DNA of 64,000 bases from Candidatus Solirubrobacter pratensis (lineage in GTDB: Bacteria > Actinomycetota > Thermoleophilia > Solirubrobacterales > Solirubrobacteraceae): NCBI RefSeq assembly GCF_000425945.1, contig NZ_KE384480.1, positions 900,599 to 964,598 on the forward strand, read 5' to 3'. Both the position numbers and the translations under genes were made by a program. The notes under the pieces were generated by a model. That model was not told the DNA's origin. It ran no database searches and worked only from the letters and a program-made list of their open reading frames with translations. Every line of letters starts with the position of its first letter. Within the stretch, counting starts at the first letter, position 1. Below are positions 1 through 64,000 of the stretch, piece after piece.

Positions 1-2817
1 GGCGTCGAGCATCGCGGCCAGCGCGTCGATCAGCGCGCGCCCGTGTCCCTGCTCGGGCAGCCGCGGACCGTGGCGCTCCAGCCGCTCGCGCGCGTCGGCC
101 AGCTCGGCCCGCGCGCCCTCCAAATCCCCCGCGACCCACGCCACGCGGACCTGGACCGCCTGCACGAACGCGGTGTCGTCGCTGCCGAGGTCGCGCCGCG
201 AGCGGGCGCGCCGCACGCGCTCGCGAGCGCCCTCGAGGTCGCCGAGCCGCAGCAGCGCGTCGGCCATTCGCACGTCGAGCATGCCCGCGCCGGTGCCGGG
301 GTCCAGCCCCTCGAGGGCGTCCTGGGCCTCGGCGAGCGCCGTCCGCGCCTGCTCGAGGTCGCCACCGAGCATCAGGCGCCCGGACTCGAGGAAGAGCGCC
401 ATCGCGAGCCCCCACGAGTCGCCGACGCCGGCGAACCCCGCGCGCGCCGCGGCGAGCTCCGCGCCCATGGCCTCGACGTCGCCCTCGTTCTCCGCCCGGC
501 CGGCGCGCAGCAGGTGCAGCGCGGCGCGGACCCACGGATCGGGGTGCACGGCGGCGGACGCCTCGCTCGCGCGGCCGCGCTCCTCGTCGCCGGAGAACAT
601 CGCCAGCACCGGCTTGGCGATCGCGACCAGCGGGCGCTCGCGATCGTCGATGCCGTCGGCGCGGTCGGCCATCTCGGTCACCCGGCGGCGCAGCTCGGCC
701 GCGTCCCCGGACTCCATGATCCCCTCGAACATCCGCAGGCTGGAGGCGATCACGTCATCGGCGGGGTCGCGCTCGCCCTCGACCGCGAGCGCGAAGTCCA
801 GCCACGCGCCGGCCTCGGTCTGGCTGCCCGACAGCAGCCAGAACCAGAGCAGGGTGACGGCCAGGTGCAGCGCGCCGCGCGCGTCGCCGCCGTCGCCCAT
901 GAAGCGCAGCGCGGCGAGGACGTTCTCCCGCTCGGCCTGCAGGCGCGCGAACCAGGCCTTCTGGCCGGGACGGCGCAGGTGCGGCTCGGCGGTCTCGGCG
1001 AGGGCGGCGAAGTAGCGCGCGTGGGCCGCGCGCGCGGACTCCAGCTCGCCCGCCTCCGCGAGCCGCTCCAGCCCGTACTCGCGGATGGTCTCGAGCATCC
1101 GGTAGCGGACCGGCACGGTGTCGGGGACCAGCTGCAGCAGCGAGCGGTCCACGAGCGCGCCCAGGCCGTCGAACGCGTCGGCGCCGTCGACGGCCGTCGC
1201 GCTCTCGACCGTCGCGCCGGCCGGGAAGACGGCGAGCCGGCGGGCGAGCCGGCGCTCGTCCTCGCTCAGCAGCTCCCAGCTCCAGTCGACCACGGCGCGC
1301 AGCGTGCGGTGGCGCGGGAGCGCGGTGCGGCTCCCGCCGGTGAGCAGCCGGAAGCGGTCGTCGAGCCGGGCGGCGAGCTCCGGGAGCGGGAGCGAGCGCA
1401 GGCGCGCGGCGGCGAGCTCGAGCGCGAGCGGCAGGCCGTCGAGGCGGCGGCAGATCTCGACGACGGCGGCGACGGTGCCCTGATCGACCGCGAACCCCGG
1501 GAGCGCCGCGGCGGCGCGGTCCTCGAACAGCCGCACCGCCGGATGCGCGACCGCCTCCCCGGCGCTCGCGCCTGACGCGGGCAGGCCCAGCGGCGGCACC
1601 GGCGCGAGGCTCTCGCCGGCGATCGCGAGCGCCTCGCGGCTCGTGGCCAACACCCGTAGCCGGGGGCATTCGCCGAGCAGCCGGTCGACCAGCTCGGCGG
1701 CGGCGGCGATCAGGTGCTCGCAGTTGTCGAGCACGAGGATCGCCTCGCGGTCGGCGAGCACGTCGAGCAGCCGCTCCAGGGTGTCGCGCGCGGCCAGCGG
1801 CCGGTCGCCGATCGCGGCGTCGCGCAGGCCGAGAGCGCCGAGCACGGCGGGCACGACCTCGACCTCGGCCGTGACCGGCGCGAGCTCCACCATCCAGACG
1901 CCGTCGGCGACCCGGTCGACCCAGCCGGCGACCGCCTCGCGCGCCAGCCGCGTCTTGCCGGCGCCGCCGGGCCCGACCAGCGTGACGAGCCGGCTGCGCT
2001 CCAGCAGCGCGCCGATCTGCTCGATCTCGCGCTCGCGGCCGACGAAGCTCGTCACCGGCGCGGTGAGGTTCGTGCGCGCCGCGGCCCGTGGGGCGCTCTC
2101 GCCGCGCAGGACGGCGAGGTGGGCGGCCTGCAGCTCGGGCGAGGGAGGCACGCCCAGCTCGTCGGCCAGCCGCGCGCGCACGCGCTCGTAGGCGGCCAGC
2201 GCGTCGGCCTGGCGGCCGGCGGCGTAGAGAGCGGAGATCAGCTGCGCCGCGAGCCGCTCGTGCAGCGGATGCTCGGCGCTCAGCGCCTCCAGCTCGGGCA
2301 CGAGCCGCTCGCCGCGGCCGAGCGCGAGGTCGGCGTCGATGCGGCCGGCCAGCGCGGTGAGCCGCAGGTCCTCCAGGCGCGCGGCGGCGGCCGCCGCGAA
2401 GCGGTATTCCGCCATGTCGGCCAGGGCCGGCCCGCGCCACAGCCCGAGCGCCTCGCGCAGCAAGCGCGCGGCGTGCTCGGGATCGCCGGCGGCGAGCGCC
2501 GCGGCGCCCTCGCCGGCCAGCCGCTCGAAGCGGTCGGCGTCGACCTCGGCCTGCAGCGTGTAGCCGCCCGGGGCGGGGGAGACGAGGTCGGCGTCGCCGA
2601 GCGTGCGGCGCAGGCGCGAGACGAGCGACTGCAGCGAGTGCACGTGGTCGGCCGGCAGATCCTGCTCCCACACCGCGTCGACCAGCCGGCCGCTGGTCAC
2701 GGGGCGCCCGGCATCGAGGGCGAGGCGTGCGAGCAGCGCGCGCAGCCGCCCGCCTCCGACGGTTACGCGGCGGCCGTCCTGCTCGACTTCAAGGGGTCCG
2801 AGGACACCGACGATCAC
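1..2817 (-). CDS. SARP/AfsR-type regulator: BTAD plus NB-ARC ATPase, partial at window edge
   Basis: Cytoplasmic transcriptional regulator of the SARP/AfsR kind; the C-terminus runs off the left edge (at least 939 codons present). Residues 1-85 form the winged-helix DNA-binding domain, about 95-240 the bacterial transcriptional activation domain, and from about 260 an NB-ARC ATPase with Walker A GPGGAGKT (near residue 280), Walker B LVLDNCEHL (near 360) and the GLPLALELAA motif (near 459), followed by helical TPR-like sequence. I chose the GTG at 2817 because it overlaps the preceding TGA as GTGA, which implies translational coupling to the upstream open frame. The family usually activates nearby metabolic or secondary-metabolism genes; the target here is unknown. 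Confidence 0.85.
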   Translation of the reverse strand, partial: MIVGVLGPLEVEQDGRRVTVGGGRLRALLARLALDAGRPVTSGRLVDAVWEQDLPADHVHSLQSLVSRLRRTLGDADLVSPAPGGYTLQAEVDADRFERLAGEGAAALAAGDPEHAARLLREALGLWRGPALADMAEYRFAAAAAARLEDLRLTALAGRIDADLALGRGERLVPELEALSAEHPLHERLAAQLISALYAAGRQADALAAYERVRARLADELGVPPSPELQAAHLAVLRGESAPRAAARTNLTAPVTSFVGREREIEQIGALLERSRLVTLVGPGGAGKTRLAREAVAGWVDRVADGVWMVELAPVTAEVEVVPAVLGALGLRDAAIGDRPLAARDTLERLLDVLADREAILVLDNCEHLIAAAAELVDRLLGECPRLRVLATSREALAIAGESLAPVPPLGLPASGASAGEAVAHPAVRLFEDRAAAALPGFAVDQGTVAAVVEICRRLDGLPLALELAAARLRSLPLPELAARLDDRFRLLTGGSRTALPRHRTLRAVVDWSWELLSEDERRLARRLAVFPAGATVESATAVDGADAFDGLGALVDRSLLQLVPDTVPVRYRMLETIREYGLERLAEAGELESARAAHARYFAALAETAEPHLRRPGQKAWFARLQAERENVLAALRFMGDGGDARGALHLAVTLLWFWLLSGSQTEAGAWLDFALAVEGERDPADDVIASSLRMFEGIMESGDAAELRRRVTEMADRADGIDDRERPLVAIAKPVLAMFSGDEERGRASEASAAVHPDPWVRAALHLLRAGRAENEGDVEAMGAELAAARAGFAGVGDSWGLAMALFLESGRLMLGGDLEQARTALAEAQDALEGLDPGTGAGMLDVRMADALLRLGDLEGARERVRRARSRRDLGSDDTAFVQAVQVRVAWVAGDLEGARAELADARERLERHGPRLPEQGHGRALIDALAAMLDA

Positions 2818-3300
2818 CGCTCCACAATGGCATGGTCGGCCGCCGGAGCGCGGCGGAAGCGCCCGGTCGGCGCGGCAGCCGCGCCGCGCGTGAACGCGCT
2901 CACGAGCAAGGTCACGACGACATTGACGACGAGTGCCACGACGAACCACTGCGGGAACGCGTCCTTGGCCACCGAGAGCAGCGCGAGATCGGAGTCGGCG
3001 AGCTTTGGCACCTGCAGCACCGCCGCGAAGCCGACGAAGAAGACGAACGCGATCAGCAGCTGGTAGAGCGGCATGAACGCGGCGTTGCGGCGGAAGACGT
3101 TCTCGTCCTTGGCGGCCAGCGCCGAGCCGAACGTGTGCGGCCACATGTAGAAGCCGAGCGCGGTCAGCAGCACCGTCGAGGCGAACCAGACGGGCGTCAG
3201 CTGGTCGCCCTTGAGCGCCGTGAAGCCGGGCTTGGCGTCCTCGACGCGGTGGAACATCTCGCCGATCGACCCGAAGTAGTGGATCGGCAGGTAGTGAGCT
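2814..3300 (-). pseudogene. Remnant of a sodium:solute symporter (SSS family) with two deletions
   Basis: The frame carries unmistakable middle-domain sequence of SSS permeases of the MctP type: HYFGSIGEMF, then STVLLTALGFYMWPHTFG, FRRNAAFMPLYQL and FVFFVGFAAVLQVP. An intact symporter has about 500-550 residues; here the first roughly 215 residues are absent. After DAFPQWF the text jumps to a last transmembrane helix (VVALVVNVVVTLLVSAFTR), so an internal stretch, perhaps 200 residues, is missing as well. The first methionine in frame is at 3257 (147 aa). The ATG that overlaps the stop of the upstream M20 gene (ATGA near 3304) reads a different frame, so the 5' junction is also frame-shifted. 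It cannot be a working 12-14 helix transporter. It might still be translated and couples by GTGA to the regulator downstream. Confidence 0.7.
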
Positions 3301-4422
3301 TCATGTCATCTCCCCGAGGGCTTGCAGTGCGACCTGGACATGGAGCCGCGTGCCGAGCGCGAGCGCCCGCTCGTCGATCCGGAAGCGCGGGTGGTGGTGC
3401 GGGAACTCGCCGCCGGCGCCGATGAACGCGTAGCAGCCGGGGGCGTGCTGGAGGAAGGCCGAGAAGTCGTCGCCGCCCATGATCGGCTTGAGGTCGGCGA
3501 GCCGGTCGCCGATCGCGTCCTGGACGAGCGCGGTGGCGGTGGGATCGTTGACGACGGGCGTGTAGCCGAAGCGGTAGTCCAGCTCGGCGCTGGTGCCGTG
3601 AGCGGCGGCGACCGAGGTGGCGACCTGCTCGATCAGGCGCGGGAGCTGCTCGCGCGTGGCCGCGTCGAACGAGCGCGTGGTGCCGGTGAGGACGGCCTCG
3701 CCCGGGATCACGTTGGGCGCGTCGCCCGCATGCAGGCTGCCGACGGTCACGACCGCGGGCTGCAGCGGGTCGATCCGTCTCGCGACGATGTGCTGGAGCC
3801 CGGTGACGATCGCGGCGGCCGCCGCGATCGTGTCGTCGGCGGTGTGGGGCAGCCCGGCGTGGCCGCCGCGGCCGGTGACGGTGAGCTTGAAGAAGTCCGC
3901 GGCGGCCATGAACGGTCCCGGCCGGGCGACGACCTTGCCGTACTCGAGCGGCGTCCACAGGTGGCAGCCGTAGACGAGGTCGACGCCGTCCATCACGCCC
4001 GCCGCGACCATGTCGCGCGCGCCGCCCGGCGCAAGCTCTTCGGCGTGCTGGAACAGGAAGCGGATCTCGCCGCCGGGGAGCTCCTGCGCGAGCAGCTCCC
4101 GCGCCGCGCCGAGCAGCATCGCGGTGTGCCCGTCGTGCCCGCAGGCGTGCATGAGGCCGGGCCGCTCGGAGGCGAACTCGACGCCGCTCTCCTCGGCGAT
4201 CGGCAGCGCGTCGATGTCGGCGCGCAGCGCGACCGTCGGGCCGGGCCGGCCGGTGCTGAGCCGCGCGAGCACGCTCGTCTCGGTCGGGCGCTCGACGTTC
4301 AGCCCGCCAAGGCCTTCGAGCGTCTCGGCGACGAAGCGCGCGGTCTCGTGCTCCTCGAAGCTGGGCTCAGGGTGGCGGTGCAGGTGGCGCCGCCATTCGA
4401 CGACCTGGTCGTCGACCTCCAC
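3301..4422 (-). CDS. M20-family amidohydrolase (hippurate / N-acyl-amino-acid hydrolase type)
   Basis: A 373-aa cytoplasmic metallohydrolase of peptidase family M20D, the usual length for hippurate hydrolase, N-acetyl-amino-acid deacylase and IAA-conjugate hydrolase homologues. Visible motifs are HRHPEPSFEEHET near residue 15, ALRADIDALPI near 66, the metal-binding MHACGHDGH at 91-99, HAEE with the catalytic glutamates at 126-129 and GGDDFSAFL near the C-terminus. It should hydrolyse the amide bond of an N-acyl or aryl-acyl amino acid; the exact substrate cannot be read. Start is GTG at 4422, 20 bp after the stop of the upstream gene. Its stop lies directly before the remnant of an SSS transporter, which may once have imported its substrate. 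Confidence 0.88.
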   Translation of the reverse strand: MEVDDQVVEWRRHLHRHPEPSFEEHETARFVAETLEGLGGLNVERPTETSVLARLSTGRPGPTVALRADIDALPIAEESGVEFASERPGLMHACGHDGHTAMLLGAARELLAQELPGGEIRFLFQHAEELAPGGARDMVAAGVMDGVDLVYGCHLWTPLEYGKVVARPGPFMAAADFFKLTVTGRGGHAGLPHTADDTIAAAAAIVTGLQHIVARRIDPLQPAVVTVGSLHAGDAPNVIPGEAVLTGTTRSFDAATREQLPRLIEQVATSVAAAHGTSAELDYRFGYTPVVNDPTATALVQDAIGDRLADLKPIMGGDDFSAFLQHAPGCYAFIGAGGEFPHHHPRFRIDERALALGTRLHVQVALQALGEMT

Positions 4423-4442
4423 GAGGTTGCGGTACCCGCCGA

Positions 4443-5807
4443 TCAGCCCGCGTACTCGGCCCGATCGACCGCCTCGGTCATCTCACCGAGCAGGCCGAGC
4501 TCCTGGACCGAGCACATCGCGGCGGCGCAGCGGCCGCGGTCGGCGAGCAGGTACCACGCGCCCGCACTGGTGTAGTGCCAGGCGTAGGCGAACTCGGTTC
4601 GCGGGTCCTGGGCGATCAGCATCGCCTCGCGCGCGTCGAGCGGCTCGCACACCGCGGCCAGCAGCGCAGCGCCGAACGCGCCCATCCCCAGGCCGCCCCC
4701 GGCGACCGCGGCGCGGAACGCGGCGGGCGTCGCTGTGGCGCTGACATCGCGGCGCTGGGCGCCGGCGAGCGCCTCCCAGATGTCGGCCAACGCCTGGTCG
4801 TCGGTGGTCGCCCCGTAGGCGACGCGCTCGCCGACGATCACCCAGGCGGCATCGTCCGCCGGGCCGCGCACCGCGAGCAGCGCGGGGTCGAACTCCCACG
4901 CGCGCATCATCATCCGGAACATCACGCCCGTCCGCGTCTGAACCGTCGAGCCGACGCTGCGGCCCGGCGCCCAGGGGTCTGGGGCCGGCTCTTCGATGCC
5001 GGCGGGCTCGGCGACCCGCTCGCGCGGCGCGCCCGCGATGGTCGTGAGGATCGCCGGCCGGCGCGGCTCGCCGAGTCCGCCCAGCGGTCCGTCGCCGTCC
5101 GGCGCGTCCTCGTGGCGGGTGAGCGCGACGGCCTCGTCCTCGGCGAGCGCGCGCAGGTACTGGAGCACGACCGCCGCCATGTCCGCCTCGGCGCGCTGGG
5201 CCTGGGCGAGCGGCGAGTGGTCGGTGGAGCTCAAGCGCGTGTCGACGAGCCGCTCGCCGACCAGCATGTCCGCGGTCATCGGGCCGCGGTCGAACGACTC
5301 GGCGGCGCCGAACGCGATCCGGCCGACGGGGGTCAGGCGCTCGGGCGAGAGCAGGGTGTCGCGCCGGCCGCCGTAGCAGCTGATCGAGAGCAGGTCCCTC
5401 TCCTGCCAGCACAGCGCGGCGACCAGCGTCAGCTCGTCGCCGGCGACAGGCACGCCCTCGTTCGTCTCGGCGGCGAAGTCCAGGAACAGGCTCGGCTTGG
5501 GCAAGACGGCGCGCAGGCCGAGGCGCACCGCATCGCGCCGGCTGACGGCGCGCAGGCGAGGGCGGACGGCCGGCACGTCGACCTCCACGACCCAGGCCTG
5601 CTCGAGCAGCGTCAGCATCCGGGCGGCGTTGACGCCGCGCAGCCGCGCGACCGCCTCCTCGGCCGTCTCGTACGGCCCCCCGGCACGCTCCACGGCGCCG
5701 GTGCCGGCGTCGCGCGTGGCGAGGAAGAGGTCGCGGAACGAGTTCGTCCCACCCCAGTTCGGCGGCCGCAGCGCGCGCAGCTGCTCGATCACCGCCTCCC
5801 GGTTCAT
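4443..5807 (-). CDS. Hypothetical protein, 454 aa, no recognised domain
   Basis: I do not recognise a family. The protein is soluble-looking, has no signal peptide or membrane segment, and begins with a tidy helix (MNREAVIEQLRALRPPNWGG) that mentions no catalytic motif I know. The frame is open further upstream to 5969, but that extension is arginine-rich shadow sequence; I chose ATG 5807 because it overlaps the stop of the zinc-ribbon gene as ATGA, and it starts a normal-composition protein. A proline/acid-rich linker around residues 265-285 separates two halves. Co-directional and translationally coupled with the zinc-ribbon gene and 20 bp before the M20 hydrolase, so it is probably part of that operon. 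Confidence 0.7.
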   Translation of the reverse strand: MNREAVIEQLRALRPPNWGGTNSFRDLFLATRDAGTGAVERAGGPYETAEEAVARLRGVNAARMLTLLEQAWVVEVDVPAVRPRLRAVSRRDAVRLGLRAVLPKPSLFLDFAAETNEGVPVAGDELTLVAALCWQERDLLSISCYGGRRDTLLSPERLTPVGRIAFGAAESFDRGPMTADMLVGERLVDTRLSSTDHSPLAQAQRAEADMAAVVLQYLRALAEDEAVALTRHEDAPDGDGPLGGLGEPRRPAILTTIAGAPRERVAEPAGIEEPAPDPWAPGRSVGSTVQTRTGVMFRMMMRAWEFDPALLAVRGPADDAAWVIVGERVAYGATTDDQALADIWEALAGAQRRDVSATATPAAFRAAVAGGGLGMGAFGAALLAAVCEPLDAREAMLIAQDPRTEFAYAWHYTSAGAWYLLADRGRCAAAMCSVQELGLLGEMTEAVDRAEYAG

Positions 5808-6082
5808 CGATGACGCACGCGCACCACGACGCGCGCGGGGCGCGAGGGCGGGGCGAGCGACAGGAAGTCCCGCACCGCGCCACGTCCTCCGCAGAACGGG
5901 CACGAGAGCGGAGCGGCGGGGGACAGCGGCGCGTCCCCGGGGAAGACGGGCGCATCGCACTCGGGGCACGCGAGCGTGCCGGACGCGAGGTGCGTCGAGC
6001 GCCCGAGCCGGATCTCGTTGCGCGGCGCGACGGGTTCCCGGCGCGCGGCATCCGAGCCGTCGAAGCGCCGGTCGAACATCAT
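5804..6082 (-). CDS. Small zinc-ribbon protein
   Basis: A 92-aa protein with two CPxC knuckles: CPEC at about residues 39-42 and CPFC at 61-64, the classic four-cysteine zinc ribbon. The C-terminus is basic (RPARVVVRVRHR), which would suit nucleic-acid or protein contact. It could start at either of two adjacent ATG codons (6082 or 6079). Its stop overlaps the ATG of the 454-aa hypothetical gene (ATGA), so the two products are probably made together and may interact. Function unknown. Confidence 0.7.
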   Translation of the reverse strand: MMFDRRFDGSDAARREPVAPRNEIRLGRSTHLASGTLACPECDAPVFPGDAPLSPAAPLSCPFCGGRGAVRDFLSLAPPSRPARVVVRVRHR

Positions 6083-6205
6083 CGGTTCCAGTCTACGCCG
6101 GTGATCGCGCGCGCCAGAGAGACCCGCATCCCTTACCAGCGCAGTTCGCCGATCCTGCCGCGCGCCGTGAAGTACGCGCGCCGACCGCGCGAACCGCTCA
6201 ACCCC

Positions 6206-7171
6206 CTACCCAGCCACAGCCAGCGCAGCCTGGCGAGCCGTCTCTCGCGCCTCCCGGCACCAGGGGTCCGCGGCCGCGGCGCGGATGCCGGCGGCGAGCG
6301 CCTCGTGCGCGTTTCCCGCGTCGAGCGCTTGCCGCGCCTGGCGGCCGAGCGCCTCGGCCAGGTCTCGATCCTCGGCCGTCACGCGGACGAGCTGCGTGAA
6401 TGGTGTCTCGGCGACGCTCTGCAGCTTGGTCGCGAACGCCTCGAACGCTTCCCACGCCGCCCACAGGCCGGGCTCGGGATCGGCCCGGCGCAGCCACCAG
6501 CGCTGGAACTTGAGCGCCTCGCGCAGTTGCAGGGCGTGCCGCTCGCCCGAGCTGCCGAGCGACATGTTCTCGCCGTGGAAGCGGTAGGAGGTGCGCGGCT
6601 CGGGCAGGTAGACGACGCGGCTCTCGCGCATCGCGCGGATCGCGAAGTACCAGTCGGCGAACGCGAGTCCGCGAGGGATCGGGCACCAGCGGCGCGCCAT
6701 GTCCGCGCGCATGAGGATCGAGGAGGACGTGGCGACGTTCCCGCACAGCCAACCCGCGAGATCCTTCGGCGGCGACGCGTCGCCGAGCCACGACGGGTCG
6801 ATCTCGTTCCCCTCGGCGTCGATCACCGTCATGTCGCCGTACAGCAGCGCAGCGTCCCCGAGCGCGGCGACCTGGCGGCGGATCTTGTCGGCCGGCCAGA
6901 CGTCGTCGGCGTCGAGCAGCGCGAACAGCTCGCCTTCGCCCTCGGCGATCGCGCGGTGGGTCGCCGCGACGTAGCCGCGGTTCTCCTGGCGGATGACGCG
7001 CACGTCGCGGGACGCGAGCTCGCGCGCGGTCCCGTCGGTCGAGCCGTCGTCGATCACGACCACGTCCAGGCGGCCCTCGTAGTCCTGCGCCAGCGCGCTG
7101 TCGACCGCCTCGCCGATGAAGCGCTCGCAGTCGTAGGCGGTGATCAGCGCGGTCACGTGCGGGACGCTCAT
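6206..7171 (-). CDS. GT2 family glycosyltransferase (second of a tandem pair)
   Basis: A 321-aa inverting GT-A glycosyltransferase of family 2. The nucleotide-sugar site shows VVVIDDGSTDGT at residues 37-48 and the metal-binding DADD at 87-90. The acceptor half has WLGD, ADWYFAIRAMRES and a long helical tail. No transmembrane helix is present, so it acts at the cytoplasmic face, probably on a surface polysaccharide or lipid-linked sugar. Start ATG 7171 overlaps the stop of the upstream glycosyltransferase (ATGA). It has the same domain order, RYGDM-type core (YGDMTVIDAEG) and C-terminal helical repeat as its neighbour, so the two are tandem paralogues. Donor and acceptor cannot be predicted. 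Confidence 0.85.
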   Translation of the reverse strand: MSVPHVTALITAYDCERFIGEAVDSALAQDYEGRLDVVVIDDGSTDGTARELASRDVRVIRQENRGYVAATHRAIAEGEGELFALLDADDVWPADKIRRQVAALGDAALLYGDMTVIDAEGNEIDPSWLGDASPPKDLAGWLCGNVATSSSILMRADMARRWCPIPRGLAFADWYFAIRAMRESRVVYLPEPRTSYRFHGENMSLGSSGERHALQLREALKFQRWWLRRADPEPGLWAAWEAFEAFATKLQSVAETPFTQLVRVTAEDRDLAEALGRQARQALDAGNAHEALAAGIRAAAADPWCREARETARQAALAVAG

Positions 7172-8142
7172 GCGACCAGCTCCCAGGCCGCCTCCAGCGC
7201 CGCGTGCGCCGCGGGCTCCCACGGGTTGGCGGCCAGCGCGCGGACCGCCGCGGCGAGCGCCTCGGCCGGGTCCTCGTGCTGGGCGCCGAGCTCCGCCCAC
7301 GCGCGCTCGCGCTCGGCCGGCCCGAGCGGGACGATGCTCTCGAACGGGCTGCCGAGATGCGCCAGCGCCTCGCTGACGTTGCGCTCGAATGCATTCCAGG
7401 CGAGCGCCAGCTCGCGCGGCGTCGCCTCCCCGGCTCGCACCTCCCCGAGGAAGCAGCGCTGCGTCGCCGCCCGCCGCACGTGCGCACGCCCGAGCGCGGG
7501 ACCTTCGGTGCCGAGCCCGATGTTGCCCTCGTGGGAGCGGTAGCCGGTGCGCGGCTCCGGCAGGTACGCGATCTCGCCGGCGCGGGCGGCCGACAGCGCC
7601 AGCCACCAGTCGGCGCAGCGCAGGTGCGGCGGGATCGGACCGAGCCGGCGCGAGAGATCCGCGCGCAGCACGATCGAGGACGCCGTCGCCGCATTGGCCG
7701 TCAGCAGCGCGCCGAAGCACGAGCGCCCGGACGGCGGCTCGCCCTCCCACACGAGCTCGAGCCACGAGTCGCACAGCACGGTCCCGTCGCCGTCGATCAC
7801 CGTCATGTCGCCGTAGATCAGGCCGGCGTCGCCCAGCGCCTCGATCTGGCGCGAGAGCTTGCCGGCCGGCCAGCGGTCGTCGGCGTCCAGCAGCGCCAGC
7901 AGCTCGCCCCGCGCCGCCGCGCGCGCCGCATTGACCGCCGCCGCGGTGCCGGCGTTCCCCTGGCGGATGACGCGCGCGCCGTAGGCGGCCGCGATCTCGG
8001 CGCTCGCGTCGGCCGAGCCGTCGTCGACGACGATCAGCTCGAGCGGCGCGTGCTCCTGGGCGAGCGCGCTCTCGAGCGCCTCGCCGAGGAACGCCTCCCC
8101 GTCGTGCACGGGAACCAGGACGCTGACGGTGGGATCCGGCAT
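7168..8142 (-). CDS. GT2 family glycosyltransferase (first of a tandem pair)
   Basis: A 324-aa GT-A fold glycosyltransferase. LIVVDDGSADAS lies at residues 36-47 and LLDADDRW at 83-90; YGDMTVIDGDG and ADWWLALSAARAG match the corresponding places of the downstream paralogue. The C-terminal 60 residues (EALAAAVRALAANPWEP and on) are the same helical tail found in the second enzyme. It starts at ATG 8142 and is transcribed divergently from the PrmC-like gene at 8251 with about 108 bp between them. The pair probably adds two related sugars successively to one glycan. Confidence 0.85.
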   Translation of the reverse strand: MPDPTVSVLVPVHDGEAFLGEALESALAQEHAPLELIVVDDGSADASAEIAAAYGARVIRQGNAGTAAAVNAARAAARGELLALLDADDRWPAGKLSRQIEALGDAGLIYGDMTVIDGDGTVLCDSWLELVWEGEPPSGRSCFGALLTANAATASSIVLRADLSRRLGPIPPHLRCADWWLALSAARAGEIAYLPEPRTGYRSHEGNIGLGTEGPALGRAHVRRAATQRCFLGEVRAGEATPRELALAWNAFERNVSEALAHLGSPFESIVPLGPAERERAWAELGAQHEDPAEALAAAVRALAANPWEPAAHAALEAAWELVA

Positions 8143-8250
8143 CTGGCCGAGTCATCGGCCCGAAGCGCCGGAATCCCACCAGCTTATGAGCGCCGCCTCA
8201 TGAGACTTCCCCTCCATCTCTCAGAACGTCCGCGTGCTCCAATCACCCGG

Positions 8251-8979
8251 ATGGATCTGACAGAGGTGCTGATGCGCAACGGATTCGTCGCCGCGGAGGA
8301 GGAGGCGGAGGAGCTGCTTGCCGCCGCGGGCGGCGACGAAGCGCGGCTGGACGCGATGCTCGAGCGGCGCCTCACGGGCGAGCCGCTGGCGTGGATCACA
8401 GGCACCGCGCCGTTCTGCGGGCTCTGGATCAAGGTCGACCCGGGCGTCTATGTCCCGCGCTGGCAGACCGAGGTGCTCGCCAGGCGCGCGGTCGAGCGGC
8501 TCCCGGCCGGCGGGACGGCGATCGACGTCTGCACCGGCAGCGGAGCGGTCGCGGTGACGCTCATGCGCGCCGGCGCGCGGGTGGTGGCCTCAGACCTGGA
8601 CGAGCGATCGGTCGCCTGCGCCCGCAGCAATGGGGTGGACGCCTACGCCGGCGACCTCTTCGAGCCCTTCAGCGAGCCGGTCGACGTGATCACCGGCGTC
8701 GTCCCGTACGTCCCGACGCCCGACCTGCCGCTGCTGCAGCGCGACACCTTCACGTTCGAGACGGCGCTCTCCTATGACGGCGGCGACGACGGCACGGCGA
8801 TCCTCCGGCGCGCGATCGCCGAGGCGCCGCGCTTCCTGCGGCCCGGCGGCGCGCTCCTGCTCGAGCTCGGCGGGCGCCAGGCCGACGCGCTCCAGGACGC
8901 GCTCGAGGCCTACGCCGACGTCAACGTGCTGGTCGACGAGGACGGCGACGTCCGCGCGATCGAGGCCACGCGGCTATAG
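8251..8979 (+). CDS. PrmC/HemK-like SAM methyltransferase lacking the NPPY asparagine
   Basis: A 242-aa protein of the PrmC-related group found in actinobacteria. The N-terminal helical part is followed by GEPLAWITG (43-51) and YVPRWQTE (67-74), both typical of PrmC, and the SAM-binding loop IDVCTGSGAV at 91-100. True PrmC enzymes carry NPPY (NAPY in the related group), in which the asparagine and prolines hold the target glutamine amide; here the place reads VVPY at 150-153. SAM binding looks intact but glutamine N5 methylation is doubtful. ATG 8251 gives the expected N-terminus; ATG 8200 in frame is an alternative. Its stop overlaps the convergent amidase gene by 6 bp in a CTATAG palindrome. 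Confidence 0.75.
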   Translation: MDLTEVLMRNGFVAAEEEAEELLAAAGGDEARLDAMLERRLTGEPLAWITGTAPFCGLWIKVDPGVYVPRWQTEVLARRAVERLPAGGTAIDVCTGSGAVAVTLMRAGARVVASDLDERSVACARSNGVDAYAGDLFEPFSEPVDVITGVVPYVPTPDLPLLQRDTFTFETALSYDGGDDGTAILRRAIAEAPRFLRPGGALLLELGGRQADALQDALEAYADVNVLVDEDGDVRAIEATRL

Positions 8980-10347
8980 CGGCGGCCGGCGGTGCGCCCA
9001 CGGGCGCTCCGCCTCGATCTGGCCGGAGAGGGAGAGCAGCGTCGCCTCGTCGTCCGCACGGCCGACGAGCTGGACCGCGAGCGGCAGGCCGTCGGCCGTG
9101 AAGCCCGCCGGGACGGACGCGGCCGGCTGGCCGGTCGAGTTCCACAGCACGTTGAACGGGACCCAGCCGGTCTCCCAGTTGTAGGTCGCGATCGCGCCGC
9201 GACCCTCCATCACCCCCGCGCGGACCGCGGGGCGCGACATCATCGGCGTCAGCACTACGTCGTGGTCGTCGAAGATCCGGTTCACGCGCTCGGCGATCCG
9301 CTGCTCGGCGGCCTGCATGCGCTCGAGCAGGGTGTCTGAGATCAGCGCGCCCGGGCACCCGAGCGCACGGGTCCGGCGCTCGAGCCGCTGGGGGCGCTCG
9401 GTCTCGGCGACGAGGTCGTGGATCCCGCGCAGCATCAGGCCGACGATCACGGGGATGTCGCGCAGCCCCATGTCGACGGCGCGGTGGACGACCTCGTGCC
9501 CGAGGCCGCGCAGCAGCGCCTCGGTGTCGTCGAGCGCGGCGCGGGTCTCGGCGGTGAGGGTGCCGCAGGTGCCGGGCGGGAAGGCGTCCGAGCGGGCGAT
9601 CCGCAGCCTGCCCGGCGCGCGCCCGGCGGCGGCGGAGAAGGCCGGCGTGCCGGTCGCGGCGTCGAGGACCAGCGCGCTGTCGAGCACCGAGCGTGTGAGC
9701 GGGCCGAAGCAGACCCAGTGCGCGCCGTCGGTATGGGGGTTGCGCGTGACGCGGCCGGTCTGGGGCTTGAGCCCGAACAGGCCGCAGCACGCGGCGGGGA
9801 TCCGGATCGAGCCCGCCCCGTCGGCGCCGAGCGCGACGGGGACGATCCCGGCGGCGACGGCGGCCGCCGAGCCGCCGCTCGAGCCGCCCGGCGTGCGCTC
9901 GAGGTCCCACGGGTTGCGCGTGACGCCCCAGGTGATCGACTCCGTGAACGGCCACAGCCCGAGCTCGGGCATCGTCGTCTTGCCGACCACGACCATGCCC
10001 GCGGCGCCCAGCCGGCGCACGATCTCGGCGTCCGCGGCCGCCTTCGCGGTGAACGCCCCGGTGCCGCGGCTGGTCACCTCGCCCGCCAGGTCGATCTCGT
10101 CCTTGACCGCGAGCGGGACGCCGAGCAGCGGCCCGTCCTCGCCCGCACGGCGGCGGGCGTCGGCGCGGTCGGCCTCGCGCAGCGCGCGCTCGGGATAGAC
10201 GGCGGCGAACGCGTTCAGCTCGCCGTCGAGCCGCTCGATGCGCTCGAGCGAGAGCTGCGCGAGCTCGCGCGCGGACACCTCGCCGCGGCGTAGGAGCTCG
10301 GCCTGCCCGGCGATGCCCGCGAATGCGAGGTCGATCACAGTCGCCAT
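8974..10347 (-). CDS. Amidase (amidase signature family)
   Basis: A 457-aa amidase-signature hydrolase. The Ser-cisSer-Lys triad is visible: Lys82 in AVKDEID, cis-Ser in the [12 protein letters not shown] loop (152-163) and the nucleophile Ser180 in [12 protein letters not shown]. It hydrolyses a carboxamide in the cytoplasm; substrates in this family range from aryl amides to peptides, and nothing here separates it from GatA paralogues except the absence of gatB/gatC neighbours. ATG 10347 overlaps the end of the mutarotase-like gene by 13 bp, so the two are co-translated. An upstream in-frame extension to 10524 runs through the mutarotase gene and is not used. Confidence 0.85.
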
Positions 10348-10640
10348 ACGACTGGGAGCGCCGCGTCGGCGGCGCCGTAGTCGTGGACCACCTCGAGCAG
10401 CTCGGCCATGCGCGCCTGCCACGCCACGTTCACCGGGAGCTCGGCGAGCTCGAACAGCAGGCGGCCGTACTCCTCGCATTCGATGACGTGGAAGAGGTCG
10501 CGGCCGCTGCGCCAGATCGTCCACTCCGTGGCTCCGGCGGCGCGGATCGCCTCCGTCAACTCCGCGGGGACCTCGCGGTGCGCGGCGTCGTAGGCCTCCT
10601 CCGCTCCCGCCTTCACGCGGGTGTGCAACGCGACGCGCAC
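10335..10640 (-). CDS. L-rhamnose mutarotase-like protein
   Basis: A 101-aa dimeric ferredoxin-fold protein of the rhamnose mutarotase family (RhaM, formerly DUF718). Typical features are the N-terminal strand with HTRVKAG, the helix ending AIRAAGATEWTIWRSGRDLFHVIE and the C-terminal WQARMAELLEVVHDYG. RhaM interconverts alpha and beta anomers of L-rhamnose. No other rhamnose genes are in the window, so its sugar may differ. Start is GTG 10640. It overlaps the amidase start by 13 bp. Confidence 0.78.
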   Translation of the reverse strand: MRVALHTRVKAGAEEAYDAAHREVPAELTEAIRAAGATEWTIWRSGRDLFHVIECEEYGRLLFELAELPVNVAWQARMAELLEVVHDYGAADAALPVVWRL

Positions 10641-10662
10641 TCCCGCGACGATAGCCGCCCGT

Positions 10663-11040
10663 CTAAGGGCCTGGACGCCAGACGCGCATGATGTCGCGCA
10701 TCGAGATGATGCCCTGCAGCGCGCCGTCGACGACCACGACGAGGTGCCTGAAGCCGCCGCGCGCCATCGCGTCGGCCGCCTCCTGCAGGTCCCAGTCGGC
10801 GTCGGCGAACGCCGCGTTGGCGGTCAGGTGATCGCCCACGAGCTCGGTGTCGGGGTCCTGGCCGTTGCCGAGTGAGCGCACGAGGTCGCGCTCGGTCACG
10901 ATGCCCGGGCCGGGCTGCTCCGGGTCGATGATCACGACGGCGCCGACCGTGTGATCGGTCATGAAGCGCGCCGCGTCGCGCAGCGTGCGCCCTGGCTCGA
11001 ACGTGAGCACGTTCTCGGTCATCGCGTCTCGGACCCTCAC
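10663..11040 (-). CDS. Tandem CBS-domain protein
   Basis: A 125-aa protein made of one CBS pair (Bateman module) and nothing else. The first CBS runs from about residue 8 to 60 (TLRDAARFMTDHTVGAVVII, then GIVTERDLVRSL), the second from 70 to 122 (DLQEAADAMARGGFRHLVVV, then GIISMRDIMRVW). Such stand-alone proteins bind adenine nucleotides and sense energy state or act as adaptors. Start GTG 11040. It is the divergent neighbour of the PspC gene at 11234 and lies 22 bp upstream of the mutarotase-like gene in the same direction. Confidence 0.85.
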   Translation of the reverse strand: MRVRDAMTENVLTFEPGRTLRDAARFMTDHTVGAVVIIDPEQPGPGIVTERDLVRSLGNGQDPDTELVGDHLTANAAFADADWDLQEAADAMARGGFRHLVVVVDGALQGIISMRDIMRVWRPGP

Positions 11041-11233
11041 GACCTTCCAACCTCCTCGTGACGTTCAGCACGAGAATACGCGGATCTGGCGGCGGCAGTG
11101 CGTGTGCGCGCACCGCCATGCCCATTGCGGCGATGGCGTGAGCCCGAGCGCCGTAGGGGAAGCCCCACCCCGAGGGTTCGCCCAGGGTCATCCCCAATGG
11201 CGCGTGCTGCCGCGGCGCGCGACAGTGGGCGGC

Positions 11234-11464
11234 ATGAACACCGAAACCCGCACCCTGACGCGCTCCTCCACCGACTGCAAGCTCGGCGGCGTCGCCGGAG
11301 GCCTCGGCGCCTACTTCGGCGTGGACCCGGTCCTGTTCCGCGTCGGCTTCGCCGTCGCCACGCTGCTCAGCGGCGCCGGCGCGCTCGCCTATCTCGCGCT
11401 GCTCGCGTTCGTCAAGCCCGACGATCAGGCCACGGCGGCCTCCGGGACGCCGGTCGCGGCGTGA
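11234..11464 (+). CDS. PspC-domain small membrane protein
   Basis: A 76-aa PspC-domain protein. The domain signature KLGGVAGGLGAYFGVDPVLFR spans residues about 16-35 (shown in part), followed by a single transmembrane helix (VGFAVATLLSGAGALAYLALLAFV) and a short charged tail. PspC proteins sit in the inner membrane and take part in envelope-stress signalling. No pspA or pspB is nearby. ATG 11234 is the only start that keeps the domain whole. Confidence 0.85.
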   Translation: MNTETRTLTRSSTDCKLGGVAGGLGAYFGVDPVLFRVGFAVATLLSGAGALAYLALLAFVKPDDQATAASGTPVAA

Positions 11465-11467
11465 GCG

Positions 11468-12250
11468 CTATGCACCCAGCTCGTCGGCGAGCTCGGCCAC
11501 GGATTCGACGATCCTCGAGGCGCGGTAGGGAAAGCGCTCCGCCTCCGCCTGCTGCGTCAGGCCCGTGAGGACGAGGATCGTCTCCAGGCCGGCCTCGAGC
11601 CCCGACACGACGTCGGTGTCCATCCGGTCGCCGACCATCGCGGTCGTCTCGGAGTGCGCGTCGATCGCGTTGAGCGCCGACCGCATCATCAGCGGGTTCG
11701 GCTTGCCGACGAAGTACGGTTGGACTCCCGTCGCGTGCGAGATCAGCCGTGCGACCGACCCCGTGGCCGGAAGCGGGCCGTCAGGGCTCGGGCCGGTCGC
11801 GTCCGGGTTGGTCGCGATGAAGCGCGCGCCGTTGACGACCAGCCGGATCGCGAGCGTGATGCGCTCGAACGAGTACGTCCGCGTCTCGCCGAGCACGACG
11901 TAGTCCGGCGCGCGCTCTGTGAGCGTGTAGCCGGCCTCGTGCAGCGCGGTCGTCAGGCCGGCCTCGCCGATCACGAACGCCGAGCCGTTCGGGCGCTGGT
12001 CGGAGAGGAACCGCGCCGTCGCCAGCGCCGACGTCCAGATCGACTCCTCCGGCACGTCGAGCCCGCTCGCCAGCAGGCGCGCGGACAGGTCGCGCCGCGT
12101 ATAGATCGAATTGTTGGTCAGCACCAGGAACGGCGTGCCGGTCTCGCGCAGGCGCGTGATGAAGCGGTCCGCGCCTGCGATCGGGTGCTCCTCGTGCACG
12201 AGCACGCCGTCCATGTCCATCAGCCACGATCGGATCTCACGCCGGCTCAT
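11468..12250 (-). CDS. HAD-superfamily phosphatase, NagD-like (subfamily IIA)
   Basis: A 260-aa HAD-IIA hydrolase. Motif I is MDMDGVLVHEE (residues 11-21), motif II LTNNS (44-48), motif III lysine is in YFVGKPNPLMM and motif IV is MVGDRMDTDV. The large C2 cap between motifs II and III is present. These enzymes dephosphorylate nucleoside monophosphates, 4-nitrophenyl phosphate or glycerol/sugar phosphates. ATG 12250; divergent from the secreted protein at 12346. Confidence 0.86.
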   Translation of the reverse strand: MSRREIRSWLMDMDGVLVHEEHPIAGADRFITRLRETGTPFLVLTNNSIYTRRDLSARLLASGLDVPEESIWTSALATARFLSDQRPNGSAFVIGEAGLTTALHEAGYTLTERAPDYVVLGETRTYSFERITLAIRLVVNGARFIATNPDATGPSPDGPLPATGSVARLISHATGVQPYFVGKPNPLMMRSALNAIDAHSETTAMVGDRMDTDVVSGLEAGLETILVLTGLTQQAEAERFPYRASRIVESVAELADELGA

Positions 12251-12345
12251 CTTTGCAACAGCGTACGAGCCTCTGCCGCTCCGTTCGCGTCGCCGGAGGG
12301 TTGGAGCGTGCTAGGTGTGGTGCTGTGAACAGGGGGTCTAATCAG

Positions 12346-13134
12346 ATGTCTTCGGTCGGACGGCGGGCGATCGCCGGCGTCGTGGTGGCCACGGCGGTCG
12401 CGAGCGGGGCGGTGATCGCCCGAGCGGACGACTCGCCGGCGAGCGCCGCGAAGGCCGTGACGGGCGGCCTCGGGGTCAACCCCATGGTGATCGAGAAGCC
12501 GGCGGCGGCGGGCGCGGTCGGGACGCTCACGGTCTCCAACAACAGCTCGAAGAAGCTCGCCGTCAACGTGACCGCGCGGCCGTGGATGCAGTCCTCGAGC
12601 GGCGCCGTCAGCATCAACCGGGCCAAGACCCTCTCCGGCATCCGGGTCTCCGAGCCGAGCTTCGCGCTCGCGGCCGGGCAGAAGAAGGCCGTCAGCGTGA
12701 CCGCGCTCTCGGGCGCTGCGACGTACGGCGGGATCGAGATCACGGGGCTGCCCGACGGCGCTTCCAAGCAGACGGGCGCCGTGCTCGGCTACCGGCTCGT
12801 CACGAGCCTGCGGCTGAACCCCGCGAGCCCCGTGCTGAGCCTGAAGGCCGGCACGCCGAAGGTCAGCGGCAAGGGGAGCAAGCGCGCGATCGTCATGCCG
12901 CTCCGCAATGCGGGCAACACGATCCAACCCGTGACCGGCAGCGTGCGCCTCAAGAGCGCGCTCGGCACGCGTCAGCGGGCGCTCGCGTCGATCCGCATCC
13001 TGCCCGGCAAGAGCGTCGACGTCCTGCTCAGCGCGGTCGGCAGCGTCAAGGCCGGGTCCTACACCGCGACGGTGCAGCTCAAGCAGGGCGGCAAGACCAC
13101 CACGGTCACGAAGAAGCTCACGATCAAGCGCTGA
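12346..13134 (+). CDS. Secreted Ig-like protein resembling DUF916 (WxL-interacting) proteins
   Basis: A 262-aa exported protein. An N-terminal signal (RRAIAGVVVATAVASGAVIA) ends near residue 28. The mature part has two beta-sandwich-like halves: GTLTVSNNSSKKLAVNVTARPW, then FALAAGQKKAVSVTAL and YGGIEITG; and a second with MPLRNAGNTIQPVTGSVRL and GSYTATVQLKQGG. This order of strands is typical of COG1470/DUF916-type domains, which in Firmicutes belong to proteins that bind WxL domains and peptidoglycan. The assignment is by pattern, not a firm match, and no C-terminal membrane anchor is present. ATG 12346 has AGGGGG about 10 nt upstream. Confidence 0.6.
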   Translation: MSSVGRRAIAGVVVATAVASGAVIARADDSPASAAKAVTGGLGVNPMVIEKPAAAGAVGTLTVSNNSSKKLAVNVTARPWMQSSSGAVSINRAKTLSGIRVSEPSFALAAGQKKAVSVTALSGAATYGGIEITGLPDGASKQTGAVLGYRLVTSLRLNPASPVLSLKAGTPKVSGKGSKRAIVMPLRNAGNTIQPVTGSVRLKSALGTRQRALASIRILPGKSVDVLLSAVGSVKAGSYTATVQLKQGGKTTTVTKKLTIKR

Positions 13135-13135
13135 G

Positions 13136-13792
13136 CTACTTCTGGATCGACTGCTGCGCGGCGAGCGCGCCGAGCGGCGCGCCCCACTGCTCGAGCGACG
13201 CCGGCGCGGAGACGCCGTAGCCGGCGCCGACGGTCGAGACGGCGCCGCGCAGCGCCCACTTGGCGAACGTGTCGGCGAACCGCTCCTCGGGCGCCGTGCA
13301 GTCGCCGGTCTCGGCGCTGAAGCAGCCGCCGCTGGACGGGATCGCGGCCGCGAGGCGCTCCATCTCGTCGTCGGGGACGAGCTCGAAGTCGATGATGTGG
13401 CCCAGCTCGTGCAGGACCGTCTGGGGACGGTCCTGCTTGCGCTCGCCGTCGAGGTAGGCGATGTTCAAGAGGATGTCGTCGCTGCCGGCTTTGGCGACGC
13501 CCACGAACGGAGCGCTGGGCTCGGCGACCACGCCGATCGTCACCAGCCCGTCGACCGCGGCGATCAGCTGCTGCGCCTCCGGCCGGGCGCTCGCGATCGC
13601 GTCGAGCACCCACGCCCGGTCGGCGGCCGAGACCCCGGACGCGAACGTCACCGTGCGGGCCCGCACCTCGGGCGTGAGCTCGTGCTCGGTGTCCGAGCGG
13701 CCCGCCGCGCCGCGGCTTGACGCCACCTGGTGGCCGACGAAGAGCAGGAGGGCGACGCCGGCGACGGCGACCCGGGCGACGCGCAGGTCCAT
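13136..13792 (-). CDS. Membrane-anchored or secreted HExxH metalloprotein
   Basis: A 218-aa protein with an N-terminal hydrophobic segment (VARVAVAGVALLLFVGHQVA, residues 5-24) acting as signal or anchor. The mature domain has VLHELGHIIDFE, an HExxH zinc motif, and downstream EERFADTFAKWAL, which supplies the third ligand glutamate as in gluzincin-type peptidases. Two cysteines (GGCFS, GDCTA) between them could form a disulfide. It looks like a small exported zinc peptidase; I do not recognise the family. Convergent with the DUF916-like gene, only 1 bp between the stops. Confidence 0.65.
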   Translation of the reverse strand: MDLRVARVAVAGVALLLFVGHQVASSRGAAGRSDTEHELTPEVRARTVTFASGVSAADRAWVLDAIASARPEAQQLIAAVDGLVTIGVVAEPSAPFVGVAKAGSDDILLNIAYLDGERKQDRPQTVLHELGHIIDFELVPDDEMERLAAAIPSSGGCFSAETGDCTAPEERFADTFAKWALRGAVSTVGAGYGVSAPASLEQWGAPLGALAAQQSIQK

Positions 13793-13909
13793 GGGAGCGG
13801 TGATCGGCGTGGGCGCGCAGGTCTTGACCGGACGCTCGCGAGCGATCGGCGAAGGGTTCTGTTACAACCCCGGACGTGGCATCGGTGCGCCGGAGCTCCG
13901 GGCGGCCAG

Positions 13910-14698
13910 GTGAGTGACCTCGCGCGTGCGCTGCGCGGAGCGCGGGCGTACGACCTCGAGCAGCCGCGCTACGCGGGCGCGCCGGTGTTCCCCGCGCACG
14001 AGCCGGGCGTGCTGATCAACCTGCACCGCCGCCACGAGCACGGCAGCGGCGAGCAGCGCACGAGCGCGTCCGCGCTGCTGGTGATGACCGAGCATTCGGG
14101 CACGCACATCGACGCGCTCTGCCATCAGGCCTACGGCGGGCGCATGCACGGCGGTGTCGCGATCGACCCGCGCGTGCAGACCTCGACCGGCTTCACCGAG
14201 CTCGGCATCGACACGGTGGCGCCGCTCGTGGCGCGCGGCGTGCTGCTCGACGTCGCGAGCGCGCTCGGCGTCGAGCGGCTGGAGCCGGGGCACGAGGTGA
14301 CGGCGGCCGAGCTCGAGCTTGCCGCGCGCGGGCTTGCGGTCGAGCCCGGCGACGTCGTGCTGGTCCGGCTCGGCTCGGGGGCGCTGTGGGGCGACCGCCA
14401 GGCCTACATGGCGGCCGGCGGGATCGGCGGCGACGCCTCGCGCTGGCTGGCCGCGAGGCAGCCGCTGGCGGTCGGCGCCGACAACGTGGCGTGGGACCTG
14501 CCTGACGGCTACGACCCAGAGCTGGGCTCGCTCCCGGGCCACGTGATCCTGATCGTGCAGGAGGGCGTCCACATCATCGAGTCGCTCTTCCTCGAGGAGC
14601 TCGCCGCCGAGGGCGTGCGCGAGTTCGCGTTCGTCTGCCTGCCGCTGAAGCTGCGCGGCGGCACCGGCTCGCCCGTCCGCCCGGTCGCCTTCGCTTAG
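13910..14698 (+). CDS. Cyclase / kynurenine formamidase-like metal hydrolase
   Basis: A 262-aa member of the putative cyclase family (PF04199), which includes bacterial kynurenine formamidase and isatin hydrolase. The metal motif SGTHIDALCH lies at about residues 63-72, and a late VIESLFLEEL helix carries the usual glutamate. It hydrolyses a cyclic or N-formyl amide. GTG 13910 is the start that fits family length; the open frame continues upstream to 13730 but with low-complexity arginine-rich sequence. No tryptophan-catabolism genes are beside it, so its natural substrate is open. Its end overlaps the convergent c-di-GMP gene by 4 bp. Confidence 0.8.
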   Translation: MSDLARALRGARAYDLEQPRYAGAPVFPAHEPGVLINLHRRHEHGSGEQRTSASALLVMTEHSGTHIDALCHQAYGGRMHGGVAIDPRVQTSTGFTELGIDTVAPLVARGVLLDVASALGVERLEPGHEVTAAELELAARGLAVEPGDVVLVRLGSGALWGDRQAYMAAGGIGGDASRWLAARQPLAVGADNVAWDLPDGYDPELGSLPGHVILIVQEGVHIIESLFLEELAAEGVREFAFVCLPLKLRGGTGSPVRPVAFA

Positions 14699-17484
14699 AC
14701 TTGGACCAGCCGCTCGAGCTGGCTCGCGACCATCCGCGCACGGGCGATCTGAAAGCGCGCCCACGGCCGGTCGGCGCGGCTGTAGACGAGCAGGCGTCCC
14801 GTGGCGCCGATCGGGAGCGTGAGCTGCGAGCGGTGCCCCGCGGCGAGCAGCGCCGCCACCTGCCCGGCGTCGGCGCCGGGATCGCCGGCGAGCAGCTGGC
14901 CCGGCGGGGCGGCGCCGTCGGCGAAGATCCGCACCTCGTCGCCGCCGAGCGCGCGGGCGAGCGCGGGCAGCCCGCCGTCGAGCTCGTCCAGCGTGGTCGC
15001 GCGCGCGATCGGCGCGGTCAGCTCCTCGGCGACGTTCGCCTCGGCGAACGCCGCCTGGAACGCGACGGCGCACGCCTCGGCGGCGGCCGGTTGCAGCGGC
15101 GTCCACGGCGGACCGGGCCGGGCGATCAGGTAGCCCTGGCCGTAGGCGACGTCGAGACCGGCGAGCGTCGTCAGCTCGGCGAGCGTCTCGATGCCCTCGC
15201 CGCAGACCGTCGCGTCGATCTCGCGCGCGTAGCGGACGAACGAGCTGACCAGGGCGGCCTTGACCGCGTCGCCCTCGATGCCGGTGATGAGCGCGCGGTC
15301 GAGCTTGATCACGTCCGGCGCGAGCCGCATCACGTACGTGAGCCCCGCGTAGCCGGCCCCGACGTCGTCGACGGCGAGCCGTGCGCCGCGCGAGCGCAGC
15401 GCGGCGATCGCCGCGGCGACGGCGGGATCGCCCGACGCCAGCTCGTTCTCGGTCACCTCGATCACCAGTTCGTCCAGCCGCTCCGGCAGCGCCGCCTGGA
15501 TCTCCAGCGCCGTCAGCGAGGACGGGCTCAGGTTGACCGACAGGTACGTACCCGCCGGCCGGCCCGCCGGCGCCAGCGCGGCCGCCAGCGCCTTCGCCTC
15601 CACGGCAAAGCCGAGCCCGCAGCGGTGCGCCTGGGCGAACCACTGGTCGGGTGAGCGGTAGGGCGTGCGGTTGAAGCGCGCGAGCGCCTCGTAGCCGGCG
15701 ATCAGCCCGGTGCGCAGGTCCATGATCGGCTGGAAGGCCATCGTCAGCGCGTCGGGGTCGTCGAGCAGCGAGCGGATCTCGTCGTGCTGCTCGTCGCTGC
15801 GCATGAACCACGTCAGCGGCCGGCGGCCGGGCGCGTCGGCGCGCGCCATCTCGGGCTCGAAGACCTCGAGCCGGCGTTTGCCGTTGCGCTTGGCCTCGTA
15901 CATCGCGAGGTCGCCCTTGCGCAGGAGGTCCTCGACGTCGCGCGCGTCGGCGGCGCCGATCGCGATGCCCGCGCTCGCCGAGATTCGGATCTCCTCGCCG
16001 GCGAGCTCGAGCGGAGCGCGCAGCGCCTCAAGCAGCCGCTCGGCGGCCTGCACCGCGCGCGGTCCGGGGACGCCTTCCAGCAGGACGCCGAACTCGTCGC
16101 CGCCGAGCCGCGCGACGGTGTCGGCCGTCCGCGCGCAGGCGCTGAAGCGCTCGGCGACCTCCTGCAGCACCCGGTCTCCTGCGGCGTGGCCGAGCCGGTC
16201 GTTGATCGCCTTGAAGTCGTCGAGGTCGACGAACACGACGGCGACCTGCGCGTCCTCGCGCGTGCCGCGAAGGAGCGCGTGCTCGACGCGATCGAAGAAC
16301 AGCGCGCGGTTCGCCAGCCCCGTCAGCTCGTCGTGGAAGGCGCGGTGGCGCAGCTGGTCCTCGAACCGCTTGCGGGCCTCGACGTCGCGCGCCGTCAGGA
16401 CGAGGCCGTCGACGACGCCGTCGCCGAGCAGGTTGGTCACGACGGCCTCGATGTGGCGGAAGGTCCCGTCCTCGCAGCGCATGCGCCACTCCTCCTCGGC
16501 CGACTCGCCGCTGGGGCGCTCGGCGACGGCGGCGAGGAAGCCGCTCACCCGCGCGGCGTCGTCGGGATGCACGCGGTCCAGCAGGGAGCCGTGGTGCTCG
16601 TCGCCGCCGAAGACCGGCGCGACGGCACCGTTGAGCGTCCGCAGCGACCCGTCGCGCTCGAGCACGACGATCAGGTCGGAGGAATGCTGGACGATCGCCT
16701 GCAGGCGATCGCGGCTGCGCGCGGTCAGCTGCTGCAGCGCGAGGGCATTCGCGATCCGGCCCTTGCGCTCGTGCGCGAAGACGGCGAACAATGCGGCGAG
16801 CGGCAGCACCGCGAAGACGGCGAGCGGCTCGTCGTGCGCGGCCGCCGCGGCGAGCAGGCCGACGGGCGCGAGCAGGAGATCGAGGACGTAGACCCAGACG
16901 TAGCCGCGCAGCGGCGGGCGAGCGCCGACGGCGGCCCGGAACCGCAGGCTGGAGATCGCGAAGTCCGCGGTCATCTGGGCGGCGAGCGCGATTGCCAGCA
17001 CGAGCAGCGCCGGATGCGCCCCCGTCGCGGCGATCGCGAGGGCGGGCGCGACCGCGAACCACGAATCGCCGAGCATCATCGCGAGCCGGTGGGCCGGGGC
17101 GCGGCGGGCGAGCACGTCGGGCAGGCGCGCGGCCACATGCGCCGCGGCGAAGACGAGCGGGACGGTCGCGGGCGCCAGCAGGAGCAGCATCGGCACGAGC
17201 GCGAGCACGACCGGGCGCGTGTGGCCGTCGCCGGCGGCGAGCTCGATCCGGACCAGCAGCGCGCAGATCACGGCGAGCGACAGCGCCGGGACTCCGGGCG
17301 CGGGGAAGCCGGCGAGCGCCCAGAACGCGCCGGCGGCGACCGCGAAGGAGGCCGCGGCGGCGGCCTCGGCGATCAGCTCGCGGCGAGCGACGCGCCGGCT
17401 CCGGGCGAGGTCGATCGCCTCGGGCTGCTCGCTCGAGCGCCCGACCAGAGTCGGGGAGTGGTCACGCTTCGCCGGACGGCTCAT
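14695..17484 (-). CDS. Membrane PAS-GGDEF-EAL c-di-GMP enzyme with extra C-terminal domain
   Basis: A 929-aa protein that can make and/or break c-di-GMP at the membrane. Residues about 35-245 hold a block of six to eight hydrophobic helices, a MASE-like sensor. A PAS domain follows (about 260-385), then GGDEF with the active ARLGGDEFGVLLEG near 460 and an intact inhibitory I-site RTAD five residues before it. The EAL domain (from about 585) has GYEALARF, NLSPSSL, VIEVTENE, VDDVGAGY, IKLDR and GEGIET, so metal ligands look complete; loop 6 has Val where Phe is usual. About 130 residues after EAL form an unassigned GAF-like region. ATG 17484 with AAGGG just upstream. The open frame extends further to 17919 without support. 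Confidence 0.88.
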   Translation of the reverse strand: MSRPAKRDHSPTLVGRSSEQPEAIDLARSRRVARRELIAEAAAAASFAVAAGAFWALAGFPAPGVPALSLAVICALLVRIELAAGDGHTRPVVLALVPMLLLLAPATVPLVFAAAHVAARLPDVLARRAPAHRLAMMLGDSWFAVAPALAIAATGAHPALLVLAIALAAQMTADFAISSLRFRAAVGARPPLRGYVWVYVLDLLLAPVGLLAAAAAHDEPLAVFAVLPLAALFAVFAHERKGRIANALALQQLTARSRDRLQAIVQHSSDLIVVLERDGSLRTLNGAVAPVFGGDEHHGSLLDRVHPDDAARVSGFLAAVAERPSGESAEEEWRMRCEDGTFRHIEAVVTNLLGDGVVDGLVLTARDVEARKRFEDQLRHRAFHDELTGLANRALFFDRVEHALLRGTREDAQVAVVFVDLDDFKAINDRLGHAAGDRVLQEVAERFSACARTADTVARLGGDEFGVLLEGVPGPRAVQAAERLLEALRAPLELAGEEIRISASAGIAIGAADARDVEDLLRKGDLAMYEAKRNGKRRLEVFEPEMARADAPGRRPLTWFMRSDEQHDEIRSLLDDPDALTMAFQPIMDLRTGLIAGYEALARFNRTPYRSPDQWFAQAHRCGLGFAVEAKALAAALAPAGRPAGTYLSVNLSPSSLTALEIQAALPERLDELVIEVTENELASGDPAVAAAIAALRSRGARLAVDDVGAGYAGLTYVMRLAPDVIKLDRALITGIEGDAVKAALVSSFVRYAREIDATVCGEGIETLAELTTLAGLDVAYGQGYLIARPGPPWTPLQPAAAEACAVAFQAAFAEANVAEELTAPIARATTLDELDGGLPALARALGGDEVRIFADGAAPPGQLLAGDPGADAGQVAALLAAGHRSQLTLPIGATGRLLVYSRADRPWARFQIARARMVASQLERLVQV

Positions 17485-17597
17485 CCATCCCTTGGTGGTC
17501 GGGCGTGCGAAGGCCGTCTTGAGCGCGCTCCGTCGGCCATCCGTCCACCCGCGTCGCGAGCGGCGCGGCCGCGGCCGATCAACAGCCATGGATGGAC

Positions 17598-17616
17598 CCC
17601 ACGCAGGGAGCGTGGG
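17598..17616. promoter_or_regulatory. Seven-base-pair GC-rich dyad in a divergent promoter region
   Basis: CCCACGC (17598-17604) and GCGTGGG (17610-17616) form a perfect inverted repeat around a 5-nt loop. It sits between the divergent c-di-GMP gene (start 17484) and the secreted-protein gene (start 17644), 27 nt before the latter. No T-tract follows, so an operator or 5'-UTR hairpin is likelier than a terminator. Confidence 0.3.
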
Positions 17617-17643
17617 CCGGAATCGATCATGGAGGTCAACGAC

Positions 17644-18264
17644 GTGCCGACCAGAACGCTTCGCGCTGCGGTGGCCGCCGCGCTCACAGGCGCCGGGCTG
17701 CTGGCCGCGGCTCCGGCCGCGCATGCCGACGGCGCGCCGGCGAGCTGCACGCCGAAGGCGGCGTCCGCCCACCCGTTCGCGGCGTGGGACGACTCCGGCC
17801 TTTACACGCTCGTCGACGGCGGCGACATGGAGTCCGGCCTCGGCGGCTGGACCGCGACCGGCTCCGCAAACGTGGTAGAGGGCAACGAGCCGTTCCGCGT
17901 CGGCGGCGGCTCCGATCACCTCGCGCTCGCGCTCGGCCCGGGCGACTCGGTGATCTCGGCGCCGATCTGCATCGACGACAGCTACCCGTGGTTCCGCTTC
18001 TTCGCCCGCAACACGTCGGGTCGCAAGGGCAAGCTCAAGGTCGACGTGCTCTACGCCGGCGCCGGGGGCAAGCTGCGCCAGGCGGGCACGGGCGACTACG
18101 CCACGGGCGAGAGCGACTGGCGGCCGACCGGCTCGCTGGACATCTCGATCGACTTCGCGGACGTCGCCGGCGGCGCCCTGCCCGTCGCGCTCCGCTTCAC
18201 GGCGCAGCCGGAGTCGAGCTTCGAGCTCGACGACGTCTACGTCGACCCGATGGCGCGCGGCTAG
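17644..18264 (+). CDS. Secreted jelly-roll / carbohydrate-binding-like protein
   Basis: A 206-aa exported protein. GGAGG at 17631-17635 lies 8 nt before GTG 17644, which decides this start over the upstream ATG at 17629 that overlaps the Shine-Dalgarno. The signal peptide (TLRAAVAAALTGAGLLAAAPAAHA) ends near residue 31. The mature part reads DGGDMESGLGGWTATG and ends with SSFELDDVYVDP; this start and end are characteristic of galactose-binding-like beta-sandwich modules. Two or three cysteines are present. Function unknown; perhaps it binds cell-wall or environmental glycans. A strong terminator follows. Confidence 0.72.
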   Translation: MPTRTLRAAVAAALTGAGLLAAAPAAHADGAPASCTPKAASAHPFAAWDDSGLYTLVDGGDMESGLGGWTATGSANVVEGNEPFRVGGGSDHLALALGPGDSVISAPICIDDSYPWFRFFARNTSGRKGKLKVDVLYAGAGGKLRQAGTGDYATGESDWRPTGSLDISIDFADVAGGALPVALRFTAQPESSFELDDVYVDPMARG

Positions 18265-18266
18265 GG

Positions 18267-18293
18267 CGTCCCGGGCGGCTTACGCCCGGGACG
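18267..18293 (+). terminator. Intrinsic-terminator-like hairpin
   Basis: An 11-bp perfect stem (CGTCCCGGGCG / CGCCCGGGACG) closes a 5-nt loop directly after the stop of the secreted protein. No U-tract follows, as is common in high-GC actinobacteria. It separates that gene from the MFS gene 13 bp downstream. Confidence 0.65.
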
Positions 18294-18306
18294 TCACAAT
18301 CTGCGC

Positions 18307-19437
18307 GTGCAGACCCGTGTCGCGCGCTGGGGCGCCGTCGCCGCGTATGGATCCGCCGCGGCCGCCAACCAGCTCCTGTGGCTGACCTACGCCCCGGTCA
18401 CGACCGACGCCGCGCGCCACTACGGCGTCAGCGAGGCGACCGTCGGCTGGCTCTCGCAGGTGTTCCCGCTGCTCTACGTGGTGCTCGCGATCCCGGCGGG
18501 TCTGGCGCTGGACCGCCGCTTCCGGGGCTCGCTCCTGCTCGGCGCGTGGCTGACGGCGCTCGGCGGCGCCGTGCGGCTCGCCGGGGACACGTTCGCGGTC
18601 GCGATGGCCGGGCAGCTGCTCGTCGCGATCGCGCAGCCGCTGGTCCTGAACGCGATCACCAAGCTCGTCGCCGCGTCACTGCCGTCGCCGTCGCACGCGC
18701 TCGGCATCTCGCTCGCCTCCGCGGGGATCTTCGCGGGCACCGCGATCGCGCTCGTGCTCGGACCGGCGCTGGCGAGCGCCGACGACTTCACGCCGCTGCT
18801 CGTGGTCGACGTCGTGGTCGCGGTGGTGGCGGCGGCCGCGCTGTCGCTGGCGCTGCGGCGCGTCGCGAGCGAGCCGGGCGCTGCGGTCGCGGTCGTCCGG
18901 CACGAGCTGCGCGAGGTCTGGGAGGACCGGCTGGTCCGCCGGGTGACCGGGGTGGCGTTCCTCGGCTTCGGCATCTTCGTCGCCCTGACGACGTGGCTGC
19001 AGGCGCTGCTGGAGCCCGCGGGCGTGTCGGACGCCGAGGCCGGGTGGCTGCTCGCGGCGATGGTCGTGGCCGGCGTCGCGGGCTCGGCGGCGCTGCCCGA
19101 GGCGGTGGCGCGGCGCGGCGCCGAGCTGCGCTTCCTGCGGGCGGCGGCGATCGTCGCCGCCGCCGGGTGCGCGCTGCTGGCGGTGCTTCCCGGCGCCCGC
19201 TGGGTCGCGATCGCGCCGATGGGCGTGATGCTGCTCGCGAGCCTGCCGGTGATCCTCGAGCTGACTGAGCGGCGGGCCGGGGCGGCCGCGGCGAGCGCCA
19301 CGTCGCTCGTGTGGATGGCGGGCAACGCGGGCGGGATCGTGGTTGCGTTGGCGGTGCAGGCGGCGGTGGACACGCCGGCCGTCGGGTTCGGGCTGATGGC
19401 CGCCGTGGCGCTGCTCGTGCTCCCATTGACACGCTGA
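18307..19437 (+). CDS. MFS transporter
   Basis: A 376-aa integral membrane protein with about twelve hydrophobic helices, of the major facilitator superfamily. The loop between helices 2 and 3 has the MFS motif form (GLALDRRFRGSLLLG). The N-terminal region NQLLWLTYAPVTTDAARHYG and GWLSQVFPLLYVVLAIPAG resembles the FLVCR/nitrate-like branch of MFS carriers. Substrate unknown. It starts with GTG 18307; no clear Shine-Dalgarno is seen. Confidence 0.85.
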   Translation: MQTRVARWGAVAAYGSAAAANQLLWLTYAPVTTDAARHYGVSEATVGWLSQVFPLLYVVLAIPAGLALDRRFRGSLLLGAWLTALGGAVRLAGDTFAVAMAGQLLVAIAQPLVLNAITKLVAASLPSPSHALGISLASAGIFAGTAIALVLGPALASADDFTPLLVVDVVVAVVAAAALSLALRRVASEPGAAVAVVRHELREVWEDRLVRRVTGVAFLGFGIFVALTTWLQALLEPAGVSDAEAGWLLAAMVVAGVAGSAALPEAVARRGAELRFLRAAAIVAAAGCALLAVLPGARWVAIAPMGVMLLASLPVILELTERRAGAAAASATSLVWMAGNAGGIVVALAVQAAVDTPAVGFGLMAAVALLVLPLTR

Positions 19438-19507
19438 CGCGGCCGATCTCGTCAAGTTCACGCTGGGCAGCTGGAGGAAGGGTGCGCCGAGGCTCGAAAC
19501 GAGCCCC

Positions 19508-19915
19508 ATGAGCGAGAACGAACCGCACGTGTCCACGGACGAGCTGCGCGCCGCCCTGGCGCCGCGCGGCGAGTCGCGCCGCAACCCCGTGCTCGTCTCC
19601 GAACAGAACGAGCACGCGACGATCGAGATCCACGAGCTGCGCGCGGCGCTCGACGAGGCGCGCGCCGAAGGCGAGGCCTCGCGGGCCGCCGCCGGCCAGC
19701 TCCGCGGCGCCCTGGACTCGGCCCGCGCGGACGCGATCGAGCTCCGCGCCGCGCTGGACGCGACCCGCGGCGACGCCGCGGAGCTGCGCGCCGAGCTGGC
19801 CTCGCTGCGCATCGACGCCCGCGACCGGCGGACGGCGCTGGATCAACTCGCTCGGGCGGGCCTGTTCCGGCGCCGCTCGGTGCTGCGCGACCTCAAGGAG
19901 CGCGGCCTGGTCTAG
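19508..19915 (+). CDS. Small coiled-coil protein with ELRAAL repeats
   Basis: A 135-aa protein predicted to be almost entirely a parallel coiled coil between residues 40 and 115. The units HELRAALDEAR, QLRGALDSARADA, ELRAALDATRGDA and ELRAELASLR recur at roughly 14-18-residue spacing and keep heptad hydrophobics. The tail (FRRRSVLRDLKERGLV) is basic. No enzyme domain. ATG 19508 lies 71 bp after the MFS stop, and its end overlaps the convergent SDR gene by 4 bp. It may be a scaffold or filament subunit; function not recognised. Confidence 0.68.
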   Translation: MSENEPHVSTDELRAALAPRGESRRNPVLVSEQNEHATIEIHELRAALDEARAEGEASRAAAGQLRGALDSARADAIELRAALDATRGDAAELRAELASLRIDARDRRTALDQLARAGLFRRRSVLRDLKERGLV

Positions 19916-20649
19916 CGCCGCAGGCGCAGTCCCTGCATCCCGCCGTCGACGGCGAGCGCGGTCCCCGTGGTCGACGATGCCCCGGGCGACGCGAGATAGA
20001 CGATCGCCTCCGCGACCTCGCGAGCGCTCACCAGGCGGCCCATCGGCTGGCGCGCCTCCAGCGCCGCCCGCTCCGCCTCGGGATCGCCGGCCGCGTCGAG
20101 CAGCCGCTGGACCCACGGCGTGTCCGCGGTCCCCGGTGTCACGCAGTTGACGCGGATGCCCTCGGCGACGTGGTCGGCGGCCATCGCCAGGGTGAGCGAG
20201 TAGACCGCGCCCTTGGTCGCGCTGTACAGCGCGCGGTTCGGGAGGCCGGCGGTCGCGGCGATCGAGCAGGTGTTGACGATCGCGGCGCTCGAGGACTCGC
20301 GCAGGTGGGGGAGCGCGGCGCGGGCGACGCGCACGAGCCCGAAGACGTTGACGTCGAAGACGCGCTGCCACTCGGCGTCGTCGTTGGCCGCGACGTCGCC
20401 CTGGGCGCCGACGCCGGCGTTGTTGACGAGCACGTCCAGCCCGCCGAGCTCCTCGGCCGCGCGGGCGACGGCCGAGCGCACCGCGGCGTCGTCGGTGACG
20501 TCCGCCTGCAGCGCCAGTGCGCCCGCGGGCGCGCCGGACACGTCGCGATCGAGGACGGCGACGCTCGCACCGCGCTCCAGCAGCAGCTCAGCCGCGGCGC
20601 GCCCGATGCCCGACGCGCCGCCGGTGACAAGGGCCTTGATTGCGTTCAC
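19912..20649 (-). CDS. Short-chain dehydrogenase/reductase (SDR)
   Basis: A 245-aa classical SDR. The cofactor loop is TGGASGIG (9-16), with Asp at the end of strand beta-2 (VLDRD), which favours NAD(H). NNAGVG, the catalytic Ser in NTCSIAATAG, and YSATKGA (YxxxK) are all present; NCVTPGTADTPW follows. Substrate unknown. GTG 20649. It is the last gene of a co-directional run: macro domain, ThDP enzyme, sigma factor, SDR, with gaps of 24-30 bp or overlaps. Confidence 0.88.
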   Translation of the reverse strand: MNAIKALVTGGASGIGRAAAELLLERGASVAVLDRDVSGAPAGALALQADVTDDAAVRSAVARAAEELGGLDVLVNNAGVGAQGDVAANDDAEWQRVFDVNVFGLVRVARAALPHLRESSSAAIVNTCSIAATAGLPNRALYSATKGAVYSLTLAMAADHVAEGIRVNCVTPGTADTPWVQRLLDAAGDPEAERAALEARQPMGRLVSAREVAEAIVYLASPGASSTTGTALAVDGGMQGLRLRR

Positions 20650-20673
20650 GCGCGCAGCCTAGAGCGCCGCGCT

Positions 20674-21780
20674 TCACTCTGTGATGCGGTCCGGGAGCCG
20701 GAAGCGCCCGAAGAACGCCTTCAGCCGGGCCGCGTCGGCCGCGTGCTCCGGCCAGTGCTCGAAGTCCTTGGGGTCCAGATCCATCGTACGCACGATGAAG
20801 TAGTCGACCTCGAGCACCTCCTCGCCGCGCAGGCTCATCACGCCGAGCGAGAACGGCAGGTAGGCCTGCTCGTCCTCGTCCCAGTGGTAGGCGGCGAGCG
20901 CGGGCTGCCCGTTCGCGTGCGTGATCAGGTGCTTCCAGCGGAACTCGCCCGAGAGCGGCGACAGCCGCAGCCACGTGCCGATGCCGTCGTGGCCGGCGTA
21001 CCAGGTCGCCAGCGGCGGCATCGTGATCGCCGCGTCTTCGGCGAGCATCGAGACGACGGCCTCGACGTCGTTGCGCTCCCACGCGTCGACGTACCTCGTC
21101 ACCAGCTCGCGCAGCTTCTCGTCGCCGAGCGAGCGCAGCGTCTGCTGCTGCGACTGCTCGGGCAGTCGCTCGTCCACGGCCTTGCGCGCACGCTGCAGGG
21201 CGCTGTTGACGGAGGCGACGGTGGTGTCCAGCGACTCCGACACCTCGGCGGCGGAGAAGCCGAGCACCTCGCGCAGGATCAGGACCGCGCGCTGCGTCGC
21301 CGGCAAATGCTGCAGCGCGGCGATGAACGCGAGCTCGACCCCCTCTCGGCGCTCGTAGCGTGCGTCGGGCGAGGCGTACCCGTCGGCGAGGCCGAGCTGC
21401 TCGTCGGGATACGGCTCGATCCAGACGGATTCGACTACGGGCTCACCAGGAGGTGTGCTGCCGTCAGAAGCTGAAGCGTAGTCCACGGGGAGCACGCGCT
21501 TCGGGCGCTTCTGGATCGCGTCCAGGCACGCGTTGGTGGCGATCTTGTACAGCCACGAGCGCAGCGAGCTGCGGCCCTCGAAGCGCGGCAGGAAGCGCCA
21601 CACGCGCAGCAGCGCGTCCTGCAGCGCGTCCTCGGCGTCGTGCACCGACCCGAGCATCCGGTAGCAGTGCGCGTGCAGCTCGGAGCGGTGCGGCTCGATC
21701 AGGCTCCGGTACGCGCTCTCGTCGCCGCGCTTGGCGCGGCCCAGCAGATCTTGCTCGTTTGTGAATCGCAGCGTGCTCAT
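20674..21780 (-). CDS. ECF-type sigma factor with C-terminal SnoaL-like domain (SigX5-like)
   Basis: A 368-aa sigma-70 factor of the group with a C-terminal NTF2/SnoaL domain (TIGR02960/SigX5 type). Sigma region 2 (EDALQDALLRVWRFLPRF) is at about 50-80, region 4 (LPATQRAVLILREVLGFSAAEVSE) at about 150-200, and the SnoaL-like domain from about 215 to the end. In this group the C-terminal domain modulates activity and replaces a classical anti-sigma factor. ATG 21780 is chosen; a TTG nine bases upstream is possible. Only 30 bp separate it from the upstream ThDP-enzyme gene, so they are probably co-transcribed. Confidence 0.85.
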   Translation of the reverse strand: MSTLRFTNEQDLLGRAKRGDESAYRSLIEPHRSELHAHCYRMLGSVHDAEDALQDALLRVWRFLPRFEGRSSLRSWLYKIATNACLDAIQKRPKRVLPVDYASASDGSTPPGEPVVESVWIEPYPDEQLGLADGYASPDARYERREGVELAFIAALQHLPATQRAVLILREVLGFSAAEVSESLDTTVASVNSALQRARKAVDERLPEQSQQQTLRSLGDEKLRELVTRYVDAWERNDVEAVVSMLAEDAAITMPPLATWYAGHDGIGTWLRLSPLSGEFRWKHLITHANGQPALAAYHWDEDEQAYLPFSLGVMSLRGEEVLEVDYFIVRTMDLDPKDFEHWPEHAADAARLKAFFGRFRLPDRITE

Positions 21781-21810
21781 CCCTGACAACAGGTGTATCG
21801 CAGATGCCGA

Positions 21811-23343
21811 TCAGAGGACGGCCTCGATCAGGTGCGGGCCGGGCTCGGCGATCGCCTCGCGCAGCGCCGCGGCCAGCCCGCGGGCGTCGTCCACCCGCCG
21901 GCCCGGGACGCCCATCGACTCGCCCAGCTTCACGAAGTCCAGCGCGGGGCGGCCGATCTCGAGCAGGTCGCGCGCCGCCTCGCCGCCCTCGGCACCGACC
22001 CGCGCCAGCTCGAGCGCGAGGATCGCGTAGCTGCGGTTGGCGAGGATCACGGTCGTCACGTCCAGGCCCTCGCGCGCCTGCGTCCACAGCGACTGGATCG
22101 TGTACATCGCCGAGCCGTCGCCCTCGAGGCAGATGACCGGCCGGTCCGGCGCGGCGATCGCGGCGCCGGTGGCGACGGGCAGGCCCTGACCGATGGCGCC
22201 GCCGGTGATGAACATCCAGTCGTGCTCGGGAGCGCCGAGCGTGGCCTCGGGGAGCATGAACGCCGCGGTGACCGCCTCGTCGACGACGATGGCGCCGTCG
22301 GGCAGCGTCGCGCCGACGGCCGCGGCGAACGACATGGCGTCGATCGGCCCGTCGGGGACCTCGGGCGCCGCGACCGGCTCCGGCGCGGGCGCGGGCGGCG
22401 CGTTCAGCGCCTCGGCGAGCGCCTCCAGCGCGGCCACCGCGTCCTCGTCCGGCACGCAGAGCCCGTGGATCTCGGTCCCCGCGTCGGCCAGCAGGCTCGG
22501 CTGCCCCGGGTAGGCGAAGAAGCCGACGGGCCGCTGGGTCCCGACCAGGACCAGGTGGGCGAGCCCGGCGAGCGCCTGGACCGCCGCCTCGGTGAGATAC
22601 GGCAGCGGCTCGGGCCGCGGGCGGTCCCCGCCGCGCTCCAGGCGCGCGACGAACGTGTCGCGGATCAGGCGCGCGCCGGTCGCCGCGGCGATCCGGCCGG
22701 CGAGCTCGAGCGCGCGCCCATGCGTCGCCGGCGTGCCGAGCAGCAGCGCGCACGGCTCGCCGGATCGCAGCGCCACGACGGCGTCATGCACGGCTTGCTC
22801 GGGCGCGCGTGGCGCCGGCGCGGGCGCGACCGGGGGAGAGGCGCCCGGGCTCGGGCTCCAGCCGGCGTCGGCGGGGACGATCAGCGTCGCGATCTGCCCG
22901 GAGCGCGCGGCGGCGACGGCGAGCGCCGCGTCGGCCGGCGCGGTGCGGGCGTCGCGCGTCGTGCGGACCCAATGCGAGACCGGCCGCGCGACGCCCTCGA
23001 CGTCGCTCGTCAGCGGTGCGCCGAGCGGGCGGTGCAGGACCGCGTGGTCGCCGACCACGTTCACGAGCGGCGTGCGCGCCTTGTAGGCGTTGTGCAGGTT
23101 CGCGAACGCGTTCCCCAGCCCGGGGCCGAGGTGCAGCAGCGTCGCCGCCGGCCCGCCGGTCATCCGGCCCCAGCCGTCGGCGGCGCCGGACGCGACGCCT
23201 TCGAACAGCGTCAGCACGCCGCGCACATCGGGCACCTCGTCCATCGCCGCGACGAGCGCCATCTCCGACGTGCCGGGGTTCGCGAAGCAGGCGTGCACGC
23301 CGCTCGCCGCGAGCGTGCGCAGGACCGCCTCGGCGCCGTTCAC
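21811..23343 (-). CDS. Thiamine-diphosphate enzyme, acetolactate synthase/benzoylformate decarboxylase-like
   Basis: A 510-aa ThDP-dependent enzyme. The catalytic Glu that activates ThDP is in [14 protein letters not shown] (Glu48). The ThDP-Mg motif starts at GDGSAM (near 405) and ends at ILANRSY about 25 residues later. The sequence resembles the actinobacterial IlvB-like/MdlC-like group rather than true biosynthetic IlvB, and no small subunit ilvN is present. It decarboxylates or ligates a 2-oxo acid; the substrate is unclear. GTG 23343 overlaps the stop of the macro-domain gene as GTGA, so translation is coupled. Confidence 0.85.
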
Positions 23344-23846
23344 GACAGCGCCGCCTCGAACGCGGCGTAGGCCGGCTCGCCGAACAGCCAGAAGCGCGCC
23401 TCCTCGACCTCGGGATGCGCGTCGAGCGCCTTCCGCGTGGCGTCGATCGCGACGCTCGCCGCGAGGTCCAGCGGGTAGCCGTAGACGCCGGTGGAGATCG
23501 CCGGCAGCGCGACGCGGGCGTCGCCGTGCTCGGCGGCGAGCTCGATCGCCCGCGCGTAGCAGGAGGCGAGCGCCTCGGGCTCGCCGGCGCCGCCGCCGTG
23601 CCAGACCGGGCCGACGGCGTGGATCACGTGCTTGACCGGGAGGTTGCCGGCGCCGGTGATCTTCGCGTCGCCCGTAGCGCAGCCGCCGAGCCGGCGGCAC
23701 TCCTGCAGCAGCGCCGGTCCGGCGGCGCGGTGGATCGCGCCGTCGACGCCGCCGCCGCCGAGCAGGCTTGAGTTCGCGGCGTTGACGATCGCGTCGGCCT
23801 CCGCTTCGGTCGTGATGTCCCCCCGATGCAGCGTGATGCGACCCAT
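23340..23846 (-). CDS. Macro-domain protein (ADP-ribose / O-acetyl-ADP-ribose binding)
   Basis: A 168-aa stand-alone macro domain. It has [21 protein letters not shown] in the ADP-ribose cleft (quoted in part: [20 protein letters not shown]), [17 protein letters not shown] and the phosphate loop ISTGVYGYP. Family members hydrolyse O-acetyl-ADP-ribose or remove ADP-ribose from proteins. ATG 23846 is 24 bp from the divergent GTG of the LiaF-like gene. It is unusual that it is translationally coupled to a ThDP enzyme. Confidence 0.9.
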
Positions 23847-23870
23847 GCCCGAGCACCGTACCCTGCAGGG

Positions 23871-24497
23871 GTGGCCGACGATCCGCTCCCCGCACTGCGC
23901 GCCTCAGACGCCGACCGCGAGCGCACCGCCGAGCTCCTGCGCCACGCGGCGGGCGAGGGGCGGCTGACGGTCGAGGAGCTCGAAGAGCGGCTCAACACCG
24001 TCTACGAGACGCGCACGCAGCGCGAGCTCGAGACGCTGGTGGCCGACGTCGTGACGCCGGGCGAGGCGGCGAACGATTCCCGCGTCCGGGTGCGCCGCTC
24101 GGGCGACGCGGGGACGCGCTGGCTGGTCTCGGTCATGAGCGGCCACGACCGCAAGGGCAGCTGGCGCGTGGGCTCGAGCTTGAACGTGATCAACGTGATG
24201 GGCGGCTCGGACCTGGACTTCAACGACGCCGAGTTCGCCGACGACGTGGTCACCGTGACCGTCTTCTCGCTCATGGGCGGGGCCGAGATCCGCGTGCCCG
24301 ACGGGCTCAACGTCGAGGTCTCGAACTTCGCCTTCATGGGCGGCAACGACGTCGACATCGGCGCCGGGCGTCCGGACCCCGGCGGCCCTGTCCTGCGCTT
24401 GAAGCTGATCTCGATCATGGGCGGCAGCGACGTCAAGCGCGGCCGCAGGCGCTCGCGCGCGGAACGGCGCGAGCTGCGCCGCCGGCGCCGGCTCTAG
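23871..24497 (+). CDS. DUF1707 / LiaF-C-like protein
   Basis: A 208-aa actinobacterial protein. The N-terminal DUF1707 helix pair ([32 protein letters not shown], residues about 9-45, shown here in description) is followed by a C-terminal beta-helix-like domain with repeated M-G-G-x-[DE] turns: [30 protein letters not shown] and [10 protein letters not shown]. That repeat is the mark of LiaF-type C-terminal domains. No transmembrane segment, so it is a cytosolic member. The end is a strongly basic tail ([16 protein letters not shown]). Start GTG 23871. Related proteins sense envelope stress; here the role is unknown. Confidence 0.8.
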
Positions 24498-24521
24498 GCC
24501 CGGATCATCGGTGGATCCAGG

Positions 24522-24857
24522 CTAAGGAGAGCCCGCGAGCACGGCAGGGCGCTCGAGCGCACGCGGGACGAGCAGGCATGTGATCGGCCCGATCGCGAGC
24601 CGCTCCGTGGTCCCCGGTTGCAGGTCGGACGGCGGGATGCGGTCGTCAGGCACTGGCAACCCGAACAGCCGGTAGCCGAACTCGGCGGCGCGCTGGCGCA
24701 GGGCGCGCCCCGCGTCAGGCCGCGCGAGCCGCCAGCCGGCGGCCACCAGGTTGGGGCCGTGCCACAGCTCCCAGCGCCAGCGTCCGAAGGGCAGCCGGCC
24801 GGGCGGGAGCGGATAGAGCGAGTAGGCGAACTCGAGGCCGTGGACGGTCGGCACCAT
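24522..24857 (-). CDS. Hypothetical protein, 111 aa
   Basis: No family recognised. The sequence is rich in Trp, Tyr and Pro in the first half (FAYSLYPLPPGRLPFGRWRW, then ELWHGPNLVAAGWRL), with no signal peptide or membrane segment. Codon use is like that of the neighbours. ATG 24857. It is divergent from the riboswitch-controlled CAP gene and convergent with the LiaF-like gene. Confidence 0.55.
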   Translation of the reverse strand: MVPTVHGLEFAYSLYPLPPGRLPFGRWRWELWHGPNLVAAGWRLARPDAGRALRQRAAEFGYRLFGLPVPDDRIPPSDLQPGTTERLAIGPITCLLVPRALERPAVLAGSP

Positions 24858-24941
24858 GGACGAGGGTAGTCAATGGGCTAAAGCTCTCGCGCAGATCTGC
24901 CGACGGATGTCCTAGGTCAAAGTCAACAGGCACCTCCTTCG

Positions 24942-25020
24942 ACAATGGCACCCCCGCCGCAAGGCGGGTCCGCAAAGTCACGGGGCTTCTGGGTGGGAGC
25001 CGGCTGGACTGCCGAAGTGG
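24942..25020 (+). promoter_or_regulatory. Cyclic di-GMP-I riboswitch (GEMM-I)
   Basis: The 5' leader of the CAP gene carries the GEMM-I hallmarks in order. GGCACC is followed by a stem CCGCC-GCAA-GGCGG with a GNRA tetraloop (24954-24967), then the invariant core CGCAAAGTCACGGGGC (24971-24986), a second stem with GGGAGCCGGCT, and the closing GGACTGCCGAA (25006-25016). Actinobacterial GEMM-I aptamers typically read CGCAAAGCCACGGG and end in GCCGAA, so the match is close. It should bind c-di-GMP and control the secreted protein that starts at 25060. The GGDEF-EAL gene at 14695-17484 is a possible source or sink of the ligand. Confidence 0.82.
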
Positions 25021-25059
25021 TCACGGGACGTGCCGCCCGTACCTCAGAGGGGGTCCGCT

Positions 25060-25590
25060 GTGCGCTGTCCGATCGCTGTGCTGCTCTGTTCCGCCGTCGC
25101 CGGTCTCGTCCCGGCGACCGCATCCGCCGCCGGACCGCGCTGCCCCGGCGCCGGTCGCGGCGTCGAGCAGATCGGCACGACCGCCGCGAGGACCCTCACG
25201 CTCTGCCTGCTCAACCGCACGCGCGCGGCCCATGGACTCGGCGCCCTGCGCGCCGACGCGCAGCTCATCCGGGCGGCGCAAGGGCACTCCGATGACATGG
25301 TCGCCAACCGCTACTTCCAGCACGAGTCGCGCGACGGATCGGGGTTCGGGCAGCGGATCCGCGCGGCCGGGTGGACGCGCGACCGCCGCTCGTACACGCT
25401 CGGCGAGAACATCGCCTATGGAGCGGGGCCTGACGCGACGCCGCGCGCGATCGTGTGGGCCTGGATGCACAGCGCCGGCCACCGCGCGAACATCCTCGAC
25501 CCGCACTTCCGCTTGATCGGGATCGGGATCGCGGTCGGGACGCCTGACGGGGACGGCGGCGCGACGTACTCGGCGGACTTCGGCTCGTAG
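25060..25590 (+). CDS. Secreted CAP/SCP-domain protein under c-di-GMP riboswitch control
   Basis: A 176-aa exported protein. GTG 25060 follows AGAGGGGG by about 7 nt, and the signal peptide (AVLLCSAVAGLVPATASA) ends near residue 24. The CAP (cysteine-rich secretory / PR-1, SCP) domain spans about 45-172: LLNRTRAAHGL, HSDDMVANRYFQHESRDG, GENIAYG and WMHSAGHRANILDPHF with the usual two His and two Glu of the cleft. Bacterial CAP proteins are exported and may bind lipids or peptidoglycan-related ligands. Two cysteines (about 28 and 50) could pair. The riboswitch ties its synthesis to c-di-GMP level. Confidence 0.85.
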   Translation: MRCPIAVLLCSAVAGLVPATASAAGPRCPGAGRGVEQIGTTAARTLTLCLLNRTRAAHGLGALRADAQLIRAAQGHSDDMVANRYFQHESRDGSGFGQRIRAAGWTRDRRSYTLGENIAYGAGPDATPRAIVWAWMHSAGHRANILDPHFRLIGIGIAVGTPDGDGGATYSADFGS

Positions 25591-25598
25591 GGTCGGCG

Positions 25599-25696
25599 CT
25601 CCGCGGCCGCCTGCCTCGCGCGATCTCCGCGCCGAGCAGGGCGCCGCGATCTCCGCGGCCGCCTGCTTCGATCTCCGCGCCGTGCAGGGCGCGGAT
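25599..25696. repeat. Imperfect tandem repeat, 52 and 46 bp
   Basis: Two head-to-tail copies begin CTCCGCGGCCGCCTGC (25599 and 25651) and contain GATCTCCGCGCCG[AT]GCAGGGCG. The second copy lacks 6 bp. The first copy starts 9 bp after the CAP gene stop. They look like a slipped duplication in non-coding DNA. Confidence 0.6.
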
Positions 25697-25900
25697 CTTC
25701 GCCTCGCGGAGGAACAGCGCCGTGCCGGGTGGGTCCGTGGAGCCGGATACCTGCGCGACCGCCGGATCATCGGCTGCCGCCGTCGTCGTGCTCGCGACGT
25801 GGTCACACCGCGTCGATCGCCTCGTCTGGAGTTCGCGGACGCGCGTTCGTGCCGACAGTAAGGGAGGGGGAGGGAGTCTCTCGGCTTCCGCCGGCCGTTC

Positions 25901-25982
25901 GGGCGCACCCCTTGCCCGAGCGCCCATTTTTGGGGGGTGTGCCACGAACCTCAACTCATACTTGAGGAACGTGGCGCACCCC
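25901..25982 (+). repeat. Nested repeats able to form alternative hairpins (attenuator-like)
   Basis: GGCGCACCCC occurs twice in direct orientation (25902-25911 and 25973-25982). Between them GGGGTGTGCC (25934-25943) can pair with either copy. With the 3' copy it forms a 21-bp stem with three mismatches (arms 25934-25954 and 25962-25982, loop CTCATAC). With the 3' pairing in place, the 5' copy is free to form GGGCGC/GCGCCC (25901-25906 / 25920-25925) followed at once by ATTTTT, a terminator-like unit. Such mutually exclusive pairing is how transcription attenuators work; function here is not shown. Confidence 0.5.
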
Positions 25983-26147
25983 TGCCCGCACGCGGCGGGA
26001 CCGGGATCGCGGGTCGGCGACGCGGCGGACGCAATCCTCTGGGCGGTATCACCGCCGTGACCGCGCGGCTCTCCCCACCACCAAGCAAGGATCGACGGGG
26101 GAGGGCAGTGTGGATCGCACCGCCGGACATGACGGACAGGCGCGCTA

Positions 26148-26306
26148 GTGCCGCCCGACCACGAGCAGGACCGCGACGGGCAATCCGTCGACTGTGACGA
26201 CGAGCCCCTGATGACCGAGCTGCGCGCCGTGCTGCGGCGCGCCGACCCCGTGCCGGCCGCGGTGCTCGCCGCCGCCCGCGCGGCGTTCAGGATGCCGGCC
26301 CCGTGA
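26148..26306 (+). CDS. Short, probably truncated partner-type protein (52 aa)
   Basis: The frame from GTG 26148 encodes a 52-aa acidic-then-helical peptide. Its core MTELRAVLRRADPVPAAVLA followed by AARAAF resembles the N-terminus of small actinobacterial proteins that usually continue with a W-R-T-x-D-A-E-L-A-x-L segment and are encoded next to ECF sigma factors. Here the sequence ends abruptly in RMPAP and a stop, so it is probably 3'-truncated. The start overlaps the stop of a 12-codon frame (TAGTG). Convergent with the large regulator, with a hairpin between them. Confidence 0.4.
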   Translation: MPPDHEQDRDGQSVDCDDEPLMTELRAVLRRADPVPAAVLAAARAAFRMPAP

Positions 26307-26327
26307 CCGGCTCAGGCAGTGAGCCGG
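26307..26327. terminator. Bidirectional hairpin between convergent genes
   Basis: CCGGCTCA (26307-26314) and TGAGCCGG (26320-26327) form a perfect 8-bp stem around GGCAG. The stop codon of the minus-strand regulator is within the left arm. No T-tract. Confidence 0.5.
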
Positions 26328-29300
26328 GCCGCGCGATCCGCGAGCACCGGCAGCTCGAGCCGGCGCGCGACGCGCTCGGCCGCGGCGCCGAGGTCGCGCG
26401 CCTCGTCGCGCCGCCCGCGCGCCAGCAGCAGCTCGCCGTGGTCGCACTGCGTGATGGCGACCAGCATCGGCGCGTCGATCGCGCGGTTGGCGGCCAGGGC
26501 GGCGCGCAGGTGGGCGTCGGCGTCGTCATCGCGCTCCAGCACCGCGGCGAGCAGCCCGAGCGGCCGCTCGACCGAGCCCCAGGACGCGCCGAAGGAGTGC
26601 GTCGCATGGCGGTCGGCGAACGGGGCGAGGGCGGCATAGAGCGGCGCCGCCGACTCCGCGTCGCGACACAGGGCGACGGCCTCGGAGACGACGGTCACGG
26701 CGCTCAGCCAGAAGAAGTCGCGCGGGATCTTCGGCAGCCGCGCGACGAGCGCGCGGGCGCCCGTCAGCCCCTCCTCCACGTCGCCGCGGATGACCTGGTG
26801 CAGCGCGAGCGCCGCGCGCCACGCCGGGACCGCGATCACGCCGCGGGCCAGCGCCTCGATGTCCTCGCGCAGCTCGCCGAGCCGCCCCTGCCAGCGGTAG
26901 ATCGCGAACAGCTTCGCGGCGTACGTGCTGCGCGCGTCGTACGCCTGCGCGCGCCGGCCCTGGCGGTAGAACTCGAGCGCCATCCGCTCGGTTGCCGCGA
27001 CGTCGCCGGCCAGCTCGGTGAAGACGCTCTCCCAGCCGAGCGCGATGTGGCGCAGCAGCGGCTGGCGCAGCTCGCGCGCGAGCTCGCTCAACCGGCGCTG
27101 CTCGGCGCGCGCGCCGTCCATCTCGCCGAGCTCGCAGAGGTCGTAGATCCGCCACATCCGCGCCTCGGCGGACAGCTCGGGCCGCCCGGCGCGCAGGTGC
27201 ACGACCTCGTCCATGAGCGCGAGGCGCTCCTCCGTCCAGGCGACGTGCAGGCGCGTCGCGTGGCGCGCCATCAGCGCCGTCACGAGCGTGCTCTGGTCGC
27301 CGACGCGGCGCGCCATCGCGAGCGCCTCGGCGCTGACGGCGGCCGCGTGATCCGCCTCGCGCGGGAGGAACGCGAGGTGCTCGGCCAGCCGCGCCAGCAG
27401 CCGCGCGCGCGGCCGGCTGTCGTCGGGCGGGAGCAGGGCCAGCGCCTCCTCGAGCCGCGCGCGGTAGCCGCTGTCGCGCAGCGCGTCGACGCTCGCCTCC
27501 CAGTAGCGCTGCCCGAGGCCGAGCGCGGCGCTGGCGAGCTGCCCGGCGTCACCGCGCGCGGCGGCGCTGCCGGCCGCCTCGTGGAACTTCGCGCTCGCCT
27601 GCTGGGAGAGGCCCGCGCGCGCGAGGCAGCCGGCCCAGGCGAGCAGGACCGCGCAGCGGTCGCGCTCGCGCTCGGGGCCGAGCGCGGCGAGCGCCGACGC
27701 CGCGCGCTCGAAGTGCGCCGCGGCGTCCTCGTAGGCGAACGATCGTGCCGCCTCCTCGCCCGCGCGCCGGTTGTGCTCGATCGTCCGCAGCGGGTCGGCG
27801 AGCTCGCCCGCGCGCCCGAAGTGCAGCGCGACCTCAGCGGCCTGCCCGGGACGCTCCGGCCCGCGCTCGAGCAGCAGGCCGACGCGCTGGTGCAGCTCCG
27901 CCCGGCGCGTCTCGCTGAGGTCCTCGTAGATCGCCATCCGCACGATCCCGTGGCAGAACGCGTAGCGGTAGCGGTCGAGCTCGGCCACGAGGCCGCGCGT
28001 CGGCGCGCGGTCGAGCGCGTCCAGCACCCCCTCGACGTCGACGCGCCGCACGCCGGCGACGAGCCTGGGATCGAACACGTGCCCGACGGCCGCGGCGGTG
28101 CGCAGCGCCTCGGCCGCGTCGGGCGGCATCGCCTCCAGGCGGCGCACGATCACCGACTTGACGCCATCCGGGACGCCCATGCGCGCGAGCGTGCCGGCCG
28201 AGACGGGCTCGCCGGAGTCCGCGACCGACCGCAGCGCCTCGGAGATGAACAGCGGGTTGCCGTCGGTCTGCGACCACAGCTCGTCGGCGAAGTCGGGCAC
28301 GGTCGACTCGAGCCGGTCGACGACGAGCTCGTCGGTCTCACGCCGGCTCAGGCCTTCGACCCGGATGACGTCGAGCGCATGCCCGCGCCGCAGCTCGGCG
28401 AGCAGGTCGGCGAACGGCCGCCGCATCCCCGTCTCCTCGCTGCGGTAGGTGGCGAGCACCATCAGCCCCATCGGGCGGCGGTCGCGCACGACGTGCTGCA
28501 GCAGCTTGATCGTCGGCCTGTCCGCCCACTGCAGGTCGTCGAGCACGAGCAGCAGCGGGCGCACGCCCGTCCATCGGCACAGCCGCTCGACGACGGCCTC
28601 GAACATCAGGTAGCGCTGCATCTCGGGCGAGACGCCGGTCTGCCCGCCGTGGGCGAGGGCGCGAAGGCGGGGCATGAGCGGCGCGAGCGCGACCACGTCC
28701 TCGTCGTCGCCGGTCCCGGCCAGCGCGTCGGGATGGCGGAACGCCTCGACGAACGGCTGGTAGGGAACGATCGGGTCCTCGTCGCAGCGCCCGAAGAGCA
28801 CCGACCCCGGGCCGAGCACCTGTGCGAACCGCGCCGCGAGCGTCGTCTTGCCGATGCCCGCCTCGCCCTCGAGGAACACGAGCGGCCGGCGGCCGCCTTC
28901 GACATGCTGCCAGCGCTCGCGCAGCCCGGCGAGCTGCTCCTCGCGGCCGACGAACGGCGCGCCCTCGGTCCCCGCGGTCAGCAGCGCGAGCGGCGACCCC
29001 TCGAGCGCGAGCGGCTCGGCCGCCGGCGCCGGCGCAGCGCCGCGGCGCAGCAGTCGCGCATGCAGGTCCGCGATCTGCTTCGCCGGCGGGTTGCCGAGAT
29101 GCTCGAGCAGCCGTACGCGCAGCTCCTCGTAGGTCTGCAGCGCCTCGGCGACGTCGCCGCGCGCCGCCTGGATCTCCATCAGCAGCCCGGACGCGGACTC
29201 GCTGAACGGGTTGTCGGCGACGAGCCGGTGCGCATCGGCGAGCGCCTGGTCGAGCGCGGGCCCGCCGAGCGCGAGCCCCGCGCGCGCCGCGGTCCGCAGC

Positions 29301-29782
29301 AGCCGCGGGGTGAGCTCCGCGAGGCGCGCGCGATGGTCATCCAGCCACGGGCCCTCGAGCCCGGGCAGCAGCGGCCCGGCGATCGCGTCCAGCCCGCCGT
29401 ACGCGGCGGTCCTCGCGGCCTCGAGCTCGCCCGTCGCCAGCGCCACCTCCGCGTCGTGCAGGCGCCGGCCGGCGATCTCGACGTCGACGACGGCGTCGGG
29501 GTCGAGCGCGAGCGACAGCTGCGCGCGGCCGCTCACGACGTCCTGGCCCAACGCGCTGCGCAGGCGCGAGACGATCACGTCCAGCCCGCGCTCCGGGGAC
29601 TTGGGCGGGGCGGCCGGCCACAGCACGTCGATCAGCTGATCGCGCGCGAGCCCGCCGGGGCGGCTGAGGACCAGCGACGCGAACACGGCGCGTCCCTGCC
29701 GGCCGCCGAGCGCCCCCGTCACCTCCCGGCCTCGGACGACGGCGGAGAACTCGCCGCAGAGCCGGATGGACGTGCCTTCCAC
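26312..29782 (-). CDS. Large SARP-type regulator: BTAD, AAA/MalT-like ATPase and TPR region
   Basis: A 1156-aa cytoplasmic regulator. Residues 5-90 form a winged helix (RDQLIDVLWP, SRLRSALG), about 95-250 the BTAD (helical TPR-like), and about 280-560 a STAND-type ATPase with FVGREEQL, Walker A GEAGIGKT near 312 and Walker B LLLVLDDLQWAD near 412. The rest to the C-terminus is TPR-like helical repeats, as in MalT/LAL regulators but without a C-terminal LuxR helix-turn-helix. DNA binding should therefore come from the N-terminus. Start GTG 29782. Its neighbour at 29869 is divergent (86 bp), which makes the heme-enzyme operon a likely target. Confidence 0.88.
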   Translation of the reverse strand: MEGTSIRLCGEFSAVVRGREVTGALGGRQGRAVFASLVLSRPGGLARDQLIDVLWPAAPPKSPERGLDVIVSRLRSALGQDVVSGRAQLSLALDPDAVVDVEIAGRRLHDAEVALATGELEAARTAAYGGLDAIAGPLLPGLEGPWLDDHRARLAELTPRLLRTAARAGLALGGPALDQALADAHRLVADNPFSESASGLLMEIQAARGDVAEALQTYEELRVRLLEHLGNPPAKQIADLHARLLRRGAAPAPAAEPLALEGSPLALLTAGTEGAPFVGREEQLAGLRERWQHVEGGRRPLVFLEGEAGIGKTTLAARFAQVLGPGSVLFGRCDEDPIVPYQPFVEAFRHPDALAGTGDDEDVVALAPLMPRLRALAHGGQTGVSPEMQRYLMFEAVVERLCRWTGVRPLLLVLDDLQWADRPTIKLLQHVVRDRRPMGLMVLATYRSEETGMRRPFADLLAELRRGHALDVIRVEGLSRRETDELVVDRLESTVPDFADELWSQTDGNPLFISEALRSVADSGEPVSAGTLARMGVPDGVKSVIVRRLEAMPPDAAEALRTAAAVGHVFDPRLVAGVRRVDVEGVLDALDRAPTRGLVAELDRYRYAFCHGIVRMAIYEDLSETRRAELHQRVGLLLERGPERPGQAAEVALHFGRAGELADPLRTIEHNRRAGEEAARSFAYEDAAAHFERAASALAALGPERERDRCAVLLAWAGCLARAGLSQQASAKFHEAAGSAAARGDAGQLASAALGLGQRYWEASVDALRDSGYRARLEEALALLPPDDSRPRARLLARLAEHLAFLPREADHAAAVSAEALAMARRVGDQSTLVTALMARHATRLHVAWTEERLALMDEVVHLRAGRPELSAEARMWRIYDLCELGEMDGARAEQRRLSELARELRQPLLRHIALGWESVFTELAGDVAATERMALEFYRQGRRAQAYDARSTYAAKLFAIYRWQGRLGELREDIEALARGVIAVPAWRAALALHQVIRGDVEEGLTGARALVARLPKIPRDFFWLSAVTVVSEAVALCRDAESAAPLYAALAPFADRHATHSFGASWGSVERPLGLLAAVLERDDDADAHLRAALAANRAIDAPMLVAITQCDHGELLLARGRRDEARDLGAAAERVARRLELPVLADRAARLTA

Positions 29783-29868
29783 TGCGTTTGCGCGGGCTAT
29801 GGCGAGATAGTACGTTCGCGCTTCGAAAAAGTGCAGAAAGTTCTCCCACTAGACCGAAAATTGGGGCC

Positions 29869-30477
29869 ATGAGCCGAGCCTGGCCGAATGCGCGTCGCTG
29901 GGAAGAGGCCTGTCCGGGCAACGTGGCGGGGAAGGCGCGCGCCCTCACCGCGATCGGACCGATGACCGGTGGATGGAAGCTCTGGGGCCTGCGCCTCGCG
30001 TTCTGGGCGCGCCGTCGCGTGGGGTGGTTCCGGCGCTCGCGTGTGAAGAAGCTGCGCCAGCTGTCGTTCATCTACTACGCGCGCTGGGCGCTGATCGACG
30101 GGCTCCCGGGCGGAGAAGGCGGCACCGGCACGGAGCTCGACCCGCCGTATCTGTACTTCGAGAGCAACTTCAACGGCGGCTTCGAGGAGTACATCGACGC
30201 GTTCGCCTATGTGATCCGCTTCGAGATGAAGGTCATCTTCGGCGGCGTGCGTGGGTTCGCCGGGCCGACGCCGGCGACGCCGTTCAAGCGCTTCATCCGC
30301 GGCCACGACTACGAATGCGAGCACTATTTCTGCGCCTATCCGGAGGCGACCTCGACCGACATCGCACAGGCGGTGAGCGTTCGCGACGCGTTCAAGCAGC
30401 TGTCCCGGGACGCCGAGCCGGAGGCGTTCGCCCGCAGCTGGCGCGACTTCCTGACGAAGGCGCAGGCGTGGCTGTGA
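29869..30477 (+). CDS. Hypothetical alpha/beta protein, first gene of heme-enzyme operon
   Basis: A 202-aa protein of unknown function. After a basic N-terminus with one weakly hydrophobic stretch, it carries FIYYARWALIDGLP, then LYFESNFNGGFEEYIDAFAY and later HYFCAYPEAT. The first two blocks line up with FARLVIVDEL and LLFSVVFDG of the next gene product, so the two are probably related ferredoxin-like folds. ATG 29869 follows TTGGGGCC; the Shine-Dalgarno is weak. It overlaps the next gene, and with it, the peroxidase and the P450 it forms a tight operon. Confidence 0.7.
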   Translation: MSRAWPNARRWEEACPGNVAGKARALTAIGPMTGGWKLWGLRLAFWARRRVGWFRRSRVKKLRQLSFIYYARWALIDGLPGGEGGTGTELDPPYLYFESNFNGGFEEYIDAFAYVIRFEMKVIFGGVRGFAGPTPATPFKRFIRGHDYECEHYFCAYPEATSTDIAQAVSVRDAFKQLSRDAEPEAFARSWRDFLTKAQAWL

Positions 30478-31028
30478 GCGCGAGCGACCCCAACGCCGCG
30501 ATCGGCGGCCGCGTGTACGCGCTCACCGTCCTGGCGGCGATCCGGCCCGAGTGCCGCGCCCGGGTGCGCGCCGCGCTGCGCGCCCTGCCGCGGCGCCGGA
30601 GCCCGTTCGCGGACGTCGAGGGAACGCACTTCGCGCGCCTGGTGATCGTCGACGAGCTGGTCGGCCAGCCGGCGCTCGGCCGCCAGTTCCTGCTCTTCTC
30701 GGTCGTGTTCGACGGCCTCACCGCCGAGGATCGCGACGCCTACGCCGAGCGCGTCTGCAAGGCCGCGCCCCCGGTCGTCGACGGCGTGCTCGCCTGCTGC
30801 TACGGCCAGCCCAGCGCCAACGATCCGGAGGGATTCGCCGCCTGGCTCGCCGCGCGCCAGATCGAGACGCTGGCGTTCTACTTCGGCGCCGATGCGACCG
30901 TGGCGGAGGTCCGCGACGCGCTCGCGCTGCGCGAGCGCGTGCGCGCCTTCGCGCGCGAGACGCAGTACGCCGCCGCGCCTGAGCTGCGAGACCGCTTCCG
31001 CCGTGCGTTCCCGGCGGTGGCCCCGTGA
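30468..31028 (+). CDS. Hypothetical alpha/beta protein, second gene of heme-enzyme operon
   Basis: A 186-aa soluble protein. It reads YALTVLAAIRPECRARVRAA, then THFARLVIVDEL, FLLFSVVFDG and a helical C-terminus. Strand-helix-strand order suggests one or two ferredoxin-like units similar to the halves of dimeric alpha/beta-barrel and DyP-type proteins; this is an inference. GTG 30468 has GAAGG 7 nt upstream; GTG 30474, which overlaps the previous stop as GTGA, is an alternative. Its own stop overlaps the peroxidase start as GTGA. Confidence 0.7.
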   Translation: MAVSASDPNAAIGGRVYALTVLAAIRPECRARVRAALRALPRRRSPFADVEGTHFARLVIVDELVGQPALGRQFLLFSVVFDGLTAEDRDAYAERVCKAAPPVVDGVLACCYGQPSANDPEGFAAWLAARQIETLAFYFGADATVAEVRDALALRERVRAFARETQYAAAPELRDRFRRAFPAVAP

Positions 31029-32329
31029 CCCGGCTCGAGCTGGGCGACATCCAGGGCAACGTCCTGCGCAGCTACGGGATGCGCCGCGCCGCGTACGTGA
31101 GCGTCCGGGTCCTCGGCCCGCGCGCCGGGCGCGCCCTGCTGGGACGCCTGCGGCATCGGATCTACAGCGACGAGCGCTGGGACGGGACGCCCGCTCGCGC
31201 CGTCAATGTCGCGATCAGCGCTCGCGGACTGACGGCGCTCGGCCTCCCGGCCGACATCGTCGGCAGCTTCCCGCCCGAGTTCCGCGACGGCATGGCGGCG
31301 CGCCGGCGGCAGCTCGGCGATCGCGGCCCCAACGGCCCCGCGCACTGGGAGCCCGGGTTGCGCGGCGGCATCGACCTGCTCGTCGGCATCCACGCGTTCG
31401 ACGACCAGGAGCGCGATGCCGGCGTGCGCGAGCTGCGCGACGACATCGCCGGGACGCGCGGGCGCCTGCAGATCGTCCACGTGCAACGCGCGGCGCAGCA
31501 GGCGCGCATGCGCGAGGGCTTCGGGTTCCGCGACGGCTTCGGGCAGCCGGCGGTCGCCGGCGTGCCGGTCAAGTCCCTCGCCGGCCAGGGCGCCCGCACC
31601 CGCACGCGCCGTTGGCGTCCGCTGGAGGCGGGCGAGTTCGTCCTCGGCTACCGCGACGACGACGGCGTGCTCCCGGACGCGCCCGTGCCGCCGTTCGACC
31701 GCAACGGCACGTTCATGGTCTACCGCAAGCTCGAGCAGGACGTCGCCGCCTTCGACCGGCTGCTCGTCGAGCTCGCCGGCGAGCACTTCGACGGCGACAC
31801 CGAGCTGGCGGCGGCCAAGCTCGTCGGGCGCTGGCGCAACGGCGCTCCGCTGGTGACGCACCCGGCCCCGCCGTCCGGCGACATCGAACGCGGCGACTAC
31901 AACGACTTCCTCTACCGCGACGACGCGGACGGCTACCGCTGCCCGCTCGGCGCGCACATCCGCCGCGCCAATCCGCGCGACGCGCTGCCCGGCGGCATCC
32001 GGCGCTCCCGCCGGCACCGGATCATCCGCCGCGGCATGCCCTACGACGAGGGCCCGAACGGCCAGGGGCTCGTGTTCGTGTGCTTCAACGCGAGCATCGC
32101 CCGGCAGTTCGAGGTCGTCAACGGCTGGCTGCGCGAGGGCGACGTGTTCGGCCTCGCCGGCGAGACGGACGCGCTGACCGGATGGACGCGCGGGCGGGGG
32201 AGGATGACGGTGCAGGGCTCGCTCCCCGTGCTGATCGAGACTAGGCCGGTGGTGCGCACCCGCGGCGGCGAGTACCTGTTCGTGCCCTCGCTCAGCGCGA
32301 TCGACGCGCTCATCGACGGGACGATCTGA
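31025..32329 (+). CDS. DyP-type peroxidase family protein
   Basis: A 434-aa heme peroxidase of the dye-decolorizing family. The catalytic GxxDG motif is GFRDG with Asp170, the proximal heme His is His311 in CPLGAHIRRANPRD, and the distal Arg region is RRGMPYDEG; LVFVCFNASIARQFEVVNGW is the usual C-terminal block. All catalytic residues are present. No Tat signal is visible, so it is probably cytoplasmic or membrane-associated through partners. GTG 31025 overlaps the preceding stop (GTGA), and its stop overlaps the P450 start (TGATG). Confidence 0.88.
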   Translation: MTRLELGDIQGNVLRSYGMRRAAYVSVRVLGPRAGRALLGRLRHRIYSDERWDGTPARAVNVAISARGLTALGLPADIVGSFPPEFRDGMAARRRQLGDRGPNGPAHWEPGLRGGIDLLVGIHAFDDQERDAGVRELRDDIAGTRGRLQIVHVQRAAQQARMREGFGFRDGFGQPAVAGVPVKSLAGQGARTRTRRWRPLEAGEFVLGYRDDDGVLPDAPVPPFDRNGTFMVYRKLEQDVAAFDRLLVELAGEHFDGDTELAAAKLVGRWRNGAPLVTHPAPPSGDIERGDYNDFLYRDDADGYRCPLGAHIRRANPRDALPGGIRRSRRHRIIRRGMPYDEGPNGQGLVFVCFNASIARQFEVVNGWLREGDVFGLAGETDALTGWTRGRGRMTVQGSLPVLIETRPVVRTRGGEYLFVPSLSAIDALIDGTI

Positions 32330-33555
32330 TGGGACTGCGCCGCGCGCTGCTGGTGTGGCGGCTCGATCTGCTCGCCGCGGTCGCCGCGCGGCTGCTCCGG
32401 AGCCCGCTGTTCTACGCCTGGTGCCGGCGCTTCCCTCGGTTGGCGACGATCGCCGGGATGCGCGTCGTCGCCGAGCACGCGGAGGCGAAGCGGGTGCTCG
32501 CCCAGGACCGCAGCTTCGGCGTGATCTACCTCGAGCGGATGGAGCGGCTGCAGTCGCCGTTCCTGCTCGGCTTCGACCGCTCGCCGCCGCACGACGGTCC
32601 GCGGCGGGCGCTCTACCCGGCGCTCTCGGGCCGCGCGATCGCGGACCTCTACCGCGACAGCATGGCCGCGGCGCAGCCGGTCGTCCGGGGCGCCGGCGGC
32701 CGCGTGGAGCTCGTGCACCAGCTCACCGACCCGGTCCTCTCGGCCACCGTCGGCGCTCATCTCGGCACGGGGACGACCAGCCGGCGGCAGCTCGACGCCG
32801 CCCGCCTCGTGTTCCGGGACATCTTCATCAACCCGAAGGGCAACCCGGACGTGAGCGAGCCGGCGGTCGCCGCCGCGGCGGCGTTGCGCTCCCACGTGCG
32901 AGCATGCGTGCGCGACCGCCAGGCCGAGCTCGACCGCGGCGCCGCGATGCGGCGCGACGTGCTCGGGCGCGTGCTCGACGCCCAGCGGGCGAACCGCGAG
33001 CCGTTCCTGACCGACGAGCAGGCGGTGACCCAGATCACCGGCCTGCTGGTGGCCTGGGTGGCGTCGATCTCGCGCGGGATGGCGTTCGCGCTGGACGCGC
33101 TGCTGGACAGCGAGGAGGGCGTCAGCGCCGGGCGCGAGGCGGCGCTGGCGGGCGAGCGCGGCCCGGTGTGGGCGGTCCTGCAGGAGGCGATGCGCCTGCA
33201 GCCGCCGGTGCCGGGGATCGAGCGCCGCTGCCTGCGCGAGGGGCCCCTGCCGGGCGGCCGGATCGCGCGCGAGAAGGAGCTCGTGCTGCTCACGGGCGCG
33301 GCGATGCGCGATGCCAAGGTCTTCCCGCACCCGCGCCGCTTCGACCCGTCCCGCGTGCGCGACGAGGACGCGAGCGAGCTCCTGCTCGGGTTCGGGCACG
33401 GGGTGCACAAGTGCCTCGGGCTGTGGGTCAGCGAGCAGCAGATGACCGCGATCGCGACGGCGCTGCTGGTCCGGCCCAACCTGCGCAAGGGCTCCAAGCT
33501 CAAGTTCGCCGGGCCGTATCCCGACCGGCTCGACGTCGTGTTCGACCCCGTATGA
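32329..33555 (+). CDS. Cytochrome P450 with atypical I-helix
   Basis: A 408-aa bacterial P450. The heme-binding loop FGHGVHKCLG places the thiolate ligand at Cys362 and the K-helix ExxR is EAMR. In the I-helix the usual [AG]-G-x-[DE]-T oxygen-activation motif is not found; the corresponding region reads LLVAWVASISRG. P450s without the acid-alcohol pair often use peroxides or rearrange hydroperoxides rather than reduce O2. No ferredoxin or reductase gene is nearby. A short hydrophobic N-terminus could bring it to the membrane. ATG 32329 overlaps the peroxidase stop. Confidence 0.88.
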   Translation: MGLRRALLVWRLDLLAAVAARLLRSPLFYAWCRRFPRLATIAGMRVVAEHAEAKRVLAQDRSFGVIYLERMERLQSPFLLGFDRSPPHDGPRRALYPALSGRAIADLYRDSMAAAQPVVRGAGGRVELVHQLTDPVLSATVGAHLGTGTTSRRQLDAARLVFRDIFINPKGNPDVSEPAVAAAAALRSHVRACVRDRQAELDRGAAMRRDVLGRVLDAQRANREPFLTDEQAVTQITGLLVAWVASISRGMAFALDALLDSEEGVSAGREAALAGERGPVWAVLQEAMRLQPPVPGIERRCLREGPLPGGRIAREKELVLLTGAAMRDAKVFPHPRRFDPSRVRDEDASELLLGFGHGVHKCLGLWVSEQQMTAIATALLVRPNLRKGSKLKFAGPYPDRLDVVFDPV

Positions 33556-33671
33556 GCAGGCCCGCGCGCGAGTGCGACGTCGTGATGAAGGGCGCGATCA
33601 CGAGCGGGGTCGCCTACAACGGCCCGCCGCCCGATCCGCCGGTGACGATGCGCATCGCCGGCCGCATCTGA
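33552..33671 (+). pseudogene. Remnant of a patatin-like phospholipase gene (39 codons)
   Basis: ATG 33552 overlaps the P450 stop and opens a 39-codon frame. Its beginning, ARECDVVMKGAITSGVAY, matches the N-terminal strand and oxyanion-loop region of patatin-like phospholipases, which commonly read CDVVMKGGITSGVVYP before the GGTSAGAI serine motif. After residue 22 the sequence changes to a proline-rich GPPPDPPVTMRIAGRI and stops. The Ser-Asp dyad domain is absent, so most of the gene appears to have been lost by internal deletion. It is the last member of the operon. Confidence 0.5.
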
Positions 33672-33738
33672 GCGCCCGCAGCCGCGCCGCAACATTCTCG
33701 CAGCGGAGCTGCAGCGCCGTGGGCGCAGGGTCAGGCCC

Positions 33739-34326
33739 ATGGAGCACTCATACAGGGGGATGCCCAGGGCCGCGTCGCTCGAGCGCCTGGTCAGCGACGC
33801 CAAGGGCGGCGACGAGCGCGCCTGGGGCGAGATCGTGGAGCGCTACGCGGGCCTCGTCTGGGCCGTCGCCCGCGCGCACCGGCTCGGCGACGCCGACGCG
33901 GCCGACGTGTCGCAGGCGACGTGGGTGAAGCTGTTCCGCGGCCTCGGCTCGCTCCAGCAGCCGTCGGCGCTGGGCGCGTGGCTGGCGACCACAGCGCGCC
34001 GCGAGTGCCTGCGCTGCATCCGCCGCTCAGGCCGCGCGGAGCGGTGGCCTGACGAGCTCGAGGTCGCCGACGACGGCCCTGCGGTCGACGCCGCGCTGCT
34101 CGCCTCAGATCGCGACGCGCTCGTCCTGGGGGCCCTGGCCGGGCTGGCCGACCGCGACCGCGCGCTGCTGCGGATGCTCAGCGCCGATCCGGCGCCCAGC
34201 TACGAGGAGATCGGTGCCGCGCTGCACATGCCGATCGGCTCGATCGGCCCGACGCGGGCCCGCGCGCTGACGCGGCTGCAGCGCAAGCTCGAGCAGCTCG
34301 GGACGCCCGCGGAGCTGCTGCGCTGA
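33739..34326 (+). CDS. ECF-type RNA polymerase sigma factor
   Basis: A 195-aa sigma-70 factor. Region 2 runs from about 18 to 88 (GDERAWGEIVERYAGLVWAVA, DAADVSQATWVKLF), region 4 from about 135 to 190 (LADRDRALLRMLSA, SYEEIGAALHMPIGSIGPTR). The conserved YARL-type end is replaced by ALTRLQRKLEQL. No anti-sigma gene lies next to it in the window. ATG 33739; the upstream 67 bp hold no obvious autoregulatory -35 element. Confidence 0.85.
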   Translation: MEHSYRGMPRAASLERLVSDAKGGDERAWGEIVERYAGLVWAVARAHRLGDADAADVSQATWVKLFRGLGSLQQPSALGAWLATTARRECLRCIRRSGRAERWPDELEVADDGPAVDAALLASDRDALVLGALAGLADRDRALLRMLSADPAPSYEEIGAALHMPIGSIGPTRARALTRLQRKLEQLGTPAELLR

Positions 34327-34332
34327 TCGCGG

Positions 34333-34357
34333 CCGGCCGCCGTCACGCGGCGGCCGG
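34333..34357. terminator. Bidirectional terminator hairpin
   Basis: CCGGCCGCCG and CGGCGGCCGG form a perfect 10-bp stem around a 5-nt loop, between the convergent sigma-factor gene and the TPR membrane-protein gene. The TGA of the latter is inside the loop, so its last codons are part of the stem. Confidence 0.6.
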
Positions 34358-36730
34358 TTGCGCCACGACGTGCAGGCTGGGCGGCTGCTCGGCGACGAGC
34401 GCGTCCAGCGCGGCCCGCGTGCCGTCCTCGCTGCCCAGCCACTCTCCGAGGCGCTGCCAGAGCGCGCCGTGGTGCTCGCACACGCGCGCGAGCTCGTAGG
34501 GCGGCGCGGGCCGTCCCGCCGCGTCGAGGTCGCGCAGGCGCTCCTCCCAGCGGCGCAGCTCGCCCAGCACCGCGCCGGACGGCGCGCCCAGCAGCTCGGC
34601 GACCTGTCCGAGCCGGTCGTCCGCGCGCTCCACCGCCGCCGCGCAGGCGTCGTCGCACGCGCGCTCGTCCTCGCCCGGCACGGTCAGCGGCGCCTCGTCG
34701 TAGCGCGGGAACGGGACGTCGGCGCCGGGCAGTCCGCAGCGCTCCGCGTGCGTCCGCAGCCCGCGGATGAACGTGAAGCGCGTGCGCGGATGGCGGTAGT
34801 GCGTGGCGACGTCGCGAACGCCCTCCCAGGCGGCGCGCTCGTCGGCGAACCACTCGCGCACCGCGGCGATGTCCGGGCGCTCGGCCGCCTGCGCGCGACG
34901 CGCGCGCCACGTCGCCTGGCGGATGCGCGCGGTCGCGACGAGCAGGTCGCGCACGTAGCGGCAGCTCTCGAGCTGCTGCACGTTGCGCGGGCGCCGCGGC
35001 GTGACGCCGTCCGACGGGAGGTAGAGCAGCTCGAAGCGCTCGAACTCGTGCGTGCCGCGCAGGCCCTTGAGGTCGGGGTCCTCGCTCAGCAGCCAGTCGC
35101 GCCGTCCGGCGATGTAGGCGCTGTCGGCGTGCGCGGTGGCCCGCTCGAGCCACGCGACGGCGCGGGCCGCCAGCGTGCTCCGGCACGTGCCGCCGCCGCC
35201 GGTCTGGTCGAGCAGCGCCAGCGCGTACGCGCAGGCCGCGTTGTAGTGCTCGTGCCAATGGCGCAGCGGGTGCAGCGTGCGGATCGCCCGGATGCGCGCG
35301 TCGATCGCCTCCGGCTGCGGGGGCCACTGGGTGCCCGGCCGGTCGCGCTGCTTGCGGATCCAGTCGAGCCGCAGCCCGATGCAGAGCTCGGTCAGCTTGA
35401 CGGTCGCGATGCTCGGGCGCGTGCGGGTGAGCACGTGCCGGCGCAGGTCGCGCCGCAGCGCGCGGCAGTCGCGCAGCGCGTAGGCGGCCAGCAGCTCGCG
35501 CAGGATCAGGAAGCGCTGCTCGTCGGCGCCGGCCGGCTCGCCGAGCGCCCACTCCGCCAGCCGCCGGCTGCCGAAGCTCAGCCGCTCGACGAGGTGCGGC
35601 CGCAGGCAGCCGCGCAGGCGCGCCCGCTGGCGGTCGCGCAGCGTGGGGCCGGCGGGCTCCGGCGGAGCGAGCCATTGCTTGGCGAGCACGCGGCCGCCGA
35701 GCAGCACGTTGCGGCGGTAGCGCGCCGCCTGCAGCGCCTCGCGCCGCTCGTGCCGGCCGTGGCGGCCGCGCACGCGGTCCTCGCGGCGCGCACCGGCGGG
35801 GGAGGAGGTCGCCTCCATCCCGAGGTAGGTCGCCAGCGCGTCGAGGTAGAGGCCCAGGCGCTCCTGCAGCTGACCGATGCGCAGCCGCAGGACCATGTTG
35901 AGCGGGTCGTGCTCGACGGCGCGCCAGTAGGCGTCGAGCGCCTCGTCGTAGCGGCGCTCGTGCTCGAGCCGCGCGCCCTCCTCGTACGCGTGCAGCAGTC
36001 CCTGGGGCATCGCGTAGCCGCGCCAGACGCCCCACGGCGAGCGACAGCGCCGCGTCTGGGGAAGGATCACGGCGGTCGCCTCGTCGGCGGCCTGGCGCAG
36101 CGCGACGTCCCAGGTCTCGCCCCACACGGTCACCGGCGGGGTGCCCGAGCACGGCATCCGCACGACCTGGACGGCGACGCCGTAGCGCGGCCGCTGCTCG
36201 CGCTCGAGCAGCACGCCGCGGACCTCATACGCATGCGTCGGCTTGGCTGCGCGCAGGAGGCCGACCAGCCACGCCAGCGGCTTGCCCGAGTCCATCCCGG
36301 AGCGGCCCAGCACGTCGAGGAAGTCTCCCTCCGGGGCGGCGCCGACCGCCGGCGCGGGCGCCTGCAGGTGCAGCGTCATGAGCCGGCGCCGGAACGCGAG
36401 CGTGAGCTGCTCGACGTCCGCCGCGGTGAGCGGCGTGCCGGCCGTGAACGTCGCCACCTCGATCTGCCCCGGCCGCCACGCGAGCCAGTGCAGGATCAGG
36501 TGGCGGACGCACCACGCCAGGTGCAGCAGCACGGCGGCGATCAGCACCGCGGCCACGGCAGGCCCCGCGGCGGCCTTCAGGAGCGGGAAGTCCGGCTCGG
36601 AGCCGGCGAGCATGCCGATCGCGATCACGAGCCCCGCCGCGACCAGGGCTCCCGCCGACCAGCCGAGCACTGCCGGCCAGCGGCTCGGGTAGCGGACCGC
36701 TCGCGCGCTCGCGTTCCTGCTGCGTGTCAT
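34343..36730 (-). CDS. Membrane-anchored TPR-containing protein, 795 aa, function unknown
   Basis: Two hydrophobic helices at about residues 18-42 and 50-75 (VLGWSAGALVAAGLVIAIGM; AGPAVAAVLIAAVLLHLAW) anchor a large cytosolic part. About residues 250-330 form TPR-like helices (LEHERRYDEALDAYWRAVEHDP and following). The rest is arginine-rich helical sequence with WYWxE-type elements, and a short GRRDWLLSEDPDLKGLRGTHEFERF block near 590. No enzymatic motif recognised. Start ATG 36730; the frame runs on upstream to 37279 but that part is antisense to the ROK gene. Proteins of this kind are often beside ECF sigma factors in this lineage. Confidence 0.7.
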   Translation of the reverse strand: MTRSRNASARAVRYPSRWPAVLGWSAGALVAAGLVIAIGMLAGSEPDFPLLKAAAGPAVAAVLIAAVLLHLAWCVRHLILHWLAWRPGQIEVATFTAGTPLTAADVEQLTLAFRRRLMTLHLQAPAPAVGAAPEGDFLDVLGRSGMDSGKPLAWLVGLLRAAKPTHAYEVRGVLLEREQRPRYGVAVQVVRMPCSGTPPVTVWGETWDVALRQAADEATAVILPQTRRCRSPWGVWRGYAMPQGLLHAYEEGARLEHERRYDEALDAYWRAVEHDPLNMVLRLRIGQLQERLGLYLDALATYLGMEATSSPAGARREDRVRGRHGRHERREALQAARYRRNVLLGGRVLAKQWLAPPEPAGPTLRDRQRARLRGCLRPHLVERLSFGSRRLAEWALGEPAGADEQRFLILRELLAAYALRDCRALRRDLRRHVLTRTRPSIATVKLTELCIGLRLDWIRKQRDRPGTQWPPQPEAIDARIRAIRTLHPLRHWHEHYNAACAYALALLDQTGGGGTCRSTLAARAVAWLERATAHADSAYIAGRRDWLLSEDPDLKGLRGTHEFERFELLYLPSDGVTPRRPRNVQQLESCRYVRDLLVATARIRQATWRARRAQAAERPDIAAVREWFADERAAWEGVRDVATHYRHPRTRFTFIRGLRTHAERCGLPGADVPFPRYDEAPLTVPGEDERACDDACAAAVERADDRLGQVAELLGAPSGAVLGELRRWEERLRDLDAAGRPAPPYELARVCEHHGALWQRLGEWLGSEDGTRAALDALVAEQPPSLHVVAQPAAA

Positions 36731-36923
36731 GCGATGCAGACCTGCACGATGGCGGCCTTGATACACGCGGTATTCGGCCGTGCCCGCAACCAAATGTCGC
36801 CCACGCGAACAATGTGGCGCGGGTGAGAACCTGCGAGAGTGATCGTCTGCGGCGGCAACGCCGTAATGATCGGAAGAAGCAAGAGATTCGTTCGAGGCCT
36901 GACGGAAGCTGTAGGGTGCGTCC

Positions 36924-38219
36924 ATGACCACCGCCGGACGTGTCGAGCAGGCCAGGGAGCCGCAATATCCGGCGATATCTTCTGATTCGGTGACTTGGAC
37001 CCCGAAGCCGGCGATCGAGCTCTCGAGCCAGCGCGCCGTCCGCCGCCACAACCTCGGCGTCGTGCTTCGGCAGGTCGTCGAGCGGGGGCCTCGCTCGCGC
37101 GCGACGATCGCCCTCGACACCGGGCTCAACAAGACGACGGTCTCGAGCCTCGTGAGCGAGCTGATGGACCTCGGGCTGCTGGTCGAGCGCGGCGCCGAGG
37201 CGCGCGCCACGGCGGGCCGGCCCGGACTCGTGGTCGACGTCGCGCGCGAGGGAGCGGTCGCGCTCGGGCTGGAGATCAACGTCGACTACCTCGGCGTGCA
37301 GGCGACCGACCTGGCGGGCGGCTCGCGCTACAAGGCGATCGAGGCGGCCGACAACCGACGCCGCGGCTCCGACGTGGTGCTCGACCGGCTGGCGGACCTG
37401 GCCACCGAAGCGCTGCGCGAGGTGCGCGCGCAGGGGCTACGGCCGATCGGCGCGACCGTCGCGCTTCCCGGCCTGGTCGACGTCACACGCGGCGAGTTGC
37501 TCGCCGCGCCGAACCTGCACTGGACCGACGTCCCGGTCGTCGAGCTGCTGCGCGAGCGCATGGGCGCCGACCCGCTGCCGCTCGGCGCCGACAACGAGGC
37601 CAACCTCGCGGCGCTGGCCGAGCTCTGGGAGGGCGCGGCCGTCGGTCTGAGCGACTTCATGTACGCGTCCGGCCAGGTCGGCGTGGGCGGCGGGATCGTC
37701 CTCGGCGGCGAGCTGTTCCGTGGCTACCGCGGCTTCGGCGGCGAGTTCGGCCACACGACGGTCGAGGCCGACGGCCTCCCGTGCGCGTGCGGCAGCCACG
37801 GCTGCCTGGAGACGCGCGGCGGCCTGGAGCCGCTGCTGGCCGCCGCGGGGCTGGACAGCGAGCAGATCACGACCACCGGCTCCGGCAAGCCCGTCGCCGA
37901 GCTGGTCAAGCGCGCCGAGGCGGGGGAGGAGACCGCGCTGGCCGCGCTCGCGGACTGCGGGCGCTGGCTCGGCGTCGCGCTCGGCTCGGTCGTCAACCTG
38001 CTGAGCCCGCAGGCGATCGTCCTCGGCGGCTACTTCGCGCCGATCTCGCAGTGGCTGAAGCCGCCGATCGAGCGCGAGCTGTCCGAGCGCGTGCTCGGCG
38101 GCGCCGCCGCCGTCCCGCCCGTGCTCCCGTCGAGCCTCGGTCCCGAGGCCGCCGTGCGCGGCGCGGCCGCGACCCAGCTCCGCCGCGTGCTCGCCGACCC
38201 GACGCTCGTCAACGCCTAG
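36924..38219 (+). CDS. ROK-family transcriptional repressor (NagC/XylR-like)
   Basis: A 431-aa protein with an N-terminal winged helix-turn-helix (about 35-90; SRATIALDTGLNKTTVSSLV) and a C-terminal ROK domain. The ROK zinc site is complete: His in EFGH and CACGSHGCLET (C-x-C-G-x2-G-C). The nucleotide loop is GIVLGG and the sugar-site block is GADNEANLAALAELWEG. Such proteins repress sugar-uptake or catabolism operons and are released by a sugar or sugar phosphate. The nearby secreted sugar-oxidation genes make a plausible target. ATG 36924 with TAGGGTG about 9 nt upstream. Confidence 0.88.
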   Translation: MTTAGRVEQAREPQYPAISSDSVTWTPKPAIELSSQRAVRRHNLGVVLRQVVERGPRSRATIALDTGLNKTTVSSLVSELMDLGLLVERGAEARATAGRPGLVVDVAREGAVALGLEINVDYLGVQATDLAGGSRYKAIEAADNRRRGSDVVLDRLADLATEALREVRAQGLRPIGATVALPGLVDVTRGELLAAPNLHWTDVPVVELLRERMGADPLPLGADNEANLAALAELWEGAAVGLSDFMYASGQVGVGGGIVLGGELFRGYRGFGGEFGHTTVEADGLPCACGSHGCLETRGGLEPLLAAAGLDSEQITTTGSGKPVAELVKRAEAGEETALAALADCGRWLGVALGSVVNLLSPQAIVLGGYFAPISQWLKPPIERELSERVLGGAAAVPPVLPSSLGPEAAVRGAAATQLRRVLADPTLVNA

Positions 38220-38340
38220 CCGCCCGCGGGTCTGCGCCCGCTGACCGGTTGGCAGGGCGACGGTCGTGACCATCGGCTCGGCGTGCTGTTCGTCCGCTCG
38301 CACGTTGATCTCACCCGCCCACCCGAAGAGAATCGGCGGC

Positions 38341-38712
38341 ATGGACATCGCGGCGCTGATCGATCGCTACGACGCGGCGTGGAACGCGCAGGACCTCGAC
38401 GCCATCGCGGCGCTGCACGACGACGCCGTGGTCTTCCACAACCACACCGCGGGCGAGCGCGTCGCCGGCGCCGGGCCGGTGCGTGAGCACATCGGCGCGA
38501 TCTTCGCCCGCTGGCCGACCCTGCGCTTCGAGCGCCGGGCGCTGCGCTGCGGCGCGGACTTCGCGGTGAGCGAGTGGACGGCGCACGCGACGCACCCCGA
38601 CGACGGCCGCGAGCTCGAGTGGGACGGCGTCGACGTGTTCCCGATCACGGCGGACGGCCGGATCGCGCGCAAGGACGTCTACTCGAGCTCCGGCACGCCC
38701 CGCGTCAAGTAG
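38341..38712 (+). CDS. NTF2/SnoaL-like protein
   Basis: A 123-aa cone-shaped NTF2-like fold. It opens with LIDRYDAAWNAQDLDAIAAL, then HDDAVVFHNHTAGERVAG and GREHIG-type segments, and ends DVFPITADGRIARKDVY. Family members are small ketosteroid-isomerase-like enzymes or ligand-binding proteins; the substrate cannot be read. ATG 38341 begins 121 bp after the ROK gene. Two terminators follow. Confidence 0.78.
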   Translation: MDIAALIDRYDAAWNAQDLDAIAALHDDAVVFHNHTAGERVAGAGPVREHIGAIFARWPTLRFERRALRCGADFAVSEWTAHATHPDDGRELEWDGVDVFPITADGRIARKDVYSSSGTPRVK

Positions 38713-38714
38713 CG

Positions 38715-38741
38715 CGAAGGCCCGCGCGAGGCGGGCCTTCG
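38715..38741 (+). terminator. Strong hairpin after the NTF2-like gene
   Basis: A perfect stem GAAGGCCCGC / GCGGGCCTTC (plus one closing C-G pair) encloses GCGAG, 3 bp after the stop. It can serve both strands of this convergent junction. Confidence 0.7.
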
Positions 38742-38751
38742 GCACGACGGA

Positions 38752-38775
38752 AGGGGCGCGCCGAAGCGCGCCCCT
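38752..38775 (-). terminator. Second hairpin of the convergent junction
   Basis: AGGGGCGCG / CGCGCCCCT, a perfect 9-bp stem with loop CCGAAG, lies 10 bp past the stop of the 1911-aa exoprotein gene (minus strand) and 10 bp from the other hairpin. Confidence 0.6.
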
Positions 38776-38785
38776 GGTCAGCTGC

Positions 38786-41700
38786 TTACGGCGTGGTGCT
38801 CGCGAGCGTGAAGACGATCGTCTTCGCGTAGTTGCCCGTGAGCAGCGGCTCGCCGGCGCCGATCGTCTGCTTGAGATCGATCGACACCGGGTCGCCGCTG
38901 ACCGCCGCCGGGTAGGAGAGCAGCGTCAACGGCGCGCCGCTCGTGCTCAGCGGCGCGAACGCCCCGCCGCCCGTCCCGACCGTGCTGCCGGCCTTGACCT
39001 GCACCGGCTGGGCGAGGGCGGAGGCGCCGTTGACGAGACGGCCGGTGGCCGTCGCGCTCGGGTCGCGCACCGTCAGCGTCGCCGCGCTGGCGCTGGTCGT
39101 CACCGTCGCCGTGAGGGCGGCGGTGTAGTCCTTGGCCACGTTCGGCACGAACGTGCCGAAGCCCGGCGTCGTCCCGAGCGACAGCGCGAGCACGCCCGGC
39201 ACGGTGCCGCCGATCGTGACCGGCTGGTCGACGTGATCGCCGCCGCCCGGCTGCTTGACGACCACGCTCAGCGTCGCGCTGGCCGTGCCGCCCTTGCCGT
39301 CGGACACCGTCACCTTGACCGCGCGCGTCCCCGAGGTCGCGAACTGATGGCTCGGGTTCTGCTGGGTCGAGGTGCCGCCGTCGGCGAAGTCCCACGCGTA
39401 CGTGAGCGTGTCGCCGTCGGCATCGGTGCCGGTCGCGGTGAACGCGACCGTGTCGCCGACCGTGATGTCACCGGCCGGCGTGCGCGACGCGGTGACCGTC
39501 GGAGGCTGGTTGGCCCCCGTCACGCCGCATGCCGCGGACGGCGTCGCGCCGGCGGCGATCTCGATGCCGGCCTCGATGTGCGTGAGGAACCCGGCTTCGG
39601 AGAACGACTGCTGCGTGTGGCCCATGCCCGTGTACCACGAGCGGCCGCCGTCGTACTTCTGGCACCACGAGATCGGATGGTCATCATCCGTCGTGTTGTC
39701 GTCCTGCTCGTCGTAGGTCGCCTCGTCCATCTTCAGCAGGACGTGCACGCCGGTGGTGTTGCGCGGGCTGTAATCCGCGTCACCGACCGTCGCGAACAGC
39801 GGCGACTTGTAGTTGTACCACTCGTCCGTGCGCGTCCAGCGCGCCGGCAGGCCGGCGTCGGACGGGTCGTTGGCGTCCTCGACGAGCACATCCGCGGTGG
39901 GCGTCCCGGACGGGTGGTTGCGGAAGTACGACCCGACCAGCTTGCCGTACCACGGCCACGAGTACTCCGTGTCGGCCGCGGCGTGGATGCCGGTGTAGCC
40001 GCCGCCCGCGCGGATGAAGCGCTCGAACGCCGCCTGCTGCGCGTCGTTGAGCACGTCGCCCGTGGTGGACAGCCAGATCACCGTGTCGTAGTGCGAGAGC
40101 ACGGCGTCGGTGAACAGCGAAGCATCCTCGGTCGCGTCGACCTGGAAGTTCTTCTGCTGTCCGAGCTGCTTGATCGCCGCGATGCCCTGCGGGATCGAGT
40201 CGTGCCGGAACCCGGCGGTCTTGGAGAACACGAGCGCCCGGAAGCGCGCGTTCGGGTCATCCGCCGCCAGCACCTGCACGGGGATCGTCTTCGTCGCCGA
40301 GCCGCCCTTGCCGTCGGTCACCGTCAGCTTGACGCTGCGGTCGCCGGCGGTGGTGAACGTCGTGCTCGCGTTGGCTCCGGTGGCGTCGGCCGTGCCGTCG
40401 CCGTCGAAGTCCCACGAGTACGTGAGCGGATCGTTCTGGGCGTCCGTCGCCGCGGCCGTGAACGAGGTCGCCAGCGGGGCGAAGCCCGCCGTCGGCGTCG
40501 CCGAGGCCGTGGTGATCACCGGGCTGGTGTTGCCGCCGCCGTCGCAGCCGAGGCTGCCGTTGACCTTGAAGTAGTCGAACGTGGCGGTCTGGCCCGAGCC
40601 GTCGACGCCGGCCGTGTAGAGGCCGAAGCGCGGCGCGGCGGAGGCGAAGGGCACCGTGCCCACCGTCTGCCACGTCGTGCCGTCGAACGACATCTCGGCC
40701 AGGTAGTTGGTGCCCGACTTGGTGAGCCGCATCCAGATCGCGGTCACGCCCGCCGGGACGTCCAGGTTCGGCTGGGGATTGATGATCGTCCCCGCCACCT
40801 TGGCGCGGATCTCGCTGCGGTTGATCCGCGTGTTGGTGGAGTCCGAGATCGCGTTGAACTTGACGTAGTTCTGATCGTCGGCCCAGATCAGGATTCCTCC
40901 CTGCTGGAAGGAGCCCTGCAGCGTCCACGCGCTCAGCTTCGTCTCGAGCACGTAGTCGGCGCCCGTGTGGTCGGCGGTCTGGAGGATGAAGTTCTTGTTG
41001 CCTCCATCCACGTCGGCCTTGACGGTCGTCATCTTCAGCGACCCGTTGGCGACGCTGTACAGGGTCGGATCCTCGCGGACGATCCCGTTCCAGCGCGTCT
41101 TGTCCAGGCTCGTGCCGGTGAAGTCGTCACCGGCGCCGCTCGAGCCGCCGCTGCCGGCGCTCGCGAGCGTGAACCAGTCGAACTTCGCCGTCACGTGCGT
41201 GGCGGCCGCGTTGTCGAGCCCGAAGAACCCGACCCGCGCGTTCGCGGGCAGTGCCGCGGGCTGGCCCGTCAGGGTCCAGTTGGTCCCGTCAGGCGAGTAG
41301 TAGCCGCGGATGTTCGTCCCGTCCGACTCGATCTTCATGTACCAGTCGGTCGGGAAGGCGGCCGTCAGCGTGGGGCCGCTGTCCGCCGCGGCGTTGCGGG
41401 CGACGCCCGCGACCTCGTTGATGAACTCGAAGTGCTCCTGCGGCGGGTCGGCGGTGCTCGTGGCCAGCCGGTCGAACTTCGTGTAGTTGTCGTCGTCGCC
41501 GTAGACGATCAGGCCCGCCTGGTGGTACTGGCGCGTACCCGCCTCGTTGACCTTGACCGTCGCCGTCCACGGCCCGGTCGGGGCCTGGCGCAGGACGATG
41601 TTCTTGGCGTTGTTGGAGTTGGTGTAGACGTCGCCGTTCTCGGTCGTGATGTTGGCGGTGCCGCCTGACACGACGAGGTTCTGGCTGCGCCGCACGACGC

Positions 41701-44521
41701 TCCAGCCGGCGTCCAGATCGGTCCCGTTGAAGTCGTCGCGGAACGTCGAGGCGCAGCTCGCGCCCGGCGTGACGACGACGGGGATCGTCCTGTCGGTCTT
41801 GCCGCCCTGCTTGTCGGTGACGGTCAGGGTGGCGTTGTAGGTGCCCGGGTTGACGTACGTGTACGTCGGATCCTCGAGCGTCGACGTGTCGGTCGTGATG
41901 CCGGGCACGCCGAAGTCCCACGCGTACGTGAGGTCGGTGGCCGGGCCGTCCGGATCGGTCGCCGTGGTCTCGAACTTGACGTTCAGCGGCGCCGCGCCGG
42001 TCGCCGGCGTCGGGGTGACCTGGACGTCAGGCGAGGCGGTGACGGCCGCGCCCTTGCCGATGAACTCGATCCAGTTGAGGTTCATCAGCGAGCCGGTGTC
42101 GCCGGGCTTGCGGAACACGACGAACAGCTCGTGCGTCCCGGTCGGCGGGTTCGTCAGCTGCAGCGTGACGTCCTTGAACGTCTGCCAGCCTCCGGTCGGC
42201 GTGATGTTGGCCGTCGCGCCGACGAGCGGGCCGGTGCCGGAGTCGAGGTGCAGCTCGATCGTCCCGCCGGAGCCGGCGGACGCGACGCGGAAGCGGACCG
42301 CGTTGATGTCCTGCAGCGACACCGGGGTGTAGGAGACGTAGTCGCCGTCCTCGATGAAGCCGATGTTCTGGCCGCCGCCGGCGCTGTCGGAGGTCGTCTC
42401 CTTCTGCACGCCGGGATCGCCGGTCGTCGCGGCGCCGGGGATGCGGCCGGTGCTCGCGTAGAACTCCGCCTGCTTGGTCTTGGGCTGGAGGATCGCCTGG
42501 GCACGGCCGGTGATCGGCACGATGCCGCCGGGGCCGCCCTTGTCGGTGTACGTGACGCTGAGGACGGTGAACGTGTTGGCCTCAGGCCCGTGGCCGCTCG
42601 TCAGGCCGGTCTTGAACGTGCCGGTGCAGCCGGTCTGCTGCGACAGGTCGTGGGCGTGCTCGTCGTGGCCGAGCGCGATCGTGACGTGCACGTCGTCGCA
42701 CGAGATGCCGGCGCCGGTGGTGCCGTCCTCGGGGTCGGTGACCGTGATCGAGTACGGGACCGTGTCGGTGAACGACGCGAACTCGCCGTCGGCGGGCGTC
42801 TGGATCGTCACGACCGGGCCGCGGTTGCCGACCGTGATCGGCACGTTCGCGACGGCGGTCATGCCGTCGGCGTCCTTGACGGTCAGCTTGGCCGTGTAGG
42901 CGCCGTTCTGGGTGTAGGTGTACGTCGGGGCGGCCTCGGCGGAGTCCTGCGTGCCGTCGCCGTTGAAGTCCCACGAGTACGTGAGCGCGGTGCCCTCGGG
43001 GTCGCTCGAGCCGGCGCTCGAGAAGTGGACCGTGAGCGGCGCGAGGCCGGTCGTCGTGTCGCCCGTGGCCTTCGCGACCGGCGACTTGTTGCCCGACACG
43101 TAATCGATGCGGTAGACGCCCGAGTCGGCGTTGTCGCCGCCGAAGCCCGAGCCCCACTCGATCACATAGAGCGCGCCGTCAGGACCGAAGTCGATGTCCA
43201 TGGGCCGCTTGTAGCCGGTCCCGAGTGCGAACGGGCTGACCTTCGTCATCGCGCCGGAGGCGTCGAGGTCGGCAGTCTTGATCCAGCCGTTGTTCCACTC
43301 GCCGATGAACCACTTGTTGTCGTAGTACTGCGGGAACTTGCGGTCCGACGACAGCGAGGGATCGAAGTGGTAGCGCGGGCCGCCCATCGGGGCGCCGCCG
43401 GTGCCGAGGTCCGGCGTGAAGCGCGGATCCTGCTCGGTGTAGCCCATCCACGCGGTCGCGGGGATCGCGGGAGGCAGGTTCGTCCGGCCCGTGTTGTTCG
43501 GCGAGTTGTTGACCGGGGCGTCGCAGTTGAACTTGGGCCCTGAGACGCCGGTCGCGAAGTCGTAGTCGTTGTACGGCGTGTTGGCCCGGATGCAGTAGGG
43601 CCAGCCGTAGTTGCCGGACTTCGTGAGCACGTTGTACTCGACGCTGCCCTGCGGGCCGCGGTTCGGGTTCGTCGTGCCGGCGTCCGGGCCGTAGTCGGCG
43701 CTCAGGACCCAGCCGGTCGTCTGGTCGACCGTGAACCGGAACGGGTTGCGGAAGCCCATGCCGTAGATCTCCGGCCGGGTCTTGTTGTCGGTGTCCTGAT
43801 CCTCAGGGAAGAGGTTTCCGGCGGGGATCGTGTAGGTGGTGCCGACGCCAGGCGGACCGAGCGGGATCTCCATCGGCTTGATCCGCAGGATCTTGCCGTT
43901 GAGGTCGTTCGTGTTGCCCGCGGTGCGCTGGGAGTCCCAGTACTCGCGGCCCGGGCGCTCGTCGAGCGGGGCGAAGCCGTCCGAGTCGAACGGGTTCGTA
44001 TTGTCGCCCGTCGAGATGTAGAGGCTGCCGTCGGGGCCGAAGTACAGCGACCCGGACGAGTGGCAGCACTCCGCCGTCTGATGCTGGAACGTGAGGATCT
44101 TCTGCTCGGAGCTCAGGTCCAGCGTGTCCCCGTTCATCTTGAAGCGGGAGACCACCTGCGTGAGCGTGTTGTCCGGCAGCTGGGAGTAGAACAGGTAGAC
44201 CCACTTGCTGAACGCGAAGTCCGGCGCCAGCTGCAGGCCGAGCAGGCCGTTCTCCTGGCTGCGGGTGACCGGGATGGTTCCGGCGGTGACCGTCTGCTGC
44301 GTGTCGGGCTTCCAGACCTGCAGGCGCCCGTCGCGCTCGATGTAGAAGACGCGCCCGTCGGGGGCGACGTCCAGCTCCATCGGATTCTGCGTGTTGTCGT
44401 CGAGCGTGACCTTCTGGAAGTCGGAAGCGGTCGGCGTCTGCGCGAACGCCGTCCCTCCTCCCAAGACCAGCCCGAACAGCACGGCAAAGCAGGCGGCAAT
44501 TGCCGCCTTCGTCCGACCCAT
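38786..44521 (-). CDS. Giant secreted PQQ-type sugar dehydrogenase / CBM6 / ThuA multimodular protein (1911 aa)
   Basis: Exported (signal peptide residues 1-27). Domains in order: glucose/sorbosone dehydrogenase beta-propeller of the PQQ type (about 35-475; MELDVAPDGRVFYIERDG, ENGLLGLQLAPDF, GPDGALYVIEWG), PKD (477-565), Ig-like (567-680), CBM6-like (684-830; QAEFYASTGR, IEDGDYVSY), PKD (830-920), two DUF1349/laminin-G-like domains (924-1110; 1132-1324), PKD (1332-1420), ThuA (about 1425-1660; LVFSKTAGFRHDS, AGGGYTGIHAAADTEY, RTDEWYNY), PKD (1670-1755) and a C-terminal domain (1765-1911) shared with three other genes in the window. It should oxidise and bind sugars outside the cell. GGTAGGAGGAG lies before ATG 44521. 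Terminators follow. Confidence 0.87.
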   Translation of the reverse strand: MGRTKAAIAACFAVLFGLVLGGGTAFAQTPTASDFQKVTLDDNTQNPMELDVAPDGRVFYIERDGRLQVWKPDTQQTVTAGTIPVTRSQENGLLGLQLAPDFAFSKWVYLFYSQLPDNTLTQVVSRFKMNGDTLDLSSEQKILTFQHQTAECCHSSGSLYFGPDGSLYISTGDNTNPFDSDGFAPLDERPGREYWDSQRTAGNTNDLNGKILRIKPMEIPLGPPGVGTTYTIPAGNLFPEDQDTDNKTRPEIYGMGFRNPFRFTVDQTTGWVLSADYGPDAGTTNPNRGPQGSVEYNVLTKSGNYGWPYCIRANTPYNDYDFATGVSGPKFNCDAPVNNSPNNTGRTNLPPAIPATAWMGYTEQDPRFTPDLGTGGAPMGGPRYHFDPSLSSDRKFPQYYDNKWFIGEWNNGWIKTADLDASGAMTKVSPFALGTGYKRPMDIDFGPDGALYVIEWGSGFGGDNADSGVYRIDYVSGNKSPVAKATGDTTTGLAPLTVHFSSAGSSDPEGTALTYSWDFNGDGTQDSAEAAPTYTYTQNGAYTAKLTVKDADGMTAVANVPITVGNRGPVVTIQTPADGEFASFTDTVPYSITVTDPEDGTTGAGISCDDVHVTIALGHDEHAHDLSQQTGCTGTFKTGLTSGHGPEANTFTVLSVTYTDKGGPGGIVPITGRAQAILQPKTKQAEFYASTGRIPGAATTGDPGVQKETTSDSAGGGQNIGFIEDGDYVSYTPVSLQDINAVRFRVASAGSGGTIELHLDSGTGPLVGATANITPTGGWQTFKDVTLQLTNPPTGTHELFVVFRKPGDTGSLMNLNWIEFIGKGAAVTASPDVQVTPTPATGAAPLNVKFETTATDPDGPATDLTYAWDFGVPGITTDTSTLEDPTYTYVNPGTYNATLTVTDKQGGKTDRTIPVVVTPGASCASTFRDDFNGTDLDAGWSVVRRSQNLVVSGGTANITTENGDVYTNSNNAKNIVLRQAPTGPWTATVKVNEAGTRQYHQAGLIVYGDDDNYTKFDRLATSTADPPQEHFEFINEVAGVARNAAADSGPTLTAAFPTDWYMKIESDGTNIRGYYSPDGTNWTLTGQPAALPANARVGFFGLDNAAATHVTAKFDWFTLASAGSGGSSGAGDDFTGTSLDKTRWNGIVREDPTLYSVANGSLKMTTVKADVDGGNKNFILQTADHTGADYVLETKLSAWTLQGSFQQGGILIWADDQNYVKFNAISDSTNTRINRSEIRAKVAGTIINPQPNLDVPAGVTAIWMRLTKSGTNYLAEMSFDGTTWQTVGTVPFASAAPRFGLYTAGVDGSGQTATFDYFKVNGSLGCDGGGNTSPVITTASATPTAGFAPLATSFTAAATDAQNDPLTYSWDFDGDGTADATGANASTTFTTAGDRSVKLTVTDGKGGSATKTIPVQVLAADDPNARFRALVFSKTAGFRHDSIPQGIAAIKQLGQQKNFQVDATEDASLFTDAVLSHYDTVIWLSTTGDVLNDAQQAAFERFIRAGGGYTGIHAAADTEYSWPWYGKLVGSYFRNHPSGTPTADVLVEDANDPSDAGLPARWTRTDEWYNYKSPLFATVGDADYSPRNTTGVHVLLKMDEATYDEQDDNTTDDDHPISWCQKYDGGRSWYTGMGHTQQSFSEAGFLTHIEAGIEIAAGATPSAACGVTGANQPPTVTASRTPAGDITVGDTVAFTATGTDADGDTLTYAWDFADGGTSTQQNPSHQFATSGTRAVKVTVSDGKGGTASATLSVVVKQPGGGDHVDQPVTIGGTVPGVLALSLGTTPGFGTFVPNVAKDYTAALTATVTTSASAATLTVRDPSATATGRLVNGASALAQPVQVKAGSTVGTGGGAFAPLSTSGAPLTLLSYPAAVSGDPVSIDLKQTIGAGEPLLTGNYAKTIVFTLASTTP

Positions 44522-44566
44522 GCGCTCTCCTCCTACCTATCCGTAGAGATTTCGCCTCTCATGCAA

Positions 44567-44595
44567 CGAATACTGCGTGCCTGCGCGGGTGTCAA
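44567..44595 (-). promoter_or_regulatory. Promoter of the 1911-aa exoprotein gene, with overlapping dyad
   Basis: On the minus strand a perfect TTGACA (44595-44590) is followed after 17 bp by TATTCG (44572-44567). The predicted start is about 40 nt before the ATG. CGGGTGT (44586-44592) and ACACCCG (44602-44608) form a 7-bp dyad that overlaps the -35 box, a good place for a repressor. Confidence 0.5.
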
Positions 44596-44777
44596 GCTGA
44601 AACACCCGATCTCTTCTGTATCCGGACGACCCTGCGTGGACGGGCGAACCAGACGCGAGCAGGGGCTTCCAGGACGGGGATCGTTGCCATCCTCGACTTT
44701 CGGCCTGATCAGCGCCGCGACGTCAGCTCAGGCCTGGACGACCCCCCGCGCCGGATCGGCCGGCTCCGCGAGCGCCT

Positions 44778-45518
44778 TCATCGCGCCGCATCCGGCTCCA
44801 GCGCGCGCAGCGCGGCGAGTGCCGCCGGCGCGACCTCCGGCGCCGCGTGGCGCGTGACCTCGATGGCGACGAGGCCCTCGTAGTCCGACGCGGCGAGCGC
44901 GGCCAGCGCGCCGGAGTCCGGCACGGAGTCGGCCGCGCGCACGTGCGCGATGCGCGGGGCGAAGTGCGCGACCTCCTCGGCGCTCGATCCGGCGAGGCCG
45001 AGCGTCATCCCGAACGCGGGCGGCCGGCCGAGCCGCTGGCGCAGCGCCTCGAAGTCCGCGGCGCACTCGACGAGCATCCCCGGCGCGGGCTCCAGGCCCA
45101 GGACGACACCGCGCCGCTGCGCGTAGCTCAGCACGCGCTGGCAGCTGTCCTGCAGCCGGTCCCACGCCGTCGCGACGTGCAGGGTGCCGCTCGGCGCGCC
45201 GGACCAGATCGAGACAAGCGGCGCGCCGATCGCCACGGCGAGGTCGACGGCGCGGCGCAGCAGGTCGACCCGCTGCGCGCGCCCGTCGTCGAGCAGGCCC
45301 GGCGCGCCGCCGCGCCGGCCTCCCGCCTCGATCACGCGCGCGAGCCCGAGCTCGTCGAGCAGCGCCGCGATCCGGCGCGGGCGCGGCGGCCGCAGCAGCT
45401 CGGAGTCCTCGAGCGCGAGCGTGACCCCGTCGTAGCCGGCGCCCGCGAGCCGCCGCAGCGCCTCGGCGAAGCGCGGGTCGCCCGCACCGCCGGCGACGCC
45501 GGCGTAGCGCAGGTTCAC
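44778..45518 (-). CDS. TIM-barrel sugar isomerase-like protein lacking metal ligands
   Basis: A 246-aa xylose-isomerase-like TIM barrel (AP endonuclease 2 superfamily), closest in style to EboC-type sugar phosphate isomerases: LAGAGYDGVTLALED, RRAVDLAVAIGAPLVSIWSG, VLGLEPAPGMLVE. In such enzymes an Asp-x2-His, a His and a Glu bind the metal. Here the strand that should read LDxGH reads MTLGLAGSSAEEV and the following His/Asp site reads IAHVRAADSVPDSG, so ligands are mostly gone. It is short for the family and may be inactive or bind without catalysis. GTG 45518 overlaps the stop of a 29-codon frame as GTGA. Confidence 0.7.
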   Translation of the reverse strand: MNLRYAGVAGGAGDPRFAEALRRLAGAGYDGVTLALEDSELLRPPRPRRIAALLDELGLARVIEAGGRRGGAPGLLDDGRAQRVDLLRRAVDLAVAIGAPLVSIWSGAPSGTLHVATAWDRLQDSCQRVLSYAQRRGVVLGLEPAPGMLVECAADFEALRQRLGRPPAFGMTLGLAGSSAEEVAHFAPRIAHVRAADSVPDSGALAALAASDYEGLVAIEVTRHAAPEVAPAALAALRALEPDAAR

Positions 45519-45604
45519 CGGCGACCACCGCCACTCGGGTCGCGGGTCCGCGACGCCGGCCGCGGTGACGAAGTCACGGCAACCTTCCGGCGGTGTGCGG
45601 ACAT
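45515..45604 (-). CDS. Possible leader peptide coupled to the TIM-barrel gene (29 aa)
   Basis: ATG 45604 is preceded by AGAGGAGAG at a good distance, the best ribosome site in this gap, whereas the TIM-barrel GTG at 45518 has none of its own. The 29-codon product is basic (SAHRRKVAVTSSPRPASR, then TRDPSGGGRR) and stops at the GTGA overlap. It may serve only to carry ribosomes to the next start; alternatively a frameshift has detached a former N-terminus. Confidence 0.35.
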   Translation of the reverse strand: MSAHRRKVAVTSSPRPASRTRDPSGGGRR

Positions 45605-45661
45605 GGGTCGACTCTCCTCTTCGCTCGAGGCTTCTCGGGGAACGGCTGCGGCGGACGGCGC

Positions 45662-46840
45662 CTAGCGGTAGCTGACGCGCTCCTTGCGTCCCGCCTCGGC
45701 GGAGCGCAGCATCGCGTCGCAGATCTCGGCGGCCCGGTAGCCGTCCTCGAACGTGGCGCCGTGCGGCGCGACGTCCGTGTCATCCCGGATCGCCGTCAGG
45801 AAGTGGTGCAGCTCGTGGACGAACGTGTGCTCCCACCCGATCATGTGGCCCTGCGGCCACCAGTGCTGCCAGAACGGATGGTCGGCCTCGGACACTAGGA
45901 CGGTGCGGAAGCCCTGGGCGAGGTCGCCGGGCTTGGAGCCGGCGAAGTGGACCTGCAGCTCGTTCAGGCGCTCCATGTCGAACGCGATCGAGCCCTTGGA
46001 GCCGTTGATCTCGAACGTCAGCGCGTTCTTGCGGCCGGGGCAGAAGCGCGAGGCCTCGATGATGCCCACGGCGCCGGAGGAGAAGTCGACGAGTGCCTCG
46101 ACGGCGTCGTCGACGTCGACCGGCTCCCCCTCGCGGCTCTTGACGAACGTGCGCGTCGTCGCCGACACGGCATCGATCTCGCCGACGAGGTAGCGGGCGA
46201 GGTCGATCACGTGCGCGCCGAGGTCGCCGAGCGAGCCCGAGCCGGCGACCGACTTGTCCAGCCGCCACACCATCGGAAAGTCGGCGTCGACGATCCACTC
46301 CTGCAGGTAGAAGCCGCGGAAGTGGTGGATCTCGCCGAGGTCGCCGGACTCGATGATCTGGCGCGCCAGCCGGACCGCCGGCACGAAGCGGTAGTTGAAG
46401 GCGCACATGTGCTTGACGCCGGCGGCCTCCACGCGCTGCCACGTCTCGTACGCCTCGTTCGCGTCGCGCCCGAGCGGCTTCTCGCACACGACGTGCTTGC
46501 CGGCCTCGGCCGCCGCGATCGACGGCTCGGCGTGGAAGTCGTTCGTGCTCGAGTTGTCGAACACCTGGACGCGCGGGTCCTCGACCAGCTTGCGCCAGTC
46601 GGTCAGGTGCTCGGCGAAGCCGTAGCGGCGTGCAGCGCCGGCCACCCCCTCGGGGTTGCGGCCGGCGATCGCGACGAGCTGCGGCATCAGCGGCGGTGGC
46701 CACGTCATGTAGGCGAGCGTCTTGTACGCGTTCGAGTGGGCCTTGCCCATGAACCCGTACCCGAGCATGCCGATCCCGACGGTCGGGATGTCCTCCCCTC
46801 CGGAGGACTCGCCCATCGTGACGAAGCCGACCTTGCTCAC
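45662..46840 (-). CDS. Gfo/Idh/MocA-family oxidoreductase
   Basis: A 392-aa NAD(P)-dependent sugar dehydrogenase. The N-terminal Rossmann fold has [14 protein letters not shown] (the GxGxxG loop) and the conserved EKPLGRD with its catalytic-site lysine; the C-terminal domain has [14 protein letters not shown] with the usual Asp/His and ends [17 protein letters not shown]. Family members oxidise sugars or cyclitols, often at C3, as in ThuB and 3-keto-glycoside pathways. GTG 46840 has GGGAGG 4 nt upstream and overlaps the preceding stop as GTGA; ATG 46816 is an alternative. Last reliably coupled gene of the catabolic operon. Confidence 0.9.
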
Positions 46841-47841
46841 GATGCCTCCCGGGCGAAGGCGGCGTCGAACGCGACGGTGGAGGGCGAGAAGTCCGTCCGG
46901 CGCACGAACGCGAGCGCGTCGGGCGCGCCCCAGTCGCGGTCCATCCCCGAGTCCTCCCACTCGATCGAGAGCGGGCCCTGGTAGCCGATCCGGTTCAGCG
47001 CCCGGAACAGCGACTCGAAGTCGACGTCCCCGTGGCCGGGGGAGACGAAGTCCCAGCCGCGGCCGGGGGTCCCGAAGTCCAGGTGGCCCCCGAGGATCGA
47101 CGAGCGCCCGTCGAGGCGCCGGATCGAGTCCTTGACGTGCACGTGGTAGACGCGGTCGCCGAACTCGGTCACGAACGCCGCCGAGTCCAGGAACTGGTGC
47201 TCGAAGTGGCTCGGGTCGAAGTTGATGCCGAAGCCGGGACGATGACCGAGCGCGGCCAGCGCCTTGCGCGTGGTCGCGAAGTCGTAGGCGATCTCGGTGG
47301 GGTGGACCTCGAGCGCGAAGCGCACGCCCTCGGCGTCGAAGACGTCGATGATCGGGCTCCAGCGCTCGGCGAAGTCCACGTAACCCTGCTCGACCGTCTC
47401 GAAGTCGTTGGGCGGGAAGGAGTAGAGGAGGTGCCAGATGCCTGAGCCGGTGAAGCCGGTCACGACCTCCACGCCGAGCTGCGCGGCCGCGCGCGCGGTG
47501 TCCTTCATGCGCTCTGCGGCGCGCCGGCGCACGCCCTCGGGGTCGCCGTCGCCCCACACCTCGGGCGGCAGCACGGCCTGGTGGCGGGCGTCGATGCGGT
47601 CGCACACGGCCTGGCCGGTGAGGTGCGCGCCGATCGCCCAGCAGTTGAGGCCGTTGCGCTCCAGCACCTCGCGGCGCTCGGCGCAGTAGCCGGGGTCCGA
47701 GAGCGCCTGCGCGACGTCGAAGTGGTCGCCCCAGGTGGCGAGCTCGAGCCCGTCGAACTCCCACTCGCCGCACTTGGCCGCAAGCGCCTCCAGCGGAAGA
47801 TCGGCCCACTGGCCGGTGAACAGGGTGACGGGTCGTGTCAT
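46837..47841 (-). CDS. Sugar phosphate isomerase/epimerase (TIM barrel)
   Basis: A 334-aa AP-endonuclease-2-like TIM barrel with complete metal ligands: Glu in FALEVHPTE, Asp and His in [11 protein letters not shown], His in HVHVKDS and Glu in SIEWEDSG. Its length and [14 protein letters not shown] match enzymes encoded beside Gfo/Idh/MocA dehydrogenases, where such barrels isomerise or cleave keto sugars. ATG 47841 has an ideal GGAGGAG 7 nt upstream. Its stop overlaps the dehydrogenase start. Eleven bp separate it from the DeoR gene. Confidence 0.88.
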
Positions 47842-47852
47842 CGCTTCTCCTC

Positions 47853-48638
47853 CTAGGTGGTGGCGATCTCGAGCTTTACGCCGGCCGCCCGGTACTCACG
47901 GACGGTGCTCTCGTCAAGGCCGGCGTCGGTGACGATCGCGTCGAGGTCCTGCGCCTGGGCGATCGTCAGCAGCGACGAGCGGCCGAACTTGGTCGAGTCG
48001 ATCAGTCCGATCGTGCGCTCCGCGTTGGCGCGCGCGACGTTGATCACGTCGGCCAGCGCGCGGCGCGACGTGGTGAGGCCGGACTCGAGCGTCAGCCCCG
48101 CCGAGGAGCAGAAGGCGAGCTCGAAGTTCAGCCCGGACAGGAAGTCCGTCGTCCAGCGCCCCGCGAGCAGCCGCATGTGCTGGTCGAGCTCGCCAGGCGG
48201 GACGATCACGAGGATCCGCTCGTCGACCAGCTCGTAGGCGATCGCCGGCGAGTTGGTGACCAGCGTCAGCTCGGTCGCCGGCGAGGCCGCCAGCGCACGC
48301 GCCACGGCCAGGCAGGTCGAGGAGGAGTCGAGGAAGATCGTCGAGCCGGAGCGGATCGCTCGCACGGCGTGCGCTGCGATCGCGACCTTGCCCGAGCCGG
48401 CCTGCGACGTCCGCTGCTCCCACCCCGTGGGCGGGATCGCGGTCGAGGACTGGCCGCCCGCGACCGCCCGGGCGCCGCCGTGCACGCGCTCGACGAGCCC
48501 CTCCTTGGAGAGGTGCTCGAGGTCGCGGTGCACGGTGATCGAGGAGACCGTGAGGTCGCGCGCGAGATCGGCGATCGAGACGCCGCCGTCGCGCTGGATC
48601 CGCTCGAGGATGCGTGCTCTTCTCAGCGCCGGGGGCAT
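47853..48638 (-). CDS. DeoR-family transcriptional regulator
   Basis: A 261-aa repressor-type protein. The N-terminal helix-turn-helix ([20 protein letters not shown], residues about 20-39) and [14 protein letters not shown] are canonical DeoR. The C-terminal DeoRC effector domain has [28 protein letters not shown] and [12 protein letters not shown], which bind a phosphorylated sugar. It lies inside the operon it probably controls. DeoR proteins often bind spaced direct repeats; a fitting pair, TTGAAGAGTT, flanks the operon promoter near 53164-53205. ATG 48638 is taken as the start; an in-frame TTG at 48647 would also work. Confidence 0.88.
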
Positions 48639-48643
48639 CGTGC

Positions 48644-49510
48644 TCAAACCCGCTCCTCGAACGCCCGGCGCGACACGTGCACATCGAGCCCGCGGAACTC
48701 GTCGATCGCGCGCACGAGGTGGTTCGAGAAGCGCTCCAGCGCCTCCTCGCCCTTCTCGGCGGTCGCCGTCAGCGGGTTGCCGATCACGCCCGTGCGCGAG
48801 AACTCGGCGTGGTCCATCGGGAACGAGAAGTACTGGTAGCCGTCGAACTCGACGTCCGGCGCGCCGTCGCGCTTGAGGAACGTCTCGGGCAGCCACGACG
48901 GCACCTGCGCGCGATCCTCCGCGGCGCGGTCCATCCGCACCAGGCGCGCGTCGTGCGCGAGCACCTGCGAGGTCTCCAGCTCGGACGCGTGCCAGCCCGG
49001 CGTCTCCTCCGGCGGGTTCTCCAGCAGACCCTCGAGGATGCCGATGTAGCGCTCGGCGTAGGGCTTGTAGAGCGCGATCAGCGCGCCCGTCTCGTACTTG
49101 ATCCGGCGCAGCAGCGGGTCCAGGACCTTGATGTTGGACCCATGCCCGTTGACGAGGATGAGCTTGTTCCAGCCGTGGTGGATCAGCGAGCGGGCGATGT
49201 CGTAGAGGACCGCGTTGAGCGTGCTCGCCCGCAGCGTGACCGTGCCGACGGAGGACTCCGGCTCGCGCATGTGCTGCGGCGAGTAGCCGATCCACAGCGG
49301 CGCCGTGTACGGGACGTCGGCCTTCTCGGCGGCTCGCCGGGCGACCTCCAGCGCGGTGATCGTGTCGGTGCCGAGCGGCAGGTGGGCGCCGTGCTGCTCG
49401 CACGAGCCGATCGGCACGAGCACGATGTCCGAGCGCTCCCGGAACCACTCGATGTCCGGCGGGGCGAGATCGAGCAGGCAGTGGGACACGGGGCGGGAAT
49501 CAGACGGCAC
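48644..49510 (-). CDS. Creatininase-family amidohydrolase
   Basis: A 288-aa creatininase/creatinine amidohydrolase-fold enzyme. The metal motifs are GSCEQHGAHLPLGTDT (Glu, His, Asp), VNGHGSN and HASELETS, all intact. The family includes creatininase, mycofactocin MftE and riboflavin-pathway formamide hydrolases. Without other creatine genes, hydrolysis of a lactam or of a sugar-derived amide is as likely. I chose GTG 49510 because GGAG lies 7 nt upstream and it overlaps the preceding stop by 11 bp; the frame extends upstream to 49585 inside the Tm-1-like gene without reason. Confidence 0.85.
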   Translation of the reverse strand: MPSDSRPVSHCLLDLAPPDIEWFRERSDIVLVPIGSCEQHGAHLPLGTDTITALEVARRAAEKADVPYTAPLWIGYSPQHMREPESSVGTVTLRASTLNAVLYDIARSLIHHGWNKLILVNGHGSNIKVLDPLLRRIKYETGALIALYKPYAERYIGILEGLLENPPEETPGWHASELETSQVLAHDARLVRMDRAAEDRAQVPSWLPETFLKRDGAPDVEFDGYQYFSFPMDHAEFSRTGVIGNPLTATAEKGEEALERFSNHLVRAIDEFRGLDVHVSRRAFEERV

Positions 49511-50732
49511 GAGCAGGCTCCGGGACGAGGGACAGGTAGCGATCGGCGACGAGGTCGGCGAACTCGGGATCGTCGACATGGGCATCGACCGCTTCGTACC
49601 GGATGCCGGCGCGCAGCGAACCTTCGAGAGCGTCGAGGAAGGCGCGGTCGGCCTCCGGATCCCAGAGGTCGCCGCCCTCGGCGTCGGCGAGCGAGAAGCC
49701 GCGCAGCGGCGCGACCACCTGCACGGGGCCCGTGGCTTCGTTGAGGCGCTCCGCGACGAGCTGCCCGAGCGCCGTCTCCTCGTCGCGCTCGAGCCGCACG
49801 AGCGTCGCGACGGGGTTGTGGAAGTAGGTCTTGCGGCCGCGATAGCGCTCCGGGAGCGTGTCGCGCGCGCCCTGGTTGAAGAAGTCCACGCACCCGGGGA
49901 CGACGACCTGCGGGAGGCCTTGCCGCCCCGCCACGCGCAAGCGGTCGGGGCCGGTGGCGTGGATCCCGTCCATCAGCGAGTTCGCCAGCTCCGAGAGCGT
50001 GTAGTCGATCACGCCGTCCAGCGCGCCGGCCTCGCACAGGTGCTCCATCGCCGGCCCGCCGACCCCGTTGGCGTGGAAGATGACGGGCTCCCAGCCGCCG
50101 CGTCGCACGGCTTCGCGCATCCGCATCACGCCGGGCGTGGTCTGCCCGAGCATCGTGACGCCGACGCAGCGCTCGCCGAGCGACGCGACGGCGGCTCCGG
50201 CGTTCCGCACCATCCCCGCCATCGCCGCCGCCGCGTTCTCGAAGATCGTGCGCGAGATCGCGTTCAGGCCGAGGATGTCGATGACGGAGTGCATCACCGT
50301 CATGTCGCTCTCGCCGACGTAGTCGCCGAACGAGCGGCGCCCGGACGCGCAGGGGGAGACGAGCAGCTTCGGCACCCCGAGCGGCAGCGCCTGCATCGCG
50401 GGGCCGCCGAGCAGCGCGCCCTCGGCGCCGCCGAGGCACAGGACGCCGTGGATGGCGCCCTGCGCGTATAGGCGCGCGACGACCGCGGTCACGCCCTCGC
50501 GCATGAGCGAGACGGCCGCGCCGCGCGAGCCTGCGGCGCGCACCTCCTCGAGCGTGTAGCCGCCGGCCGCCGCGACGTCCTCGCGCGCGACGCCGGCCGC
50601 CGTCCCGGGGTCGCCGAGGATCCCGGAGTCGATCACCAGCGCCTCGACGCCGTGCGCGCGCAGGCGCTCGGCGAGGTACGCGAGCTCGTCGGCCTTCGTG
50701 TCCAGCGTCCCGATCAGGGCGACGGTCCTCAT
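49500..50732 (-). CDS. Tm-1-like ATP-binding protein (UPF0261)
   Basis: A 410-aa Tm-1-like protein. It starts VALIGTLDTKADELAYLAERL, contains CLGGAEGALLGGPAM and VSPCASGRRSFGDYVGESDM, and has FHANGVGGPAMEHL near 235, all family signatures. Bacterial homologues usually pair with a TIM-barrel PEP-mutase-like partner and act in small-molecule catabolism; that partner is missing here and other TIM barrels are present instead. ATG 50732 overlaps the stop of the epimerase gene (ATGA). Confidence 0.87.
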   Translation of the reverse strand: MRTVALIGTLDTKADELAYLAERLRAHGVEALVIDSGILGDPGTAAGVAREDVAAAGGYTLEEVRAAGSRGAAVSLMREGVTAVVARLYAQGAIHGVLCLGGAEGALLGGPAMQALPLGVPKLLVSPCASGRRSFGDYVGESDMTVMHSVIDILGLNAISRTIFENAAAAMAGMVRNAGAAVASLGERCVGVTMLGQTTPGVMRMREAVRRGGWEPVIFHANGVGGPAMEHLCEAGALDGVIDYTLSELANSLMDGIHATGPDRLRVAGRQGLPQVVVPGCVDFFNQGARDTLPERYRGRKTYFHNPVATLVRLERDEETALGQLVAERLNEATGPVQVVAPLRGFSLADAEGGDLWDPEADRAFLDALEGSLRAGIRYEAVDAHVDDPEFADLVADRYLSLVPEPARAV

Positions 50733-51640
50733 GCGGGCGTCGCGATCGCGGCCAGCGCCGCGCGCAGGTGGCCGAGCGACTGCTCGGTGTAGGCCTCGTA
50801 GCGCGCCTCGGGCACGGCGCCGGTGCTGTGGTCGCGCAGGAACTGCGCCATCCCGGGCGTCGCGCCGCTCTCTGACACGTCGCCGATGTCGGTGCGCTGG
50901 GAGATCGGCGTGCGGTCGGCCGAGACGACGAACTCGACCGTCATGTGGCCCTCGTAGCCGATCCCGACGAGCTCGCGGATGACCGCGGCCCAGTCGACGG
51001 CGCCGTGGCCGGGCGGCATGCGCGTGTTGTCGGCGACGTGGAAGTCGACCAGACGGTCGCCGCAGGCACGGATCGCGCCGGCCCAGTCGGCCTCCTCGAT
51101 GTTCATGTGGAACATGTCGAGCGCGACGCCGCAGTCGCCGCCGACCTCACCGGCGAGCGCGAGCGCCTGCTCGGCGCTGTTGAGGAAGTAGGTCTCGAAC
51201 CGGTTCAGCGGCTCCAGCCCGATGCGGACCCCGACCGACTCGGCGTGCGCCTGGCACTCGCGCAGCGCCTCCACGCACCAGCGCCACTCCTCGGCCGCGG
51301 ACGCCATCGGCACGACCTTGCCGACGGTCGACGGGACGACGCTGAGGATCCTGCCGCCGAGCTCGGACACGAGCGTCAGGCAGTCCTTGACGTAGGCCAC
51401 GCTGCCCTGGCGCACGTAGCGGTCCTCGTGCAGCAGGTCGCGACCGCCCGTCATCAGCGTCACCGCGCCCCAGCACTCGACGCCGTGCTCCTCCAGCAGG
51501 CCTCGAACCCGTGCGACGTCATAGAGCGCCGGCTCGCCCGAGATCTCGATCCCGTCGTAGCCGAGGCGGCCGAGCCGAGCGATGGTTCGCTCGATCGGCT
51601 CTGGCCGCATCCAGTTGTGCATCGACACCCTGATCGACAT
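50729..51640 (-). CDS. Tagatose/psicose 3-epimerase-like TIM-barrel enzyme
   Basis: A 303-aa ketose 3-epimerase-like protein with complete metal site: Glu in IGLEPLNRFETYF, Asp/His in VALDMFHMNIEEAD, His in VDFHVADNTRMPPGHG and Glu in MTVEFVVSAD. This pattern (LEPLNRFE, then D-x-FHMNIEE) is that of D-psicose/tagatose 3-epimerases. It likely epimerises C3 of a ketose. ATG 51640 has GGGAACGG upstream; the extension to 51673 is not needed. It lies 37 bp after the FAD oxidase gene. Confidence 0.88.
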   Translation of the reverse strand: MSIRVSMHNWMRPEPIERTIARLGRLGYDGIEISGEPALYDVARVRGLLEEHGVECWGAVTLMTGGRDLLHEDRYVRQGSVAYVKDCLTLVSELGGRILSVVPSTVGKVVPMASAAEEWRWCVEALRECQAHAESVGVRIGLEPLNRFETYFLNSAEQALALAGEVGGDCGVALDMFHMNIEEADWAGAIRACGDRLVDFHVADNTRMPPGHGAVDWAAVIRELVGIGYEGHMTVEFVVSADRTPISQRTDIGDVSESGATPGMAQFLRDHSTGAVPEARYEAYTEQSLGHLRAALAAIATPA

Positions 51641-51677
51641 CCGTTCCCGTCCTCTCCTCACGCCTGGCCTCACCTCA

Positions 51678-53111
51678 CTAGAGACCGAGCTTGCCGGGAT
51701 TCATGATGCCGAGGGGGTCAATCGCGGACTTGACGCGCCGCAGGGTGTCGAACGCCGCGCCGTGCTGGGCCTCCATGTAGCGGCCGAGCTTGAGTCCGAC
51801 GCCGTGGTGGTCGTTGATCACGCCGCCGGCCGCCAGAACGGCCGTGACGGCGTCGTCCCAGATCCGGTCGTGCAGCGCAAGGGCGTCCTCGCCGGGCGCG
51901 CCCTCGGGGATGAGGAAGCGCGCGTAGATCATCGTGCCCCAGGCGTACCAGTGCGAGAAGTGGATCCGCAGCCGCAACCCGGTGTGGGCGTAGCGCTCGG
52001 CGACCGCGTGCCGCAGCGCCTCGTGCACGGCGCCGATGCGCGCGTAGGTGGCGACCACGTCGATCGTGCCCCAGATCGACGGCAGCTCCGGGTGATGCGG
52101 CGGCGCGTAGAAGTCGTAGCGGCGCTCCCACCAGATGCGCGCGAGCTCGGGCTCCAGTTCCCGCGCGCCCTGCGCGCGCGCGAGGGCGAGCACGCGCGAG
52201 GTCTCGACCGCGACCGCCTCGGGCTCGCCTTCACAGGCCACGACGGCGCAGACACCGTCGAGCTGCCGCCCGACGACCGGGCTGAGCGTTCGCTGCGTCG
52301 CCTCCTCGTCGTACATGCGGATGACCGAGGGGCGGTGCCCGGCAGCCAGCGCGGTGCGGAAGGCCTCGATGCCGGAGTCGACGTCGGGGAAGCGCAGCGT
52401 CGAGAAGCGGCGCTCGCCGGGGATCGGGACGACGGAGAACGTCGCGCGGGTGATGATCCCGAGCGTGCCCTCCGACCCGACGAACAGTTGCGTGAGGTCG
52501 GGGCCGACGGCGTGGCGGGGGACGCACACGGTGTCGCACAGCTCGCCCGTCGGCATCGCGACGCGCAGCGCGACGACGAGGTCCTCGATCTTGCCGTAGC
52601 GCGTCGAGAGCACGCCCGAGCCGCGCGCGGCGACGTAGCCGCCGACGGTCGCCCACTCGGCCGACGCGGGGTAATGGGGGAGCATCAGCCCGCGCTCGTT
52701 GAGGGCGCGCTCGAGCACGCGCCCGTTGACGCCGGCCTCGGCGGTGACGGTCATCGAGCGCTCGTCGATCTCGATGATGCGATCCAGGCCGCGCAGGTCG
52801 ATGACCAGGCCGCCGCGGACCGGGACGGCGCCGCCTTGCGTGCCCGACCCGCCGCCCCAGGGGACGACGGGCATCTGGTGGGCGGCGGCGATCCGCAGCG
52901 CGGCGACGACGCCCGCGTCGTCGCGCGGGACGACGACGACGTCGGGGCGGCCGAGCGGCTCGCCGGCGGCCACGGCGGCGATCGCCGGCCAGTAGGTGTC
53001 GGCCGTGTAGCCGTCCAGTCGCGCGGCGTCCGTATGCACCGCGTCCTCGCCGAGCGCGGCGCTGAGCGCGCCGGCGACCTCGCTCAGTCCGGTTCCGGCG
53101 AGCGACGTCAT
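51678..53111 (-). CDS. FAD-linked oxidase (GlcD / alkyl-DHAP synthase-like)
   Basis: A 477-aa VAO/PCMH-family flavoprotein. The FAD domain (about 55-235) has VVPWGGGSGTQGGAVP and PASAEWATVGGYVAARGSG; the substrate/cap domain covers about 240-475 and ends PLGIMNPGKLGL. The arrangement is that of glycolate/lactate dehydrogenase GlcD and alkylglycerone-phosphate synthase. It likely oxidises a 2-hydroxy acid or sugar acid. ATG 53111 begins the catabolic operon, which continues to the dehydrogenase gene at 45662. Confidence 0.88.
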   Translation of the reverse strand: MTSLAGTGLSEVAGALSAALGEDAVHTDAARLDGYTADTYWPAIAAVAAGEPLGRPDVVVVPRDDAGVVAALRIAAAHQMPVVPWGGGSGTQGGAVPVRGGLVIDLRGLDRIIEIDERSMTVTAEAGVNGRVLERALNERGLMLPHYPASAEWATVGGYVAARGSGVLSTRYGKIEDLVVALRVAMPTGELCDTVCVPRHAVGPDLTQLFVGSEGTLGIITRATFSVVPIPGERRFSTLRFPDVDSGIEAFRTALAAGHRPSVIRMYDEEATQRTLSPVVGRQLDGVCAVVACEGEPEAVAVETSRVLALARAQGARELEPELARIWWERRYDFYAPPHHPELPSIWGTIDVVATYARIGAVHEALRHAVAERYAHTGLRLRIHFSHWYAWGTMIYARFLIPEGAPGEDALALHDRIWDDAVTAVLAAGGVINDHHGVGLKLGRYMEAQHGAAFDTLRRVKSAIDPLGIMNPGKLGL

Positions 53112-53163
53112 GCCGCGACTCCATCTGTCGACCTTGCGCACCCCACGGCTCGATAGCTTGCAG

Positions 53164-53205
53164 AACTCTTCAACTACTGTCAAGCATGGGCGCACAACTC
53201 TTCAA
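53164..53205 (-). promoter_or_regulatory. Catabolic-operon promoter bracketed by TTGAAGAGTT direct repeats
   Basis: The minus strand reads TTGAAGAGTT at 53205-53196 and again at 53173-53164, exactly 32 bp (three helical turns) apart. A perfect -35 TTGACA (53183-53178) sits between them, and the second repeat falls in the spacer before a weak -10 CAAGCT (17-bp spacing). A protein that binds both repeats would block RNA polymerase. The operon's own DeoR protein is the best candidate. Confidence 0.55.
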
Positions 53206-53251
53206 AACACGTCATCCATGTGTCCGCTCAGACCACGCTCGCAAAGAAACG

Positions 53252-53280
53252 TTGTGTCAGACTGTCTGACAATGTATGGT
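53252..53280 (+). promoter_or_regulatory. Plus-strand promoter overlapping a perfect GntR-type palindrome
   Basis: TGTCAGAC-T-GTCTGACA (53255-53271) is a perfect 8-bp inverted repeat with a 1-nt centre, the form of operators for GntR/FCD-type regulators. It lies between a -35-like TTGTGT (53252-53257) and a -10-like TATGGT (53275-53280), 17 bp apart, that would drive the exoprotein gene at 53462. No GntR gene is in the window. Confidence 0.55.
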
Positions 53281-53461
53281 GCGCCGTCGTTGAGGGGCGA
53301 TGGGTCCGGGAGAGATTGTTGGGCCGGACCGCAAATCGGCGTCATCGCCGAACCAGACTTCGTTGGGCTTGTAGCACAGCTGGGAAAGCTGTTTGATGGG
53401 CCGGTAGTCAAAAGGGGCTAGTCCACAGTCCCGGGTCTGCAGTCAAGGAGGAGAGGGACGT

Positions 53462-56287
53462 ATGCGAAGGCAAGGACCTCGCGTGCTCGCGATGGCCGCG
53501 GTCGCCGGGACGGCGCTCGCCGCGGGCGCCCCGGCGGCGCTGGCCCAGGGGCCGGACACGACCCCGCCGGTGCTCAACGCCGCGACGCTGCCGGCGCTCG
53601 CGCCGCCGTCGTGGCTCGCCCCGGGCCAGACGGGTCCCGTCGCCAACGGCAACAACGGGTGGTACACGACGACGGCCGGCACCCCCGCCCACCCGTCGGT
53701 GATGATCACGCTCTCGGCGACCGATGACGTGGCCGTCGCGAAGTTCCAGTACTCGACGAACAACGGCGCTTCCTACACGGACGTCCCCGTCGCGACGCCC
53801 GGCCCGAGCGCGACCGCGCAGGTCGAGGATGTCACCGAAGGCGCCACGACCTTCCGCTACCGGGCGGTCGACACATCCGGCAACGTGTCCCAGGACGGCG
53901 CCGCCGCCACCGTGAACGGCGGCCTGAACCAGCCGGCGGCCGCCGGCGCGACCGCGATCCGGCTCGCCAGCACGTCCGGCCGCGCGGCCGGCGACCGGCT
54001 CACCATCGACACCGGCGCCAACCAGGAGACGGCGATCATCGCCTCGATCGTCACTCCCGCTCCCGCGTCGCCGAACCCGAACGTCACCCTCACGGCGCCG
54101 CTGGCCAAGGCGCACGCCGCGGCCGCGACCGTGACGGCCAACCCGCCCTACCGCACCGTCGCGGTGTCGCTGGACACGCGCGCGCCCAGCGCGACGCTCC
54201 CGGCCTCGGTCGTCAATTTCCACGTCGGCCACAGCGTCACGCTGAACCCGACCCGCACGGATCCCACCCCCGGCTCCGGGCAGACCGCCGCGCTCGACAC
54301 GTGGACCGACGGCGTCTGGACCTACCCGCTTCCGCTGGACGTGTCCAAGCTCTCGCTCGGCAAGCACACGTGGGCGCTGCACGTCGGCGACAACGCAGGC
54401 CTCGGCACGAAGATCACGTGGACGCTGATGGTGACGACGTCCTTCACGGACATCGACGCGCTGCTGGGCCGCTCCGGCCTCGCCGCCGGCGACGTGACCA
54501 CGCTGCGCGCCGCGCTGAGCGCCGCGAAGGCGTCCGACACCGCCGGCGACAAGGTCGCGGCGATCGACGGCCTGCAGGCGTTCATCGGCCAGGTCAACGC
54601 GCTCGTGCCCGCGGGCGACGCCCGCAACCTGCTCGTCACCGACGCGCAGGACGTCATCCGCCAGGAGCGCGGCCTGCCGGGTCCGGACGAGACCGGCATC
54701 GGCGCGGTCTCGGAGCCGATGGCCGGCGCCCCGCGCCACAACCAGCAGGTCCCGACGGCGCCGTCGCACAACGCGAACGCGACGTTCAAGGTGCTCGTCT
54801 TCGCGAACAACCCCGGCGACTACCGTCACGAGTCGATCGAGGACGCCGCCGTCCTGATCCAGCAGCTCGGCAAGCAGTACGGCTTCGACGTCGACATCTG
54901 GGACAAGGCGCGCCCGGACATCTCCACGCCCGACACGCCGTTCTCGAGCGCCGCGAACCTCACGCAGTACAAGGTCCTGATCGGCGACTCGTCGGTCGGC
55001 AACAACACGCTGGTGACGGCCTTCACCATGAAGAACGGCACGGTCGTGAACGAGCAGGCGGCGTTCCAGGCCTACATGGAGGCCGGCGGCGGCTACATGG
55101 CGCTGCACGCCGCGGACGATTCGCTGCACAACTGGCAGTGGTACAAGGACGCGATGGGCGGCCTGTTCCAGGGCCACCCGACCAACGCCGGCGGCTTCGG
55201 CTCCAACTGCAGCACGTGCTACTGGGCCGAGCTGATCACCGAGGACGGCAGCCACCCGGCGACGCAGGGCCTGCCGGCGCGCTTCCCGGTCGCGGACGAG
55301 CTGTACCACTTCGACCGCAAGCCGCGTCCGTTCGTGCACCCGCTGCTGCTCCTGAACGAGGCGACCTACGCGACCGCGATGGGCGTCAACTCCAGCGGCA
55401 ACCTCGAGGGCGGCGACCACCCGATCGTCTGGTGTCGCAACTTCGACGGCGGCCGCTGGTTCGTCAACGTCCTCGGCCACAACCACACGCTGTTCACCTC
55501 GACGCCCTGGTTCCAGAAGATGGTCATCGACGGCCTGCTCTGGGCCGCCGGCAAGACCGAGGGCAACTGCGTCACCTACACCGACGTCAAGACGCAGATC
55601 TCGCAGCTGCAGACCGCGGGCGGGCTGACCTCGACGGCGGCCGGCGCGGCCTCCGCGGCGGTCGACGCGGGCTACGCCAAGTACGCGACGCTGACCCAGA
55701 CCGGCTACAGCGGCGCGCTCGGCGACATCGCGTCGATCCAGGCGATCGCCGACGACCCGGCCTCGGGCGACGCGGCGGCGCGGCTGAAGCTGCGGACGTC
55801 CGCGCAGCAGCTCAAGGACTGGATGCTGGTGCTCCTCGGCTCCAAGTCGGCGACCGTCGGCGCGGGCGGCACCGTGCCCGCGACGCTCGCGCTCTCGCTC
55901 GGCGGCACGCCGTCCTTCGGGACGTTCCTGCCCGGCATCGACAAGCCGTACGACGCGAGCACGACCGCGAACGTGATCTCCACCGGGGGCGACGCGGCGC
56001 TGAGCGTGGCTGACCCGAGCAGCGTGGCGACGGGCCATCTGGTCAACGGCTCGTTCTCGCTGCCTCAGAGCGTGCAGGCCAAGGCGCTCAGCCCGCTCGG
56101 CGCCGGCGGCGACTTCGCGCCCGTCGGCGGTGCGAGCGCCCCGACCCGGCTGCTCACCTACAGCGCCCCGGCGTCGAACGACACCGTGGCGCTGACGTTC
56201 CGGCAGGCGATCGGCGCGACCGACGCCCTCAGGACCGGGACCTACAGCAAGACCCTGACGTTCACGCTGTCGACCACCACGCCGTAG
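53462..56287 (+). CDS. Secreted ThuA multimodular protein (941 aa)
   Basis: Exported (signal peptide to about residue 29). After an Ig-like domain with DTTPPVLNAATLPAL and ATDDVAVAKFQYSTNNG (35-150), a beta-rich linker domain (155-230), a region with PSATLPASVV and a short helical segment (335-400), the ThuA domain spans about 442-705: FKVLVFANNPGDYRHESIED, AGGGYMALHAADDSLHNW, GDHPIVWCRNFDGGRWFVNV. A helical spacer follows (710-795) and the shared C-terminal domain (799-941). ThuA is a class I glutamine-amidotransferase-like fold tied to trehalose and keto-sugar use. AAGGAGGAGAGGG stands before ATG 53462. A terminator follows. Confidence 0.87.
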   Translation: MRRQGPRVLAMAAVAGTALAAGAPAALAQGPDTTPPVLNAATLPALAPPSWLAPGQTGPVANGNNGWYTTTAGTPAHPSVMITLSATDDVAVAKFQYSTNNGASYTDVPVATPGPSATAQVEDVTEGATTFRYRAVDTSGNVSQDGAAATVNGGLNQPAAAGATAIRLASTSGRAAGDRLTIDTGANQETAIIASIVTPAPASPNPNVTLTAPLAKAHAAAATVTANPPYRTVAVSLDTRAPSATLPASVVNFHVGHSVTLNPTRTDPTPGSGQTAALDTWTDGVWTYPLPLDVSKLSLGKHTWALHVGDNAGLGTKITWTLMVTTSFTDIDALLGRSGLAAGDVTTLRAALSAAKASDTAGDKVAAIDGLQAFIGQVNALVPAGDARNLLVTDAQDVIRQERGLPGPDETGIGAVSEPMAGAPRHNQQVPTAPSHNANATFKVLVFANNPGDYRHESIEDAAVLIQQLGKQYGFDVDIWDKARPDISTPDTPFSSAANLTQYKVLIGDSSVGNNTLVTAFTMKNGTVVNEQAAFQAYMEAGGGYMALHAADDSLHNWQWYKDAMGGLFQGHPTNAGGFGSNCSTCYWAELITEDGSHPATQGLPARFPVADELYHFDRKPRPFVHPLLLLNEATYATAMGVNSSGNLEGGDHPIVWCRNFDGGRWFVNVLGHNHTLFTSTPWFQKMVIDGLLWAAGKTEGNCVTYTDVKTQISQLQTAGGLTSTAAGAASAAVDAGYAKYATLTQTGYSGALGDIASIQAIADDPASGDAAARLKLRTSAQQLKDWMLVLLGSKSATVGAGGTVPATLALSLGGTPSFGTFLPGIDKPYDASTTANVISTGGDAALSVADPSSVATGHLVNGSFSLPQSVQAKALSPLGAGGDFAPVGGASAPTRLLTYSAPASNDTVALTFRQAIGATDALRTGTYSKTLTFTLSTTTP

Positions 56288-56298
56288 CCCGTCCCGCC

Positions 56299-56331
56299 GA
56301 GCGGTGGCGGCCCGCGTGGCCGCCACCGCTC
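56299..56331 (+). terminator. Strong terminator between exoprotein genes
   Basis: GAGCGGTGGCGGC and GCCGCCACCGCTC form a perfect 13-bp stem around a 7-nt loop, followed within 12 nt by GTTTT. It begins 12 bp after the stop of the 941-aa gene. Confidence 0.75.
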
Positions 56332-56370
56332 CGGCGGCATGTTTTGACCCCGTTCGGAGGAGGGATAGGG

Positions 56371-59300
56371 ATGGGAAGGTCCTTGGCGGCTCGTCCGTCG
56401 ATGTCGCGCAGGCTGCGGTCTGCGCTCGCCTTGCTCGGCGCGCTGATCGTCGGGAGCGCCCTCGGAGCGTCGCCGGCGCTCGCGAACGCCGGGAAGGTGA
56501 TGGTCTTCACCGGGACGGCGGGAACGCCGAATCCCGTCAGCTCCGACGCCGCGAGCGCGATCCAGGCGCTCGGCGCGGCGAACGACTTCACCGTCGACGT
56601 CTCCGGTGACGCGACGCAGATCAACGCCGCCAACCTCGGCGGCTACCGCGCCGTCGTGTTCGTCAACTCGGCGGGCGACGTGCTCAACGCCGCGCAGGAG
56701 GCCGACCTCCAGAGCTACGTGCAGGGCGGCGGCGGCTTCGTCGGCATCGGCGAGACCGCCACGCTGGAGCAGGGCGGCAACGCCTTCTTCAACACGCTGA
56801 TCGGCCTGACCGGCAACCCGCGCGTCACCGGCAGCGCCGCGTCGAGCTCCCAGGACGTCGAGTTCCTCGACCGCGTGCACCCCGCTTCACGCAACGACCC
56901 GGCCCTGTGGAAGGGGGTGACCGAGAAGTGGTACACGTGGGCGAGCAACCCGACGGGCACCGTCCAGACGCTCGCGCGCGTGCGCTTCAACACGATCCCC
57001 GACGGCACGTCGGTCACCAACGACGCGATCCAGCGCTGGACGGGCGCCACCAACACCAACCAGCCGCAGCTCGAGCGTGCGGCCGCGTGGTGCCGTGACA
57101 TCCAGCAGGGCCGCTCGTTCTACACCGAGCTCGGCAGCACCACGGCGGCGTGGGGCCAGGACAACGTGAGCAAGCACGTGCTGGGCGGCATCGAGTGGGC
57201 GGCGGGCATGGTCCGCGGCAACTGCAAGGCCGCGATCACGTCGAACTACTCGAACGTCCGCCTCACGCCTGTCAACCCCGCGAACTCCAACCAGTACAAC
57301 GGCGAGCTGACGAACACGGCGATCGCCGACAACGGCCTGGTCTTCTACACCGGCCGCGCGATCTGCTTCGCCGGCATGACGCAGATCGGCAACTGGGACG
57401 CCCCGAACACGGGCCTTGGCTGCGGCACCGTGCACGTGTGGGACCCGAGCGCCGGCGGCAGCTCCTACGACCGCGATCCGGCGAAGGTCAGCATGGTCGC
57501 GAACCTCTCGGTGTTCGGCGCCAAGGGCAGCGCAGTCGAGGCCGGCCAGTCGTCGACCGCGGAGGAGGGCCTGCTGGCGATCGCGCTGGACCCGAAGTTC
57601 ACCAAGGGCCGGCCGTACGTCTACCTGGAGTACTTCCCGTACTACGGCGGCGAGCAGGGCAAGGACACGACGCCCAAGCTCGGCGGCGGGTTCGACCGGC
57701 GCCGCTACCGCGGCGAGCGCCGCCTCTCGCGCTTCACCTACGACCCCGTCGGCAAGACGTTCGTGCCGGGGTCGGAGAAGGTGATCATGTCGTGGGACCA
57801 GTCGGTCTACTCCTGCTGCCACGAGGGCGCCTCCGCGGCGTTCGACTCCAAGGGCAACCTGTACGTCTCCAACGGCGACAACATCGGCAACTACGCCAAC
57901 TCCAACACCGGCGGCTACACCAACCCCGACCCGGTGCAGACCGCCCCGTGCCCCGGCGCCGCCGCGACGACGCACTGCGCGCAGACGCCGGCCGACCAGC
58001 GTCCGGCCGACACGATCCTGTCCAGCTTCGGCGACGCCCGCGGCACGTCCGGCAACACCAACAGCTACGACGGCAAGATCATCCGCATCCACCCGTTGGA
58101 CGATCCCGGGGACACGCCGGGGCCGGGGAGCACGTACACGATCCCGGACGCGAGCGCGCCGAACGGCGCGAACCTGTTCCCGGTCGACAGCCAGGCCGTG
58201 AAGGACGGCAAGGCCAAGCCGGAGATCTTCGCGATGGGCGTGCGCAACGCGTACACGATCCACATCGACAAGAAGACCGACGCGATCACGACCGCATGGG
58301 TCGGACCCGACCAGGGCACCGACAGCCCGATCTGGGGCACGGCCAAGACCGAGAACGCGACGATGATGAACTCGGCGGGCAACTGGGGCTGGCCGTACTG
58401 CCAGGCGGGCAACCGCTGGGACTATCGCGCGAAGCTGCCCTCGGCGGTCTACCAGGGCAACGACCCGGGCGTGGCCACCGCGGCGCCCTTCGGGCATCCG
58501 GGGACCGTCGGCGGCGGCACCGACGGCCAGACGGGCGGCTTCTGGGACTGCCGCGGCGAAGTCCTCAACGACTCGCCGTACAACACCGGCCTCACGCTGT
58601 TGCCCAAGCCCAAGCCGGTGAACCTCTGGTACGGGCCGCACGGCGGTTGTTACAACTACCCGCTGAACGCCAACGGCGTCGGCCTGTACACGAGCAACAA
58701 CAACAGCCCGTCGCCGCAGATCTGGCGCAGCTGCCCGTGGCTCGGCGTGAGCGGCGGCCAGGCGCCGATGGACGGCGGCATCTACCGCAAGCCGCCGGGC
58801 GACAACCCGAACGCGTGGCCCGCGTACTGGGACGGCCGCTGGTTCCTCGGCGACTTCGCCGGGCCGACCAACGTCCGGCACGCGCTGCTGATGGATCCGG
58901 CGACGCAGTTCAGCGGCGGTCAGCCGATCTCGGTCGACTCGCTGCTCGGGATCATCCCCTCGTCCCTGCTCGGAGCGCAGCGGCTCATCAGCATGAACTT
59001 CGGGCCTGACGGCGCGCTGTACATCGCCAGCTACGGCGGCAGCTACTACGCCTCCAACAACAACAACAACGGGATCTGGCGCTTCGCCTACAACGGCGGC
59101 CCGGACACCCCCGGCGCGGATCCGCAGTCGACGGTCTCCGGCGCCCGCGCCCAGTTCTCGATCGGCAAGTCCGGCGGCGTCTCCTACAAGTGGGACTTCG
59201 GCGACGGAACGACGTCGACCGAGACCAGCCCGTCGCACGCGTACGGCTCGAGCGGCACCAAGCAGGCGAAGCTGACGGTCACCTACGCCGATGGCGCGAC

Positions 59301-59790
59301 CGACAGCAAGACGGTCGCCGTCGCGGTCGATCCGAGCGCGTTCGCGACCGCCACGACCGACGTCGCGGCGACCGTGCCGACGCAGCTGAGCCTGTCGATC
59401 GCCGGCGCGCCGTCGTTCGGCGAGCTGCAGCCGTCGCTCGCGAAGGACTACAGCGCCTCGGCGTCGGCGACGGTCATGGCGACCAGCGGCGACGCGGCGC
59501 TCACGGTGAACGACGCGAGCGCGACGACGACCGGGCGACTGGTCAACCAGGGCTACGCGCTCACCTCGCCGGTGCAGGCCAAGGCGACCTCGGGCACCAC
59601 CGGCGTGGGCGCGGCGTTCCAGGACGTCCGCGGCTCGGCGAACCCGACCTCGCTGCTGACCTACTCGGGCCCGACCGCCTCGGACCCGGTCGCGCTGGAC
59701 TTCCAGCAGCACGTCAGCGTCACCGACGCGCTGCGGGCCGGCACGTACAGCAAGACGCTGACGTTCACGCTGTCGACCTCGACACCGTAA
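56371..59790 (+). CDS. Secreted ThuA / PQQ-type sugar dehydrogenase fusion (1139 aa)
   Basis: Exported (signal region up to about residue 47). A ThuA domain comes first (48-290; KVMVFTGTAGTPNPVSSDAA, GGGGFVGIGETATLEQGG), then a glucose/sorbosone dehydrogenase-like propeller (about 290-905; EEGLLAIALDPKFTKGRPYVYLEY quoted in part as LLAIALDPKFTKGRPYVYL, SWDQSVYSCCHEGA, MNFGPDGALYIASYGG), PKD (910-990) and the shared C-terminal domain (993-1139). The order ThuA-dehydrogenase is the reverse of the 1911-aa protein. ATG 56371 with GGAGGAGGG upstream; ATG 56401 just before the signal core is possible. A terminator follows. Confidence 0.87.
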   Translation: MGRSLAARPSMSRRLRSALALLGALIVGSALGASPALANAGKVMVFTGTAGTPNPVSSDAASAIQALGAANDFTVDVSGDATQINAANLGGYRAVVFVNSAGDVLNAAQEADLQSYVQGGGGFVGIGETATLEQGGNAFFNTLIGLTGNPRVTGSAASSSQDVEFLDRVHPASRNDPALWKGVTEKWYTWASNPTGTVQTLARVRFNTIPDGTSVTNDAIQRWTGATNTNQPQLERAAAWCRDIQQGRSFYTELGSTTAAWGQDNVSKHVLGGIEWAAGMVRGNCKAAITSNYSNVRLTPVNPANSNQYNGELTNTAIADNGLVFYTGRAICFAGMTQIGNWDAPNTGLGCGTVHVWDPSAGGSSYDRDPAKVSMVANLSVFGAKGSAVEAGQSSTAEEGLLAIALDPKFTKGRPYVYLEYFPYYGGEQGKDTTPKLGGGFDRRRYRGERRLSRFTYDPVGKTFVPGSEKVIMSWDQSVYSCCHEGASAAFDSKGNLYVSNGDNIGNYANSNTGGYTNPDPVQTAPCPGAAATTHCAQTPADQRPADTILSSFGDARGTSGNTNSYDGKIIRIHPLDDPGDTPGPGSTYTIPDASAPNGANLFPVDSQAVKDGKAKPEIFAMGVRNAYTIHIDKKTDAITTAWVGPDQGTDSPIWGTAKTENATMMNSAGNWGWPYCQAGNRWDYRAKLPSAVYQGNDPGVATAAPFGHPGTVGGGTDGQTGGFWDCRGEVLNDSPYNTGLTLLPKPKPVNLWYGPHGGCYNYPLNANGVGLYTSNNNSPSPQIWRSCPWLGVSGGQAPMDGGIYRKPPGDNPNAWPAYWDGRWFLGDFAGPTNVRHALLMDPATQFSGGQPISVDSLLGIIPSSLLGAQRLISMNFGPDGALYIASYGGSYYASNNNNNGIWRFAYNGGPDTPGADPQSTVSGARAQFSIGKSGGVSYKWDFGDGTTSTETSPSHAYGSSGTKQAKLTVTYADGATDSKTVAVAVDPSAFATATTDVAATVPTQLSLSIAGAPSFGELQPSLAKDYSASASATVMATSGDAALTVNDASATTTGRLVNQGYALTSPVQAKATSGTTGVGAAFQDVRGSANPTSLLTYSGPTASDPVALDFQQHVSVTDALRAGTYSKTLTFTLSTSTP

Positions 59791-59803
59791 GCGTCACCTC
59801 CCG

Positions 59804-59833
59804 CGCCGCGGCGGCCGCTCGGCCGCCGCGGCG
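59804..59833 (+). terminator. Terminator after the ThuA-dehydrogenase gene
   Basis: CGCCGCGGCGGCC and GGCCGCCGCGGCG form a perfect 13-bp stem around GCTC, 13 bp after the stop. No T-tract. Confidence 0.7.
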
Positions 59834-59909
59834 CCGGGTGCAGTACCGAACGGTTTGCGTTCCGGTGAGCCCGGAACCGGAACATCACTCTTGACTCTGG
59901 AGGAACGTC

Positions 59910-62900
59910 GTGTTGGGTCTGAGGAAACGGCACTTGCCATGGCTGGCGTGCGCGATACTCGCGCTGATCGGGATCCCTTCCTACGCACTCGGCAAGGAGA
60001 AGCGCGCCGCTCCGCCGCCGATGACGGCGACCATGGGCGCCTTCGACACCGGCTTCTGGGACGTGACGAAGGCGAAGGACGACCCGACCGCGACGACGGT
60101 GACGATCGCCCCGGGCGGCACGGTCAACTTCCGCTACCTGGCCGCCGACGGCGCGCTGCCCCACAACGTGGTGTTCGGCGACGGCAGCAACCCCTCGCTG
60201 TCGCTGCCGCAGCCGACGGGATGCACGCAGATCAACCCCGTGCCGACGATCCCGACGTCCATCCTCCCGATCCCGCCGCTCCCGCAGTACGCGCAGGCCC
60301 CGGCCTGGAACGGCACGTGCACGTTCAACACGGCCGGCGCCTACAAGTTCTATTGCTCCGCGCACCCGCTGGCGATGCAGGGCGAGGTGATCGTCTCGGC
60401 GACGGGCGCCAACGCGAACCCGACCGTGACGGCGGGGCGCACGCCGACCGGCGACGTGCCCAGCGGCACGCCGGTCACGTTCTCGGCGACCGGCGCCGAC
60501 GCCGACGGGGACACGATCTCCTACTCATGGGACTTCGGAGATGGTGACTCCGGCGCGGGCGCGAGCGCGACGCACACGTACCCGCCGGCGGCATCGACCT
60601 ACCAGGCGGTCGTGACGGCTGACGACGGCCACGGCGGCACCGCGACCGCGACCGTGAGCGTCAAGATCGTCGCCGCCGCGCCCAACCAGAACCCGACGGT
60701 GAGCGCTTCGCGCACCCCGACCGGGAACGTGACGGCGGGCGCGTCGGTCAACTTCAGCGCCACGGGCAGCGACCCGGACGGCGACACGCTCACCTACGCG
60801 TGGGACTTCGGCGACACCGGCAGCTCGGCTTCGCAGAACATCAGCCACACCTACGCCGCCGCCGGCGCCTACACGGCCAAGGTGACGGTCTCCGACGGCA
60901 AGGGCGGCACGGCCTCGGCCACGCTCCCGATCACCGTCACCAGCGGGTCGTGCCCGCCCGGCTACCGCGACGACTTCACCGGCACCGCGCTGGATCCATC
61001 GTGGACCGTCCTGCGGCCTGACGCGACGAACGGCGGCGTGACCGTCGGCAACGGCGTCGTCTCGATCCCGACCGGCAACGGCGACATCTACCAGACGACC
61101 AACACCGCGACGAACCTCGTCCTGCGGACCGCGCCGAGCGGCGCCTTCACGCTCACCGCGAAGATCAACCACCACGGCCTGACCCGCTATCAGCAGGGCG
61201 GGATCATCGTCTACGGCGACGACGACAACTACGTCAAGCTCGACCGCACGGCCACCAACAACGGCGGCACGGCGACGGAGTTCTTCGAGTTCGTCCAGGA
61301 GCTGGCCGGCACCCCGCGCAACGGGACGACCGACCACACCGCGACGATCCCGGCCGCCTTCCCGGCGGACTTCTACCTGCGCATCGTGTGGGACGGGACG
61401 AACCTGTCCGGCGCGTACTCGCAGGACGGCTCCTCTTGGACCACCGTCGGCACCAACTCGACGGCGTTCCCCGCCAATCCCAAGGTCGGCATCTTCGCGC
61501 TCTCCAACGGCGCGACGACGTTCGTGACCCCGACGTTCGACTACGTCGCCATCGACGGCCCGCCGTGCGGCAGCAACGCCGTCCCGGTGATCTCGTCGGC
61601 CACGGCGGACAAGACGTCGGGGATCGCCCCGCTGCCGGTGAACCTCACCGCGGCGGCGACCGACGCCGACAGCGACGCGCTCACCTACGCGTGGGACTTC
61701 GGCGACGGCGCGACGGGGACCGGGGCGACCGCATCGCACACCTACAGCGCCGCCGGCACCTACAGCGCCAAGCTGACGGTCTCCGACGGCAAGGGCGGCT
61801 CGGCCACCAAGACCGTCGCGGTCAACGTGCTTGCGCCCGACACCCCGGGCTCATCGTTCCGGGCGCTCGTCTTCTCCAAGACGGCCGTCTTCCGGCACGA
61901 CAGCATCCCGGCGGGCATCGCCGCCATCAAGAGCCTCGGCACGACGAGCAACTTCCAGGTCGACGCCACCGAGGACGGCTCGATGTTCCGGGACGACATC
62001 CTGTCCCATTACAAGGTCGTGATCTTCCTGTCGACGACCGGTGACGTGCTGACCGACGACCAGCAGGCGGCGTTCGAGCGCTACGTCCGCGCCGGCGGCG
62101 GCTACGTGGGCATCCACTCCGCGGCCGACACCGAATACAAGTGGGCCTGGTACGGCCAGCTGGTGGGCGCGTACTTCCGCAACCACCCGAACGGGACGCC
62201 CGCCGCGAACGTCCTCGTCGAGGACACGACCGACCCGTCGGACGCCGGCCTGCCGGCCACCTGGGCGCGGACGGACGAGTGGTACAACTACCAATCGCCG
62301 GTCAACCCGGTGGAGAACGGCGGCGGAGACGACTACGACCCGCGCAACACGACCGGGATCCACGTCCTGTTGAAGGTGGACGAGTCGAGCTACGCCGAGG
62401 CCGACGGCAGCGACGGCGTCGACGACGATCACCCGATCTCGTGGTGCCACCGCTACGACGGCGGCCGCTCGTGGTACACGGGCATGGGCCACACGCAGGC
62501 GTCCTTCCAGGAGGCCGGCTTCCTGTCGCACATCCTCGCCGGCATCCGCATCGCCGCCGGCGTGCTTCCGTCCGCCGCGTGCGGCGTCTCGGCGGTCAAC
62601 CGGAACCCGACGGTGACCACGTCGCGCACGCCGTCCGGCAGCGTGACGACGGGCACCTCGATCGCCTTCACGGCCGTCGGCACCGACGCCGACGGCGACG
62701 CGCTCACGTACGCGTGGGACTTCGGCGACACCGGCACCGCGACCGGGCAGAGCCCGACGCACGCGTACGCCGCGGCGGGCGTGTACGACGCGAAGGTCAC
62801 GGTCTCGGACGGCAAGGGCGGCACCGGCAGCGCGACGCTGACGATCACCGTGACCGGCCCGGTCGAGACGCATACCGACGTCCCGAAGGACGTCACGGCG

Positions 62901-63317
62901 ACCGTCGCGAACAAGATCGCGCTGTCACTCGCCCCGACCGCGACGTTCGGGCCGATCACCCCGGGCGTGACGAAGGACTACGTCGCGACGGTCACCGGCA
63001 CGGTGACGAGCACCAGCGGCGCGGCGCAGCTCACGGTGGCGGACGCCGGCACGAAGTCGACGGGGCACCTGGTCAACGACCAGTACGCCCTCGCGGCGCC
63101 GCTGCAGGCGCAGGCCACGAGCCCGGTCCAGCCGAGCTCCGCCTTCGCCGCCGTGACCGGGACCGACAACCCGCTGGTGTTGCTCACCTACCACGACCCG
63201 GTCTCGATGGACGCGGTCAGCGTGGGCCTCCAGCAGACGGTGAGCGGGAGCGAGCTGCTGCGGGCGGGCACCTACCACAAGACCCTGACGTTCACGCTCT
63301 CCACGACGACGCCGTAA
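59910..63317 (+). CDS. Secreted cupredoxin / PKD / ThuA multimodular protein (1135 aa)
   Basis: Exported (signal peptide to about residue 28). A plastocyanin-like cupredoxin domain (40-168) has an N-terminal His (ALPHNVVFGDG) and the FYCSAHPLAMQG loop, giving a Cys-His-Met type-1 copper site. Then follow PKD (167-255), PKD (259-345), DUF1349/laminin-G-like (347-552), PKD (555-645), ThuA (647-895; LVFSKTAVFRHDSIPAG), PKD (896-985) and the shared C-terminal domain (986-1135). The cupredoxin could accept electrons from the PQQ-type dehydrogenases nearby. GGAGG 7 nt before GTG 59910 decides the start. Confidence 0.87.
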   Translation: MLGLRKRHLPWLACAILALIGIPSYALGKEKRAAPPPMTATMGAFDTGFWDVTKAKDDPTATTVTIAPGGTVNFRYLAADGALPHNVVFGDGSNPSLSLPQPTGCTQINPVPTIPTSILPIPPLPQYAQAPAWNGTCTFNTAGAYKFYCSAHPLAMQGEVIVSATGANANPTVTAGRTPTGDVPSGTPVTFSATGADADGDTISYSWDFGDGDSGAGASATHTYPPAASTYQAVVTADDGHGGTATATVSVKIVAAAPNQNPTVSASRTPTGNVTAGASVNFSATGSDPDGDTLTYAWDFGDTGSSASQNISHTYAAAGAYTAKVTVSDGKGGTASATLPITVTSGSCPPGYRDDFTGTALDPSWTVLRPDATNGGVTVGNGVVSIPTGNGDIYQTTNTATNLVLRTAPSGAFTLTAKINHHGLTRYQQGGIIVYGDDDNYVKLDRTATNNGGTATEFFEFVQELAGTPRNGTTDHTATIPAAFPADFYLRIVWDGTNLSGAYSQDGSSWTTVGTNSTAFPANPKVGIFALSNGATTFVTPTFDYVAIDGPPCGSNAVPVISSATADKTSGIAPLPVNLTAAATDADSDALTYAWDFGDGATGTGATASHTYSAAGTYSAKLTVSDGKGGSATKTVAVNVLAPDTPGSSFRALVFSKTAVFRHDSIPAGIAAIKSLGTTSNFQVDATEDGSMFRDDILSHYKVVIFLSTTGDVLTDDQQAAFERYVRAGGGYVGIHSAADTEYKWAWYGQLVGAYFRNHPNGTPAANVLVEDTTDPSDAGLPATWARTDEWYNYQSPVNPVENGGGDDYDPRNTTGIHVLLKVDESSYAEADGSDGVDDDHPISWCHRYDGGRSWYTGMGHTQASFQEAGFLSHILAGIRIAAGVLPSAACGVSAVNRNPTVTTSRTPSGSVTTGTSIAFTAVGTDADGDALTYAWDFGDTGTATGQSPTHAYAAAGVYDAKVTVSDGKGGTGSATLTITVTGPVETHTDVPKDVTATVANKIALSLAPTATFGPITPGVTKDYVATVTGTVTSTSGAAQLTVADAGTKSTGHLVNDQYALAAPLQAQATSPVQPSSAFAAVTGTDNPLVLLTYHDPVSMDAVSVGLQQTVSGSELLRAGTYHKTLTFTLSTTTP

Positions 63318-63351
63318 GCGGGAACCCGGGGTCACGGACGGGCATTCTCCG

Positions 63352-64000
63352 ATGCTGGGACGGTTGACCCAGGCGGCGATCGGGCGCCGGTCGCGATGGT
63401 TCGTGATCGGCGCGTGGATCGTGCTCGCGGTGGCTCTCGCGGGCCTGCAGCCCAAGCTGCAGGCCCGCGCGGCCGACGAGAGCAAGACGTTCCGGGCGCG
63501 CTCGTCCGAGTCGACGAAGCTGCACGACGTGATCGACCGGCGCTTCGTCGAGGGCGGGCAGTCGGCCGCGGTGATCGCCTATCTCGGCCACCACCGGTCG
63601 GTCGAGTCCTTCGCGCCCGCGATCGGCGACGACAACGCCGCCATCTGCGCCGATGAGGCACTGCCGGACCTGGTCGGCGTCGGCACGCCTGACGGGATCG
63701 CCTGCGGCGACGTCGGCCATCACCTCGGACCCGAGAAGCCGCCGACGGCGTTCTCGAAAGAGGACCCGCCGACCATGCTGGTGGTCCCCGTCGTCAACGG
63801 CAAGGACGACACCGACTCGATCGTGCGAGACGTGGCGGCCCTTCGCGCCGCGCTGCCCGGCCCGCACGGCGATCCGCTCGCGAGCTACGTCACCGGGCAG
63901 GCGGCATTCGACGCCGACCGCGCGACCGCCGTCGAGGGCATCGACGGGACGCTGCTGGCGATCACGATGACGCTCGTCCTCGTGCTGATGCTGGTCATCT
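63352..64000 (+). CDS. MMPL-family transporter, partial at window edge
   Basis: The first 216 codons of an MMPL/RND-like transporter; the rest is beyond the window. Helix 1 (WFVIGAWIVLAVALAGL, residues 16-32) is followed by a large extracytoplasmic loop (PMLQ-type GDPTRAVEG equivalents: TGQAAFDADRATAVEGID) and the start of helix 2 (LLAITMTLVLVLMLVI). Such proteins export lipids or drugs in actinobacteria. ATG 63352; no strong Shine-Dalgarno. It lies 34 bp after the cupredoxin-ThuA gene. Confidence 0.82.
   Translation, partial: MLGRLTQAAIGRRSRWFVIGAWIVLAVALAGLQPKLQARAADESKTFRARSSESTKLHDVIDRRFVEGGQSAAVIAYLGHHRSVESFAPAIGDDNAAICADEALPDLVGVGTPDGIACGDVGHHLGPEKPPTAFSKEDPPTMLVVPVVNGKDDTDSIVRDVAALRAALPGPHGDPLASYVTGQAAFDADRATAVEGIDGTLLAITMTLVLVLMLVI

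What the first reader, a model, noticed from the sequence alone, without database searches (positions are those of the whole stretch)
38786..63317. One C-terminal domain shared by four giant exoproteins, possibly a WxL-like cell-wall sorting module
The last ~140 residues of the proteins ending at 38786 (minus), 56287, 59790 and 63317 are homologous though everything before differs. All have a [HR]LVN-x3/4-[AS]L-x2-[PV]-x-Q block, LL[TS]Y in the middle and finish Y-x-K-T-[LI]-x-F-T-L-[SA]-[ST]-x-T-P at the very C-terminus. In Firmicutes, WxL domains also sit at the extreme C-terminus of large exoproteins and end in Y-x-x-T-[LI]-x-W-x-L. I infer a remote relative (FxL rather than WxL) that fixes these proteins to the wall. 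I know of no described WxL system in Thermoleophilia.
Basis: partly seen in the sequence, partly recalled or inferred. Interest (0 to 1): 0.85.

Follow-up and report, generated by a model that had tools for sequence, protein, structure and literature searches.

The report
Shared surface-anchor tail on Solirubrobacter enzymes
Dozens of otherwise unrelated secreted enzymes of this soil bacterium end in the same unnamed domain, which seems to dock them on the cell surface through a partner protein, much as the WxL system does in Firmicutes but with a different tail.

Summary
Confirmed, and far larger than the window. The four C-termini are one domain (44-52% identity) covered by no Pfam or NCBIfam model. 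The window's genome, a Solirubrobacter, has 58 complete copies on mostly unrelated exoenzymes, with Y-14, F-8, L-6 and the final P invariant in 58 of 58. AlphaFold2 predicts a confident beta-sandwich (pLDDT 94); the nearest solved folds, weakly matched, are pilins.

It is not a WxL domain by sequence (PF13731 does not match, tryptophans absent, weak profile match), but it sits where WxL sits. In 6 of 6 family genomes with the own-type WxL-interacting protein (WxLIP), the gene directly upstream carries the new domain; in 14 of the 17 other WxLIP-bearing genomes a WxL-like protein does. The same phosphatase beside the WxLIP ends in the new tail in Solirubrobacter and in a WxL-like tail in three other actinobacteria.

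Best reading: a WxL-like, non-covalent surface-docking tail, perhaps completed by a donor strand. Docking is untested.

The parts
38789..39217 (-). C-terminal domain of protein A, residues 1769-1911, long form
38786..44521 (-). Protein A, 1911 aa: signal-peptide-like start, GSDH, PKD x4, CBM6, GH43_C2/DUF1349, ThuA, C-terminal domain
55859..56284 (+). C-terminal domain of protein B, residues 800-941, long form
53462..56287 (+). Protein B, 941 aa: signal-peptide-like start, ThuA, C-terminal domain
59359..59787 (+). C-terminal domain of protein C, residues 1006-1148, long form; the copy modelled with AlphaFold2 (modelled stretch 59350-59787)
56344..59790 (+). Protein C, 1148 aa: signal-peptide-like start, ThuA, GSDH, PKD, C-terminal domain
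62889..63314 (+). C-terminal domain of protein D, residues 994-1135, long form
59910..63317 (+). Protein D, 1135 aa: signal-peptide-like start, plastocyanin-like, PKD x4, GH43_C2/DUF1349, ThuA, C-terminal domain
12346..13134 (+). WxLIP-superfamily gene of the soluble 'pap271' type (262 aa, signal-peptide-like start, no C-terminal hydrophobic segment); partner-type gene with no domain gene beside it
   Evidence: superfamily link by profile comparison

Best explanation
The shared C-terminus is an undescribed surface-sorting domain, here called the FxL tail. It works like a WxL domain: it is the last part of the chain to be exported, folds as a beta-sandwich, and is held at the cell surface without covalent linkage by a partner of the WxLIP/DUF916 superfamily. 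One partner type is membrane-anchored (G000:C1:219128-220129, signal peptide plus C-terminal hydrophobic helix). The other is soluble and chaperone-like (two genes on C12, one in the window). The most likely contact is donor-strand complementation: the domain is an incomplete Ig/pilin-like sandwich whose C-terminal strand (TLTFTLSTT.P) borders a gap that a partner strand fills. That would explain why this strand lies exactly at the end and is the most conserved part. Solirubrobacter has expanded the tail to dozens of exoenzymes (peptidases, amidases, glycosidases, phosphoesterases, ThuA proteins), giving a surface-held degradative set. Shown: domain homology, copy number, C-terminal position, predicted beta-sandwich, gene pairing with WxLIP-like proteins, tail swap with WxL on one enzyme. 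Inferred: docking, non-covalent anchoring, donor strand.
For: 58 complete copies in one genome with Y-14, F-8, L-6 and P-1 invariant in 58 of 58; of 70 distinct matching frames 65 end at the stop, the other 5 are fragments. Upstream parts mostly unrelated, including S15, M14, M1, S9, S8 and M28 peptidases, amidases, GH92, GH3 and metallophosphatases. Signal-peptide-like start in 43 of 52 complete frames by a crude score. AlphaFold2 pLDDT 94.1, pTM 0.86, seven strands; PDB fold list headed by chaperone-usher pilins, with TasA and CanA. A WxLIP (PF06030, over the cut-off) lies 94 bases downstream of a domain gene in the own genome. Own-type WxLIP (E<=5.1e-45) lies directly downstream of a domain gene in 6 of 6 family genomes that have it, while in 14 of the 17 other genomes with a WxLIP homolog a WxL-like protein lies directly upstream (Pfam check). 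The phosphatase beside the own WxLIP, compared without its tail, is 65%, 49% and 49% identical to phosphatases of G161, G268 and G225 that also precede a WxLIP but end in a WxL-like tail (E 2e-21 to 1e-24 with a WxL profile they did not train; PF13731 E 0.012 for one). A partner gene lies within 1.3 kb, same strand, of a domain gene in 18 of 18 domain-bearing genomes. The two partner types match each other by hhalign at 92%, and the WxLIP keeps a counterpart of the NQIDKxxxYFDLK motif. For WxL, AlphaFold2 complexes in PMC10599100 show a WxLIP strand completing the WxL sandwich in parallel.
Against: No experiment, and no complex was modelled here. Only four partner genes were found for about 60 cargo genes; partners appear in 2 of the 53 own-genome stretches fetched, and the four window proteins have none beside them (nearest 25 kb away). 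Soluble partners could be folding chaperones rather than anchors. PDB fold matches are weak: none at E<=0.001, TM mostly 0.35-0.55 for pilins; the solved WxL protein 9i25_A is not among the 50 listed. PapD-type chaperones were not recovered from the partner profile. The own-type WxLIP matches Firmicutes DUF916 by hhalign at only 17% directly, and the soluble type at 2.5%; pooled sets reach 96%. The single-sequence model of a partner was poor (pLDDT 49). Two of the four partner profiles (types C and E) were built from genes first seen as neighbours.
Confidence: 0.65

Rival explanations
1. True homology: the domain is a strongly diverged WxL domain that lost both tryptophans (first motif GWxL to DA[TA]L, last WTL to FTL) and keeps the same fold and partner.
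For: Same place in the gene pair and on the same enzyme. hhalign against actinobacterial WxL: score 27.0, E 4.2e-5, 156 columns, above all 363 control families built from upstream parts of domain-bearing proteins (maximum 15.5), 30 other families (maximum 6.2), 100 column shuffles and 100 block-5 shuffles. Small single-domain relatives in G272, G393 and G489 have a literal WTL at the first site.
Against: PF13731 hits 0 of 58 members and 0 of 8 further domain-bearing proteins. hhalign probability is 0.04-54% with the choice of rows, 18% in the first comparison, and falls to 3-16% when more diverse members are added. Firmicutes-only WxL gives 0.2-0.6%. Block-15 shuffles reach the score once in 100. 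The domain profile does not find the solved WxL protein 9i25_A in the PDB sequences, nor does the model list it among its 50 best folds.
Confidence: 0.4
2. Pilin-like polymer module: tails exchange donor strands with each other and build fibres or a surface lattice carrying enzymes.
For: Fold neighbours are fibre-forming pilins, TasA and CanA. Two small domain-only genes lie in one locus in G489.
Against: Cargo proteins are large, diverse enzymes, unlike pilus subunits. No PapD or usher family over cut-off in the proteins scanned; not searched genome-wide. The first 12 residues of the modelled domain are unstructured, with no obvious donor extension.
Confidence: 0.1
3. A carbohydrate-binding or wall-polymer-binding module that needs no protein partner; the WxLIP-like neighbours are incidental.
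For: C-terminal position on hydrolases is common for binding modules. In the own genome partner genes were found in 2 of the 53 stretches fetched around domain genes.
Against: Partner pairing in 18 of 18 genomes, including genomes with a single domain gene; tail swap beside the same WxLIP. No convincing Pfam match (best E 0.013) and no binding module named among the 50 listed PDB folds.
Confidence: 0.17
4. A C-terminal export or processing signal that is cut off during transit (type IX- or sortase-like).
For: Dozens of cargo proteins with one conserved C-terminus is the hallmark of such signals.
Against: No C-terminal sorting model of NCBIfam matches the tails of the four window proteins. The domain is a confidently predicted beta-sandwich, not a short motif plus helix.
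Confidence: 0.08

Closest known systems
WxL domain (Pfam PF13731) with WxLIP (DUF916-DUF3324; PF06030, PF11797)
   Same: Extreme C-terminal beta-rich domain on exoproteins; last strand Y-x-x-T-L-x-[W/F]-x-L; gene paired with WxLIP/DUF916; both large and small single-domain proteins exist; tail swap on the same phosphatase
   Different: No PF13731 match, no tryptophans in the large form, about 58 cargo genes instead of one cluster, large and small forms at separate loci, a second soluble partner type, cargo are catabolic enzymes of a soil bacterium
Ang-2 / HupE-UreJ_2 neighbourhood of Actinomycetota with metallophosphatases and DUF916 (PMC12537917)
   Same: The own C1 locus has this layout: HupE_UreJ_2 protein, phosphatase, WxLIP
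   Different: The passages seen list metallophosphatases and DUF916 as frequent neighbours but say nothing of a C-terminal tail on the phosphatase
Chaperone-usher pilins (PapE, FimG, Csu; nearest solved folds)
   Same: Ig-like sandwich with the last strand at the C-terminus; proposed completion by a partner strand
   Different: No sequence similarity, weak fold scores, no usher or PapD family recognised in the proteins scanned, cargo are enzymes
Type IX secretion C-terminal domains of Bacteroidota (recalled, not compared here)
   Same: Many unrelated exoproteins share one C-terminal sorting domain
   Different: Different bacteria and envelope; no such NCBIfam model matches

Membership tests
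WxL domain (PF13731) | Match to the Pfam WxL profile | tested here: not met
   0 matches at E<=10 in the own genome, control Lactococcus rings; 0 of 58 members
WxL domain (PF13731) | Two conserved W-x-L motifs | tested here: not met
   Last motif is FTL or FSL in 58 of 58, first site mostly DATL or DAAL; literal WTL at the first site only seen in small relatives of G272, G393, G489
WxL domain (PF13731) | Domain at the extreme C-terminus of secreted proteins | tested here: met
   The match ends at the stop in 65 of 70 distinct frames (73 rows, 3 duplicates); the other 5 are fragments
WxL domain (PF13731) | Gene pairing with a WxLIP (DUF916) gene | tested here: met
   18 of 18 domain-bearing genomes have a partner within 1.3 kb of a domain gene; own-type WxLIP 6 of 6. 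Not met for the four window genes themselves
WxL domain (PF13731) | Cluster with small WxL, large WxL and WxLIP together | tested here: not met
   Own genome: large domain gene plus WxLIP on C1, small domain protein plus soluble partners on C12
WxL domain (PF13731) | Same fold as WxL | tested here: inconclusive
   Confident beta-sandwich.
WxL domain (PF13731) | Binds peptidoglycan or stays on the wall | not testable with these tools
   needs bench work
WxLIP / DUF916 (C1 partner) | PF06030 match, signal peptide, C-terminal membrane helix | tested here: met
   PF06030 30.3 bits, cut-off 27.3; hydrophobic C-terminal segment in sequence; helix in a close relative's otherwise poor model
WxLIP / DUF916 (soluble pap271 type) | PF06030 match, C-terminal membrane helix | tested here: not met
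   No PF06030 match and no family over cut-off; WxLIP_HBD E 0.037 in 1 of 11; link to WxLIP by hhalign only
Chaperone-usher pilin | Incomplete Ig fold with an open groove filled by a donor strand | tested here: inconclusive
Chaperone-usher pilin | PapD-family chaperone and usher | tested here: not met
   No PapD or usher Pfam over cut-off in the partner scans; not searched genome-wide
Sortase LPXTG, PEP-CTERM, type IX tails | Match to NCBIfam C-terminal sorting models | tested here: not met
   four window proteins only

The most novel reading that the evidence does not exclude
A Gram-positive counterpart of the chaperone-pilin principle. WxL-type and FxL-type tails are incomplete Ig domains held on the surface by donor-strand complementation from DUF916-superfamily proteins. 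Solirubrobacter has turned this into a general sorting system: one tail addresses dozens of unrelated enzymes, with membrane-anchored docks and soluble chaperone-like partners.
Probability: 0.35. Interest if true: 0.9.

Novelty: new variant of a known kind. Interest (0 to 1): 0.75.

Why it matters
It would give a name and a testable function to a domain found on dozens of exoenzymes per Solirubrobacter genome, explain how a Thermoleophilia soil bacterium keeps its degradative enzymes on the cell, and extend WxL-type non-covalent display beyond Firmicutes to a much larger cargo set. It would also offer a sharp structural hypothesis (donor strand) for the poorly understood WxL/WxLIP interaction. 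In the held paper library, Solirubrobacter with 'cell wall anchor' and Solirubrobacter with WxL gave no paper. WxL with Thermoleophilia, WxL with 'donor strand' and DUF916 with Actinobacteria gave one paper each, seen as listings only and by title not about such a system. A wider search listed 12 of 5,055 papers, none of these 12 naming Solirubrobacter. What is in print is the neighbourhood of metallophosphatase and DUF916 genes in Actinomycetota (PMC12537917, passages seen).

Tried and rejected
Calling it WxL: rejected as membership (PF13731 not met, tryptophans absent). Calling it a LPXTG, PEP-CTERM or type IX tail: no NCBIfam match. Solved-structure sequence search with the domain: only chance hits, best E 0.56. 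Viral-protein fold search: no E<=0.001. PapD homology of the partner: not supported by sequence. AlphaFold2 of a S. soli WxLIP from a single sequence: pLDDT 49, not used beyond its C-terminal helix. Finding WxL proteins in viral contigs so that one could be modelled: four scans, none confirmed. Adding more diverse members to strengthen the WxL link weakened it. Weak domain hits in G069 (E 2.8e-4) and G010 (E 0.0026), and a weak second PF06030 hit in the own genome (C3, E 0.11), were not followed. A Fisher test of domain and WxLIP co-occurrence in 146 genomes gave p 0.003, but the genomes are related, so it is only a hint.
Full report
What was checked. Pairwise BLAST of the last 160 residues gives 43.6-52.4% identity over 126-140 residues, E 2.0e-38 to 1.6e-21; 42 of 147 columns of the four-way alignment are invariant. 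No Pfam or NCBIfam family covers this region. The parts before it are less different than claimed: all four proteins have a ThuA domain, and PKD, GH43_C2/DUF1349 and GSDH domains are shared by some. All four begin with signal-peptide-like sequences (read by eye).

Genome scale. The window lies in a 6.64-Mb genome in 28 contigs. A profile of the four domains gives 106 match rows at E<=1. In the stretches fetched around them 73 frames match, 70 of them distinct; 65 of the 70 end exactly at the stop codon and the other 5 are fragments. Complete domains, by a filter that required reaching the stop, number 58, of which 24 are long (125 residues or more) and 34 short. Y-14, F-8, L-6 and P-1 are invariant in 58 of 58. 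Outside the domain 50 of 1326 protein pairs are similar at E<=1e-5; inside it all 1326 are. Cargo Pfam families, from 45 of the 52 complete proteins and the first 25 of 55 families listed, include peptidases S15, M14, M1, S9, S8 and M28, amidases, ThuA, GH92, GH3 and metallophosphatases. None of the 58 domains matches a Pfam model better than E 0.013.

Spread. A scan of one genome for each of 84,980 species found 419 encoding stretches; the 78 distinct loci kept are all Solirubrobacter (S. soli, phytolaccae, taibaiensis, deserti, sp. CPCC 204708), with the caveat that the single search pattern [LV]TFTLSTTxP favours close relatives. With profiles the domain is in 6 of 296 genomes of the phylum, 2 of them weak, 12 of 299 of the class and 15 of 146 of the family. 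In one search each of 7 Solirubrobacter genomes gives 27-29 matches with only 27 candidates scored, so the true numbers are higher; G503 and G649 are two assemblies of one strain. The union is 18 genomes.

Fold. AlphaFold2 with 58 aligned rows predicts a beta-sandwich with mean pLDDT 94.1 and pTM 0.86; strands 13-18, 32-44, 49-55, 76-81, 100-105, 109-122 and 137-143. Foldseek finds no PDB match at E<=0.001 among 787. The 50 listed are dominated by chaperone-usher pilins (PapE, FimG/F, Csu, CfaB, PapA, Caf1), with TasA and CanA; best E 0.005, TM mostly 0.35-0.55. From memory, these are folds completed by a strand from another chain. I could not inspect coordinates, so an open groove is inferred. 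A solved WxL protein, 9i25_A, is in the PDB but not among the 50 listed; it was not compared directly.

Partner genes. The own genome has one PF06030 WxLIP over the cut-off, a 334-aa protein with signal peptide and C-terminal hydrophobic segment, 94 bases downstream of a domain-bearing purple acid phosphatase. Its N-terminal region keeps a counterpart of the NQIDKxxxYFDLK motif that PMC10599100 gives as highly conserved in DUF916. A search of 146 family genomes with this protein finds homologs in 23. In the 6 with E<=5.1e-45 (G000, G541, G426, G650, G651, G652) the gene directly upstream carries the new domain (E 1e-48 to 1e-54). In 14 others (G346, G411, G477, G505, G515, G576, G596, G597, G610, G612, G630, G631, G632, G653) the gene directly upstream is WxL-like by an actinobacterial WxL profile; 3 (G455, G598, G620) show neither, G598 being cut by a contig end. 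Of ten such WxL-like proteins all match PF13731 at E<=0.01, seven over its cut-off.

Tail swap. The phosphatase beside the own WxLIP, compared without its tail, is 65% identical over 267 residues to one in G161 and 49% to ones in G268 and G225. Those three also precede a WxLIP, but they end in a WxL-like tail (E 2e-21 to 1e-24 with a WxL profile not trained on them; PF13731 only E 0.012 in one and no match in two). The orthologs in G541, G426, G650, G651 and G652 end in the FxL tail. So one enzyme beside one partner carries either tail. The layout HupE/UreJ_2 protein, phosphatase, DUF916 agrees with PMC12537917, which lists metallophosphatases and DUF916 among frequent neighbours of Ang-2 in Actinomycetota (passages); the passages seen do not mention the tail.

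Second partner type. A small, domain-only protein on C12 (L071:9243-9752, 170-aa frame) is followed by a 271-aa soluble protein, with another about 1 kb upstream. This type matches the WxLIP set by hhalign at 92% directly and 96-98% when the WxLIP set is pooled with relatives; against Firmicutes DUF916 alone it gives 2.5%, and the own-type WxLIP 17%. At E<=1 the own genome has three of them; the third is in the window at 12346-13134. Counting both types and two related ones, a partner lies within 1.3 kb of a domain gene on the same strand in 18 of 18 domain-bearing genomes. Two of the four partner profiles (C and E) were built from genes first noticed as neighbours, so the location-independent support is the 6 of 6 plus G368, found by the genome-wide PF06030 search. 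G503 and G649 have only the soluble type. G653 has both systems, WxL beside a WxLIP and the new domain beside a soluble partner.

Is it WxL. By Pfam, no. hhalign of the new-domain profile against actinobacterial WxL scores 27.0 (42%, E 4.2e-5, 156 columns), above all 363 control families built from upstream parts of domain-bearing proteins (maximum 15.5), 30 other families (maximum 6.2), 100 column shuffles and 100 block-5 shuffles, but reached once in 100 block-15 shuffles. Other choices of rows give 0.04-54%; adding more diverse members gives 3-16%; Firmicutes-only WxL gives 0.2-0.6%. Firmicutes and Solirubrobacteraceae WxL sets match each other at 98.8%. Small relatives keep WTL where the large form has DATL or DAAL. 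Remote homology is plausible but not shown.

How it most likely works. In PMC10599100 (abstract, Results and Discussion read) AlphaFold2 complexes have a WxLIP hairpin strand lying parallel to a WxL strand, filling a gap and completing the sandwich. A term search of its main text found no 'donor strand', 'chaperone' or 'PapD'. Taken with the pilin-like fold here, I infer donor-strand docking of the FxL tail by WxLIP-like proteins. PMC9772566 (abstract and Results read) puts both WxL motifs on adjacent strands, which would correspond here to strands 49-55 and 137-143; their adjacency in our model was not inspected.

Verdict. A real, large, apparently undescribed C-terminal domain family that works like, but is not by sequence a member of, the WxL system. 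Anchoring is the best-supported function but untested.

Noticed in passing
   Followed up: partly
L071:9243-9752 and L327:658-1197: Small domain-only proteins flanked by soluble WxLIP-like genes, the counterpart of small WxL proteins.
   Followed up: partly
L170:2-1270, L173:2082-3296, L191:2065-3294: Phosphatases orthologous to the tailed phosphatase of the own genome but ending in a WxL-like tail, each before a WxLIP gene.
   Followed up: partly
L251:7402-8808, L253:5236-6597 and 9331-10689, L256:6676-7989: A recurrent secreted protein of about 450 aa with an N-terminal VT[LY]W[AG]CHGP motif lies next to domain genes, several times between a domain gene and a soluble partner.
   Followed up: no
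L164-L192, L208-L225: WxLIP (28 of 296) and WxL (13 of 296, 4 over cut-off) genes occur across Actinomycetota, including 8-10 Mb genomes with large WxL proteins, although PMC9772566 places over 91% of WxL sequences in Firmicutes.
   Followed up: partly
G000:C3:357533-358024, C10:128274-128996: Domain copies split between frames, likely decaying genes; left as they are.
   Followed up: no
window 45662-53195: Between the exoprotein genes lies a run of minus-strand catabolic genes that look like sugar isomerase/epimerase, Gfo/Idh-type oxidoreductase, DeoR-type regulator, creatininase-like and FAD-linked oxidase genes (read by eye, no family search).
   Followed up: no
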